In this document: one piece after another, positions 1-48,300 of the stretch
How positions within the stretch are numbered: position 1 is the stretch's first letter
How the letters are laid out: each line of letters begins with the position of its first letter
Assembly: GCA_017307865.1 (NCBI GenBank)
Contig: JAFKGE010000042.1
Coordinates: 1-48,300, forward strand
Source of the DNA: Burkholderiales bacterium
Lineage (GTDB): Bacteria > Pseudomonadota > Gammaproteobacteria > Burkholderiales > Burkholderiaceae_C
Reading direction: 5' to 3'
Length of the DNA stretch: 48,300 bases
Program-made: the position numbers and the translations under genes
The notes under the pieces: model-generated
What the model was told of the DNA's origin: nothing
Seen by the model: the letters and a program-made list of their open reading frames with translations, nothing else
Database searches by the model: none

Positions 1-100
1 CGTCCCCCGCTGGGGGAGGGCCGGGGTGGGGGCGCGGAGGTGCAAGGTGAAGCCGGGGCGAGCTCCCATCCCTGCCTTCCCCCAATAGGGGAAAGAGCCA
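1..100. repeat. Family 2 repeat (inverted CCCTCTCCC-type hairpins) inside recG
   Basis: A left arm (about 3-32, with cccccgctgggggaggg) and an oppositely oriented right arm (about 69-98, with cttcccccaataggggaaag) are separated by about 35 bp. The copy at 35346-35445 has the same two-arm layout, and single arms occur at 2801-2842 and 48263-48300. This copy is degenerate and lies in frame within recG. Its left end is cut by the window edge. Confidence 0.7.
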
Positions 101-936
101 CGGAACCGCATCTACTGATGATGAGCGCCACCCCCATCCCGCGCACCCTCGCCATGAGCTATTACGCCGACCTGGACGTGTCCACGCTGGACGAGCTGCC
201 GCCCGGCCGCACGCCGGTGGTCACCAAGCTGCTGGCCGAGCACCGCCGCGACGAACTGGTCGAGCGCCTGCGCGCGCAGATCGCCGAGGGCCGGCAGGTG
301 TACTGGGTGTGCCCGCTGATCGAGGAAAGCGAGGCGCTGGACTTGCGCCACGCCAGCCAGACGCACGCCGAGCTGTCGGCCGCGCTGCCCGCCGCCCGCG
401 TGGGCCTGCTGCATGCGCGCCTGCCGCCGGCCGAGAAGAAGGCGGTGATGGCCGAGTTCGTCGCCGGCCGCATCGACGTGCTGGTCAGCACCACCGTGAT
501 CGAGGTCGGCGTGGACGTGCCCAACGCCAGCGTGATGGTGATCGAACACGCCGAGCGCTTCGGCCTGTCGCAGCTGCACCAGCTGCGCGGGCGCGTGGGA
601 CGCGGCGCGGCGGCCTCGGCCTGCGTGCTGCTGTACAGCGTGCCCGAGGGCGGCCGCCTGGGCGAAACCGCGCGCGCGCGCCTGAAGGCCATGCTGGAGA
701 CCGCCGACGGCTTCGAGATCGCGCGGCGCGACCTGGAGATTCGCGGCCCGGGCGAATTCCTGGGCGCGCGCCAGTCGGGCGATGCCCTGCTGCGCTTTGC
801 CGACCTGGCCGAGGACAGCGCCCTGCTGCAATGGGCGCGCGCCACGGCGCCGGCGATGTGGGCACGCCACCCGCAGGATGCCGCGCGCCACGTCGAGCGC
901 TGGCTGGGCGCGCGCACCGACTACCTGAAGGCGTAA
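1..936 (+). CDS. recG: ATP-dependent DNA helicase RecG, C-terminal part (5' end outside window)
   Basis: RecG is a superfamily 2 helicase that reverses stalled replication forks and processes recombination intermediates. The frame is open from base 1, so the gene starts upstream of the window. Visible are helicase motif III (MSATPIPRTLA, about 121-153), then VSTTVIEVGVDVPNAS and the motif VI stretch HQLRGRVGRG, and the TADGFEIARRDLEIRGPGEFLG block typical of the RecG C-terminus. The roughly 33 residues before motif III are low-complexity (Gly, Pro, Ala) and are encoded by a family 2 repeat (see 1-100). At that point the usual protein runs from motif II towards PHLLMMSATPIPRT with only a short link. 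The frame is intact across the repeat. The downstream neighbours oxyR and ubiA match the usual Burkholderiales order. Confidence 0.95.
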   Translation, partial: RPPLGEGRGGGAEVQGEAGASSHPCLPPIGERATEPHLLMMSATPIPRTLAMSYYADLDVSTLDELPPGRTPVVTKLLAEHRRDELVERLRAQIAEGRQVYWVCPLIEESEALDLRHASQTHAELSAALPAARVGLLHARLPPAEKKAVMAEFVAGRIDVLVSTTVIEVGVDVPNASVMVIEHAERFGLSQLHQLRGRVGRGAAASACVLLYSVPEGGRLGETARARLKAMLETADGFEIARRDLEIRGPGEFLGARQSGDALLRFADLAEDSALLQWARATAPAMWARHPQDAARHVERWLGARTDYLKA

Positions 937-950
937 GCCGTCCGGCCCAC

Positions 951-979
951 CACCGCGCGCCGGAACGCGGCGCGCGGTG
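951..979 (+). terminator. GC-rich hairpin after recG
   Basis: An 11-bp perfect inverted repeat (caccgcgcgcc with ggcgcgcggtg, 7-nt loop) lies just after the recG stop. No T-run follows, so it may be a weak terminator or an mRNA-stabilising hairpin. Confidence 0.4.
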
Positions 980-1074
980 CTCCCATCCTATGTCGTGACG
1001 AGTCCATGCGACGCCGATGAAGCTATTCGTTCGGCGCTACACCTGCTCATCAGTCATCAACACAGGAGAGCATC

Positions 1075-1743
1075 ATGAAATTCAGTCTTGTCGCCCTTGC
1101 CGCCGTCATGGCCCTGGGCGTCGCGGTGACCGGTTGCGCAGCCACCGAGCCGGCGGGCACGCACGCGGCCATGGCCAGCAGCGCCGCCGCCGCCACCACC
1201 ACCGCGCCCAAGCTGCACGCCGCCATGCGCGGGCTGTGGCACGGCCACATCGTCGCCACGCGCGACTACGCGCTGGCCGTGCACGCCGGCAACGCCGCGG
1301 CCGAGCAAAAGGCCGAAGCGGCCGTGATCGACAACGCCAAGCAGATCGCCCATGCGGTGGGCGGCTTCTACGGCGCGTCGGCGGGTGACGCGACGCTGAA
1401 GGCGCTGGGCGGCCACTGGGCCGGCGTGAAGGCGCTGACGCTGGCCGCCAAGGCGCACGACGCGGCGGCCGAGCAAAAGGCCATGGACGACCTGGCCGCC
1501 AACGCCACGGCCATCGCGCAGTTCTTTGCCGGCGCCAACCCGCAGAACTGGACCGTCGGCCAGCTGCAGGGCGCGCTGCTGATGCACGTGGGCGACCACA
1601 AGCAACAGGTCGACGCCATGATGGCCAATGCGCCCGCCGCGCAGCAGGCCGAGCTGTGGGCCGGCATGGAGCATCACATGAACATGATCGCCGACGTGCT
1701 GTCCGACGGCATCGCCAAGCAGTTTCCGGCCAAGGCCAGTTGA
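1075..1743 (+). CDS. Putative lipoprotein with a duplicated helical domain
   Basis: A 222-residue protein with a type II signal peptide: positively charged N-terminus, hydrophobic core, and lipobox VTGC with the modified cysteine at position 21. It is therefore predicted to be exported and lipidated. After an Ala/Thr linker come two similar alpha-helical halves. LWHGHIVATRDYALAVHAGN...AAEQKAEAAVIDNAKQIAHA (about 54-105) resembles HWAGVKALTLAAKAHDAAAEQKAMDDLAANATAIAQF (about 115-155). A third segment carries GDHKQQVDAMM and EHHMNMIADVLSDGI, with spaced histidines. Similar H/W-rich helical proteins of unknown function are known from many bacteria, but I cannot name a function. A good ribosome site (aggaga) precedes ATG 1075. 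An intrinsic terminator follows, so it is probably transcribed alone. Confidence 0.85.
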   Translation: MKFSLVALAAVMALGVAVTGCAATEPAGTHAAMASSAAAATTTAPKLHAAMRGLWHGHIVATRDYALAVHAGNAAAEQKAEAAVIDNAKQIAHAVGGFYGASAGDATLKALGGHWAGVKALTLAAKAHDAAAEQKAMDDLAANATAIAQFFAGANPQNWTVGQLQGALLMHVGDHKQQVDAMMANAPAAQQAELWAGMEHHMNMIADVLSDGIAKQFPAKAS

Positions 1744-1763
1744 GCGCCCGCGCCTGATCTGAC

Positions 1764-1795
1764 AACGGCCTCGGTGGACACCGAGGCCGTTTTGG
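1764..1795 (+). terminator. Intrinsic terminator after the lipoprotein gene
   Basis: A perfect 13-bp inverted repeat (1764-1776 with 1779-1791, of which the innermost pair must open) runs directly into TTTT. It sits 20 bp after the stop codon. Confidence 0.85.
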
Positions 1796-1849
1796 TATCC
1801 CGGTGGGGCTGGCGTATCCTTCGCGGCAAGACCGACATCGTGACGCCCC

Positions 1850-2797
1850 GTGACTCTTACCGAACTGAAATACATCGTGGCCGTCGCCCGCGAAAAGCAC
1901 TTCGGCAAGGCGGCCGAGGCCTGCTTCGTCTCGCAGCCCACGCTGTCGGTGGCGGTCAAGAAGCTGGAGGACGAGCTGGAGCTCAAGCTGTTCGAGAGGA
2001 GCAGCGGCGAGATCACCGTCACCCCGCTGGGCGAGGAGATCGTGCGCCAGGCGCAAAGCGTGCTGGAGCAGGCGGCCGAGATCAAGGAAATCGCCAAGCG
2101 CGGCAAGGACCCGCTGGGCGGCCCGTTGCGGCTGGGCGTGATCTACACCATCGGCCCCTACCTGCTGCCCGAGCTGGTGCGCCGCAACATCGAGCGCACG
2201 CCGCAGATGCCGCTGATGCTGCAGGAGAACTTCACCGTGCGCCTGCTGGAAATGCTGCGCACCGGCGAGATCGACTGCGCCATCCTGGCCGAACCCTTTC
2301 CCGACACGGGCCTGGCCGTCGCGCCGCTGTACGACGAGCCCTTCGTCGCCGCCGTGCCGGTCAATCACCCGCTGGCGGCGCAGAAGTCCATCACCACGCA
2401 GCAGCTGCAGGGCGAGACCATGCTGCTGCTGGGCACCGGCCACTGCTTTCGCGACCACGTGCTGCAGGTGTGCCCCGAGTTCGCGCGCTTCGCCAGCCAG
2501 GCCGAGGGCATCCGCAAGAGCTTTGAGGGCTCGTCGCTGGAAACCATCAAGCACATGGTGGCCGCCGGCATGGGCGTCACCCTGGTGCCCGCGCTGGCCG
2601 TGCCCGCGCCCGACGTGCACGGCACCGAGCCGCTGCTGCGCTACCTGCCCGTGGTCGACGAGCACGCCGGCGCCGCCCCGCCCACGCGCCGCGTGGTGCT
2701 GGCCTGGCGGCGCAGCTTCACCCGCTACGAGGCCATCGCCGCGCTGCGCAACGCCGTCTACGCCTGCGAGCTGCCGGGGGTGACGCGTCTGTCGTGA
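1850..2797 (+). CDS. oxyR: Hydrogen peroxide-sensing LysR-type regulator OxyR
   Basis: A 315-residue LysR-type transcription factor. The GTG start at 1850 gives the family N-terminus MTLTELKYIVAVAREKHFGKAA. The winged helix-turn-helix covers about residues 1-60. The effector domain contains the redox pair in GHCFRDHVLQVC. The two cysteines fall at positions 199 and 208, the same numbers as the disulfide-forming cysteines of E. coli OxyR. It should therefore sense peroxide by disulfide formation and activate antioxidant genes. A TATCCT sequence about 35 bp upstream could be a -10 element. Adjacent recG and ubiA match the conserved order in Burkholderiales. A family 2 repeat arm follows the stop. 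Confidence 0.96.
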   Translation: MTLTELKYIVAVAREKHFGKAAEACFVSQPTLSVAVKKLEDELELKLFERSSGEITVTPLGEEIVRQAQSVLEQAAEIKEIAKRGKDPLGGPLRLGVIYTIGPYLLPELVRRNIERTPQMPLMLQENFTVRLLEMLRTGEIDCAILAEPFPDTGLAVAPLYDEPFVAAVPVNHPLAAQKSITTQQLQGETMLLLGTGHCFRDHVLQVCPEFARFASQAEGIRKSFEGSSLETIKHMVAAGMGVTLVPALAVPAPDVHGTEPLLRYLPVVDEHAGAAPPTRRVVLAWRRSFTRYEAIAALRNAVYACELPGVTRLS

Positions 2798-2800
2798 GGG

Positions 2801-2842
2801 GTTTTCTCCCTCTCCCGCCGGGAGAGGGTTGGGGTGAGGGCC
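2801..2842 (+). repeat. Family 2 repeat, single arm, after oxyR
   Basis: It contains ccctctcccgccgggagaggg (9-bp perfect stem, 3-nt loop) followed by ttggggtgagggc. It is almost identical to the left arm of the copy at 35346-35445 and to the window-end copy. It may act as a 3' stem-loop for oxyR mRNA, but no T-run follows. Confidence 0.75.
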
Positions 2843-2880
2843 AGCGGCGGTGCACCCGGCAACGGGCCATCGATTTCAAG

Positions 2881-2930
2881 CAAAATTGCCATCCAGCGCC
2901 CGTCCATCAAGCGCCATCAGCTATCAATTT
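2881..2930 (-). repeat. Family 1 palindromic repeat, upstream of ubiA
   Basis: A well-conserved copy. Its core gcgcccgtccatcaagcgcc is followed by atcagctatcaattt. It matches the copy at 6282-6330 in sequence and orientation and ends 6 bp before the ubiA start codon, so it makes up the immediate 5' region of that gene. Confidence 0.8.
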
Positions 2931-2936
2931 CATTGC

Positions 2937-3815
2937 ATGACCGCCACCGCCCTACCCCGCAGCAAGCTCGCCCAATACCTCGACCTGATCCGCTGGAGCC
3001 GCCCGGCCGGCTGGCTGGTGCTGCTGTGGCCCACGCTGTCCGCGCTGTGGCTGGCGGCGGGCGGCTTTCCGGGCTGGCACCTGCTGATCGTCTTCGTGGC
3101 CGGCACCATCCTCATGCGCTCGGCCGGCTGCTGCGTCAACGATGTGGCCGACCGCGAGTTCGACCGCCACGTCAAGCGCACCGCCAAACGCCCCGTGACG
3201 ACGGGCGAGGTCGGCGTGCGCGAGGCGCTGGCGCTGGGCGCGGTGTTGGCGCTGGTCGCCTTCGCCCTGGTGCTGACCACCAACGCCACCGCCATCGCGC
3301 TGTCGTTTCCGGCGCTGGCCATCGCCCTGGTCTATCCGTTCGCCAAGCGCCACGTGTCCATGCCGCAGGCCGTGCTGGGCGTGGCGTTCAGCTTCGGCAT
3401 TCCGATGGCGTACGCGGCGGTGCAGGGCCGGGTGCCGCCCGAGGCCTGGCTGCTGCTGCTGGGCAACGGCTTCTGGGTGCTGGCCTACGACACCGAATAC
3501 GCCATGGTCGACCGCGACGACGACCTGAAGATCGGCATGAAGACCTCGGCCATCACCCTGGGCCGCTGGGACGTGGCGGCGGTGATGGGCTTTTACGTCG
3601 TCTACCTGGCGGTGTGGCTGGCCATCAGCGCCGCCCGCGCGCCCTCGCCCATCCTGTATGCGGCCTTTGCCCTGGCGGCGGCGCAGGCCGCCTGGCACTA
3701 CACGCTGATTCGCGACCGCACGCGCGAGGGCTGCTTCGTCGCCTTCAGCCAGAACCACTGGCTGGGCGCGACGGTGTTCGCCGGCATCGCGCTGTCGCTG
3801 GCGGTGGCCGGCTGA
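2937..3815 (+). CDS. ubiA: 4-hydroxybenzoate octaprenyltransferase UbiA
   Basis: An integral membrane prenyltransferase that attaches the polyprenyl tail to 4-hydroxybenzoate in ubiquinone synthesis. It has 292 residues and several hydrophobic segments. The two aspartate-rich prenyl-diphosphate/Mg sites are present: [19 protein letters not shown] (about 68-86) and [13 protein letters not shown] (about 184-196). I chose ATG 2937 because the frame upstream to 2850 only translates a family 1 repeat and has no family similarity. The gene ends 3 bp before the convergent proC stop. Confidence 0.95.
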
Positions 3816-3818
3816 ACC

Positions 3819-4652
3819 TCAGGCGCCGAACTCGTCGCCCAGCTCTTTCGCGCGCACGCAGGCCGCGTGCATGGCCTGCACGAAGGCGGCCTTCACGCCC
3901 GCTTGCTCCAGCGCCGTCAGCGCGGCGTAGGTGGTGCCGCCCTTGCTGGTGACGCGCTCGCGCAGGGTGGCCAGCGGCTCGGGCGAGGCGCCCGCCAGAT
4001 GCGCGCCGCCGGCAAAGGTGCCCACCGCCAGGCGGCGCGCCTGCTCGGGGCTCAGGCCCAGCTCGGCGCCGGCCTGCTGCATGGCCTCCAGAAAATAAAA
4101 CACATAGGCCGGGCCCGAGCCCGACAGCGCGGTGACGGCGTCCAGCTGCTCCTCGCGCTGCACCCACAGCGCGTCGCCCGTGGTGCGGATCACCGTCTCG
4201 GCCAGCGCGCGGTCGGCGGCGCCGACGGCGGGGCCGGCAAACAGCCCCGTCATGCCGCGCCCCACCAGCGCCGGCGTGTTGGGCATGCAGCGCACGATGC
4301 GGGCGGCGCCGGTGGCCTTGGCGATGGCGTCGGCGCGGATGCCGGCCATCACCGACAGCTGCAGCGCGCCGCCCACGTGCGGCGCCACCGGCGCGGCGGC
4401 GGCCTGAAAGCTCTGCGGCTTGACGGCCCACACCAGCAGGTCGCTGCCGGCCAGCGCGGCGCTGGCGGCGGGCAGGGCGGTGACGCCATGGTGCTCGCGC
4501 AGCGCGGTGCGCGCCGCCTCGAAGGGCTCGACCACGGCGATCTGCGCCGCCGGCAGCCCGCGCTGGATCAGCCCGCCGAGGATGGCGCTGGCCATGTTGC
4601 CGCCGCCGATGAAGGCGATGCGGGTGGAGGGGGGCAGGGGCTGGTCTGACAT
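3819..4652 (-). CDS. proC: Pyrroline-5-carboxylate reductase
   Basis: It catalyses the last step of proline synthesis, NAD(P)H-dependent reduction of 1-pyrroline-5-carboxylate. It has 277 residues. The dinucleotide-binding motif FIGGGNMA lies near residues 14-21, and VRCMPNTPALVG and the C-terminal ALSGSGPAYVFYFLEA and RERVTSKGGTTYAAL blocks are typical of the family. The ATG at 4652 is chosen because upstream residues have no family similarity. It converges on ubiA and diverges from glpK with 67 bp between starts. Confidence 0.96.
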   Translation of the reverse strand: MSDQPLPPSTRIAFIGGGNMASAILGGLIQRGLPAAQIAVVEPFEAARTALREHHGVTALPAASAALAGSDLLVWAVKPQSFQAAAAPVAPHVGGALQLSVMAGIRADAIAKATGAARIVRCMPNTPALVGRGMTGLFAGPAVGAADRALAETVIRTTGDALWVQREEQLDAVTALSGSGPAYVFYFLEAMQQAGAELGLSPEQARRLAVGTFAGGAHLAGASPEPLATLRERVTSKGGTTYAALTALEQAGVKAAFVQAMHAACVRAKELGDEFGA

Positions 4653-4719
4653 GGCGGCTCGATGCGCTTGAGGTTTGTCCGCAGTGTAGGGCCACGGGCG
4701 TTCCGCTACGCTCGCCGCC

Positions 4720-6255
<1,536 letters not shown>

Positions 6256-6281
6256 GCTGCCCGGGTCCAGGTTTCATGAAT

Positions 6282-6330
6282 AAAATCGGCCCCTGGCGCT
6301 TGTCCATCAAGCGCGAGCAGCTATCAAATA
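6282..6330 (-). repeat. Family 1 palindromic repeat between glpK and glpD
   Basis: One of the best-conserved copies. A perfect 7-bp stem gcgcttg/caagcgc with loop tccat is flanked by aaaatcggcccctg and gagcagctatcaaata. It occupies most of the 90-bp gap between the two glp genes and ends 16 bp before the glpD start. Confidence 0.85.
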
Positions 6331-6345
6331 TATAGTTTATCCGTC

Positions 6346-7947
6346 ATGACCAGCGCCCCTTTGCCCACCGATCGCACCGCCCTGCTGGCGCGCCTGGCCG
6401 AGCCGCTGCGCTACGACCTGGCCGTCGTCGGCGGCGGCGCCACCGGGCTGGGCGTGGCGCTGGACGCGGCCCAGCGCGGCCACCGCGTACTGCTGGTGGA
6501 GGCGCACGACTTCGCCAAGGGCACCTCGTCGCGCGCCACCAAGCTGGTGCACGGCGGCGTGCGCTACCTGGCGCAGGGCGACATCCACCTGGTGCGCGAG
6601 GCGCTGCACGAGCGCGTGCACATTCTGGACAGCGCGCCGCACCTGGCGCAGCCGCTGGCCTTCGTCATGCCCTCGTACAAGCTGTGGGAGACGCCGTTTT
6701 ATGGCGTGGGCCTGAAGATGTACGACCTGCTGGCCGGCCGCGCCGGGCTGGGCGCCACCCAATGGCTGGGCGCGGGCCAAACCCAGCGCCTGCTGCCGGG
6801 CGTGCAGCCGCAGGGCCTGAAGGGCGGCGTCAAGTACTGGGACGGCCAGTTCGACGACGCCCGCCTGGCGCTGGCGCTGGCACGCACCGCCGCCGCGCAC
6901 GGCGCGCTGGCCATCAATTACTGCGAAGCGCTGGAGGTGCTGCACGACGCCGGCCAGGCCGTGGGCCTGCGCCTGCGCGACGCCGAGAGCGGGCGCGAGT
7001 TCCGCGTGCAGGCCGGCTGCATAGTCAACGCCACCGGCGTCTGGGTCGACACCCTGCGCCAGCAGGACGCCCAGTTGGCCGGGCAAAGGCTGGCGCCCAT
7101 GGTCGAGCCCAGCCAGGGCGTGCACGTGGTGGTCGACCAGGCCTTTTTGCCCGGCGAGCACGCCCTGCTGGTGCCCAGCACGCGCGACGGGCGGGTGCTG
7201 TTTGCCGTGCCCTGGCTGGGCAAGCTGATCCTGGGCACCACCGACACGCCGCGCAACGACGTGCCGCTGGAGCCGCGCCCGCTGGCGGCCGAGCTCGACT
7301 TCATCCTGACCGAGGCCGCGCGCTACCTGAAGCGAGCGCCCACTCACGCCGACATTCTCAGCAGCTGGGCCGGTCTGCGCCCGCTGGTGCGCCCCGGCGG
7401 CGACGCCGGCAGCACCAAGTCGATCAGCCGCGAGCACACGGTGCGGGTGGCGCGCTCGGGCCTGGTCACGGTGACGGGCGGCAAATGGACCACCTACCGC
7501 GCCATGGCCGAGGACGTGCTGGCCCACTGCGTGGACAGCGGCCGGCTGGCGGCGCTGGGCCCCTCGCGCACGGCGGGCCTCAAGCTGGTGGGCGCCGACC
7601 TGCCGGCCGGCAGCGCGCCGGTGGCCATCAGCCAGCCGCAGGGCCTGCATTCCTACGGCGCCGAGGCGCCCCAAGTCGCCAGCCTGCCCGGCGCCGAGCG
7701 CCAATTGGCCCCCGGCCTGACCGAGGCCATGGTGCGCTTTGCCGCCCGCCACGAATACGCCCGCACGGTGGAAGACGTGCTGGCGCGCCGCTGCCGCCTG
7801 CTGTTTCTGGACGCCGCCCAGGCCGCCCGCGCCGCCCCCGCCGTCGTCGCCGTGCTGCAGGACGAATTGGGGCGCGATGCGGCGCAGGCCCCCTTCGAGC
7901 AGCTGGCCGCCGCCTACGCGCAACAGGACGCGGCGGCAGGCGCTTGA
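6346..7947 (+). CDS. glpD: Aerobic glycerol-3-phosphate dehydrogenase
   Basis: A membrane-associated FAD enzyme that oxidises glycerol 3-phosphate to dihydroxyacetone phosphate and passes electrons to quinone. It has 533 residues. The FAD Rossmann motif is YDLAVVGGGATGLGVALDA (about 23-41). It is followed by the family signatures GTSSRATKLVHGGVRYL and, near the middle, LGTTDTPRNDVPLEP and AGLRPLVRP. VTVTGGKWTTYRAMAEDV precedes the C-terminal cap. It lies 90 bp after glpK in the same direction, with a family 1 repeat between. The stop codon overlaps the -35 element of the rplN promoter. Confidence 0.96.
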   Translation: MTSAPLPTDRTALLARLAEPLRYDLAVVGGGATGLGVALDAAQRGHRVLLVEAHDFAKGTSSRATKLVHGGVRYLAQGDIHLVREALHERVHILDSAPHLAQPLAFVMPSYKLWETPFYGVGLKMYDLLAGRAGLGATQWLGAGQTQRLLPGVQPQGLKGGVKYWDGQFDDARLALALARTAAAHGALAINYCEALEVLHDAGQAVGLRLRDAESGREFRVQAGCIVNATGVWVDTLRQQDAQLAGQRLAPMVEPSQGVHVVVDQAFLPGEHALLVPSTRDGRVLFAVPWLGKLILGTTDTPRNDVPLEPRPLAAELDFILTEAARYLKRAPTHADILSSWAGLRPLVRPGGDAGSTKSISREHTVRVARSGLVTVTGGKWTTYRAMAEDVLAHCVDSGRLAALGPSRTAGLKLVGADLPAGSAPVAISQPQGLHSYGAEAPQVASLPGAERQLAPGLTEAMVRFAARHEYARTVEDVLARRCRLLFLDAAQAARAAPAVVAVLQDELGRDAAQAPFEQLAAAYAQQDAAAGA

Positions 7948-7972
7948 CCGCTTGCCGCGAATCGGCCATAAT
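7944..7972 (+). promoter_or_regulatory. Sigma70-type promoter for the rplN-secY operon
   Basis: TTGACC (7944-7949) and CATAAT (7967-7972) are separated by exactly 17 bp. The -35 box overlaps the glpD stop codon. Transcription would begin near 7979, giving a leader of about 130 nt before rplN. Confidence 0.75.
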
Positions 7973-8063
7973 CGCGGGCTTCGCCATCACTGGCGGAAGA
8001 ATTTCAGCCCCGCGAAAGCACTGGGCGCCTGGCGACAGGCGTGCAGCGCCGGGCCCAAGACTG

Positions 8064-8088
8064 ATCCGGCTCAATCCTTGAGCCGGAT
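8064..8088 (+). promoter_or_regulatory. Perfect hairpin in the rplN leader
   Basis: An 11-bp perfect inverted repeat (atccggctcaa / ttgagccggat) with a 3-nt loop lies 22 bp before rplN. No T-run follows, so it is more likely a leader element (stability, or ribosomal-protein feedback) than a terminator. Its function is unknown. Confidence 0.5.
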
Positions 8089-8110
8089 GCAAGTTGGGAA
8101 ACATTGAACA

Positions 8111-8479
8111 ATGATCCAGACTGAATCTCGACTCGAGGTGGCCGACAACACCGGCGCCAAGTCCGTCATGTGCATCAAGGTGCTGGGCGGCTCCAAGCGG
8201 CGTTATGCCAGCGTGGGCGACATCATCAAGGTGAGCGTCAAGGAGGCCGCCCCGCGCGGTCGCGTCAAGAAGGGCGAGGTCTACAGCGCCGTCGTGGTGC
8301 GCACCGCCAAGGGCATCCGCCGCGGTGATGGCTCGCTCATCAAGTTCGACGGCAACGCCGCCGTGCTGCTCAACAACAAGCTGGAGCCCATCGGCACCCG
8401 CATCTTCGGCCCGGTCACGCGCGAATTGCGCACCGAGCGCTTCATGAAGATCGTGTCGCTCGCTCTCGAAGTCCTGTAA
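8111..8479 (+). CDS. rplN: 50S ribosomal protein L14
   Basis: 122 residues beginning [20 protein letters not shown], the universal L14 start. [21 protein letters not shown] and a conserved C-terminus follow. It is the first gene of this operon. In most proteobacteria rpsQ precedes it, but here glpD does, so the unit has its own promoter and leader. Confidence 0.98.
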
Positions 8480-8494
8480 GGAAAGGCGCGAGAC

Positions 8495-8812
8495 ATGAAC
8501 AAGATTCGCAAGGGCGATGAAGTGATCGTGATCGCCGGGCGCGACAAGGGCAAGCGCGGCACGGTGTCGCTGCGCGTGGACGCCGATCGCGTGCTGGTCG
8601 ATGGCATCAACCTCGTCAAGAAGCACGCCAAGCCCAACCCCATGAAGGGCGTCCAGGGCGGCATCGTTGAAAAGGCCATGCCGATTCAGCAGTCCAACGT
8701 GGCCATCTACAACAAGGCGAGCGGCAAGGCCGATCGCGTCGGCGTCAAGACGCTGCAGGACGGCACCCGCGTGCGCGTGTTCAAGTCCAGCGGCGAAGAG
8801 ATCAAGGCCTGA
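8495..8812 (+). CDS. rplX: 50S ribosomal protein L24
   Basis: 105 residues beginning [20 protein letters not shown], the KOW motif that binds 23S r[22 protein letters not shown] is typical of bacterial L24. It lies 15 bp after rplN and 8 bp before rplE, with AGGAAAGG-type ribosome sites. Confidence 0.98.
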
Positions 8813-8820
8813 GGTAAACC

Positions 8821-9360
8821 ATGGCACGACTGCAACAACACTACCGCGAAAAAGTGGCGCCCGAACTGATCAAGAAGTTCGGCTACAAGTCGCCCATGGA
8901 GGTGCCGCGCATCACCAAGATCACGCTCAACATGGGCGTGAGCGAGGCCGTGGCCGACAAGAAGATCATGGACAACGCCGTCGCCGACCTGACCAAGATC
9001 GCCGGCCAGAAGCCCGTGGTCACCAAGGCCAAGAAGGCCATCGCCGGCTTCAAGATCCGCGAGCAACAGGCGATCGGCACCATGGTCACGCTGCGCGGCG
9101 CGCGCATGTACGAATTTCTCGACCGCTTCGTTACCGTGGCGCTGCCGCGCGTGCGCGACTTCCGCGGCATTTCGGGGCGCTCCTTCGACGGCCGCGGCAA
9201 CTACAACGTCGGCGTCAAAGAGCAGATCATCTTCCCCGAGATCGAGTACGACAAGGTCGACGCCCTGCGCGGCCTGAACATCTCCATCACGACGACGGCC
9301 AAGAACGACGAGGAAGCCAAGGCGCTGCTCGCGGGCTTCCGTTTTCCGTTCAAGAACTGA
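8821..9360 (+). CDS. rplE: 50S ribosomal protein L5
   Basis: 179 residues. L5 binds 5S rRNA in the central protuberance. The family blocks [38 protein letters not shown] and the end FPFKN are present. In E. coli S8 represses translation at rplE. I did not find an obvious equivalent S8 site here. Confidence 0.98.
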
Positions 9361-9370
9361 GGGTGAACCC

Positions 9371-9676
9371 GTGGCAAAAACCGCTTTGATCGAGCGCGAA
9401 CTCAAGCGCGAGAAACTGGCCGCCAAGTACGCCAAGAAGCATGCCGAGCTGAAGGCCATCGCGGGCGACGTCAAGCGCAGCGACGACGAGCGCGCGCAGG
9501 CCCGCCTGGCGCTGCAAAAGCTGCCGCGCAACGCCAACCCGACGCGCCAGCGCAACCGCTGCGAAATCACCGGTCGTCCGCGCGGCACGTTCCGCCAGTT
9601 CGGCCTGGGCCGTGCCAAGGTGCGCGAGCTGGCGTTCGAGGGCCAGATCCCCGGCGTCACCAAGGCCAGCTGGTAA
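9371..9676 (+). CDS. rpsN: 30S ribosomal protein S14
   Basis: 101 residues with GTG start at 9371. It is the long form without the zinc CXXC pairs. [20 protein letters not shown] and the end GVTKASW are typical. A 10-bp gap follows rplE. Confidence 0.98.
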
Positions 9677-9695
9677 TCGGCAGGAGTAAAGCAAC

Positions 9696-10091
9696 ATGAG
9701 CATGAGTGATCCCATTGCCGACCTGCTGACCCGCATCCGCAACGCGCAGATGGTGGCCAAGCAGACCGTGTCGGTGCCGTCGTCCAAGGTGAAAGTCGCC
9801 ATTGCCCAGGTCCTGAAGGACGAGGGCTACATCGACGGCTTCCAGGTCAAGCAGGATGCCGGCAAGTCCGAACTCGAAATCGCCCTCAAGTACTACGCCG
9901 GCCGCCCGGTCATCGAGCGCATCGAGCGCGTGAGCCGCCCCGGCCTGCGCGTGTACAAGGGCGCGGGCGCCATTCCCCAGGTCATGAACGGCCTGGGCGT
10001 GGCCATCGTCACCACCCCCAAGGGCGTGATGACGGATCGCAAGGCGCGCGCCACCGGTGTCGGCGGCGAAGTGCTGTGCTACGTGGCCTAA
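9696..10091 (+). CDS. rpsH: 30S ribosomal protein S8
   Basis: 131 residues beginning [20 protein letters not shown] second ATG two codons on (MSDPIADLL) is an equally plausible start. S8 binds helix 21 of 16S rRNA and in E. coli is the spc operon feedback regulator. The C-terminal [11 protein letters not shown] is conserved. Confidence 0.98.
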
Positions 10092-10103
10092 GGAGAGTCT
10101 CAG

Positions 10104-10637
10104 ATGTCACGTATCGCAAAAATGGGTGTGTCCGTGCCGGCAGGCGTGGACGTCAAGCTCGGTGACGAGCAGATCACCGTCAAGGGCAGCGGCGGCGAGC
10201 TGAAGCTGGCCGCCAATCCGCTGGTCAAGGTCGCCGCCAACGGCGCCAACCTGAGTTTCGCGCCGGCCGACGAGTCGCGCGAGGCCAACGCCATGAGCGG
10301 CACCATGCGCCAGCTGGTCAACAACATGGTGGTGGGCGTCAGCAAAGGCTTCGAGAAGAAGCTGACCCTGGTCGGCGTGGGTTTCCGCGCGCAGGCGCAG
10401 GGCAACAAGCTGAACCTGTCGATCGGCTATTCGCACCCCGTCAACTTCGACATGCCGGCCGGCCTGAAGGTCGAGACCCCGGCGCCGACCGAGATCGTCG
10501 TCAAGGGCGCCGATCGCCAGGCCGTCGGCCAGATGGCTGCCGTGATCCGCGCCGCTCGTCCGCCCGAGCCCTACAAGGGCAAGGGCATCCGCTATGCGGA
10601 CGAGAAGGTGGTGATCAAGGAAACCAAGAAGAAATAA
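10104..10637 (+). CDS. rplF: 50S ribosomal protein L6
   Basis: 177 residues, beginning [19 protein letters not shown]. The C-terminal RNA-binding motif [20 protein letters not shown] is present. It lies 12 bp after rpsH with AAGGAGA-type spacing. Confidence 0.98.
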
Positions 10638-10648
10638 GGACCTGCATC

Positions 10649-11014
10649 ATGATGACCAAGAAAGAGCAGCGTCTTCGCCGTGCCCGCCAGACGCGCATCC
10701 GCATCGCGACGCAAGGCGTGGCCCGCCTGACCGTCAACCGCACCAACCTGCACATTTACGCCACCGTCATTTCCGGCGATGGCGCCAAGGTGCTGGCCAG
10801 CGCTTCCACGGCCGAGGCCGAGATGCGCCAGCAGCTGGGTGCCGCGGGCAAGGGCGCCAATGTGGCGGCCGCCCAGGTGATCGGCAAGCGCATCGCCGAG
10901 CGTGCCAAGGCCGCCGGCGTCGAGCAGGTGGCGTTCGACCGCGCGGGTTTTGCGTATCACGGCCGCGTCAAGGCGCTGGCCGAAGCGGCCCGTGAAGCGG
11001 GTCTGCAGTTCTGA
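10649..11014 (+). CDS. rplR: 50S ribosomal protein L18
   Basis: 121 residues. It binds 5S rRNA with L5. [16 protein letters not shown] and the end [20 protein letters not shown] are typical. Two ATG codons in a row open the gene, and either could be used. Confidence 0.98.
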
Positions 11015-11031
11015 TTGCGAGGACGGACAAG

Positions 11032-11553
11032 ATGGCAAGGTTTCAGGCAAGAACGCAAGGTGACGGTCCGGAGGACGGCCTGCGCGAGAAGATGATTTCG
11101 GTCAACCGTGTGACCAAGGTGGTCAAGGGCGGCCGGATTCTGGGTTTTGCCGCGCTCACCGTGGTGGGCGATGGCGACGGCCGTGTCGGCATGGGCAAGG
11201 GCAAGTCCAAGGAAGTGCCCGCCGCCGTGCAGAAGGCCATGGACGAGGCGCGCCGCAATCTGCGCAAGGTCTCGCTCAAGGACGGCACCATCCACCACAA
11301 CGTGACGGGCCACCACGGCGCCGCCACCGTGATGATGGCGCCCGCGCCGCGCGGCACCGGCATCATCGCCGGTGGCCCGATGCGCGCCGTGTTCGAGGTG
11401 CTGGGCATCACCGACATCGTGGCCAAGAGCCACGGCACGTCCAACCCCTACAACATGGTGCGTGCGACGCTGGATGCGCTGAACAACTGCACCACGGCCT
11501 CCGAAGTGGCGGCCAAGCGCGGCAAGTCGGTCGAAGACATCTTCGCCGCCTGA
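11032..11553 (+). CDS. rpsE: 30S ribosomal protein S5
   Basis: 173 residues. S5 contributes to translational fidelity near the A site. The double-stranded-RNA-binding fold is seen as [19 protein letters not shown], and [17 protein letters not shown] and [19 protein letters not shown] are conserved. Confidence 0.98.
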
Positions 11554-11564
11554 GGAGTGATGGC

Positions 11565-11750
11565 ATGACACAGCAAACCAAGACCGTCAAGGTCCAACTG
11601 GTGCGCAGCCCCATCGGCTGCAAAGAGGACCACCGTGCCACCGTGCGCGGCCTGGGCCTGCGCAAGGTCAACAGCGTGCGCGAGCTGCAGGACACGCCCG
11701 CGGTGCGCGGCATGATCAACAAGATCGACTACCTGGTCCGCATCGTCTAA
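11565..11750 (+). CDS. rpmD: 50S ribosomal protein L30
   Basis: 61 residues of the short bacterial form: [19 protein letters not shown], then [20 protein letters not shown]. It lies 11 bp after rpsE and 12 bp before rplO. Confidence 0.97.
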
Positions 11751-11762
11751 GGAATTTGCGAC

Positions 11763-12194
11763 ATGGAACTCAACAGCATCAAACCCGGTGACGGCGCCAA
11801 GCGCGCGCGCCGCCGCGTCGGGCGCGGCATCGGCTCGGGCCTGGGCAAGACCGCCGGTCGTGGCCACAAGGGCCAGAAGTCGCGTTCGGGCGGCTACCAC
11901 AAGGTCGGCTTCGAAGGCGGCCAGATGCCCATGCAGCGTCGCCTGCCCAAGCGTGGCTTCAAGTCCGCTTCGCTCAAGTACAACGCCGAGATCACGCTGT
12001 CCGAGCTCGATCGCCTGGGCCAGGCCGAGGTGAACCTGCTCACGCTCAAGCAGGCAGGGCTGGTGCGCGAGCTGGCGCGCGTGGTCAAGGTCATCAAGAG
12101 CGGCGAGCTGACGCGCGCGGTCAAGCTGACCGGCATCGGCGCCACCGCGGGTGCCAAGGCAGCCATCGAGGCGGCCGGCGGCGCGCTGGCCTGA
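11763..12194 (+). CDS. rplO: 50S ribosomal protein L15
   Basis: 143 residues beginning [20 protein letters not shown]. The Gly/Arg/Lys-rich N-terminal extension enters the ribosome core ([20 protein letters not shown]). [17 protein letters not shown] is diagnostic. Confidence 0.98.
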
Positions 12195-12224
12195 ACGCGG
12201 CCAAACCCCAAGTGAAGGACTGAA

Positions 12225-13544
12225 GTGGCCACGGGCGCAAACCAAGTCGCAAAGACAGGCAAGTACGGCGATCTGCGCCGCCGCCTGTTCTTTTTGCTGG
12301 GCGCACTGGTCGTGTACCGGATCGGTGCGCACATTCCCGTGCCCGGCATCAATCCGGACCAGTTGCGTCAACTGTTCCAGAGCCAGCAGGGCGGCATCCT
12401 CAACCTGTTCAACATGTTCTCGGGCGGGGCGCTGTCGCGCTTCACCGTGTTCGCGCTGGGCATCATGCCGTACATCTCGGCGTCGATCATTTTCCAGTTG
12501 ATGGTCTACGTCGTGCCCGCGCTCGAGGCGATCAAGAAAGAGGGCCAGGCCGGGCAGCGCAAGATCACGCAGTACACGCGCTACGCCACGCTGGGCCTGT
12601 CGATGTTCCAGTCCTTCGGCATCGCCGTGGCGCTGGAGGCCTCGCAGGGCCTGGTCATCAGCCCGGGCTGGGGCTTTCGCCTGACGGCGGTGGTCAGCCT
12701 GACGGCGGGCAGCCTGTTCCTGATGTGGCTGGGCGAGCAGATCACCGAGCGCGGTCTGGGCAACGGCATCTCGATCCTGATCTTCGCGGGCATCGCGGCC
12801 GGCCTGCCGGGCGCCGTGGGCGGATTGGCGGAGCTGGTGCGCACGGGCGCCATGAGCATCATCGTGGCTCTGTTCATCGTCGCCGTGGTGTGCCTGGTGA
12901 CCTACTTCGTGGTGTTCGTCGAACGTGGCCAGCGCAAGATCCTGGTCAACTACGCGCGCCGCCAGGTGGGCAACAAGGTGTACGGGGGACAGTCCTCGCA
13001 CCTGCCGCTGAAGCTGAACATGGCCGGCGTGATTCCGCCCATCTTCGCCTCGTCGATCATCCTGCTGCCGGCCACGGTGGTGGGCTGGTTCAGCACCGGC
13101 GACTCGATGCTGTGGCTCAAGGACATCGCCTCGACGCTGTCGCCGGGCCAGCCGATCTACGTGCTGCTGTATGCGACGGCGATCATCTTTTTCTGCTTCT
13201 TCTACACGGCGCTGGTGTTCAACAGCCGCGAAACCGCCGACAACCTGAAGAAGAGCGGGGCGTTCATTCCGGGCATTCGTCCGGGCGAGCAGACCGCCAA
13301 GTACATCGACAAGATCCTGATGCGGCTGACGCTGGTGGGCGCCATCTACGTGACGCTGGTCTGCCTGCTGCCCGAGTTCCTGATCTTGCGCTACAACGTG
13401 CCGTTCTATTTTGGCGGCACCTCGTTGCTGATTCTGGTGGTGGTCACCATGGACTTCATGGCCCAGGTGCAGAACTACATGATGAGCCAGCAATACGAGT
13501 CGCTGCTCAAGAAGGCCAACTTCAAGACCACGCTCGGCGGCTGA
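12225..13544 (+). CDS. secY: Protein translocase channel subunit SecY
   Basis: 439 residues with GTG start at 12225, preceded by aaggact. Ten transmembrane segments are expected and the hydrophobic pattern fits. Family blocks include [34 protein letters not shown] and [20 protein letters not shown], plus [20 protein letters not shown] near the C-terminus. It closes the spc operon as usual and forms the SecYEG channel in the inner membrane. No infA follows, and rpmJ starts 92 bp downstream. Confidence 0.98.
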
Positions 13545-13636
13545 GTGCCAGCTTTGCTAGTGGTTTCGCCAACGTCAACATGATTGCCGTCCAACAGGGC
13601 CTGGGGCCCCGGACACAAGGGTTTTAGGAGAATGAA

Positions 13637-13750
13637 ATGAGAGTGTCAGCTTCGGTCAAGAAAATTTGCCGTAACTGCAAGATCATCCGTCGCAAGGGTG
13701 TGGTTCGCGTCATCTGCACCGACCCGCGTCACAAGCAGCGCCAGGGCTGA
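13637..13750 (+). CDS. rpmJ: 50S ribosomal protein L36
   Basis: 37 residues: [20 protein letters not shown], then [17 protein letters not shown]. The zinc ligands C11, C14, C27 and H32 are all present, so this is the zinc-binding form. A ribosome site (ttaggag) precedes the ATG. It opens the alpha operon and precedes rpsM. Confidence 0.97.
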
Positions 13751-13791
13751 GCCCCGCCTGCCGGTCAGATAGTTCAAGAGGACATACCCAC

Positions 13792-14157
13792 ATGGCACGT
13801 ATTGCTGGTATCAACATTCCGCCGCATCAGCACACCGAGATCGGTCTGACGGCGATCTTCGGCATCGGTCGCACCCGCGCGCGCGAAATCTGCGAGGCCT
13901 GCGGCATTGCGTACTCCAAGAAGGTCAAGGACCTGACGGACGCCGACCAGGAAAAGATCCGCGACCAGATCGCCAAGTACACCATCGAGGGCGACCTGCG
14001 CCGCGAAACCACGATGAACATCAAGCGCTTGATGGACATCGGCTGCTACCGGGGCTTCCGCCACCGCCGTGGCCTGCCGATGCGCGGTCAGCGCACGCGC
14101 ACCAATGCGCGCACCCGCAAGGGCCCGCGCAAGGCCGCCCAGTCGCTGAAGAAATAA
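13792..14157 (+). CDS. rpsM: 30S ribosomal protein S13
   Basis: 121 residues beginning [20 protein letters not shown]. The helix-two-turn-helix core and the basic C-terminal tail ([20 protein letters not shown]) contact the P-site tRNA and 16S rRNA. It lies 41 bp after rpmJ. Confidence 0.98.
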
Positions 14158-14175
14158 TCAAGGAACCGTTCAAAC

Positions 14176-14580
14176 ATGGCCAAAGCTCCTGCCAGCAACG
14201 CCGCGCAACGCGTGCGCAAGAAGATCCGCAAGAACATCGCGGACGGCATTGCCCACGTGCACGCGTCGTTCAACAACACCATCATCACCATCACCGACCG
14301 CCAGGGCAACGCCTTGTCGTGGGCCTCGTCGGGTGGCCAGGGTTTCAAGGGTTCGCGCAAGTCGACGCCGTTCGCCGCCCAGGTGGCCTCCGAAGTGGCC
14401 GGCCGCGCGGCCATCGACCAGGGCATCAAGAACCTGGACGTCGAGATCAAGGGCCCGGGCCCGGGTCGTGAATCCTCGGTGCGCGCGCTGGCGGCACTGG
14501 GCATTCGCATCAACTCGATTTCGGACGTGACGCCGGTGCCGCACAACGGCTGCCGGCCGCAAAAGCGCCGTCGGATTTGA
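14176..14580 (+). CDS. rpsK: 30S ribosomal protein S11
   Basis: 134 residues. S11 forms part of the mRNA exit region of the platform. The blocks [34 protein letters not shown] and the end [16 protein letters not shown] are conserved. It is followed by an unusually long structured gap before rpsD. Confidence 0.98.
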
Positions 14581-14590
14581 CGAATGGTTC

Positions 14591-14684
14591 GACACGGCGT
14601 TGCTTCGCGCGCCGTGTCCCTGCTTTTCCAAGACCACTGCCGTGATCGATTGAATCACGGCTCCCACGGCGGAAATGGCCGTGG
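14591..14684 (+). promoter_or_regulatory. Three consecutive hairpins in the rpsK-rpsD gap (possible S4 control leader)
   Basis: Three perfect inverted repeats follow one another in the 129-bp gap. They are gacacggcg/cgccgtgtc (14591-14618), ccgtgat/atcacgg (14640-14660) and ccacggc/gccgtgg (14664-14684). The last ends 25 bp before the GTG of rpsD. S4 is the alpha-operon feedback repressor in E. coli, so a leader in front of rpsD could be an S4 target. That role is inferred. Confidence 0.5.
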
Positions 14685-14709
14685 CAGATGAATTTAAAAG
14701 GAAGCTCAC

Positions 14710-15333
14710 GTGGCACGCTATCTCGGCCCCAAGGCCAAACTCTCCCGCCGTGAAGGCACCGACCTGTTCCTGAAGAGCGCGCGCCGCTCGATCACCGACA
14801 AGGTCAAGTTCGAATCCAAGCCCGGCCAGCATGGCCGCACCTCGGGCCAGCGCACCTCCGACTACGGCCTGCAGCTGCGCGAGAAGCAGAAGGTCAAGCG
14901 CATGTACGGCGTGCTCGAAAAGCAGTTCCGCCGCTACTTCGCCGAGGCCGAGCGCCGTCGTGGCAACACCGGCTCCAACCTGCTGTCGCTGCTGGAGTCG
15001 CGCCTGGACAACGTGGTTTACCGCATGGGCTTCGGCTCCACCCGCGCCGAGGCGCGCCAATTGGTGTCGCACAAGGCGGTCACCGTCAATGGCCAGCCGG
15101 TCAACATCCCGTCGTACCTGGTCAAGGCCGGCGACGTGGTGGCCGTGCGCGAGAAGTCCAAGAAGCAGACGCGCGTGCTCGAGGCGCTGCAACTGGCCGG
15201 CCAGGTGGGCTTTCCGGGTTGGGTCGAGGTCAATGCCGACAAGGCCGAGGGAACGTTCAAGAAGGTGCCCGACCGCGACGAATTCGGCGCGGACATCAAC
15301 GAATCGCTGATCGTCGAACTGTACTCGCGCTGA
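14710..15333 (+). CDS. rpsD: 30S ribosomal protein S4
   Basis: 207 residues with GTG start at 14710, preceded by aaaaggaagctcac. S4 is a primary 16S rRNA-binding protein. The N-terminal [20 protein letters not shown] and the S4 RNA-binding domain (about 97-160, [20 protein letters not shown] and [19 protein letters not shown]) are present. It is the short form without N-terminal zinc cysteines. Confidence 0.98.
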
Positions 15334-15364
15334 TTCTTGCGCGCCCACCGACGCACCCAGTTCC

Positions 15365-15386
15365 AGCCCGCCATCCCTGGCGGGCT
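15365..15386 (+). promoter_or_regulatory. Hairpin in the rpsD-rpoA gap
   Basis: An 8-bp perfect stem, agcccgcc/ggcgggct, with a 6-nt loop lies in the 113-bp gap. No T-run follows. It may tune rpoA relative to the upstream genes by partial termination or RNA processing. Confidence 0.35.
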
Positions 15387-15446
15387 TGGCGCTTCACCAG
15401 CCTTACCGGTGTAACGAGCCGGGGGTATTGAGAGGAAGTCTGAAGA

Positions 15447-16439
15447 ATGCAAAGCCAATTGCTGAAACCCAAAGCCATCAACGTCGAGCCCCTGGGCGAG
15501 CACAAGGCCAAGGTCACGCTCGAACCCTTCGAGCGTGGCTACGGGCACACCCTGGGCAACGCGCTGCGCCGCGTGCTGCTGTCGTCCATGGTGGGCTATG
15601 CCCCCACCGAGGTGACGATCGCCGGCGTGGTGCACGAATACTCCAGCATCGACGGCGTCCAGGAGGACGTGGTCAACCTGCTGCTGAACCTCAAGGGCGT
15701 GGTGTTCAAGCTGCACAACCGCGACGAGGTCACGCTCAGCCTGCGCAAGGACGGCGAAGGCGTCGTCACCGCGGCCGACATCCAGACCCCGCACGATGTC
15801 GAGATCGTCAACCCGCAGCACGTCATCGCCAACCTGTCGCACGGCGGCAAGCTGGACATGCAGATCAAGGTCGAGACCGGCCGCGGCTACGTGCCCGGCA
15901 CGCTGCGCCGCTACGCCGACGAAGCCACCAAGTCGATCGGCCGCATCGTGCTCGATGCCTCCTACTCGCCGGTCAAGCGCGTCAGCTACGCGGTCGAGAA
16001 CGCGCGCGTCGAGCAGCGCACCGACCTGGACAAGCTGGTGATGGAGATCGAGACCAACGGCGCCATCACCGCCGAGGAAGCCGTGCGTGCCTCGGCCAAG
16101 ATCCTGGTCGAGCAGCTGGCGGTGTTCGCTCAGTTGGAAGGCCCCGAGCTGGGCGGCATCCTGGAGCCCACCCCGCCGCGCGGCGGGCAACAGTTCGACC
16201 CGATCCTGCTGCGTCCGGTCGACGAGCTGGAGCTGACGGTGCGCTCGGCCAACTGCCTGAAGGCCGAGAACATCTACTACATCGGCGATCTGATCCAGCG
16301 CACCGAAAACGAGCTGCTCAAGACCCCCAACCTGGGCCGCAAGTCGCTCAACGAGATCAAGGAAGTGCTGGCCTCGCGTGGCCTCACCCTGGGCATGAAG
16401 CTCGAAAACTGGCCCCCGTCGGGACTGGACAAGCGCTGA
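15447..16439 (+). CDS. rpoA: RNA polymerase alpha subunit
   Basis: 330 residues. The N-terminal dimerisation domain carries [20 protein letters not shown]. The C-terminal domain, which contacts UP elements and activators, carries [20 protein letters not shown] and [20 protein letters not shown] strong ribosome site, gagaggaag, precedes the ATG. The 3' end and stop overlap a half copy of the family 1 repeat. Confidence 0.98.
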
Positions 16440-16460
16440 CAGCTATTGATTTCATAGTAG
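16428..16460 (-). repeat. Partial family 1 repeat at the rpoA stop codon
   Basis: aagcgctgacagctattgat matches the right half of the family 1 consensus (aagcgccagcagctatcaaa). It covers the last rpoA codons and the stop. The left half is missing or is rpoA coding sequence, so this may be a remnant or chance. Confidence 0.4.
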
Positions 16461-16544
16461 TCGCCCATCCATGGGCGGCATTTCGTGCACCAGGCCGTAC
16501 CTGATCCGGCGGCCTGCACAACAAGGCAAGAAAGGAAAAGCACC

Positions 16545-16931
16545 ATGCGACACGGTCACGGCCTGCGCAAACTCAACCGCACCAGCTCGCATCGCCTGGC
16601 GATGCTGCGCAACATGATGAACTCGCTGATCGCCCACGAGGCGATCAAGACCACGGTCCCCAAGGCCAAGGAACTGCGCCGCGTGATCGAGCCCATGATC
16701 ACCCTGGCCAAGAACGACAGCGTGGCCAACCGCCGCCTGGCCTTTGCCCGCCTGCGCGACGACGCCAGCGTGGCCAAGCTGTTCGCCGACCTGGGCCCGC
16801 GCTTCAAGACCCGCCCGGGCGGCTACACGCGCATCCTGAAGATGGGCTTTCGCGTCGGCGACAACGCCCCCATGGCCTTCGTCGAGCTGCTCGATCGCCC
16901 CGAGACGGGCGACGAACCCAAGGCCGAATAA
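16545..16931 (+). CDS. rplQ: 50S ribosomal protein L17
   Basis: 128 residues beginning [20 protein letters not shown]. The ATG at 16545 is preceded by agaaaggaaaagcacc. The upstream in-frame ATG at 16485 would add 20 residues absent from the family. It is the last gene of the alpha operon. Confidence 0.98.
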
Positions 16932-16939
16932 ATATCGGT

Positions 16940-16945
16940 TATAAT
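16940..16945 (+). promoter_or_regulatory. Putative -10 box for the initiator tRNA
   Basis: A consensus TATAAT lies 11 bp before the first tRNA base. The matching -35 region overlaps the end of rplQ and is weak. Read-through from rplQ is also possible. Confidence 0.5.
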
Positions 16946-16956
16946 TTCAAGCTTGC

Positions 16957-17033
<77 letters not shown>

Positions 17034-17044
17034 GGTTTCTGATC

Positions 17045-17072
17045 AAAAAGGCCGCCTTCGGGCGGCTTTTTT
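17045..17072 (+). terminator. Intrinsic terminator after tRNA-fMet
   Basis: gccgcc-ttcg-ggcggc with a stable UUCG tetraloop, followed by six T and preceded by a run of A. It ends the ribosomal/tRNA transcript. Confidence 0.93.
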
Positions 17073-17134
17073 GTGGCCTGAACGGACAGCTGCAGGACGG
17101 ATTCGTGCGTGGAAACCCTGCTGCCAGCCATGCC

Positions 17135-17178
17135 TTGCCCCAGGTCAAGGTGACAAGTGCGCGCGGCTGGGGCATAAA
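17135..17178 (+). promoter_or_regulatory. Possible Anr/FNR-type box and -10 element upstream of the cbb3 operon
   Basis: ttgccccaggtcaa (17135-17148) matches 7 of the 10 defined positions of TTGAT-N4-ATCAA. It lies 24 bp before cataaa (17173-17178), close to the class II FNR arrangement. The distance to the first codon is long (about 125 nt leader). The match is suggestive only. Low-oxygen control of cbb3 operons by FNR-family proteins is well established. Confidence 0.35.
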
Positions 17179-17304
17179 CGGGGCCGCGCGCGGTGAGCAC
17201 GGGTTCTGGGTCCGTGCCCGGGCGCGCCAACGCATCGGGATGATTGGGCGCGGGTCGTTCACCGGCCCCATGCGGTGGCCGACAATCTCATAGGACTCAA
17301 AACC

Positions 17305-18960
17305 ATGGACAGCGCCCTGTTGAGCCTGCTGGCAGCCTTTCTGCTGTCGTTGCTGGGTTTATTTGCCTTCATCTGGTCGCTCCGAAAAGGCCTGCTGGTC
17401 GAAAACGTCCGGGCGGCCTCGGCCATCTTCCTCAAGGGCGAGATCGGGCGGGTGGACGATCCGGCGCTCAAGCCGGCGGGGCAGGCCAGCCTGCAGGCCG
17501 CTGCGGTCGAGCCGGGCGACACGGTGCACCCCCCCGATGCCGAGGAGCTGGAGGAGCGCCTGGCGGCCGACCGTTCGAGTGCGTTTCCGGTCTTCATGTT
17601 CATCAGCTTCGCCTGCATGTGGCTGCTGTTCGGCGGCATCGCGGGCCTGACCGCCTCGCTGAAGCTGCATTGGCCCGATTGGCTGGTGAGCGAGGCGTGG
17701 ATGACCTTCGGGCGCATGCGCACCATGCACCTGACGGCCGTGCTCTACGGCTGGATCACCAACGCCGAGCTGGGCATCATCATCTGGCTGATGCCGCGCC
17801 TCTTGCGTCGCCCGCTGATGGGGCCGATGTGGATCATGCTGGGCGGCGCGCTGGTCAACGTCGCCATTGCCAGCGGCGTCGGCGCCATCGGCGCGGGCTG
17901 GACGGACGGCCTGGAGTACCTCGAAATGCCCTGGCAGATCGGGATCTTCTTTGCCGCCGGCATGATCTGCATCATCGGCCCGGTGATCTACACGCTGGTC
18001 AATCGCCGGGTCGAGTCGCTGTACGTGACCACCTGGTACCACACCGCGGCGCTGCTGTGGATCACGCTGCTGTTCATCGTCGGCAAGGTGCCGGGCGTGC
18101 AGTTCGGCGTGCAGCAGGCGGCCATGAACTGGTGGTACGGCCACAACGTGCTGGGCCTGTGGTTCACGCCGGTCGCCGTGGGCGCCATCTACTATTTTCT
18201 GCCCAAGATCATTGCGCGGCCCATCCGCTCGTACAACCTGTCCATCCTGGGCTTCTGGACGCTGGCCTTCTTTTACGCCCAGGTCGGCGGCCACCATCTG
18301 GTGGGCGGGCCGGTGCCGGGCTGGCTGGTCACGCTGTCCATCGTGCAGAGCATGATGATGATCATCCCGGTGCTGGCTTTCGGCATCAACATGGCGCTGA
18401 CGATGAGGGGGCGCATGCACCTGGCGCGCTATTCGCCCGTGCTGCGCTTCATGATGTTCGGTGGCTTCATGTACCTGATGTCGTCCCTGCAGGGCTCGTT
18501 CGAGGCCTTGCGCTCGGTGCAGAAGGTGGCGCATTTCACGCACTACACCGTGGCCCATGCGCACCTGGGCGCCTACGGCTTCGTCACCATGGTGCTGTTT
18601 GGCGCCATCTATTTCATGATGCCGCGCATCCTGCACCACGAGTGGCCGTTTCCCAAGCTGATCTCCTGGCACTTCTGGCTGGCCAGCATCGGCATCCTGA
18701 TCTATTTCGTGTTCCTGAGCTATGGCGGGTGGCTGCAGGGCCTGGCGATGCTGGACCCGGCCAGGCCGTTCATCGAGTCGGTCCGGGTCACGATCCCCTA
18801 CCTGGAGTGGCGCAGCGTCGGCGGCAGCCTGATGGTGGCCAGCCACGTGGTGTTCGTTCTGCACTTCCTGGCCATGGTGCTGCACATGGGCCCCAATCGG
18901 GTCGGTGCGGCGCTGTTCTCGACCCAGGCCCAGGCCATGGAGGCGGTCAATGGAAAATGA
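17305..18960 (+). CDS. ccoN: cbb3-type cytochrome c oxidase subunit I with an N-terminal CcoS-like extension
   Basis: 551 residues. This is the catalytic subunit of a high-affinity terminal oxidase in the inner membrane. Ligands seen are H142 (TMHLTAVLYGW) and H420 for low-spin haem b, H280 (WYGHN), H330 and H331 for CuB, Y324 as the cross-linked tyrosine, and H418 for haem b3 (VAHAHLGAYG). Residues 1-95 are extra. A transmembrane helix followed by FIWSLRKGLLVENVRAA, FLKGEIGRVDDP and an acidic linker resembles the small assembly protein CcoS fused in front of CcoN. The usual HHLHYT motif reads HHLVGG here. ATG 17305 is preferred (aggac upstream). GTG 17275 in the same frame would add 10 residues. 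Confidence 0.92.
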   Translation: MDSALLSLLAAFLLSLLGLFAFIWSLRKGLLVENVRAASAIFLKGEIGRVDDPALKPAGQASLQAAAVEPGDTVHPPDAEELEERLAADRSSAFPVFMFISFACMWLLFGGIAGLTASLKLHWPDWLVSEAWMTFGRMRTMHLTAVLYGWITNAELGIIIWLMPRLLRRPLMGPMWIMLGGALVNVAIASGVGAIGAGWTDGLEYLEMPWQIGIFFAAGMICIIGPVIYTLVNRRVESLYVTTWYHTAALLWITLLFIVGKVPGVQFGVQQAAMNWWYGHNVLGLWFTPVAVGAIYYFLPKIIARPIRSYNLSILGFWTLAFFYAQVGGHHLVGGPVPGWLVTLSIVQSMMMIIPVLAFGINMALTMRGRMHLARYSPVLRFMMFGGFMYLMSSLQGSFEALRSVQKVAHFTHYTVAHAHLGAYGFVTMVLFGAIYFMMPRILHHEWPFPKLISWHFWLASIGILIYFVFLSYGGWLQGLAMLDPARPFIESVRVTIPYLEWRSVGGSLMVASHVVFVLHFLAMVLHMGPNRVGAALFSTQAQAMEAVNGK

Positions 18961-19600
18961 AGTCAAGCTGACTGCGGGCGCGATGGTGACCTTTGCCATC
19001 GCTGTCACGGCCCTGGTGATCCTGCCGTTCATTCAGGTGCATGACGTGAAGGCGCCCGAAGGGCTGAAGCCCTATACCACGGCCGAGCTGCGCGGGCGTT
19101 CGGTCTACATCTCCAACGGCTGCATGTACTGCCACAGCCAGCAGCCGCGCTCCGAAAGCTTTGCCCCCGCCGATGCCAAACGGGGCTGGGGGCGCGCTTC
19201 GGTGCCGGGCGACTACGTCTACGACCGGCCGCACCTCCTGGGCAGCATGCGCACCGGCCCCGACTTGCTCAACATCGGCGTGCGCCAGCCGAGCAAGGAC
19301 TGGCAACTGGGGCACCTGTATCAGCCGCGTGCCTATGTGCCGGGCTCCATCATGCCGTCCTACCCCTATCTGTTCGACGTCAAGGACAAGGCCGATCCCG
19401 ATGAGCAGGTGGTGAACCTGCCACCCGACTACGCGCCGCAGGGCAAGGTGGTGGTGCCCAAGCCGGAGGCGCTGGATCTGGTCAAGTACCTGCAATCCCT
19501 CAAGCGCAACTATCCGATTCTGCCGCCCGAGCCGCAGGCCGCGGGCGGCGCCAAGACCTCCGCGGCACCGGCGCCTGGCAAATCTCCAGCCGCGTCTTGA
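18950..19600 (+). CDS. ccoO: cbb3-type cytochrome c oxidase subunit II (mono-haem)
   Basis: 216 residues: one N-terminal transmembrane anchor (about 9-27) and a periplasmic mono-haem cytochrome c domain. The haem site is C58-M-Y-C61-H62 followed by SQQPRSES, as in CcoO. SIMPSYPYLF supplies the likely methionine ligand. The ATG at 18950 overlaps the end of ccoN by 11 bp, which indicates translational coupling. The Ala/Pro/Lys-rich tail is longer than usual. Confidence 0.95.
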   Translation: MENEVKLTAGAMVTFAIAVTALVILPFIQVHDVKAPEGLKPYTTAELRGRSVYISNGCMYCHSQQPRSESFAPADAKRGWGRASVPGDYVYDRPHLLGSMRTGPDLLNIGVRQPSKDWQLGHLYQPRAYVPGSIMPSYPYLFDVKDKADPDEQVVNLPPDYAPQGKVVVPKPEALDLVKYLQSLKRNYPILPPEPQAAGGAKTSAAPAPGKSPAAS

Positions 19601-19613
19601 AAGGACCGAAGTC

Positions 19614-20213
19614 ATGAGTCAAGACAAACCGCTTGAAGACGCCCAGCGTCGCGAAAGCGAAGACCCCGAGGAGGCCGTCCGCCCCATGCCGGTGGTGGTG
19701 CTGCTGATCGCCGTGGTCATGGCGCTCTGGGGCGTGGTCTACATCCTGTACTCCGAGCCCCTGGACAACTCCCGGTTTGGCGACCAGCGCACCCTGGCCG
19801 AGCTTTCCGGGCCGGCGCCGGGCGCGGCTGGCGGCAAGGTCGACGGTGCCGCCATCTTTGCCGCCCAATGCGTGGCCTGCCACCAGGCCACCGGCAAGGG
19901 CCTGCCGGGGGTCTTTCCGCCGCTGGACGGCTCGGAATGGGTGCATGGCGAGCCGCGCATCCTGGCCAACATCCTGCTGCACGGCATCACCGGTGAAATC
20001 GAGGTGGAGGGCCAGAAGTTCAATGGCCAGATGCCCTCGTTTCATCAACTGAGCGACGCCGAACTGGCCGCCGTGGCCAGTCACATCCGCAGCAGCTGGA
20101 GCAACAAGTCCGAGGCCATCGAGGCCAGCGTGTTCGAGGCCGAGCGCAAGGCCGGCGCGTCGCGCACCGCGCCCTTCGAGGGCGGCGCGGCGCTCAAGGC
20201 GCTGATGAAGTAG
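19614..20213 (+). CDS. Membrane-anchored mono-haem cytochrome c, CcoP-like third oxidase subunit
   Basis: 199 residues. One transmembrane helix (about 25-46) precedes a single cytochrome c domain with C86-V-A-C89-H90 and a candidate axial Met140 in NGQMPSF. It takes the position of ccoP, but standard CcoP has two haems and about 300 residues. Here only one haem domain is present. The C-terminal tail (about 170-199) is charged and unlike CcoP. It starts 13 bp after ccoO with an aaaggac ribosome site. It probably delivers electrons to CcoO/CcoN. I leave the symbol empty because of the domain difference. Confidence 0.9.
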   Translation: MSQDKPLEDAQRRESEDPEEAVRPMPVVVLLIAVVMALWGVVYILYSEPLDNSRFGDQRTLAELSGPAPGAAGGKVDGAAIFAAQCVACHQATGKGLPGVFPPLDGSEWVHGEPRILANILLHGITGEIEVEGQKFNGQMPSFHQLSDAELAAVASHIRSSWSNKSEAIEASVFEAERKAGASRTAPFEGGAALKALMK

Positions 20214-20238
20214 CCGAAGGCGGCCGCCGGAGCGCAGC

Positions 20239-20889
20239 ATGTGGCGCACCCTTCTTGCCAGCGCGCTGCTCCTCGTGTGCGGCTGGAGCGCCGCCACCTG
20301 GCTGACGGACGGCTTCCAGGTCTGGACCGACGAAGGCGCGCGCCGCTTGGAGGTGGCCCTCGAACCGATAGCCGCACCGCGCGTCGTGGCCCAGGGCCCC
20401 GATGTGGGCGAGCTGGAATTGCCGCAGCTGCTGGCCCGGCACGGCGGCGTGACCATCGTCGACTTCATCTACACCCGCTGCCTCACCGTGTGCCGCACGC
20501 TGGGCGGCAGCTTTCAGCAATTGCAGGACGCACTGCAGGCCGACGCCCGCGCCGGCAAGCCGAGCGGCGTGCGCCTGTTGTCGATCAGCTTCGACGGTGC
20601 GCACGACGACCCGGCGGCGCTGAAGACCTACGCCCAGGGCCTGAAGGCCGAGCCCGAGCTGTGGCGCTTCGTGCGCGTGCCCGACGCGGCCCAGCAGCAG
20701 GCCCTGCTGCTCCGCCTGGGCGTGGTGGTGGTGCCCGACGGGCGCGGCGACTTCGAGCACAACGCCGCGCTGCTGGTGTTCGACGCACGCGGGCGCATGG
20801 TGCGCATATTCGACCTGGCCGAGCAGCAACTGGCGCTGGACTACGCGCGCCACCTGGCGCGCCAGGGCGTGCACAAGGACCTGCTGTGA
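20239..20889 (+). CDS. SCO1/SenC-family copper chaperone
   Basis: 216 residues: an N-terminal membrane anchor and a periplasmic thioredoxin-like domain. The copper ligands C81 and C85 (IYTRCLTVCRTLG) and H174 (FEHNAALLVFD) are all present. Sco proteins load copper into terminal oxidases, consistent with the genes just upstream. It lies 25 bp after the cytochrome c gene and overlaps the next gene by 4 bp. Confidence 0.92.
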   Translation: MWRTLLASALLLVCGWSAATWLTDGFQVWTDEGARRLEVALEPIAAPRVVAQGPDVGELELPQLLARHGGVTIVDFIYTRCLTVCRTLGGSFQQLQDALQADARAGKPSGVRLLSISFDGAHDDPAALKTYAQGLKAEPELWRFVRVPDAAQQQALLLRLGVVVVPDGRGDFEHNAALLVFDARGRMVRIFDLAEQQLALDYARHLARQGVHKDLL

Positions 20890-21557
20890 ACGCGCGCGCC
20901 CAGGCCCTCATCGGCGCGGCCCTGCTGGCGGTGCTGGCCTTGGCGCCCGTGCGCCACGCCATGGAGGCCGGCATGTGGCGCCACATGATGCTGCAGTTTC
21001 CGCTGTGGATGGCGGCCGGTGCGCTGCTCGTGGCGGCCCTGCCCGCGCGTGCGCGTGCCCTCGTCGCGCGCTGCAACGCCTACGGCATCACCGGGTTGGT
21101 GGGGGTGGCGCTGGCGCTGGCGGTGGGGATGGTGCCGCGCGTGCTGGACCTGGCCCTGCTGCGTCCCGAGGTGGAATGGACCAAGCTGGCCGCGCTGCTG
21201 CTGGCGGGCGCCGCGCTGCGCCTGTCCTGGCGGCCGGCCGGGCTGGTGCTGCAGTTTTTCTTTTTGGGCAACGTGCTGCCCATGATGGCGGTGGTCGGCT
21301 CGCTCTATGTCGATTCGCCGCTGCGCCTGTGCAACGCCTATCTGCTGGACGACCAGGTGCGCCTGGGCCAGTGGCTGATCGGTGTCGCTGCCACCATCGC
21401 CGTGGCCTGGCTGGCCTGGGTGGGTTGGCAGCAGGTGCGCCGCGAGGACTTGGCGCGCGCGGCCGCCGTGGCCGCGGACCCGGCGTCGTTGGTCAGCGCC
21501 CCCGCAGCAGCACGCGCGCCAGCTCCGCAAAGCCCGCACCCCGCTCGCCACGGGTGA
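20886..21557 (+). CDS. Polytopic membrane protein linked to the cbb3 oxidase (possibly assembly)
   Basis: 223 residues starting at GTG 20886, which overlaps the Sco stop codon. About five to six hydrophobic segments are visible. MWRHMMLQFPLWMAAG near the start has a His-Met motif reminiscent of, but not clearly homologous to, the CtaG copper-assembly family. LVLQFFFLGNVLPMMAVVGS and DSPLRLCNAYLLDDQVRLGQ follow. Coupling to sco and position in the oxidase operon suggest a role in oxidase assembly or copper supply. The last 65 bp overlap the convergent HAD gene, and the C-terminal tail is Ala/Pro-rich. Confidence 0.8.
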   Translation: MNARAQALIGAALLAVLALAPVRHAMEAGMWRHMMLQFPLWMAAGALLVAALPARARALVARCNAYGITGLVGVALALAVGMVPRVLDLALLRPEVEWTKLAALLLAGAALRLSWRPAGLVLQFFFLGNVLPMMAVVGSLYVDSPLRLCNAYLLDDQVRLGQWLIGVAATIAVAWLAWVGWQQVRREDLARAAAVAADPASLVSAPAAARAPAPQSPHPARHG

Positions 21558-22317
21558 CGTAGCGCGGCAGCGTGGCCAGCTGCGGCACGAAGCGCGCGAT
21601 GTTGGCCACGCCCACGCTGTGCGCAAAGTGCTCGAACATCAGCTGGTCGTTGGTCGAGTCGCCCACGTAGACCCAGCGGTCCGTCTCGGCCGCCAGCTCG
21701 CGCCCGAACCGCTCGCGCACGATCCAGCACGCGCCCTGCCACTTGTTGTGCGTGCCGTACCAGCCGTTGATGTGGATGGAGCTGACGGTGGCGTTCATGC
21801 CGGCCGCGTGCATCAGCGCCACGCAGCGGTCGATGGCGGCCTGGGGCAGGTGGGTGAATTCGCTGTGGTCGATGGCGATGTCGCATTCGCGCCCGGCCGA
21901 GTCCCGCGCGCGCCGCGCGCCCGGCACCGTGGCCTCGATCTGGGCCAGCACCTGCTGCATGCGCGCGAAGTGGGCGGCGCGCGTGGCAGCATCTTGTTGA
22001 TATATTTTTGATAGCTGCCTGCGCTTATTGGGCGGGCGCTGGAGGCCTATTTGGCCAATATTCTGCGGAACCAGGGCCACCGCCCCGTTCTCCGCCACGA
22101 TGGCATCCACCGGCCAGTGCGCTGCCATGGGCTCGCTCCAGCCCACCGGCCGACCGGTGATCGGGATGACGTGCAGGCCCGCCGCCTTCAGATCGGTCAG
22201 CGCCTGCAAGGCATCCGGCGTGATGGCGCCGTCGGTGGTCAGGGTGTCGTCGATGTCGGTGAATAGGCCGACGAGGTGCGTCTGCTCGGTTGCAGGCCAG
22301 TCGATCAGGGGTGTCAT
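21493..22317 (-). CDS. HAD-superfamily hydrolase, Cof/sugar-phosphatase type
   Basis: 274 residues. HAD motif I is FTDIDDTLTTDG (D21, D23), motif II is IPITGRP, and motif IV is VGDSTNDQLMFEHF, with a large C2-type cap between. The HINGWYGTHNKWQG region resembles sugar-phosphate phosphatases, but the substrate is not evident. Residues 87-105, between the VAENGAVALVPQ strand and the cap, are encoded by a family 1 repeat (22003-22058), with the frame intact. Its ATG overlaps the stop of the upstream acyltransferase (ATGA). Its 3' end overlaps the convergent membrane-protein gene by 65 bp. Confidence 0.88.
   Translation of the reverse strand: MTPLIDWPATEQTHLVGLFTDIDDTLTTDGAITPDALQALTDLKAAGLHVIPITGRPVGWSEPMAAHWPVDAIVAENGAVALVPQNIGQIGLQRPPNKRRQLSKIYQQDAATRAAHFARMQQVLAQIEATVPGARRARDSAGRECDIAIDHSEFTHLPQAAIDRCVALMHAAGMNATVSSIHINGWYGTHNKWQGACWIVRERFGRELAAETDRWVYVGDSTNDQLMFEHFAHSVGVANIARFVPQLATLPRYVTRGERGAGFAELARVLLRGR
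22003..22058 (+). repeat. Family 1 palindromic repeat inside the HAD gene
   Basis: tttttgatagctgcctgcgc, then a gggcgggcgctggaggccta stretch and ttggcc. It is a strong match to the family and lies fully inside the coding sequence on the opposite strand. It contributes 18-19 residues (GQIGLQRPPNKRRQLSKIYQ). Confidence 0.85.
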
Positions 22318-23372
22318 GACACGGCCCTCAGCAGGGGTTTCTCGACCCCGCGAAACCACAACAGGCTCGCCAGCACGATGACCACGGGCAGTGCCAGCAG
22401 AAATGCCAGCAGCGCCGGAGGCGAGGCGACGCCCCAGGCCACGCGCAACCGGCCGCCGGCGTCGAGCAGCACGGTGTGCAGCAGGTACAGGCTGTAGGAG
22501 GCATTGCCCACCGCGACCAACCAGCCCGGCGGGTGCCGGTGCGTCTGCTCCAGCGTGAGCGCCAGCACCAGTGCGGATACCCCCATGACGCCGAAGCTGG
22601 CCGCTCGCAGGACTTCGACCCGGTCGAAGTAGGGCGAGGTGGTGCCCAGCGCCAGCCCAGCGGCCATCAGCAGCAGGCACAAGGGCATGGTGATGCGGGT
22701 GAAGTGGAACATGCGTGCCCGCCCGGCGTAGGCGTGGGCCAGCAAGGCCCCAGCCAGAAACTCGATCCCCAGCCCCGTGAAGACGTAGCGCAGCGGCTGC
22801 CCGCCGTTGAACACCCGCACCGGGTCGGCCAGCAACCACGCGATGCCCCATGCGGCCAGCAGCAGCATCACGACGCCGATCGTCTTGATCTGGTGGCGCT
22901 GAGGCAGCAGGGCGATCAGGCCGATCCACAGGTAGAAATAAATTTCCATCGTCAACGACCACGCCGGTGCCAGCCAGTTGTCCCAGATGTTCGGGTACAG
23001 CAGCAGGGTGCTGAAAAGCATTTTGCGCAGCGGGGGCAATTCGCTCTGGTAAACGAACACGGTCAGGAGCGCGATCAGCAGCAGCACTGGCCAGTAGCCC
23101 AGGTAGATGCGCATCAGACGCTTCTTTGCAAAGGACCAGACGCCGTGTGCGGGGATGGTGCGCCGGGCCGAGCGGTAGACCACGAAGCCGCTGAGCGCAA
23201 AGAAAATGTCCACTCCCGCAAAGCCCCAGCGCGTGGCGACGTGGGTCCACGCGAGCAGCGGATGCAGATCCCAATGCGGCAACATGTGGAAGAACAGCAC
23301 CATCAGCGCCGCGATGCCGCGCAGCGCCTGAATCCAGTTCAGGTTGGCCTGGGGGGGTACCTCAGGGTTCAT
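22314..23372 (-). CDS. Acyltransferase 3 family membrane protein (OafA-like)
   Basis: 352 residues with about ten hydrophobic segments. The N-terminal WIQALRGIAALMVLFFHMLPHW carries the conserved R and H of the family, and FAGVDIFFALSGFVVYRSAR is the second signature. These enzymes transfer acyl groups, usually acetyl, to extracytoplasmic glycans. There is no C-terminal SGNH domain. It overlaps the GT2 gene by 11 bp upstream and the HAD gene by 4 bp downstream. Confidence 0.92.
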   Translation of the reverse strand: MNPEVPPQANLNWIQALRGIAALMVLFFHMLPHWDLHPLLAWTHVATRWGFAGVDIFFALSGFVVYRSARRTIPAHGVWSFAKKRLMRIYLGYWPVLLLIALLTVFVYQSELPPLRKMLFSTLLLYPNIWDNWLAPAWSLTMEIYFYLWIGLIALLPQRHQIKTIGVVMLLLAAWGIAWLLADPVRVFNGGQPLRYVFTGLGIEFLAGALLAHAYAGRARMFHFTRITMPLCLLLMAAGLALGTTSPYFDRVEVLRAASFGVMGVSALVLALTLEQTHRHPPGWLVAVGNASYSLYLLHTVLLDAGGRLRVAWGVASPPALLAFLLALPVVIVLASLLWFRGVEKPLLRAVS

Positions 23373-24321
23373 CGTTAAGTTCGGGGGCGAGCGCGTCCCT
23401 TGGCACGGTGCTCACGTCGTGGTGCAGGAATGCGATCAGGAACTGGATGCCGATGATCAGTGGCAGTGCCGCCACCATCACCGTGCCGCTCGAAGCCGGT
23501 TGCCCGCTGGCAATGCTGAGCGCCCAATGGGCGCCGCCAAACAGCAGCGCCCAGAGGCACAGCAGGACGCCCAGGATGCTGTAGAGGCTGCCGATGCTGA
23601 AATCGCGCACCAGGTATTGATAGACGTAGCGCTTGAAAAAGCGCGAGGTGTGCTTGCGCAGGAACTCCGGCAGCACTTTCGACACTTTCAAGCCCGACTG
23701 CTCGTCAGCGTACACGGCGTCCATCGGAACGTCATGCACCACGGCGCGCACGATATTCAGGCGGTAAAGCATGTCGCTTTCAAAGAAGTAGCGCTGCTCC
23801 AATTTTTCCAGCGGCAACTCGCGCAGCACCGCAGTATGAATGGCGGTGTAACCGTTGGTCGGATCCATGATCGGCCAGTAGCCGGTGCTGAGCTTGTTGA
23901 TGAAGGACAGCGCTGCATTGCCGAACAGGCGGATCGGCGGCATGCCGCGCAGCGATTCGGGCCGGTAGAAGCGGTTGCCTTTGGTGTAGTCTGCCTTCCC
24001 CAACTTGATGGGGCGAACGAAGTGTGGGATCAGCGCAGGGTCCATCTGTCCATCGCCGTCGATCTTGACCACGACGTCCATGCCATCGGCCAGTGCCGAC
24101 TGGTAGGCCGTGACGACGGCACCGCCGACGCCGCGGTTTGCTGGGTGGTAGAGCACGCGCACCCGTGCATCGTGGTTGTGCTCTTCGATGAAGCGCCCGC
24201 TGCCCTCGGGACACGCGTCGTCGACCGCGTAGATGGCCTGCACCTCGGGGCCGATGGCGGCAATCACGCCCAGCACGTGCTGCGTGACCTTGTAGCAGGG
24301 AATGGCGACGGCGATGCGCAT
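23362..24321 (-). CDS. GT2 polyprenyl-phosphate glycosyltransferase, GtrB/DPM1-like
   Basis: 319 residues. The GT-A domain shows VAIPCYKV, YAVDDACPEGSG, NRGVGGAVVTAY and the metal-binding KIDGDGQMDP. Two C-terminal transmembrane segments (about 238-262 and 275-298) match the GtrB type, which charges undecaprenyl phosphate with a sugar on the cytoplasmic face. With the small multidrug-type protein and polytopic protein upstream, it fits a three-part periplasmic glycosylation system. It starts 12 bp after the upstream gene. Confidence 0.9.
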   Translation of the reverse strand: MRIAVAIPCYKVTQHVLGVIAAIGPEVQAIYAVDDACPEGSGRFIEEHNHDARVRVLYHPANRGVGGAVVTAYQSALADGMDVVVKIDGDGQMDPALIPHFVRPIKLGKADYTKGNRFYRPESLRGMPPIRLFGNAALSFINKLSTGYWPIMDPTNGYTAIHTAVLRELPLEKLEQRYFFESDMLYRLNIVRAVVHDVPMDAVYADEQSGLKVSKVLPEFLRKHTSRFFKRYVYQYLVRDFSIGSLYSILGVLLCLWALLFGGAHWALSIASGQPASSGTVMVAALPLIIGIQFLIAFLHHDVSTVPRDALAPELNDEP

Positions 24322-24333
24322 GGCGTCAAAGCA

Positions 24334-24678
24334 TCACAGGGATGCCAGGGAAACGCCAAGCAAGATCAGCAGCCCCCCGGCGAAGGTGCGCCAATGCAGG
24401 GGTTCGCCCAGCAGCAACCAGGCCAAGGTCGGCACGATGAGAAACGCCAGCCCCATGAAGGGATAGGCCAAGTGCAGCGGCACGTGCTTGAGAACCCATA
24501 CCCAACCGAGCGTGGTCAGACCGTAGAGCGCAAATGAGCCTATCAGCCATCCATTGGAGACCAGCGCGTACCAAGTTATGGGTTCGGTGAATGCAGCGGC
24601 CGCCTTTTTGAACAGGATTTGCCCCAGACTGATGCACAGCACGCATAGAAGGGTCAGAGCGACCGTGTACTTAGACAT
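24334..24678 (-). CDS. Small four-helix EamA/SMR-type protein, ArnE/ArnF-like flippase candidate
   Basis: 114 residues in four transmembrane helices. SLGQILFKKAA in helix 1, LHLAYPFMGLAFLIVPTLAW in helix 3 and LLLGEPLHWRTFAGGLLILLG in helix 4 match the ArnE/EmrE-like pattern. A flippase for a lipid-linked sugar made by the adjacent GT2 is the most likely role. This is inferred from context and fold. ATG 24678 is preferred, because upstream residues are the preceding gene read in another frame. It overlaps that gene by 8 bp. Confidence 0.82.
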   Translation of the reverse strand: MSKYTVALTLLCVLCISLGQILFKKAAAAFTEPITWYALVSNGWLIGSFALYGLTTLGWVWVLKHVPLHLAYPFMGLAFLIVPTLAWLLLGEPLHWRTFAGGLLILLGVSLASL

Positions 24679-26029
24679 CGCGGCTTGTGGTGTGGTAGAG
24701 CGCAGGCAATAGCGCAAGCGGGGCGGTGAAAAATGCCAGTAAATAACGGTACTCTCCGGCAATTGAAAAGGTGAACACGGCAGCCAATTGAAGCGCATAG
24801 GTACCGACTATGGCGATCTGCGACAGTTGGCGCTCGCGCAGCAGGCGTCGACAGCCGATGAGGATCAAGGCGATGCCCACCCACGGCGCCCAAAGCAGGG
24901 CACGGTAGCGCATTGAAAATTCAAACCAATCGCGCAAGAAAGGCGTGGTCGGCCATTCGACCACGTTGGTGGTGGAGACGGATTTGGTTTGCGGCAGCAC
25001 ATACTGGGCCACTGTGGGGTCTGGAATGCCGCCGTTGGCTAAGGCTGAATACAGAAATATATTGATGCGACTTGCGGCGAAGGCGGGCAGGTTGTGCCAC
25101 AGGTTGTACTTGAAGAATTCGCGGACGATGACGCGCTTTGCGTCCTTGGAGAGGGTTAGAAGAGCAGGGCCTTGAGTGAAGAATATCAGTGGGTCCCAAT
25201 AGTAGTGATCGTAGAACTGCGAAATTTGCTTCAGACTTTTTCCGCTTGAGGTCAGCGCCTCGGTGGTTCTTGGCGTCACTCGAGGTTCGTTGCGCTCCCA
25301 CAAGCCCATCGGGCGGTGCTCCAAAAATCCTACGGTTTCGTACAGGGTCAGGGGGAAGATGGTGCCGATGGGATTCTTGTAGGGGTATGTGAATTGCCCA
25401 TAAAGGCCGATCAGGCACCAGGGTAGTACGACGATAGCCCATCGAACGCGCTGGGTTCGGGGAAGTATCCAAGCCAAGGCCAGTAGTGGCAAGAGGTTCA
25501 GAATTCCGTTCGGACGCGCAAGCAAGGCAAATGGCACGGTAATGAGCAACAGCAGTGCTGCTGCCTTGTCCACGATGCGCAGGCACCAGCAGCGCCATAT
25601 CTCGAAAAGCATGCCGCTCAACGCCACTGCATAGATGCCATCGGAATAGAGGCTGCTGCTGTAATAGACCACGCTTGGGGCCAGCGCGACAAAGAATAGG
25701 CAGTAGGCGAAACTCTTCCGCATGTGCTGTGCCCAGAGCCAACTGAGGATGCGTGTGCATACGAGCGCAGCAACCAGCATTTGGAAGCCGATCGGAACTT
25801 CGACGCGGCCCGTCGTGCCGTAGAGCCAGTTCACGTACATGTACCAGAAAGCAGGCTTGTTGGCCTGAAATTCCCGGTGGGTGTCGACCTCACGCAAGAT
25901 GGCCAAGCTGTCCTGGCCCAGAATGCCAGGCCAGCACGCGACCAGCCAAGCGGTGTAAATGACCAATAGAAACAAAAACAGAGCGCCGAAACGCAGGAGT
26001 TTTTTGTTCACAGTGGGGATGGCGGTCAT
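24671..26029 (-). CDS. Polytopic membrane protein, probable GT-C-type glycosyltransferase
   Basis: 452 residues with about ten transmembrane segments. The first periplasmic loop reads CWPGILGQDSLAILREVDTH, an acidic D(S) motif in the place where GT-C enzymes keep their catalytic Asp/Glu. A large periplasmic loop follows in the second half (about 228-370). The gene is visibly AT-richer than its surroundings; for example 25021-25080 contains 30 G+C of 60. It starts with ATGA overlap after the first acyltransferase and overlaps the flippase-like gene by 8 bp. Function is inferred from context, and the acceptor glycan is unknown. Confidence 0.75.
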   Translation of the reverse strand: MTAIPTVNKKLLRFGALFLFLLVIYTAWLVACWPGILGQDSLAILREVDTHREFQANKPAFWYMYVNWLYGTTGRVEVPIGFQMLVAALVCTRILSWLWAQHMRKSFAYCLFFVALAPSVVYYSSSLYSDGIYAVALSGMLFEIWRCWCLRIVDKAAALLLLITVPFALLARPNGILNLLPLLALAWILPRTQRVRWAIVVLPWCLIGLYGQFTYPYKNPIGTIFPLTLYETVGFLEHRPMGLWERNEPRVTPRTTEALTSSGKSLKQISQFYDHYYWDPLIFFTQGPALLTLSKDAKRVIVREFFKYNLWHNLPAFAASRINIFLYSALANGGIPDPTVAQYVLPQTKSVSTTNVVEWPTTPFLRDWFEFSMRYRALLWAPWVGIALILIGCRRLLRERQLSQIAIVGTYALQLAAVFTFSIAGEYRYLLAFFTAPLALLPALYHTTSRDV

Positions 26030-27042
26030 GGTGTCCGCGGCTTGAATTTCAGCGCAGGCTTTTCCAGCCCATGCCAGCTGGCGTAGGCCAGCCCGACAGT
26101 GACGGCCAGCGACAGGACCAGAGTGCCTGCAAAGCCCAGGCCGGGCCAGGTGAAGTGGACGATGGTTTGCTGAACCGGAAAGGCGTACAGGTAGATTCCG
26201 TAAGACGGATCGCCCCATCGCCCGGCGCGGTGAAGGATCGGGGTGGACTTGGTACCGAGGTAGATGACCGCGAAAGGCAGGCCCATTAAGAGTGCGGTAT
26301 GTCGCCAACCTACCGCCCAAGCGATTGCGCAGGCCAGTCCGATGATGAGGGTCCAGACTGCGGGGCGATGGCTCCAGTGCGCTTGCAACGTGAATAGGGC
26401 GGTTCCGGCGAGGAAGAAGGCGCTCAGCTCGCGGCCGTAGTTTACGGTGCCGGTCACGTCGGCGTTGCTATGGGCGAAGAACCAAGCCATGTACAGTGCT
26501 ATGCACAGTAGCAGTACAAGGCGAAAGCGCAGCAGGCCCAGCAGCCCTGCCACGCCCAGAACGATGTAGCAGCGCACCTCGATGGGAATGGTCCACAGAG
26601 AGCCGTTGACGCCGAGCGCGTACGGGTTGTGCTCGAACACGCCGGGCAAGACGAAATGGATCTTGAGCCAAAGCCCCTGCAGGTAGTTGGCGGTGGCGCG
26701 GTGTGTCAGGTACTGCTGCAGCGGCAGCTCGGTTACCCAGGCACCGAGCCCATACGCGGCGAGTACGATGGCGGCCGTCAACGCCGGCCAGATGCGCAAG
26801 AAGCGTCGCAGTGCAAAGCGCCACAGGCTGGGGTCGCGCTGCCAGCTGGCCGCGACCAGGTAGCCGCTGAGGACAAAAAATACAGTGACGGCCAATCCGC
26901 CCACGCTGTGCACTCCGAAGAATGTCGGTTCCACCTGCCCGGTCAGCGCATATTGGTGACTGACCAGCACCATGCTGGCCGCGACGATGCGGATGGCGTC
27001 GAAGTTGTTGCCGGGGTGCGTGGCCTGCGCTCTCGAGGTCAT
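26026..27042 (-). CDS. Acyltransferase 3 family membrane protein (second copy)
   Basis: 338 residues. NNFDAIRIVAASMVLVSHQY holds the conserved R and H, and GVHSVGGLAVTVFFVLSGYL the second family signature. About ten transmembrane segments are present. It is a distant paralogue of the enzyme at 22314-23372, so the cassette could add two different acyl decorations. It starts 14 bp after prfC, so it may be co-transcribed with it. Confidence 0.92.
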   Translation of the reverse strand: MTSRAQATHPGNNFDAIRIVAASMVLVSHQYALTGQVEPTFFGVHSVGGLAVTVFFVLSGYLVAASWQRDPSLWRFALRRFLRIWPALTAAIVLAAYGLGAWVTELPLQQYLTHRATANYLQGLWLKIHFVLPGVFEHNPYALGVNGSLWTIPIEVRCYIVLGVAGLLGLLRFRLVLLLCIALYMAWFFAHSNADVTGTVNYGRELSAFFLAGTALFTLQAHWSHRPAVWTLIIGLACAIAWAVGWRHTALLMGLPFAVIYLGTKSTPILHRAGRWGDPSYGIYLYAFPVQQTIVHFTWPGLGFAGTLVLSLAVTVGLAYASWHGLEKPALKFKPRTP

Positions 27043-27056
27043 CGGATGATCCGCAA

Positions 27057-28682
<1,626 letters not shown>

Positions 28683-28692
28683 GATGAAGACG

Positions 28693-29007
28693 TTATGGCG
28701 AAGTCAGGTGCCGTGCAAGGTCGCTCGCCTGGTGCAGCACGCGCACGATGTCGATGCGCTGTGGCCCGGCGAGATAGAAGACGGCGTAGGGAAAGTGGTT
28801 CAAGGTCCAGAAACGCAGGCCGACCGCGGCGCTGGTGCGCGCGTATCGGGGCGAGCCCGTTCCTGGGTGTTTCTCGATGTGTTGCAGCGCGGCATTGACT
28901 TCGTCGCGGAAGCGCTCGGCCAGAGCCAGGTCGGACACGTCGAAGTAATACGCAAAGACTTGCTCCAGATCGTCGGCGGCCTGTTGGCTGAGAGCGATGG
29001 GGCTCAC
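28693..29007 (-). CDS. ParE/RelE-superfamily toxin
   Basis: 104 residues from GTG 29007: LSQQAADDLEQVFAYYFDVS, HIEKHPGTGSPRYAR, LRFWTLNHFPYAVFYLAG and IDIVRVLHQASDL. This is the ParE fold pattern (two helices and an antiparallel sheet ending in the R-V-LH motif). ParE proteins usually poison DNA gyrase. RelE-like mRNA cleavage cannot be excluded from sequence. The start overlaps the antitoxin stop (GTGA), the usual coupled layout. The longer frame to 29058 would only read the antitoxin gene out of frame. Confidence 0.9.
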   Translation of the reverse strand: MSPIALSQQAADDLEQVFAYYFDVSDLALAERFRDEVNAALQHIEKHPGTGSPRYARTSAAVGLRFWTLNHFPYAVFYLAGPQRIDIVRVLHQASDLARHLTSP

Positions 29008-29276
29008 GGGCGTGCCGCGGCTTTGGCGGCACGGGCGGTGGCGATGCGTGCCGTCCACGCGTCACGCTGTTCGTCCCAGGTGCGCGTGGCCGGGCCCGAA
29101 TCGATGCCCTCCTGGATCAGCGCCACGAAGCGCTCCTCGGCGGCCCGTTCCTCGTCGCGACGCACCAGGTCGCGCATGTACTCGCTGGCCGAGCTGTAGC
29201 CGCGCGCCTTGATGCGCGCGTCGACGAAGGCCTTGAGGTCCTCGGTCAGCGAGATGTTCATGGTCACGGTGCTCAT
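29004..29276 (-). CDS. ParD-like antitoxin
   Basis: 90 residues. The N-terminal MNISLTEDLKAFVDARIKA, GYSSASEYMRDLVRRDEE region is a ribbon-helix-helix DNA-binding domain. The C-terminal half is helical and charged, and should wrap the toxin. It is first in the toxin-antitoxin pair, as is normal for ParDE. A promoter with an inverted repeat lies directly upstream (29283-29312), consistent with autorepression. Confidence 0.9.
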   Translation of the reverse strand: MSTVTMNISLTEDLKAFVDARIKARGYSSASEYMRDLVRRDEERAAEERFVALIQEGIDSGPATRTWDEQRDAWTARIATARAAKAAARP

Positions 29277-29282
29277 GGGCCG

Positions 29283-29312
29283 ATTTTACGTGGGCATGGC
29301 AAGGATTGCCAA
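29283..29312 (-). promoter_or_regulatory. Promoter and operator-like palindrome for parDE
   Basis: On the minus strand TTGGCA and TAAAAT are separated by 18 bp, and transcription would start at or next to the ParD ATG. The inverted repeat ggcaa-gga-ttgcc (29298-29310) overlaps the -35 box and could be the ParD operator. No other evidence. Confidence 0.5.
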
Positions 29313-29355
29313 CGAGCGGCGCGCCCGTGATGGCGCCGCGCTGAAGCCGCGCCGA

Positions 29356-29361
29356 TATAAT
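29356..29361 (+). promoter_or_regulatory. -10 box for the ahcY transcript
   Basis: A consensus TATAAT lies 11 bp before the aptamer, so transcription would start about at the first aptamer base. The -35 region is not recognisable. Confidence 0.6.
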
Positions 29362-29369
29362 TTCAACCC

Positions 29370-29488
29370 TTCCGAGGAGCGTTGCAGTGCCTCCCGCGCG
29401 CGGGGCACGAGGCTCGGACATTTCATGCAACGACGCTCACCCACGCTGGCAGTGCGGTGAGTGCTTTCCCTCCAAGGCGTGGTTTTTT
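29370..29488 (+). promoter_or_regulatory. SAH riboswitch upstream of ahcY
   Basis: The aptamer (29372-29441) shows the conserved sequence ccgaggagcgttgca, a variable hairpin gtgcc/ggcac (29387-29391 with 29404-29408), ggctcgg, and tgcaacgacgctcacc. Pairings are ccgag with ctcgg (29372-29376/29413-29417) and gagcg-ttgca with tgcaa-..-cgctc (29377-29386/29426-29438). It senses S-adenosylhomocysteine and turns on genes that remove it. In the platform, ggtgagtg (29455-29462) can pair with the aptamer strand cgctcacc. Also ccacgc (29441-29446) can pair with gcgtgg followed by six T (29477-29488), a terminator-like structure. The choice between these is inferred. Confidence 0.93.
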
Positions 29489-29511
29489 CAGACCTTCGAT
29501 TGGAGAAGACC

Positions 29512-30950
<1,439 letters not shown>

Positions 30951-30957
<7 letters not shown>

Positions 30958-31008
30958 TTGAATAGCTGCCGGCGCTTCATCCGCGGGCGCCGCAGGCCGC
31001 TTTCGTTT
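30951..31008 (+). repeat. Family 1 palindromic repeat between ahcY and the TlyA-like gene
   Basis: attgaatagctgccggcgct, then tcatccgcgggcgccgcagg. The stem is cggcgc/gcgccg. It begins at the ahcY stop codon and fills the gap to the next gene, supplying its likely upstream region. Confidence 0.75.
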
Positions 31009-31018
31009 AAAAACCGCC

Positions 31019-31882
31019 ATGCGCGCCGACCAGTGGCTGCTCGACCGCGGCCTGGCCGCCAGCCGCAGCCAGGCCCAGCGCCTGCTGGCGGCCGGCGCGC
31101 GCTGGCGCCCGCCGGGCGGCGCCTGGCGCGCCTTGGCCAAGGCCGACGCGCTGCCGCCCGACGCCGAGGTCGAACTGCTGGACGCGGCCGAGGCGCGCTA
31201 CGTCTCGCGCGGCGGCCTCAAGCTGGAGGGCGCGCTGGCCGCCACCGGCCTGCAGGTGGCGGGCTGGCACTGCCTGGACGTGGGCCAGTCCACCGGCGGC
31301 TTCACCGACTGCCTGCTGCAGCAGGGCGCCGCGCACGTGACAGGCGTCGACGTCGGCCACGGGCAGCTGCACCCGCGCTTGCGCGGCGATGACCGGGTGC
31401 GGGTGTTGGAGGGCGTCAATGCGCGGCACCTGCATGCTTCACAATTGATAGCTGATGGCGCTTTCCCAGCGTGCGCTGGAGGCCAATTAGACCCAAAATT
31501 CGAGTTGATCGTCGGCGACCTGTCCTTCATCTCGCTCACCCTGGTATTGCCCGCGCTGGCGCCGCTGCTGGCGCCCGCGGGCCATCTGCTGCTGCTGGTC
31601 AAGCCGCAGTTCGAGCTGCAGCCGGCCGACATCGGCAAGGGCGGCATCGTGCGCGATGCGGCCTTGTACGCGCGGGTCGAGCAGCGCCTGCGCGCGGCCT
31701 GCGCCGACTTGGGCCTGAGGGTGCTGCACTGGCTGCCCAGCCCCATTGCCGGCGGCGACGGCAACCGCGAATTCTTCATTCACGCGGGTGGAGCGGGCGA
31801 CAGGCCAAAACAGCCTCAACAGCCGAACGCAGAGGGCGCAAAGGAATCGCAGAGGACGCAAAAAATTCAAAAAACAAGATGA
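31019..31882 (+). CDS. TlyA-family rRNA methyltransferase with repeat-derived insert and tail
   Basis: 287 residues. An N-terminal S4 RNA-binding domain (RADQWLLDRGLAASRSQAQR) is followed by an FtsJ-like SAM methyltransferase domain: YVSRGGLKLEGAL, CLDVGQSTGGFTDCLL, VTGVDVGHGQLHP, LIVGDLSFISL and LLVKPQFEL. TlyA proteins 2'-O-methylate rRNA. Some are called hemolysins. Residues 141-160 (SQLIADGAFPACAGGQLDPK) come from a family 1 repeat. The family normally ends at GNREFFIHA, but here about 25 more residues follow, residues 267-287 being encoded by a family 3 repeat. Its proximity to ahcY fits SAM turnover. Confidence 0.9.
   Translation: MRADQWLLDRGLAASRSQAQRLLAAGARWRPPGGAWRALAKADALPPDAEVELLDAAEARYVSRGGLKLEGALAATGLQVAGWHCLDVGQSTGGFTDCLLQQGAAHVTGVDVGHGQLHPRLRGDDRVRVLEGVNARHLHASQLIADGAFPACAGGQLDPKFELIVGDLSFISLTLVLPALAPLLAPAGHLLLLVKPQFELQPADIGKGGIVRDAALYARVEQRLRAACADLGLRVLHWLPSPIAGGDGNREFFIHAGGAGDRPKQPQQPNAEGAKESQRTQKIQKTR
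31440..31500 (+). repeat. Family 1 palindromic repeat inside the TlyA-like gene
   Basis: caattgatagctgatggcgc, then tttcccagcgtgcgctggag and gccaatta. A strong match, in frame, in the sense orientation. It sits between the strand carrying the acidic VDV motif and the GDLSF motif of the methyltransferase. Confidence 0.85.
31819..31867 (+). repeat. Family 3 repeat, left copy, encoding the TlyA-like C-terminus
   Basis: Two tandem units of about 20 nt, cgcagagggcgcaaaggaat and cgcagaggacgcaaaaaatt, preceded by aacagccgaa. The first 34 nt are identical to the copy at 48165-48212. It is the left arm of an inverted pair with 31952-32003. Confidence 0.88.
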
Positions 31883-31884
31883 TT

Positions 31885-31938
31885 GAAAATCCTTTGAAGT
31901 TGTTGCTTGGTGAGCGCAAGAAGCTATTGTTTTGAAAG
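31885..31938 (-). repeat. Degenerate family 1 repeat between the family 3 arms
   Basis: gttgcttggtgagcgcaaga, then agctattgttttgaa, matches the right half of the family 1 consensus. The left part is poor. If real, this repeat is nested between two family 3 arms. Confidence 0.45.
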
Positions 31939-31951
31939 CATTTTCAGAAGG

Positions 31952-32003
31952 TTTTTTTCTGCGCCCTCTGCGATTTTTTTGCGTCCTCTGCGTTCGGCTG
32001 TTC
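31952..32003 (-). repeat. Family 3 repeat, right copy (inverted)
   Basis: Reverse complement of the family 3 unit: ctgcgccctctgcgattttt, then gcgtcctctgcgttcggctg and ttc. With 31819-31867 it forms a long inverted repeat around an 84-bp spacer that could fold into a large stem between the TlyA-like gene and metF. Confidence 0.88.
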
Positions 32004-32033
32004 TCACATCTTCGCTTCTCCCTCGCACATGCC

Positions 32034-32867
32034 ATGACCCTGCCCATCAGTTTTGAATTCTTCCCGCCCAAGACGCCCGAGGGCGTGGCCAAGCTGCGCG
32101 GCGTGCGCCAGCAGCTGTACGCGCTGGCGCCCGAGTTCTGCTCGGTCACCTACGGTGCGGGCGGCTCCACCCAGGCCGGCACCTTCGCCGTGGTGGCCGA
32201 GATGCTGGCCGAGGGCGCGCAGGCGGTCAGCCACTTCTCGTGCATCGGCGCCACGCGCGCCTCGGTGCGCGCGCAGCTGGCCGAGCTGCGCGCCATGGGC
32301 GTGACGCGCCTGGTGGCGCTGCGCGGCGACCTGCCCAGCGGCTACGGCGCCGGCGGCGAGTTCCAGTATGCGAGCGACTTGATCGCCTTCATCCGCGCCG
32401 AGACGGGCGAGCACTTTCGCCTGTACGCCGCCTGCTACCCCGAGATGCACCCGCAGGCGCGCTCGCCCCAGGCCGACCTGCAGGCGCTGGCGGCCAAGGT
32501 GCGCGCCGGCGCCGACGGCGCCATCACGCAGATGTTCTTCAACGCCGACGCTTACTTCCGCTTTGTCGACGAGGTGCGCGCGCTGGGTCTGGAGGTGCCC
32601 GTGGTGCCCGGCATCATGCCCATCACCAACAGCTCCGGCCTGCTGCGCTTTGCCGACAACTGCGGCGCCGAGGTGCCGCGCTGGATGCGCCTGCGCCTGC
32701 AAAGCCTGGGCGACGACGTGGCCGCCATCAAGGACTTCGGCCTGGACGTGATGGCGCGCCAGTGCGAGCGGCTGATCCAGGGCGGCGCGCCGGCACTGCA
32801 CTTCTACACCCTCAACCAGGCCGCGCCCACGCTGGCCCTGTGCCAGCGCCTGGGGCTTGGGCGCTGA
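32034..32867 (+). CDS. metF: 5,10-methylenetetrahydrofolate reductase
   Basis: 277 residues. An FAD TIM-barrel enzyme that makes 5-methyl-THF for methionine synthesis. SFEFFPPKTPEG is the N-terminal family signature with the catalytic Glu. SVTYGAGGST, RGDLP and GIMPITNSSGLLRF follow. ATG 32034 is chosen. The open frame upstream to 31932 only reads the family 3 repeat. It belongs with ahcY in the methyl cycle and may share the SAH riboswitch transcript. Confidence 0.96.
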   Translation: MTLPISFEFFPPKTPEGVAKLRGVRQQLYALAPEFCSVTYGAGGSTQAGTFAVVAEMLAEGAQAVSHFSCIGATRASVRAQLAELRAMGVTRLVALRGDLPSGYGAGGEFQYASDLIAFIRAETGEHFRLYAACYPEMHPQARSPQADLQALAAKVRAGADGAITQMFFNADAYFRFVDEVRALGLEVPVVPGIMPITNSSGLLRFADNCGAEVPRWMRLRLQSLGDDVAAIKDFGLDVMARQCERLIQGGAPALHFYTLNQAAPTLALCQRLGLGR

Positions 32868-32887
32868 TCCGGGGATGTTTGTTATTC

Positions 32888-32960
32888 AACCATTTGTATC
32901 TAACGCCAAGGGGTTGGCCAACCGTTTTGATCTAAAAACCCGGTTTTGATACATAAAACC
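32888..32960 (+). repeat. Three imperfect tandem motifs upstream of rlpA
   Basis: aaccatttgtatctaacg, aaccgttttgatctaaaa and cccggttttgatacataaaa occur in the same orientation within 73 bp, just before the putative rlpA promoter. The region is AT-rich. They may be binding sites for an unidentified regulator. Confidence 0.45.
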
Positions 32961-32962
32961 AC

Positions 32963-32990
32963 TTGCCGGGCGGGCCTCAGCCCCTAGAAT
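32963..32990 (+). promoter_or_regulatory. Putative rlpA promoter
   Basis: TTGCCG and TAGAAT with a 16-bp spacer. The start would be near 32997, leaving a leader of about 90 nt with a strong GC hairpin (ccggcgcc/ggcgccgg, about 33018-33044). Confidence 0.5.
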
Positions 32991-33087
32991 CCGCCGCATG
33001 TTACGGGACACCTCTCCCGGCGCCCCCTGCGGGGCGGCGCCGGTTTCGGGAAGTGCAAGCCGTCAGCCTTCAGGCATTTTGCGCCGC

Positions 33088-33660
33088 ATGTCGTGGATCG
33101 GCGCCCTGCTGTTGGCATGCGGGCCGCTCGCGGCCCAGACGGTGTCGCCAGACGCTTCCACCTCATCGTTGACGCAGTCTTGCAGCTCGGCCAAGGCCGT
33201 GCACGACATGCGCTGCCCCAATTACACCGGCTTCAAGTCGCGCCTGGGCGGACGGGCCGAGGCCGCGCCCAAGCTCGACCTGGACCCGGCGGCCCTGGGC
33301 CGTGCCCTCGGGCGCACCTTGCAGCGCGGCGTGGCCTCGTGGTATGGCCCGGGCTTTCACGGCCAGCGCACCGCCAGCGGCGAGCCCTACGACATGCATG
33401 AGCTCACGGCCGCGCACAAGAGCCTGCCGTTCGGCACGCGCCTGCTGGTGCAGAACCCGCGCACCGGCAAGCAGGTGGTGGTGCGCATCAACGACCGCGG
33501 GCCGTTTGCCGCCGGCCGCGTGATCGATCTGAGCCGCGCCGCCGCCAAGGCCTTGGGCATGCTCGAGCGCGGCCACGACACCGTGGTGCTGCGCGAAGTG
33601 CTGGGCGACGAGGTCGACGCCCTGCTGGTGAGCGCCGAAGACTCGATCAGCCTGCGCTGA
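33088..33660 (+). CDS. rlpA: RlpA-like septal/envelope lytic transglycosylase
   Basis: 190 residues from ATG 33088. A short hydrophobic signal with a lipobox-like LLAC suggests a lipoprotein. The double-psi beta-barrel domain (GVASWYGPGFHGQRTASGEP, AAHKSLPFGTRLLVQNP, VVVRINDRGPFAAGRVIDLS) carries the family's Asp in NDRGPF. RlpA cleaves denuded glycan strands in several bacteria. No C-terminal SPOR domain is present. The start is uncertain. The frame is open from ATG 32998, which would be nearly leaderless, and TTG 33079 would add two arginines before the hydrophobic segment. Confidence 0.88.
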   Translation: MSWIGALLLACGPLAAQTVSPDASTSSLTQSCSSAKAVHDMRCPNYTGFKSRLGGRAEAAPKLDLDPAALGRALGRTLQRGVASWYGPGFHGQRTASGEPYDMHELTAAHKSLPFGTRLLVQNPRTGKQVVVRINDRGPFAAGRVIDLSRAAAKALGMLERGHDTVVLREVLGDEVDALLVSAEDSISLR

Positions 33661-33679
33661 CGGCCGGCGCGGGCGCCGC

Positions 33680-34783
33680 TCAGCGCTCGTCGTAGCTCAC
33701 CGTCAGCCGGTCGGTGGTGGGCCGCGCCTGGCAGCTCAGCACGAAGCCCTGGGCCATCTCGTCGGGCTCCAGGCTGAAGTTCTTGTCCATGCTCACGCTG
33801 CCTTCCAGCACCTTGGCGCGGCAGGTGCAGCACACGCCGTCGCGGCACGAGAAGGGCGCGTCCAGCCCCACGCTGAGGGCCACGTCCAGCACCTTCTGGT
33901 CGCGCCGCATGGCCAGCTGATGGCTCTTGCCGTCCATCACCAGGGTCAGCTGCACTTCACCCACCGGCGCCTCCGGGTCGGCGTGCTGGATGGCGGCCTG
34001 GCGCGCGGCCGGGCTCATGCCGTCCAGGCGCGGCGAGGTGAAGCGCTCGGTGCGGATGCGCTCGGCTGGCACGCCGGCTTCCAGCAGCGTGGCCTCGACG
34101 GCCTCGATCATCGCCTCGGGCCCGCAGACGAAGACCTCGTCCATGCTGGCCGCCGGCAGCAAGGTGGCCAGCAGCTGGCGCACCTTGGCGGCGTCGATGC
34201 GGCCCTCCAGCAGCGGCACCTCCTGCGCCTGGCGCGACAGCACGTGGATCAGCGTCAGGCGGTCCTTGTACTTGTCCTTGAGGTCTTGCAGTGCCTCGTT
34301 GAACATCACGCTGCCCATGCGCCGGTTGCCGTAGACCAGGGTGAACTTGGCGTGCTCGCTGTCTTCCAGCGTGCTGGCGGCCAGGCTGAGGATGGGCGTG
34401 ATGCCCGAGCCGGCGGCAAAGCCCACGCGGTGCAGGGCGCGCGGCTTCTTGATGGTGAAGCGCCCGTCGGGCGGCATCACCGCCAGCCGGTCGCCCGCCT
34501 TCACGCGCGTGGCAGCCCAGTTGGAGAACAGGCCGCCTTCCATCGGGCGGATGCCGACCTGCAGCTCGCGCGCCGCGCGGTAGTGGCTGCGCGTGGAGCA
34601 GATCGAGTAGTTGCGCCGCAGCTCCTCGCCATCGAGCTCGGTGCGCAGGGTGAGGAACTGGCCGGGCTCGAAGGCGAAGGTGCCTTCCAGCTCGGGCGGC
34701 ACGGCGAAGGTGAGCGCCACGGCGCCCGCCGCTTCGGGCGTGACGCGGGCCACGGTGAGGTCGTGAAAGCGCGGTGCGGCCAT
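33680..34783 (-). CDS. paaE: Phenylacetyl-CoA epoxidase reductase subunit PaaE
   Basis: 367 residues. The FAD domain (RRNYSICSTRS) and NAD domain (GFAAGSGITPILSLAASTLE) form an FNR-like module. The C-terminal plant-type ferredoxin has CRDGVCCTCRAKVLEG and a fourth Cys in VLSCQARP. It passes NADPH electrons to the PaaAC oxygenase. The ATG at 34783 gives MAAPRFHDLTV. It is the last gene of the operon, 5 bp after paaD. Confidence 0.96.
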   Translation of the reverse strand: MAAPRFHDLTVARVTPEAAGAVALTFAVPPELEGTFAFEPGQFLTLRTELDGEELRRNYSICSTRSHYRAARELQVGIRPMEGGLFSNWAATRVKAGDRLAVMPPDGRFTIKKPRALHRVGFAAGSGITPILSLAASTLEDSEHAKFTLVYGNRRMGSVMFNEALQDLKDKYKDRLTLIHVLSRQAQEVPLLEGRIDAAKVRQLLATLLPAASMDEVFVCGPEAMIEAVEATLLEAGVPAERIRTERFTSPRLDGMSPAARQAAIQHADPEAPVGEVQLTLVMDGKSHQLAMRRDQKVLDVALSVGLDAPFSCRDGVCCTCRAKVLEGSVSMDKNFSLEPDEMAQGFVLSCQARPTTDRLTVSYDER

Positions 34784-34788
34784 GTCGG

Positions 34789-35394
34789 TCAGATGTTCTT
34801 GAAGTGGTCGAAGGGTTCCATGCAGTCCAGGCAGCGGTACAGCGCCTTGCAGGCGGTGGAGCCGAAGTGCGAGATCTCGGTGGTGTTGGCGGAGCCGCAT
34901 TGCGGGCACATCACCACGGGTTTTGAATCAAATGAGGCTCTGGCGCCCGTGTGACAAGCGCCGGCAGCTCTCATGTTGGGAGCAAGGTGGATCACTGCCA
35001 GCCCCTGTGCGCGCAAGTCATCGCGCGTGGCGTGCGGCGGCGCGATGCCCCAGGCGCGCAGCTTTTCGCGCGCGGCCTCGCTCATCCAGTCGGTCGTCCA
35101 GGCGGGCGCCAGCTGGGTCACCACGCGGCCGGCGACGCCCTGGCGCCGCAGGGTGGCGAGGATGTCGGCGTGGATCTGTTCCATCGCCGGGCAGCCGCTG
35201 TAGGTGGGAGTGATGACGACTTCGATCACGCCGTCGTCGCCCACGCGCAGCGCGCGCAGGATGCCCATTTCGCGCAGGGTGACGACGGGGATTTCGGGGT
35301 CGGTCAGCTCGTCGAGTGCGCTCCACAGGGCGGCGAACTCTGGGGCTTTCTCCCTCTCCCTCTGGGAGAGGGCAGGGGTGTTCAACGCTGGCAT
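34789..35394 (-). CDS. paaD: Phenylacetyl-CoA epoxidase assembly protein PaaD, with two repeat-derived segments
   Basis: 201 residues from ATG 35394 (an ATG at 35409 would add five). The DUF59-like core has DPEIPVVTLREMGILR and TPTYSGCPAMEQI. The C-terminal zinc-ribbon has C163, C166, C188 and C191 in CPQCGS and RCLDC, ending FDHFKNI. PaaD probably helps mature the iron centres. Residues 1-16 (NTPALSQREREKAPEF) are encoded by a family 2 repeat. Residues 140-156, just before the first zinc cysteines, are encoded by a family 1 repeat. No start codon avoids the family 2 segment. Confidence 0.93.
   Translation of the reverse strand: MPALNTPALSQREREKAPEFAALWSALDELTDPEIPVVTLREMGILRALRVGDDGVIEVVITPTYSGCPAMEQIHADILATLRRQGVAGRVVTQLAPAWTTDWMSEAAREKLRAWGIAPPHATRDDLRAQGLAVIHLAPNMRAAGACHTGARASFDSKPVVMCPQCGSANTTEISHFGSTACKALYRCLDCMEPFDHFKNI
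34927..34976 (-). repeat. Family 1 palindromic repeat inside paaD
   Basis: atcaaatgaggctctggcgc, then ccgtgtgacaagcgccggca and gctctcat. Stem ggcgc/gcgcc. In frame, between the core domain and the zinc-ribbon. Confidence 0.85.
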
Positions 35395-35445
35395 GGCCGC
35401 GCCCCTCACCCCAGCCCTCTCCCCAGAGGGGCGAGGGAGCCAAAC
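35346..35445. repeat. Family 2 repeat, full two-arm copy between paaC and paaD
   Basis: Left arm ctttctccctctccctctgg... with gggagagggcaggggtg, and right arm cccctcaccccagccctctc, then cccagaggggcgagggag. The arms are inverted relative to each other, about 25 bp apart. It fills the paaD-paaC junction and codes the PaaD N-terminus. Confidence 0.88.
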
Positions 35446-35464
35446 CGGGGGCGCGGATACGAAG

Positions 35465-36304
35465 TCACCACACCGCCCCCGGATGCGCGCGCGCCAGGCT
35501 TTGCATTTCGCCCAGCAGGTAGCTCAGGTGCTCGGAATGCACGCCCTCCTTGCCCTGCGGCACGTAGGCGTCGACGGCGGGCGGGCGCGCGAGCGTGGCC
35601 TCCTGCAGCGCCGCGTCGACGGCGCGCTCCCACGCGGCGCGCAGGGCGGGCACGTCGACGCCGGCCGGCACGGCCTGCGCGTCCACCGCGCTGGCGGTCC
35701 AGAACTCGGCGGTGAAGGGCAGCAAATAATCCACCGCGGCCTGCACGCGGCGGTGCGATTCGTCGGTGCCGTCGCCCAGGCGCAGCAGCCAGTCGCGCGC
35801 GTGGCGCACGTGGTAGCGCACCTCCTTCAGGCTCTTGGCGGCGATGGCGGCCAGGTCGGGGTCGGGCGACTGCGCCAGCCGCTCCCACACCATTTCCATC
35901 AGCGTGGCGTAGAAGAAGTTGCGCACGATGGCGACGCCCCAGTCGCGCGTGCCGCCGGCGGCGGGCACCAGGCCGGGGTTGTGCGGCAGCTCCTGCAGGG
36001 TGTAGTTGCGAAAGTCGCGGTCGTCGCGAAAGTAGGCCAGCGTGTCTTCGGTGATGGGGCCGGCCGGCCAGGCGCTGGGGCGCCGGGTGCGCCCCTCGGC
36101 GTTCAGGCGCGCGGCGGCCAGCTGATACAGCAGGCGCGCCTGGCCGATCAGGTCGAGCGCCTGGTTGGCCATGGCCAGGTCTTCTTCCAGGATGGGGGCG
36201 TGGCCGCACCACTCGGCATTGCGCTGGCCCAGCACCAGGGCGTTGTCGGCCAGGTGCAGCAGGTACTCGACGGAGGCGGCGGCGGGTTTGACGCGCGCGT
36301 CCAT
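35465..36304 (-). CDS. paaC: Phenylacetyl-CoA epoxidase structural subunit PaaC
   Basis: 279 residues. A ferritin-like helical protein without an intact diiron site that pairs with PaaA. VEYLLHLADNALVLGQRNAEW, GHAPILEEDLAMANQALDLI and KEVRYHVRHARDWLLRLGDG are typical. The ATG at 36304 overlaps the paaB stop (TGATG). A GTG one codon upstream is also possible. Confidence 0.96.
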   Translation of the reverse strand: MDARVKPAAASVEYLLHLADNALVLGQRNAEWCGHAPILEEDLAMANQALDLIGQARLLYQLAAARLNAEGRTRRPSAWPAGPITEDTLAYFRDDRDFRNYTLQELPHNPGLVPAAGGTRDWGVAIVRNFFYATLMEMVWERLAQSPDPDLAAIAAKSLKEVRYHVRHARDWLLRLGDGTDESHRRVQAAVDYLLPFTAEFWTASAVDAQAVPAGVDVPALRAAWERAVDAALQEATLARPPAVDAYVPQGKEGVHSEHLSYLLGEMQSLARAHPGAVW

Positions 36305-36603
36305 CACATGTGCCCCACTTCGTCGGGGATGTCGTAGAAGGTCGGGTGGCGATAGATCTTGTCGCTGGCCGGGTCGAACATCAACTCCTTGTCCTCGGGG
36401 TCGCTGGCGGCGATCAGGTGCGAGGGCACGACCCAGATGCTCACGCCTTCCTGGCGGCGGGTGTAGACGTCGCGCGCCATCTGCAGGGCGTGCGCGCTGT
36501 CGCTGGCATGCAGGCTGCCGCAGTGCTTGTGCTCCAGGCCTTGCTTGCTGCGGACAAAGACTTCCCAGAGAGGCCAGTCCTTCAATGCGGGTTGGGTGCT
36601 CAT
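36304..36603 (-). CDS. paaB: Phenylacetyl-CoA epoxidase subunit PaaB
   Basis: 99 residues: [40 protein letters not shown] and WVVPSHLI. It stabilises the PaaAC complex. ATGA overlap with paaA upstream and TGATG with paaC downstream indicates tight coupling. Confidence 0.96.
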
Positions 36604-37628
36604 GCGGCTTCCTTCAAATTGCGTTGTGCTTGCTTGGCGGCGTGCGCGGCGGCGGCCTCGCGCACCCAGGCGCCATCCTCGTGCGCCTTCACGCGGGTGG
36701 CCAGGCGCTCGCGGTTCATCGGGCCGTGGCCGTTGACGACCTGCCAGAACTCGTCCCAGTCGATGGCGCCGTAGTCGTGCTGGCCGCGCGCCTCGTTCCA
36801 TTTCAGCTCGGGGTCGGGCAGGGTGACGCCCAGCACCCGCGCCTGCGGCACGGTGGCGTCGACGAACTTCTGGCGCAGGTCGTCGTTGGAAAAGCGCTTG
36901 ATGCCCCAGCGCATGGCCTGGCCGCTGTGCGGGCTGTCGGCGTCGGGCGGGCCGAACATGGCCAGGCACTTCCACCAGTAGCGGTTGACGGCGTCCTGCA
37001 CCATCTCGCGCTGCGCCTGCGTGCCCTGCATCTGCACCAAGAGCGACTCGTAGCCCTGGCGCTGGTGAAACGACTCTTCCTTGCACACGCGCACCATGGC
37101 CCGGGCATAGGGGCCGTAGCTGCAGCGGCACAACGGGATCTGGTTCATGATCGCCGCGCCGTCCACCAGCCAGCCGATCACGCCCACGTCGGCCCAGCTC
37201 AGGGTGGGGTAGTTGAAGATGCTGCTGTACTTGGCGCGGCCGCTGTGCAGGCCGTCCAGCATCTCGGCGCGGGAGGTGCCCAGGGTTTCGGCGGCGCTGT
37301 ACAGGTACAGGCCGTGGCCGCCCTCGTCCTGCACCTTGGCCAGCAGGATGGCCTTGCGCTTGAGGCTGGGCGCGCGGCTGATCCAGTTGCCCTCCGGCAG
37401 CATGCCGACGATTTCGCTGTGCGCGTGCTGGCTGATCTGGCGCACCAGGGTCTTGCGGTAGGCGGCGGGCATCCAGTCGCGCGGCTCGATGCGGCCGTCG
37501 GCGTCGATGCGGGCGTCGAAGCGCGCCTGGTGCGCGGCGTCTTCGGCCGGCACCGCCTGCACGGCGGCCTTGGGCGTGCCGGGCTTGGCGTCGCTGTCGT
37601 CGGGGACGGAAAAGGACTGGGTGTACAT
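36600..37628 (-). CDS. paaA: Phenylacetyl-CoA epoxidase catalytic subunit PaaA
   Basis: 342 residues. A diiron oxygenase that epoxidises the ring of phenylacetyl-CoA. Two ExxH iron motifs are visible: [20 protein letters not shown] and [35 protein letters not shown] is conserved. It is first in the paaABCDE operon. An operator-like palindrome lies 48 bp upstream of the start codon. Confidence 0.97.
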
Positions 37629-37675
37629 GGACGGGTCTCCGTTGGGGGCTGGCGCTCGTCAAGTGTAGATGAATT

Positions 37676-37691
37676 GACCGACCAGTCGGTC
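37676..37691. promoter_or_regulatory. TetR-type operator palindrome upstream of paaA (PaaR-like site)
   Basis: gaccgac-ca-gtcggtc is a perfect 16-bp palindrome. It resembles the accgacc..ggtcggt sites attributed to PaaR, the TetR-type repressor of phenylacetate genes in betaproteobacteria. No TetR-type gene is in the window. Confidence 0.6.
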
Positions 37692-37736
37692 GAGGAATTC
37701 TGCTGCCTGCGCGTTCGCCCTTGCAGCGGCAATTAC

Positions 37737-37755
37737 ATCACAAAAAATATGTGAT
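37737..37755. promoter_or_regulatory. Second palindrome in the divergent paaA / oxygenase region
   Basis: atcaca-aaaaata-tgtgat lies in an AT-rich patch (37737-37795) that contrasts with the flanks. It may bind a different regulator, for example the PaaX-like protein encoded downstream. The same patch holds ttgatt and taaagt with 17-bp spacing as a weak candidate promoter for the rightward genes. Confidence 0.4.
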
Positions 37756-37851
37756 TTGTTGATTATTTGTAATATGACGAATAAAGTCGAGTTTCAGGCA
37801 GTCAATGTCATGTAAACGCCTGAACCCACCCATCACAGCCAGGAGACCCGC

Positions 37852-38880
37852 ATGTCCGCCCACAAGGAACGCTTTGCCGACAAGATGGAACTGCCGCCGG
37901 CCACGCCGCAGCCCAACATCTACCCGCTGTCGTGGCACAGCAAGACCAAGAAGCTGCAGGAGGTGTGGGAAGCCTCGCTGCGCGAGGCCTGGGAGCCCGA
38001 GAAGCTGCCCTGGGACACGCTGGACGTGGACAGCTATTCGTGGGAAGAGCGCGAATCCATCGCCTACTGGTGGACGCTGCTGTCGGTGTTCGACGCCTCG
38101 GCGCCGCCGGTGTTCGCCGAAGCGCTGATCAAGACCTACGAGGTGCACGAGGAAGACCCGGTGCGCAAGTGCTTCTTCTCGGTCACGCGCGACGAGCAGA
38201 ACCACGAGATCATGTGCGGCCAGGCCATCACGCGCATGCTGGGCCACCCCGACCCGCTGAGCTACCAGCCCAAGACCGAGCTGGGCCGGCGCCTGCAGAA
38301 AAACGCCCAGTGGCTGTACTTCAACGGCGGGCGCTACTGGACGGGCTACAAGCAGGCCGTGCCCAGGTACGACCTGGCGGTGCTGTTCAGCTCCTTCCTG
38401 ATGGGCGAGATCGCGGCGGCCACCATCTTCAAGCAGATGTACGAGAGCGCGCGCGAGCCGGTGTTCAAGGAAGCGTTCAAGAACATCGGCCGCGACGAGG
38501 GCCGCCACATGGCGATCTGCATGGCCGTGATGGAGCGCGACTACCCGGGCCTGAAGGACGCCGACAAGGCCATCGTCACCAAGCAGATCCGCGCCGGCTA
38601 CCTGTTTTTGTCGGCCGTGCTGTTCGAGCCGCCGATGGAGTTCTGGGACCTGCCGGCCGACTTCATCGACAACCAGCGCGAGGCCGAGGAAGTGGCGCGC
38701 GGCGCGGGTTTCGGCATCCCCAGCTACGAGATGAAGAAGGAAAACTGGCGCAACGCCATCATCAACCTCAAGGGCGTGCTGGACCGCTACGACATCCCGT
38801 TCCCGGCGATTCCCGAGGTGGGCATCACCGGCCAGGAAGTGTCGGACGCCGACATGGACGACATCATCCCGGTGTTCTGA
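37852..38880 (+). CDS. Ferritin-like diiron oxygenase (R2-like), substrate unknown
   Basis: 342 residues, mainly helical. The diiron ligands can be laid out as E90 (or E97), E115-x-x-H118 (TRDEQNHE), E186 (LMGEIAAATIF) and E216-x-x-H219 (GRDEGRHMAI), the ribonucleotide-reductase-small-subunit-like pattern. No radical-transfer features of class I R2 were recognised, and no large reductase subunit is nearby. The next gene, 4 bp downstream, is a ferredoxin reductase, so this is probably a two-component oxygenase. It diverges from paaABCDE, suggesting an aromatic or acyl-CoA substrate. I do not recognise a named enzyme. ATG 37852 follows caggagacccgc. Confidence 0.85.
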   Translation: MSAHKERFADKMELPPATPQPNIYPLSWHSKTKKLQEVWEASLREAWEPEKLPWDTLDVDSYSWEERESIAYWWTLLSVFDASAPPVFAEALIKTYEVHEEDPVRKCFFSVTRDEQNHEIMCGQAITRMLGHPDPLSYQPKTELGRRLQKNAQWLYFNGGRYWTGYKQAVPRYDLAVLFSSFLMGEIAAATIFKQMYESAREPVFKEAFKNIGRDEGRHMAICMAVMERDYPGLKDADKAIVTKQIRAGYLFLSAVLFEPPMEFWDLPADFIDNQREAEEVARGAGFGIPSYEMKKENWRNAIINLKGVLDRYDIPFPAIPEVGITGQEVSDADMDDIIPVF

Positions 38881-38884
38881 CGAC

Positions 38885-39937
38885 ATGTCGCGCGTCACCA
38901 TCCAGCCCTCGGGCAAAAGTGTCGAGGTCGCCGCCGGCGACACCGTGCTGATGGCGCTGGAAAAGGCCGGCTACGCCCTGCCCAACAACTGCCGCGCCGG
39001 CGCCTGCGGCGAGTGCAAGGTCAAGGTGCTGGCGGGCGAGTACGACCAGGGCATGGTGCTGGACATGGCGCTGTCGCACGAGGAGCGCTGCGACGGCTTC
39101 GGCCTGATGTGCATGGCCAAGCCGACCACCGACGAGCTGGTGATCGAATGGGGCACGGCCGACGCGCGGCCCAAGCTGTTTCCGCCGCGCGAGAACGCGC
39201 TGTTCGTCGTCACCGACAAGCGCCCGGTGGCCGCGCGCGCCATCGAGCTGCACCTGCGCCCGGTGGGCCAGCCGATCCGCTACTGGCCGGGCCAGTACGT
39301 GACCGTGGGCGATCCGTGCGGCGGCGTGCCGGCGCGGGCTTATTCGATCAGCAACGCGCCGCGCCCCGACGGCGAGCTGGTGCTGCAGGTGGCGCGCGCC
39401 GACGGCGGCCTGACCAGCGCCTGGATCCACGACCGGCTGGCGGTGGGCGAGAGCATCAAGATCAGCGGCGCCTACGGCACCTTCATCGGCGATCCGGCCG
39501 TGGACACGCCGGTGCTGTGCCTGGCCGCCGGCACCGGCCTGGCACCCATCCTGGCGCTGACCGAGGCGGCGCTGCGGCGCGGCTTTCGCAAGCCCGTCAT
39601 GCTGCTGCTGTCGGCGCGCACGCGCGAGGACGCCTACGCCCAGGGCCTGATGGCCTGGTGGCGCACCAAGCACCGCAACTTCGACTATCGTGTCACGCTC
39701 ACGCGCGAGCAGGCCGAGGGCTTTCTGCACGGCCGCGTCGACGCCGTGCTGCCCGGCCTGCTGCCCAACCTGGCCAGGCACACGGTGTTCGCCGCCGGCA
39801 GTCCGGAGTTCACGGCCAGCTGCGTGGAGACGGCCAAGGCGCTGGGCGCCGGCGCCGACATGATCTACACCGAAGGATTTTTCGCCATGCAGCAACCCAC
39901 CGTCGCCGACCGCGAGCACCTGTTGCCCCATCCATGA
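38885..39937 (+). CDS. Ferredoxin-NAD(P) reductase, probable partner of the diiron oxygenase
   Basis: 350 residues. An N-terminal plant-type 2Fe-2S domain with C36, C41, C44 and C76 (NNCRAGACGECKVKV and LMCMAKP) precedes an FAD domain with RAYSISNAPRP and an NAD domain with CLAAGTGLAPILAL. The domain order (ferredoxin first) is the reverse of PaaE, so the two are not recent duplicates. It should shuttle electrons from NAD(P)H to the diiron protein encoded 4 bp upstream. Confidence 0.93.
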   Translation: MSRVTIQPSGKSVEVAAGDTVLMALEKAGYALPNNCRAGACGECKVKVLAGEYDQGMVLDMALSHEERCDGFGLMCMAKPTTDELVIEWGTADARPKLFPPRENALFVVTDKRPVAARAIELHLRPVGQPIRYWPGQYVTVGDPCGGVPARAYSISNAPRPDGELVLQVARADGGLTSAWIHDRLAVGESIKISGAYGTFIGDPAVDTPVLCLAAGTGLAPILALTEAALRRGFRKPVMLLLSARTREDAYAQGLMAWWRTKHRNFDYRVTLTREQAEGFLHGRVDAVLPGLLPNLARHTVFAAGSPEFTASCVETAKALGAGADMIYTEGFFAMQQPTVADREHLLPHP

Positions 39938-39995
39938 GCGCGCCGGGCCGCTCCCAAGCGCGAATCCCGCAGCGCGCAGCGCGGAGGGTCGTCCA

Positions 39996-40985
39996 GTGAG
40001 GCGCACCGCCGCGTCGGCCGCCGAGCTGGCGCGCGCGCGCATCGACGCGCACCGCCAGCAAAGCCGCGTGCGCGCCGGCGCGCTCATCATTTCGCTGTTC
40101 GGCGATGCCGTGGCGCCGCGCGGCGGCCGGCTGTGGGTGGGCAGCCTGATCCGCCTGCTGCAGCCGCTGGGCATCGACGAGCGCCTGGTGCGCACCGCCG
40201 TCTCGCGCCTGGCCAAGCAGGCCTGGCTGCGCATCGAGTCGCATGGCCGGCGCGCCGACTACCTGCTGACCGAGGCCGGCCAGCGGCGTTTCGAGGAGGC
40301 CTCGCGCACCATCTACGCCGCCCAGCCGCGCGCCTGGGACGGGCGCTGGCGCCTGCTGCTGCTGGTGCGCGAGCTGCACGCCAAGGCGCGCGAGCCGCTG
40401 CGCCGCGCGCTGGCGTGGCAGGGCTTCGGCCAGCTGGGGGCGGACTGCTTCGTCCACCCCGGCGCCGATCTGGGCGAGGCGCTGCAGGCCCTGGTCACGG
40501 AGGGCCTGGCCGAGGCGCCGGCGCAGCTGCTGCCCCTGCTGGCCAGCGACGCGCGCCACGGCTTGGGCCAGAGCGACGCCGAACTGGTGCGCCGCGCCTG
40601 GAATCTGGATGAGCTGGCCCAGGCCTACAGCCGCTTCGACGCCGACTATGGCCCCATCGCGCGCGCGCTGCAGGCCGACGAAGTGGGCCAGGCCATCACG
40701 CCGGAAGACGCCTTCCTGCTGCGCACCTTGCTGATCCACGACTGGCGGCGCCTGCTGCTGCGCGACCCGGAGCTGCCCGACGTGCTGCTGCCGGCCGGCT
40801 GGCCCGGCCGCGCGGCGCGCCAGCTCACGCGCGAGCTGTATCGGCGCCTGCTGGCGCCGTCCGAGCGGCATCTGGACGCGCTGCTGCAGCGCGCCGACGG
40901 GCAGCCGCTGCCGCCGCCCGACGCCGCCAGCCGGCAGCGCTTCGGCGGCGCCCGCGGTGGTGCTCAGCCGGCGTCCACCGTGTAG
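39996..40985 (+). CDS. PaaX-family transcriptional regulator
   Basis: 329 residues from GTG 39996, with ggagggtcgtcca upstream. The N-terminal winged helix (RAGALIISLFGDAVAPRGGR, LWVGSLIRLLQPLGIDERLV, RTAVSRLAKQAWL) and C-terminal PaaX domain are clear. PaaX in E. coli represses phenylacetate genes and is relieved by phenylacetyl-CoA. Here the gene sits behind the oxygenase/reductase pair and may control that pair, paaABCDE or both. Its last 22 bp overlap the convergent rlmJ. Confidence 0.9.
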   Translation: MRRTAASAAELARARIDAHRQQSRVRAGALIISLFGDAVAPRGGRLWVGSLIRLLQPLGIDERLVRTAVSRLAKQAWLRIESHGRRADYLLTEAGQRRFEEASRTIYAAQPRAWDGRWRLLLLVRELHAKAREPLRRALAWQGFGQLGADCFVHPGADLGEALQALVTEGLAEAPAQLLPLLASDARHGLGQSDAELVRRAWNLDELAQAYSRFDADYGPIARALQADEVGQAITPEDAFLLRTLLIHDWRRLLLRDPELPDVLLPAGWPGRAARQLTRELYRRLLAPSERHLDALLQRADGQPLPPPDAASRQRFGGARGGAQPASTV

Positions 40986-41926
40986 CCCTGTCCGCGGCCG
41001 CGGCCCAGAACCTGCACCACGGCGGGCAAGGCGTCGCGCAGTGCGGGGGCCAGGGTGTGCGGCGGGTTGATGACGAACATGCCGCTGGCGCTCAGGCCGG
41101 GCGCGCCGCCAGGCGGCACGCCGATGTGCAACGTGGCGTGCAGCCAGTCGCGCCCGGCCTGCTGCGCCAGCGTTTTCAGGCGGCGCGGCAGGGCGTGCGC
41201 CTCGGGCCGCGCGATGATGGGGTACCAGACCGCATAGACGCCGGTCACGAAGCGCTTGAGACCGTCTTGCACGGCGGCAGCCACCTTGGCGTAGTCGCTC
41301 TTGATTTCGTAGCTTGGGTCGATCAGCACCAGCGCGCGGCGCGAGCCGCCGGCGGCCGCCGGGGGCGGCAGCAGCGCCTTCAGCGCGGCAAAGCCGTCCT
41401 CGCGCGCCATGCTCACCTGGCGGCCGGCGCCCAGCTGCGCCACGTGCGCCTGCAGCGCCTGCCAGTCGGTGGGGTGCAGCTCGAACAGGCGCAGGCGGTC
41501 GTGCACGGCGGCGCGCCCGGGCTCGCTCATCAGCGCATGCAGGATCAGCGGCGAGCCCGGGTAGACCTTCCAGGCCGCGCCCGGCGCCGCGCTGCGGTTG
41601 AAGCCGGCGATCAAGCGCAGGTAGTCCTGCAGGATGTTCGCTTCTGAATCAATAGCTGCTTGCGCTTGATCCACGCCGGCTGCAGCCACATTTGTCTTGA
41701 AATCGGTCGCCAGCGCCGCCTGCAGCCGCGCAATGCCCGCCAGCGCCTCGCCCGAGGTCTGCGCCGCCTGGTCGTCCAGGCGGTAGATGCCGGCGCCGGC
41801 GTGGGTGTCGATCAGCGTCAGCGCCCCGCTTTTTTGCATCAGGTGGCGCGCGGTGGCGATCAGCACGAGGTGCTTGAGCACGTCGGCGTGGTTGCCGGCG
41901 TGAAAGGCGTGGCGATAGCTGAACAT
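40964..41926 (-). CDS. rlmJ: 23S rRNA (adenine-2030-N6)-methyltransferase RlmJ
   Basis: 320 residues beginning MFSYRHAFHAGNHADVLKHL. The SAM site is LIDTHAGAGIY. The catalytic motif reads DPSYE where E. coli has DPPYE. VWYPI and SASGMFVINPP follow. Residues 76-94 (KTNVAAAGVDQAQAAIDSE) are encoded by a family 1 repeat, placed between the SAM-binding motif and the helical RNA-binding part. The frame is intact. Confidence 0.95.
   Translation of the reverse strand: MFSYRHAFHAGNHADVLKHLVLIATARHLMQKSGALTLIDTHAGAGIYRLDDQAAQTSGEALAGIARLQAALATDFKTNVAAAGVDQAQAAIDSEANILQDYLRLIAGFNRSAAPGAAWKVYPGSPLILHALMSEPGRAAVHDRLRLFELHPTDWQALQAHVAQLGAGRQVSMAREDGFAALKALLPPPAAAGGSRRALVLIDPSYEIKSDYAKVAAAVQDGLKRFVTGVYAVWYPIIARPEAHALPRRLKTLAQQAGRDWLHATLHIGVPPGGAPGLSASGMFVINPPHTLAPALRDALPAVVQVLGRGRGQGYTVDAG
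41645..41700 (+). repeat. Family 1 palindromic repeat inside rlmJ
   Basis: gaatcaatagctgcttgcgc, then ttgatccacgccggctgcag and ccacatttgt. The outer stem gctgc/gcagc is kept. It lies antisense to the gene, in frame. Confidence 0.82.
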
Positions 41927-41967
41927 GGGGGCGATGGTAGCCGGGCCGGGCGGGCCTCGCCGGCGCC

Positions 41968-41996
41968 TTGGCCAGCGCTGAAAAACCGGTTAAAAT
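41968..41996 (+). promoter_or_regulatory. Promoter of rplM-rpsI
   Basis: TTGGCC (41968-41973) and TAAAAT (41991-41996) with a 17-bp spacer. The leader of about 120 nt to rplM is rich in short inverted repeats (for example gcggccccgcggc) and could carry ribosomal-protein feedback, which is not proven. Confidence 0.7.
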
Positions 41997-42122
41997 GCTC
42001 GGCTTTGCAGCGATTTGCGGCCCCGCGGCAAAAGCAATACCACCACCTAAGAGGCTCCCGTCCTAGAGGAGCACCGACCGTGGAAAAGGGCCGACCAAAC
42101 CAGCTTCCCTCAAGGAAAACTC

Positions 42123-42551
42123 ATGAAAACGTTCAGCGCGAAACCCGCTGACGTGACGCACGAGTGGTTTGTGATTGACGCGACCGACAAGGTCCTCGGA
42201 CGGGTAGCCAGCGAAGTTGCCCTCCGTCTGCGCGGCAAGCACAAGGCCATTTACACGCCTCACGTCGATACCGGCGACTTCATCGTGGTCGTCAACGCGG
42301 CCAAGCTCCGCGTCACCGGCGCGAAAGAGCTCGACAAGAAATACTACCGCCACACCGGCTACCCGGGCGGCATCCGCGAAACCAATTTCCGCGACATGCA
42401 GGCCAAGCACCCCGGCCGCGCGCTGGAAAAGGCCGTCAAGGGCATGCTGCCCAAGGGCCCGCTGGGTTACGCCATGATCAAGAAGCTGAAGGTGTACGGC
42501 GGCGCCGAGCACCCGCACAGCGCCCAGCAGCCCAAGGCGCTGGAAGTCTAA
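42123..42551 (+). CDS. rplM: 50S ribosomal protein L13
   Basis: 142 residues beginning [38 protein letters not shown] and [19 protein letters not shown] are diagnostic. Paired with rpsI, 9 bp apart, as in nearly all bacteria. Confidence 0.98.
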
Positions 42552-42560
42552 GGAGCCGAG

Positions 42561-42953
42561 ATGATTGGTGAATGGAACAATGGCACCGGCCGTCGCAAGT
42601 CCAGCGTCGCCCGCGTGTTTCTGAAAAAGGGCAGCGGCAAGATCACGGTCAATGGCAAGTCCATCGAAGAGTTCTTCGGCCGCCAGACCTCGATCATGAT
42701 CTGCAAGCAGCCGCTGGTGCTGACCGAGCATGTCGAGACCTTCGACATCCAGGTCAACGTCGCCGGCGGCGGCGAATCGGGCCAGGCCGGCGCGGTGCGT
42801 CACGGCATCACCCGCGCGCTGATCGACTACGACGCCAACCTCAAGTCCCAGCTGTCGGCTGCCGGCTACGTCACGCGCGATGCGCGCGAGGTCGAGCGCA
42901 AGAAGGTCGGCCTGCACTCCGCGCGCCGCCGCAAGCAGTTCAGCAAGCGCTGA
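42561..42953 (+). CDS. rpsI: 30S ribosomal protein S9
   Basis: 130 residues. [20 protein letters not shown] at the N-terminus and the tail [16 protein letters not shown], whose terminal arginine-containing end contacts P-site tRNA. A terminator follows. Confidence 0.98.
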
Positions 42954-42981
42954 TCGAGCCCGCGGGGCCTGCGCCCATCCA

Positions 42982-43020
42982 CCGCGCCTGCCCGCATGGG
43001 TCGGCGCGGTTTCTTTTTTT
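42982..43020 (+). terminator. Intrinsic terminator after rpsI
   Basis: ccgcgcc / ggcgcgg outer stem with an inner gccc-gcat-gggt stem, followed by tttcttttttt. Confidence 0.9.
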
Positions 43021-43072
43021 GGGCCTGCCGGGCGCTCGTGGTAAAAGTAGCCCATCTCACGAGGAGCGTTTC

Positions 43073-43534
43073 ATGTTGGGTATCAACAAGAAGCAGGCGC
43101 CACCCGCCGTTCGCAGCGCCATCGGCGCCGGCATGCAGGTCAGCGGGCGCTGCAGCTTTCAGGACGGCCTGCAGATCGAAGGCACGGTGCTGGGCGACGT
43201 GACGGGCGACGAAGGCGCGCCCAGCATGCTGCTGGTCCACGAGGGCGGTCGAGTGGAAGGCGCCATCAGCGCCGACCACATCGTCGTCGCCGGCCTGGTC
43301 GTCGGGCCGGTGCTGGCGCGCGAGCGGCTGGAACTGCTGGCCAGCGGTCGCATCGAAGGCGATGTGCGCTACAAGACGCTGGAGATGCAGCCCGGCGCCG
43401 TGGTGGCCGGCCAATTGCAGCCCCAGGTTACGCCGCCCCCGGTGCGCGAGCTGCCGGCGCCGGTGGAGCCCGCGGCACCCGAGGCCGCGCCCATCGAGCC
43501 GACCTTCGAGTTGCGCCCCGACAAAACCGAGTAA
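43073..43534 (+). CDS. Bactofilin-family cytoskeletal protein
   Basis: 153 residues. The bactofilin beta-helix core is seen in the repeated short strands GRCSFQDGLQIEGTVLGDVT, GGRVEGAISADHIVVAG, GRIEGDVRYKTLEMQPGA, with disordered N-terminal and Pro-rich C-terminal tails. Bactofilins polymerise without nucleotide and position cell-wall or polar factors. A gaggag ribosome site precedes ATG 43073. It lies between rpsI and erpA. Confidence 0.9.
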   Translation: MLGINKKQAPPAVRSAIGAGMQVSGRCSFQDGLQIEGTVLGDVTGDEGAPSMLLVHEGGRVEGAISADHIVVAGLVVGPVLARERLELLASGRIEGDVRYKTLEMQPGAVVAGQLQPQVTPPPVRELPAPVEPAAPEAAPIEPTFELRPDKTE

Positions 43535-43558
43535 GTCTTACACTTGTTCCCTCTGTCC

Positions 43559-43942
43559 ATGCCCGAACCCGCCATGAATGCCGCCACATCCGAATCCACC
43601 CTCGCCATGCCCGACCCGCTGGTGTTCACCGACGCCGCGGCCTCCAAGGTCGCCGCGCTGGTGGCCGAAGAGGGCAACCCCGAGCTGAAGCTGCGCGTGT
43701 TCGTGCAGGGCGGCGGCTGCTCGGGCTTTCAATACGGCTTCACCTTCGACGAGCAGGTCAACGACGACGACACGGTGATGCGCAAGAACGGCGTGTCCCT
43801 GCTGATCGACGCCATGAGCTACCAGTACCTGGTGGGCGCCGAGATCGACTACAAGGACGACCTGAACGGCGCGCAGTTCGTCATCCGCAACCCCAACGCC
43901 TCGACCACCTGCGGCTGCGGTTCCTCGTTCACCACCGATTGA
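43559..43942 (+). CDS. erpA: Iron-sulfur cluster insertion protein ErpA
   Basis: 127 residues. An A-type carrier with the three cluster-binding cysteines: C54 in [11 protein letters not shown], and C118 and C120 in TTCGCGSSF. It hands Fe-S clusters to apo-proteins such as those of isoprenoid synthesis and respiration. The start is uncertain: ATG 43559, ATG 43574 or TTG 43544. None has a good ribosome site. Confidence 0.94.
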
Positions 43943-43955
43943 ACCGTCGACCGGC

Positions 43956-43991
43956 CAACAAAAAAGCGCCCTCAGCGGCGCTTTTTTGTTG
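43956..43991. terminator. Bidirectional terminator between erpA and the M23 peptidase gene
   Basis: A 15-bp perfect inverted repeat, caacaaaaaagcgcc with ggcgcttttttgttg, and a 6-nt loop. A-run and T-run flank both sides, so it can stop both convergent transcripts. Confidence 0.92.
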
Positions 43992-44008
43992 CGGGAAGAA
44001 AGAGGGCT

Positions 44009-45337
44009 TTACTGGAACGGGCTGCCCTGAATCTGGCCGGCCGCCGCCAGCTGCTGCTGCATGCTGGTCGACAGCTTGGCGAAGGCCGCGCGGGCCGCGG
44101 CGGGCACCGGCGGGGTCTCGCGCTGCTCGGCCATCACTTCCTGCGGGTCGACCGGCTCGTTGTTGACGCGGAACTCGAAGTGCAGGTGCGGCCCGGTGGC
44201 CACGCCGGTGGAGCCCACCTCGCCGATTTTCACGCCCTGCTGCACCTTCTGGCCCTCGCGCACGTCGATGCGCGACAGGTGGCCGTAGACCGTGGTGTCC
44301 CGCTGGTCGGTGTGCTGGATGTAGATGACGTTGCCGTAGCCGCGCTGCACGCCGGCGAACTCGACCGTGCCGTCGCCGACCGCCCGCACCGGGGTGCCGG
44401 TGGGCGCGCCGAAGTCGACCCCGGTGTGGCCGCGCATGTCGCCGGACAGCGGGTGGCGGCGCATGCCGAAGGCGCTGGTCACGCGGGTGAAGGCCAGCGG
44501 CTCGATCAAATAGGCCTTGCGCAGGCTCTGGCCGTCGAAGTCGAAATAGGCGCCGGTGTCGCTGCCTTCGGCCTGGAACCACACCGCGTCCTGCGTCTTG
44601 CCGCGGTTGACGAACTCGGCGCTCAGGATGCGGCCGGTCTTGAGGGGCTCGCCGTCCGCCTCGAGCGCTTCATAGACGATCGAGAAGCGGTCGCCCCGGC
44701 GCAGGCCGCGGCGAAAGTCGATGCTGGACTCGAACACCTCGGTGAGCTGCCGCGCCACGCTGTCGGGAATGCCGGCCGCATCGGTGGCGGCAAACAGGGT
44801 GCTGCCGATGGTGCCGCTGGACAGGCGTTGCGTGGCCACCAGCGGCGCCGTTTCGATGCGGGCGCTGAAGTCGCTGCCCTGCTTTTGCACCACCAGGCGC
44901 TTGAACTGGCGGTCGTTGTCGCCATCCAGCCAGTGCGTGCGCAGCTGCAGCAGGCCCTGGCGGTCGTCGGCCTCGGCGGTGACCGTGCGGCCGGTGGTGC
45001 CGCGGCCGAACACGGCCTTCCAGGCGGTTTCGTTGCGGCGCAGGAAGGCGGCGGCGCTCGGGTCGGCAATGCCCAGGCGCTTGAGCAGGGCCTCGGGCGT
45101 GTCGGCGGCGCGCGTGGTCTCGCTGCGATACAGGGTGAAGCTGAAGTTGTCGAGCTGTTCGAACTGGGCCGCCACGGCCTCGGGGCTGACCGACTCGGTC
45201 ACCAGGCGCAGCGGGTCGGTGGGAGCGGCGTTGGCGCCCAGCGAGGCGACGGCGTAAGCGCCACCGCCGGTGGACAGCAAGAGGGCGGCCAGGGCCGCCA
45301 CGATGCGCCTGGGATGACGATGGATGAAGTCGGCCAT
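44009..45337 (-). CDS. M23-family murein endopeptidase, membrane-anchored (MepM-like)
   Basis: 442 residues from ATG 45337 (the frame stays open to 45379). An N-terminal basic HRHPRR stretch and transmembrane/signal segment are followed by a helical and mixed region. The C-terminal LytM domain has the zinc ligands in RGHTGVDFGAPTGTP and GPHLHFEF. YGHLSRIDVREGQKV is typical. It cuts peptide cross-links in peptidoglycan. It is divergent from tyrS, a common arrangement in betaproteobacteria. The start choice is uncertain. Confidence 0.92.
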   Translation of the reverse strand: MADFIHRHPRRIVAALAALLLSTGGGAYAVASLGANAAPTDPLRLVTESVSPEAVAAQFEQLDNFSFTLYRSETTRAADTPEALLKRLGIADPSAAAFLRRNETAWKAVFGRGTTGRTVTAEADDRQGLLQLRTHWLDGDNDRQFKRLVVQKQGSDFSARIETAPLVATQRLSSGTIGSTLFAATDAAGIPDSVARQLTEVFESSIDFRRGLRRGDRFSIVYEALEADGEPLKTGRILSAEFVNRGKTQDAVWFQAEGSDTGAYFDFDGQSLRKAYLIEPLAFTRVTSAFGMRRHPLSGDMRGHTGVDFGAPTGTPVRAVGDGTVEFAGVQRGYGNVIYIQHTDQRDTTVYGHLSRIDVREGQKVQQGVKIGEVGSTGVATGPHLHFEFRVNNEPVDPQEVMAEQRETPPVPAAARAAFAKLSTSMQQQLAAAGQIQGSPFQ

Positions 45338-45510
45338 CGCCAAACCAGAGGAGATCAATTCTTGCTTCACGCGCAGCAAATTCCGGGAGTGGGGGGTGCC
45401 AGAATCCGACCGGCATTCTGGCGATGGCGCTCAAGAACTGAGCGGGCCCCTAAAATCAGGCTCAGCGCCCGAGTATATCGACGTACCCGCCGGCCCACAA
45501 GCGATTTCTG

Positions 45511-46746
45511 ATGAATATTGATACAAAAGTAACCAACGCACCCATTTCGGATGCCGTGCGCGAGGCCATGGCCATCAGCCTGCGCGGCGTCGACGAGTTG
45601 CTGCCGCAGGCCGACTGGCAGGCCAAGCTGCAGCGCGCCGAGCAGAGCGGCCAGCCGCTGCGCATCAAGCTGGGGCTGGACCCGACGGCGCCCGACATCC
45701 ACCTGGGTCACACGGTGGTGCTCAACAAGATGCGCCAGCTGCAGGACCTGGGGCACCAGGTGATCTTCCTGATCGGCGACTTCACCAGCCTGATCGGCGA
45801 CCCGTCCGGGCGCAACAGCACGCGCCCGCCGCTGACGGTCGAGCAGATTCGCGCCAACGCCGAGACCTACTTCGCCCAGGCCAAGCTGGTGCTGGACGAG
45901 TCCAAGACCGAGATTCGCTACAACAGCGAGTGGAGCGACCCGCTGGGCGCGCGCGGCATGATCGAGCTGGCGGCCAAGTACACCGTGGCGCGCATGATGG
46001 AGCGCGACGACTTCCACAAGCGCTTCAAGGCCGGGCAGTCGATCAGCGTGCACGAGTTCCTGTATCCGCTGATGCAGGGCTACGACTCGGTGGCGCTCAA
46101 GAGCGACCTGGAGCTGGGCGGCACCGATCAGAAGTTCAACCTGCTGGTGGGCCGCCACCTGCAGCAGGAATACGGCCAGGAGCCGCAGTGCATCCTGACC
46201 ATGCCGCTGCTGGAGGGGCTGGACGGCGTCGAGAAGATGTCCAAGAGCAAGGGCAACTACATCGGCATCTCCGAGCCGGCCAACACCATGTTCGCCAAGG
46301 TGCTGTCCATCAGCGACGAGCTGATGTGGCGCTGGTACACCCTGCTGTCGTTTCGCTCGCTGGCCGACATCGAGGCGCTGAAGGCCGAGGTGGCCGGCGG
46401 ACGCAACCCCAAGGACGCCAAGGTGCTGCTGGCGCGTGAGATCACCACGCGCTTTCACGGCGCGGCTGCGGCCGCCGCGGCCGAGCAGGACTTCGCCAAC
46501 CGCAGCCGGGGCGGCGTGCCCGACGAGATCCCCGCCGTGCGGCTGGCCGGCGCGCCGCTGGGCATCGGCCTGGTGCTCAAGCAGGCGGGCCTGGCGCCCT
46601 CCACCAGCGAGGCCAACCGCCTGATCGACGGCCACGGCGTGCGCGTCGACTCCAGCGTGGTGAGCGACAAGGGCCTGAAACTGGCCGCCGGCACCTACGT
46701 GGTGCAGGTGGGCAAGCGCAAGTTCGCGCGCGTGACCTTGGCTTGA
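45511..46746 (+). CDS. tyrS: Tyrosyl-tRNA synthetase
   Basis: 411 residues. A class I synthetase with HLGH at 64-67 (the HIGH motif) and KMSKSKGN at 242-249. The C-terminal S4 domain (about 345-411) includes [20 protein letters not shown]. It charges tRNA-Tyr. No T-box element is seen upstream. Confidence 0.97.
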
Positions 46747-46771
46747 GCCGGCGCCGGCCGCGCATCACCGC

Positions 46772-47719
46772 ATGGCAACACGCCCCGACAGCGCCTGGCT
46801 GACGCCGCATCGCCTGATGGCGACCTCGATCGCCGTCGCCGTGCTGACGCTGGGCTTCAAGACCCTGGCCTGGTGGCTGACCGGCTCGGTCGGCCTGTTG
46901 TCCGACGCGCTGGAGTCGCTGGTCAACGTGGCCGGCGCCACCTTCGGCCTGTGGATGGTGACGGTGGCCGCGCGCCCGGCCGACGAGGATCATCCCTTCG
47001 GGCACGACAAGGCCGAGTATTTCTCGTCCGGCTTCGAGGGCATCCTGATCATCGTGGCGGCGCTGGCCATCGTCTGGGCGGCGCTGCCGCGCTTTTGGCA
47101 CCCGCAGCCGCTGCAGCAGCTGGGACCGGGCCTGGCGCTGTCGGTGCTGAGCGCGGTGCTCAACGGCGCGCTCGGCTGGATCATGCTGCGCGCCTCGCGC
47201 CGGCACCGCTCGATGGCGCTGGAGGGCGACGCGCGCCACCTGATCACCGACGTCTGGACCTCGGCCGGCGTGGTGCTGGGCCTGCTGCTGGTGATGGCGA
47301 CGGGCTGGCACTGGGTGGACCCGGCGGTGGCGATCGTGATGGCGTTGAACATCCTGTTCGAGGGTGGGCAGCTGATCTGGCGCTCCACCCAGGGCCTGAT
47401 GGACGCCGCCGTCGAGCCCGAGGTGCAGGCCCAGGTCGACGCCGTGGTCGGCCGCTTCGTGCAGGCGCAGGCCGCCACGCCCGGCCTGCGCGTGGATCAC
47501 GCGATGAGCCGGCGCGCCGGCCAGCGCCTGTTTCTGAGCGTGCACCTGCACCTGCCGGCCGACTGGAGCCTGCGCCGCGCCGCCGCCCTGGGGGGCGAGC
47601 TGGAGCGCGCCCTGCTGGCCGCCCTGCCGCAACTGCACGTCAGCGTCCAGTTGCTGCCGCTGGACACCGAGCCCGCGGGCGTGCCCGCCGTCGCTGAGGA
47701 GGACGCATGCACGCCCTGA
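46772..47719 (+). CDS. Cation diffusion facilitator family metal transporter
   Basis: 315 residues, six transmembrane helices and a cytoplasmic C-terminal domain. TM2 carries SDALESLVN (D45, E48, N52) and TM5 HLITD (H156, D160). In YiiP of E. coli the TM2 metal ligands are Asp-x3-Asp, so the TM2 half of the site differs here, as in one subgroup of the family. The likely substrate is Zn, Fe, Co or Mn, which cannot be settled by eye. It overlaps dtd by 13 bp. Confidence 0.9.
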
Positions 47720-48165
47720 TCCAGCGCGTGGCGCAGGCCCGCGTCACCGTGGCCGGGCGCGAGACCGGCGCCATTCAACGTGGCCTGCTGGTGCTGCTGT
47801 GCGCCGAGCGTGGCGACGATGAGGTGGTGGCCGACCGGCTGCTGGCCAAGCTGCTCAAGCTGCGCATCTTCGGCGACGACGCGGGCAAGATGAACCGCAG
47901 CGTGCAGGACGTGGCCGGCGGCCTGCTCGTCGTCAGTCAGTTCACCCTCGCGGCCGACACCTCGGGCGGCAACCGGCCCAGCTTCACCCAAGCCGCGCCG
48001 CCGGACGAAGGGCGACGTCTTTACGATTACTTCGTCGCGGCGGCCCGGGTGGCCCACCCGGTGGTGGCGACGGGCGAATTCGGTGCCGACATGCAGGTGG
48101 CGCTGATCAATGACGGGCCGGTGACGATTCCGCTGCGCGTCATGCCGGTTGCGCCCAGAGACTGA
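47707..48165 (+). CDS. dtd: D-aminoacyl-tRNA deacylase
   Basis: 152 residues. It removes D-amino acids from tRNA, matching its usual place near tyrS because D-Tyr-tRNA is a classical substrate. [17 protein letters not shown] and NDGPVTIPL contain the active-site SQ..T and Gly-Pro (cis) motifs. The stop is followed at once by a family 3 repeat. Confidence 0.96.
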
Positions 48166-48300
48166 ACAGCCGAACGCAGAGGGCGCAAAGGAATCGCAAA
48201 GGGCGCAAAAAAAAGGCTATTTTGATAGCGCCCCGCGCATGCTGGATGCGCGCATCATCCGGTTTTTCTCCCTCCCCCGCTGGTGGAGGGCAGGGGAGGG
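48165..48300. repeat. Composite repeat cluster after dtd (families 3, 1 and 2)
   Basis: 48165-48212 is a family 3 repeat (first 34 nt identical to that at 31819). 48218-48262 holds attttgatagcgccccgcgc, then atgctggatgcgcgcatc, a degenerate family 1 palindrome. 48263-48300 is a family 2 arm (tttttctccctcccccgctg, then gtggagggcaggggaggg), cut by the window edge. No gene is seen here. Confidence 0.8.

What the first reader, a model, noticed from the sequence alone, without database searches (positions are those of the whole stretch)
2881..41700. A ~50-bp palindromic repeat family lies in frame inside several protein genes
Copies sharing gatagctgc..gcgctt.......aagcgc..agg-type halves and AT-rich ends sit between genes (2881, 6282, 30951). 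They also sit inside reading frames at 22003 (HAD), 31440 (TlyA-like), 34927 (paaD), 41645 (rlmJ) and probably 4905 (glpK). All frames stay open, whether the repeat lies sense or antisense to the gene. Known analogues are the Rickettsia palindromic elements, which also add in-frame peptides. I know of no described coding family of this kind in this order. Inference: the element is mobile or was mobile, and survives in loops.
Basis: partly seen in the sequence, partly recalled or inferred. Interest (0 to 1): 0.88.

Follow-up and report, generated by a model that had tools for sequence, protein, structure and literature searches.

The report
Hairpin repeat inside bacterial protein genes
A short DNA repeat scattered through the genomes of one bacterial family sits mostly at the ends of genes, but in this genome it also lies inside about twenty protein genes, where it supplies roughly twenty amino acids and the gene stays readable.

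Summary
The repeat is real. The host genome has 119 exact matches to its 14-base core against 0 for the reversed pattern. The unit is about 66 bp. 63 of 299 genomes of the family carry the core; outside it, 2 of 387 order genomes have one match each, no more than the control. Most copies lie at gene 3' ends: 48 convergent against 4 divergent of 171 junctions. A minority is embedded in frame: 11 of 94 and 7 of 40 copies examined here, including parB, purL, parC, proA and cobQ. E. coli RlmJ and many relatives lack the added residues. Sampled copies look old: no pair above 82% identity and no target duplication; no transposase could be linked. It works like the Rickettsia palindromic elements and sits like REPs, but was not shown to belong to either. 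I call it a new variant of a known kind.

The parts
2872..2934 (-). Intergenic copy, ends just before the likely ubiA start
   Evidence: E 1.3e-16; strict core
4905..4947 (-). Degenerate copy inside glpK (4720-6255 +), antisense to the gene
   Evidence: E 4.6e-6; +7 residues against the best solved GlpK
6276..6337 (-). Intergenic copy behind the glpK stop codon
   Evidence: E 1.7e-17
16409..16459 (-). Partial copy across the rpoA stop codon (rpoA 15447-16439 +)
   Evidence: E 1.8e-7; sequence
21998..22061 (+). In-frame copy inside a HAD-IIB hydrolase gene, antisense to the gene
   Evidence: orthologous copy in G015
30950..31014 (+). Intergenic copy between ahcY and tlyA
   Evidence: a copy at this junction in 7 of the 21 genomes printed
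31435..31499 (+). In-frame copy inside tlyA (31019-31882 +), sense
34919..34984 (-). In-frame copy inside paaD (34789-35409 -), sense
   Evidence: E 3.7e-15; 171 residues align to 145 positions of TIGR02159
41640..41704 (+). In-frame copy inside rlmJ (40964-41926 -), antisense to the gene
48218..48266 (+). Doubtful degenerate copy behind a gene end
   Evidence: E 0.002 only

Best explanation
It is an old, dispersed, roughly 66-bp hairpin-forming repeat family of one bacterial family, REP-like in habitat and RPE-like in its coding copies. Shown: many copies per genome, mostly at gene 3' ends; a minority embedded in frame; coding copies shared by several species of the genus and absent from others; no sign of recent copying in the samples. 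Inferred: it once multiplied as a non-autonomous element (most likely through single-stranded hairpins handled by an enzyme acting in trans, of the kind that moves REPs), landed or survived preferentially just behind stop codons, and inside genes was kept only where one of its open frames met the gene's frame and the site was a loop or linker. There the peptide then drifts with the host protein under little more constraint than staying open.
For:: 119 core matches v 0 reversed.: of 171 junctions with both neighbours called, 48 convergent, 4 divergent (equal numbers expected, p about 1e-10), tandem 56 v 63, so no orientation preference to transcription; 11 of 94 and 7 of 40 copies embedded; families confirmed; the 11 use five of six frames; the unused frame is closed in 83 of 83 non-embedded copies; filled and unfilled orthologues; the in-gene copy is recognised by R1 in 7 of 26 tlyA, 7 of 30 rlmJ and 7 of 29 parB loci; the given strand folds lower than its complement in 169 of 261 unequal pairs.
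Against: Past mobility is inferred: no target duplication above background, no enzyme linked. Y1 (RAYT-type) transposase genes occur in 26 of 31 copy-bearing and 12 of 14 copy-free genomes, five copy-bearing genomes lack a match, and the own Y1 gene is flanked by another motif. The hairpin itself is weakly supported in this genome: RNAalifold predicts only 3 pairs, covariation does not exceed shuffles, and mean folding z is only -0.85. Clean 66-bp insertions could not be shown: relatives are too diverged and some proteins show no net gain. The share embedded depends on the criterion (12 of 128 by another rule; 1 of 38 v 4 of 39 in G015, 1 of 56 in G295).
Confidence: 0.7

Rival explanations
1. 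The intergenic copies are a functional 3'-end element (mRNA 3' end stabiliser, termination aid, or nucleoid/gyrase-type binding site) kept by selection; coding copies are accidental leftovers.
For: 3'-end habitat. At the ahcY-tlyA junction, fetched without using the motif, the core AGCTGNNNGCGCTT is intact in 7 of 7 species that have the copy, whereas GCGCTT is intact in 2 of 8 of the in-gene tlyA copies beside it.
Against: One junction only; a copy before tlyA in G312, in another upstream context, has lost GCGCTT. No orientation preference (56 v 63). No Rfam family and no terminator U-run in the consensus. The family is absent from most genomes of the same bacterial family, so it is not generally needed.
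Confidence: 0.35
2. A MITE moved by a conventional DDE transposase.
For: A few longer inverted pairs exist in G295 (cores 65 bp apart on opposite strands at two places).
Against: No target-site duplication above background in 311 copies; typical copies are asymmetric rather than flanked by terminal inverted repeats. No search for a full-length parent was made.
Confidence: 0.1
3. The residues are ancestral in these proteins and the DNA likeness is convergence or chance.
For: None found.
Against: 0.05 expected v 8 seen in the window; 119 v 0 in the genome; E. coli RlmJ and 11 of 16 other-family RlmJ matches lack them; five of six reading frames give unrelated peptides.
Confidence: 0.01

Closest known systems
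Rickettsia palindromic elements (RPE) and Wolbachia palindromic elements
   Same: Dispersed palindromic repeats, some inserted in frame in unrelated metabolic genes that still appear functional (RPE description from passages of PMC10969869 and PMC3733652).
   Different: Those passages give RPEs of about 150 bp in ten families in obligate intracellular alphaproteobacteria, nearly half in ORFs. Here: about 66 bp, another sequence, another bacterial class (by the carriers' names), about one copy in eight embedded in the own genome, 3'-end habitat, five frames used. Direct sequence comparison with RPEs was not made. Wolbachia elements are known to me from titles and recall only.
REP elements / REPINs with RAYT transposases
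   Same: Short imperfect hairpins in high copy number near gene ends (definition from passages of PMC12306157).
   Different: Longer than the 20-40 bp given for REPs (abstract start of PMC3733652), not strictly extragenic, and no RAYT link shown.
Small intragenic MITE-like repeats of enterobacteria (RU, ERIC)
   Same: Repeat-derived reading frames within genes (listing and abstract start of PMC2759123).
   Different: Longer (103-168 bp) and of other hosts; not read further.

Membership tests
RPE/WPE-type protein-coding palindromic repeats | Many dispersed related copies | tested here: met
RPE/WPE-type protein-coding palindromic repeats | In-frame copies inside unrelated, otherwise conserved genes | tested here: met
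RPE/WPE-type protein-coding palindromic repeats | Orthologues without the insert | tested here: met
   rlmJ, tlyA, parB; for the other genes only family models were compared
RPE/WPE-type protein-coding palindromic repeats | Sequence kinship with a described RPE or WPE family | not tested
   no RPE sequence was fetched
RPE/WPE-type protein-coding palindromic repeats | Palindromic/hairpin structure | tested here: inconclusive
   arms pair in the consensus and folding is better than flanks, but covariation equals shuffles and RNAalifold gives 3 pairs
REP elements | Gene-end / extragenic location | tested here: inconclusive
   3' ends strongly preferred, but a minority is intragenic
REP elements | Linked RAYT (Y1_Tnp) gene | tested here: not met
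   a copy with up to 2 mismatches lies close behind the Y1 gene in 6 of 30 fetched loci, not beyond the general 3'-end habit
REP elements | GTAG or CGTC tag at the base of the hairpin | not tested
   consensus inspected only by eye
MITE | Target-site duplication | tested here: not met
   largest excess 0.058 observed v 0.034 expected kind of size, no peak at one boundary

The most novel reading that the evidence does not exclude
A free-living bacterial family has its own protein-invading repeat that acts as a lasting source of new loops, linkers, C-termini and perhaps gene fusions: it sits between the two domains of ThiD-ThiE, CobQ, AtuA and a carboxyltransferase C_D/A_B protein, it supplies stop codons to many upstream genes, and its noncoding copies follow a lineage-wide consensus (right arm AAGCGC or GGGCGC, changing as a pair at orthologous sites), as if a trans-acting factor or gene conversion still edits them.
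Probability: 0.3. Interest if true: 0.75.

Novelty: new variant of a known kind. Interest (0 to 1): 0.62.

Why it matters
Protein-coding palindromic repeats have been treated as a peculiarity of obligate intracellular alphaproteobacteria (passages of PMC10969869 and PMC3733652). A family with at least 150 copies per genome in culturable bacteria, with about twenty in-frame cases in one genome including parB, parC, purL, proA and murU, makes it testable at the bench how proteins take up repeat DNA. It also warns that loop insertions seen in this family's proteins may be repeat remnants rather than adaptations.

Tried and rejected
Replication-strand bias: the all-plus look of the listing came from the order of listing; the full list for G295 showed both strands mixed, so it was dropped. 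RAYT as the mover: not supported. Target-site duplication: none. Recent bursts: none in samples of 94, 56, 39 and 36 strict copies from four genomes; strict selection raises identities, so the copies are if anything more diverged. Covariation of the hairpin: none beyond shuffles. Orthologue pairing by tblastx was too noisy and cut off; redone with blastn. Chance and ancestral-residue readings: rejected. The left half cannot be called better conserved from the strict set, because the search pattern fixes 14 of its positions.

Full report
What was checked. The core motif occurs 8 times in the window with up to 3 mismatches, against 0.05 expected. A sequence-only profile (R1, built from 48 copies aligned) finds seven strong copies, two weaker copies that were not in its training set (rpoA end and glpK) and one doubtful one.

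Anatomy. In 123 distinct strict copies information rises above background from about -13 to +51 around the GATAGCTG anchor, so the unit is about 66 bp; 14 of those columns are fixed by the search itself. In the own genome the right arm is mostly GGGCGC or AAGCGC: of the first 100 of 148 matches listed, 35 combine left TT with right GG, 18 TT with AA, 1 CC with GG and 1 CC with AA. The given strand folds lower than its complement in 169 of 261 unequal pairs, mainly through G-U pairs. Against a maintained hairpin: RNAalifold predicts only 3 pairs, covariation equals shuffles, and the copies share ancestry, so the strand test is not made of independent cases. Rfam knows no such element in the window.

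Who has it. 63 of 299 genomes of the same family have at least one match, in 37 of 141 genera, with 13 to 227 matches in 31 genomes that I later used as copy-bearing; the reversed control gave one match in the whole set. With a slightly different core, 2 of 387 genomes of other families in the order have one match each, while the reversed control gives 8 matches. That these genera are Comamonadaceae is recalled.

Where it sits. With a codon-usage score trained on 26 stretches of the window, 171 junctions with both neighbours called in four genomes are 48 convergent, 4 divergent and 119 tandem, the last 56 v 63 by orientation. Convergent and divergent junctions must be equally frequent in a genome, so the 3'-end preference is strong. 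The stop codon of the upstream gene is usually within some 25 bp of the edge of the repeat and often inside it. This score is no gene finder, and it was trained on this genome only.

Inside genes. By one rule 11 of 94 strict copies and 7 of a further 40 profile-selected copies are embedded in an open, coding-like frame on both sides. By a second rule it is 12 of 128. In other genomes: 4 of 39 (G015, one of them a tlyA locus fetched for that gene) and 5 of 36 (G283) by the first rule; 1 of 38, 6 of 38 and 1 of 56 (G015, G283, G295) by the second. NCBIfam and Pfam name the own-genome carriers ParC, ThiD-ThiE, ParB, EarP, MurU, HpaG N-terminal type, PurL, CobQ, AtuA, ProA, a DAO oxidoreductase, a GMC oxidoreductase, a carboxyltransferase C_D/A_B protein, a Methyltransf_28 protein, DUF3418 and HI0933-like; with HAD, TlyA, RlmJ, PaaD and GlpK of the window that is 21. 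A further copy in a uvrA gene is open in both G000 and G015 but failed the rule in G000 and is not counted. The 11 cases use five of six frames; the sixth is closed in 83 of 83 non-embedded copies. ThiD-ThiE, the carboxyltransferase, CobQ and AtuA carry the peptide between two domains, ParB within its N-terminal domain.

Filled and unfilled. RlmJ has 30 residues between points where the E. coli protein has 9, and 11 of 16 other-family genomes with a match align on both sides but not through the insert. ParB loops are 25 residues here and in several species of the genus, and 7 to 11 in G005, G006, G299, G007, G318, G003 and G004; G001, G002 and G310 have even longer loops (29 to 32) that R1 does not recognise in the gene, so loop length alone is not diagnostic. 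TlyA spans 108 nt at the site in nine printed genomes (one of them, G318, without a recognisable core), 84 in G302 and G309, 66 to 69 in G322 and G321. Net gain against family models is not always 22 residues: PaaD +26, GlpK +7, PurL +7, EarP and Methyltransf_28 about 0. So the repeat often replaced a loop, or the loop was trimmed later; which, I cannot tell.

Age. In strict copies of G000, G295, G015 and G283 the closest pair is 82, 80, 82 and 80% identical, and several coding copies are shared across the genus. A PurL copy at what looks by eye like the same place also occurs in G283, another genus. At the ahcY-tlyA junction the core is intact in 7 of 7 species sharing it, while in the in-gene tlyA copy GCGCTT is intact in 2 of 8. 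That fits selection on noncoding copies or their repeated renewal, but rests on one junction; a copy in G312 before tlyA has lost it.

Mechanism. No mover was found. Y1 transposase genes are as common without the repeat (12 of 14) as with it (26 of 31), and five copy-bearing genomes have no match. The strand asymmetry without transcription bias fits an element recognised as a single-stranded hairpin, as REPs are; that is inference.

Literature. Eight searches of the open library gave no paper on such a family in these bacteria; the six motif strings searched occur in no held paper. Of the papers cited I saw passages of PMC12306157, PMC3733652 and PMC10969869 and listings with abstract starts of the rest. 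The original RPE paper was not held.

Noticed in passing
31818-31865, 31955-32003, 48164-48214: A second repeat family (AACGCAGAGGGCGCAAAGG type, I2 and I4) lies at the tlyA end and encodes its C-terminal tail NAEGAKESQRTQ; one search finds matches to the same tail elsewhere in G000, G313 and G314.
   Followed up: no
2798-2836, 35342-35380, 48260-48298: A third repeat (CCCTCTCCC...GGGAGAGGG palindrome, D12). Peptides that look like its translation (LTPALSPEGRG) appear inside the ThiD-ThiE and CobQ proteins, so more than one repeat family may be coding in this genome.
   Followed up: no
29368-29445: SAH riboswitch (RF01057) ahead of ahcY.
   Followed up: no
16957-17030: A tRNA gene.
   Followed up: no
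L061: The only Y1_Tnp (RAYT-type) gene found in the host genome is flanked by GGGGTCAGATC motifs, and similar motifs flank many of its relatives.
   Followed up: partly
L346 (PurL): A second stretch of PurL (EYQIGLKRALIKRRRLSQEQQ) looks like another, degenerate translation of the same repeat (by eye); it gives +6 or so residues against the Salmonella protein.
   Followed up: no
L168, L169, L170 (tlyA loci of G311, G146, G312): Their TlyA has a much longer, acidic insert of unrelated sequence at the site where this genome has the repeat.
   Followed up: no
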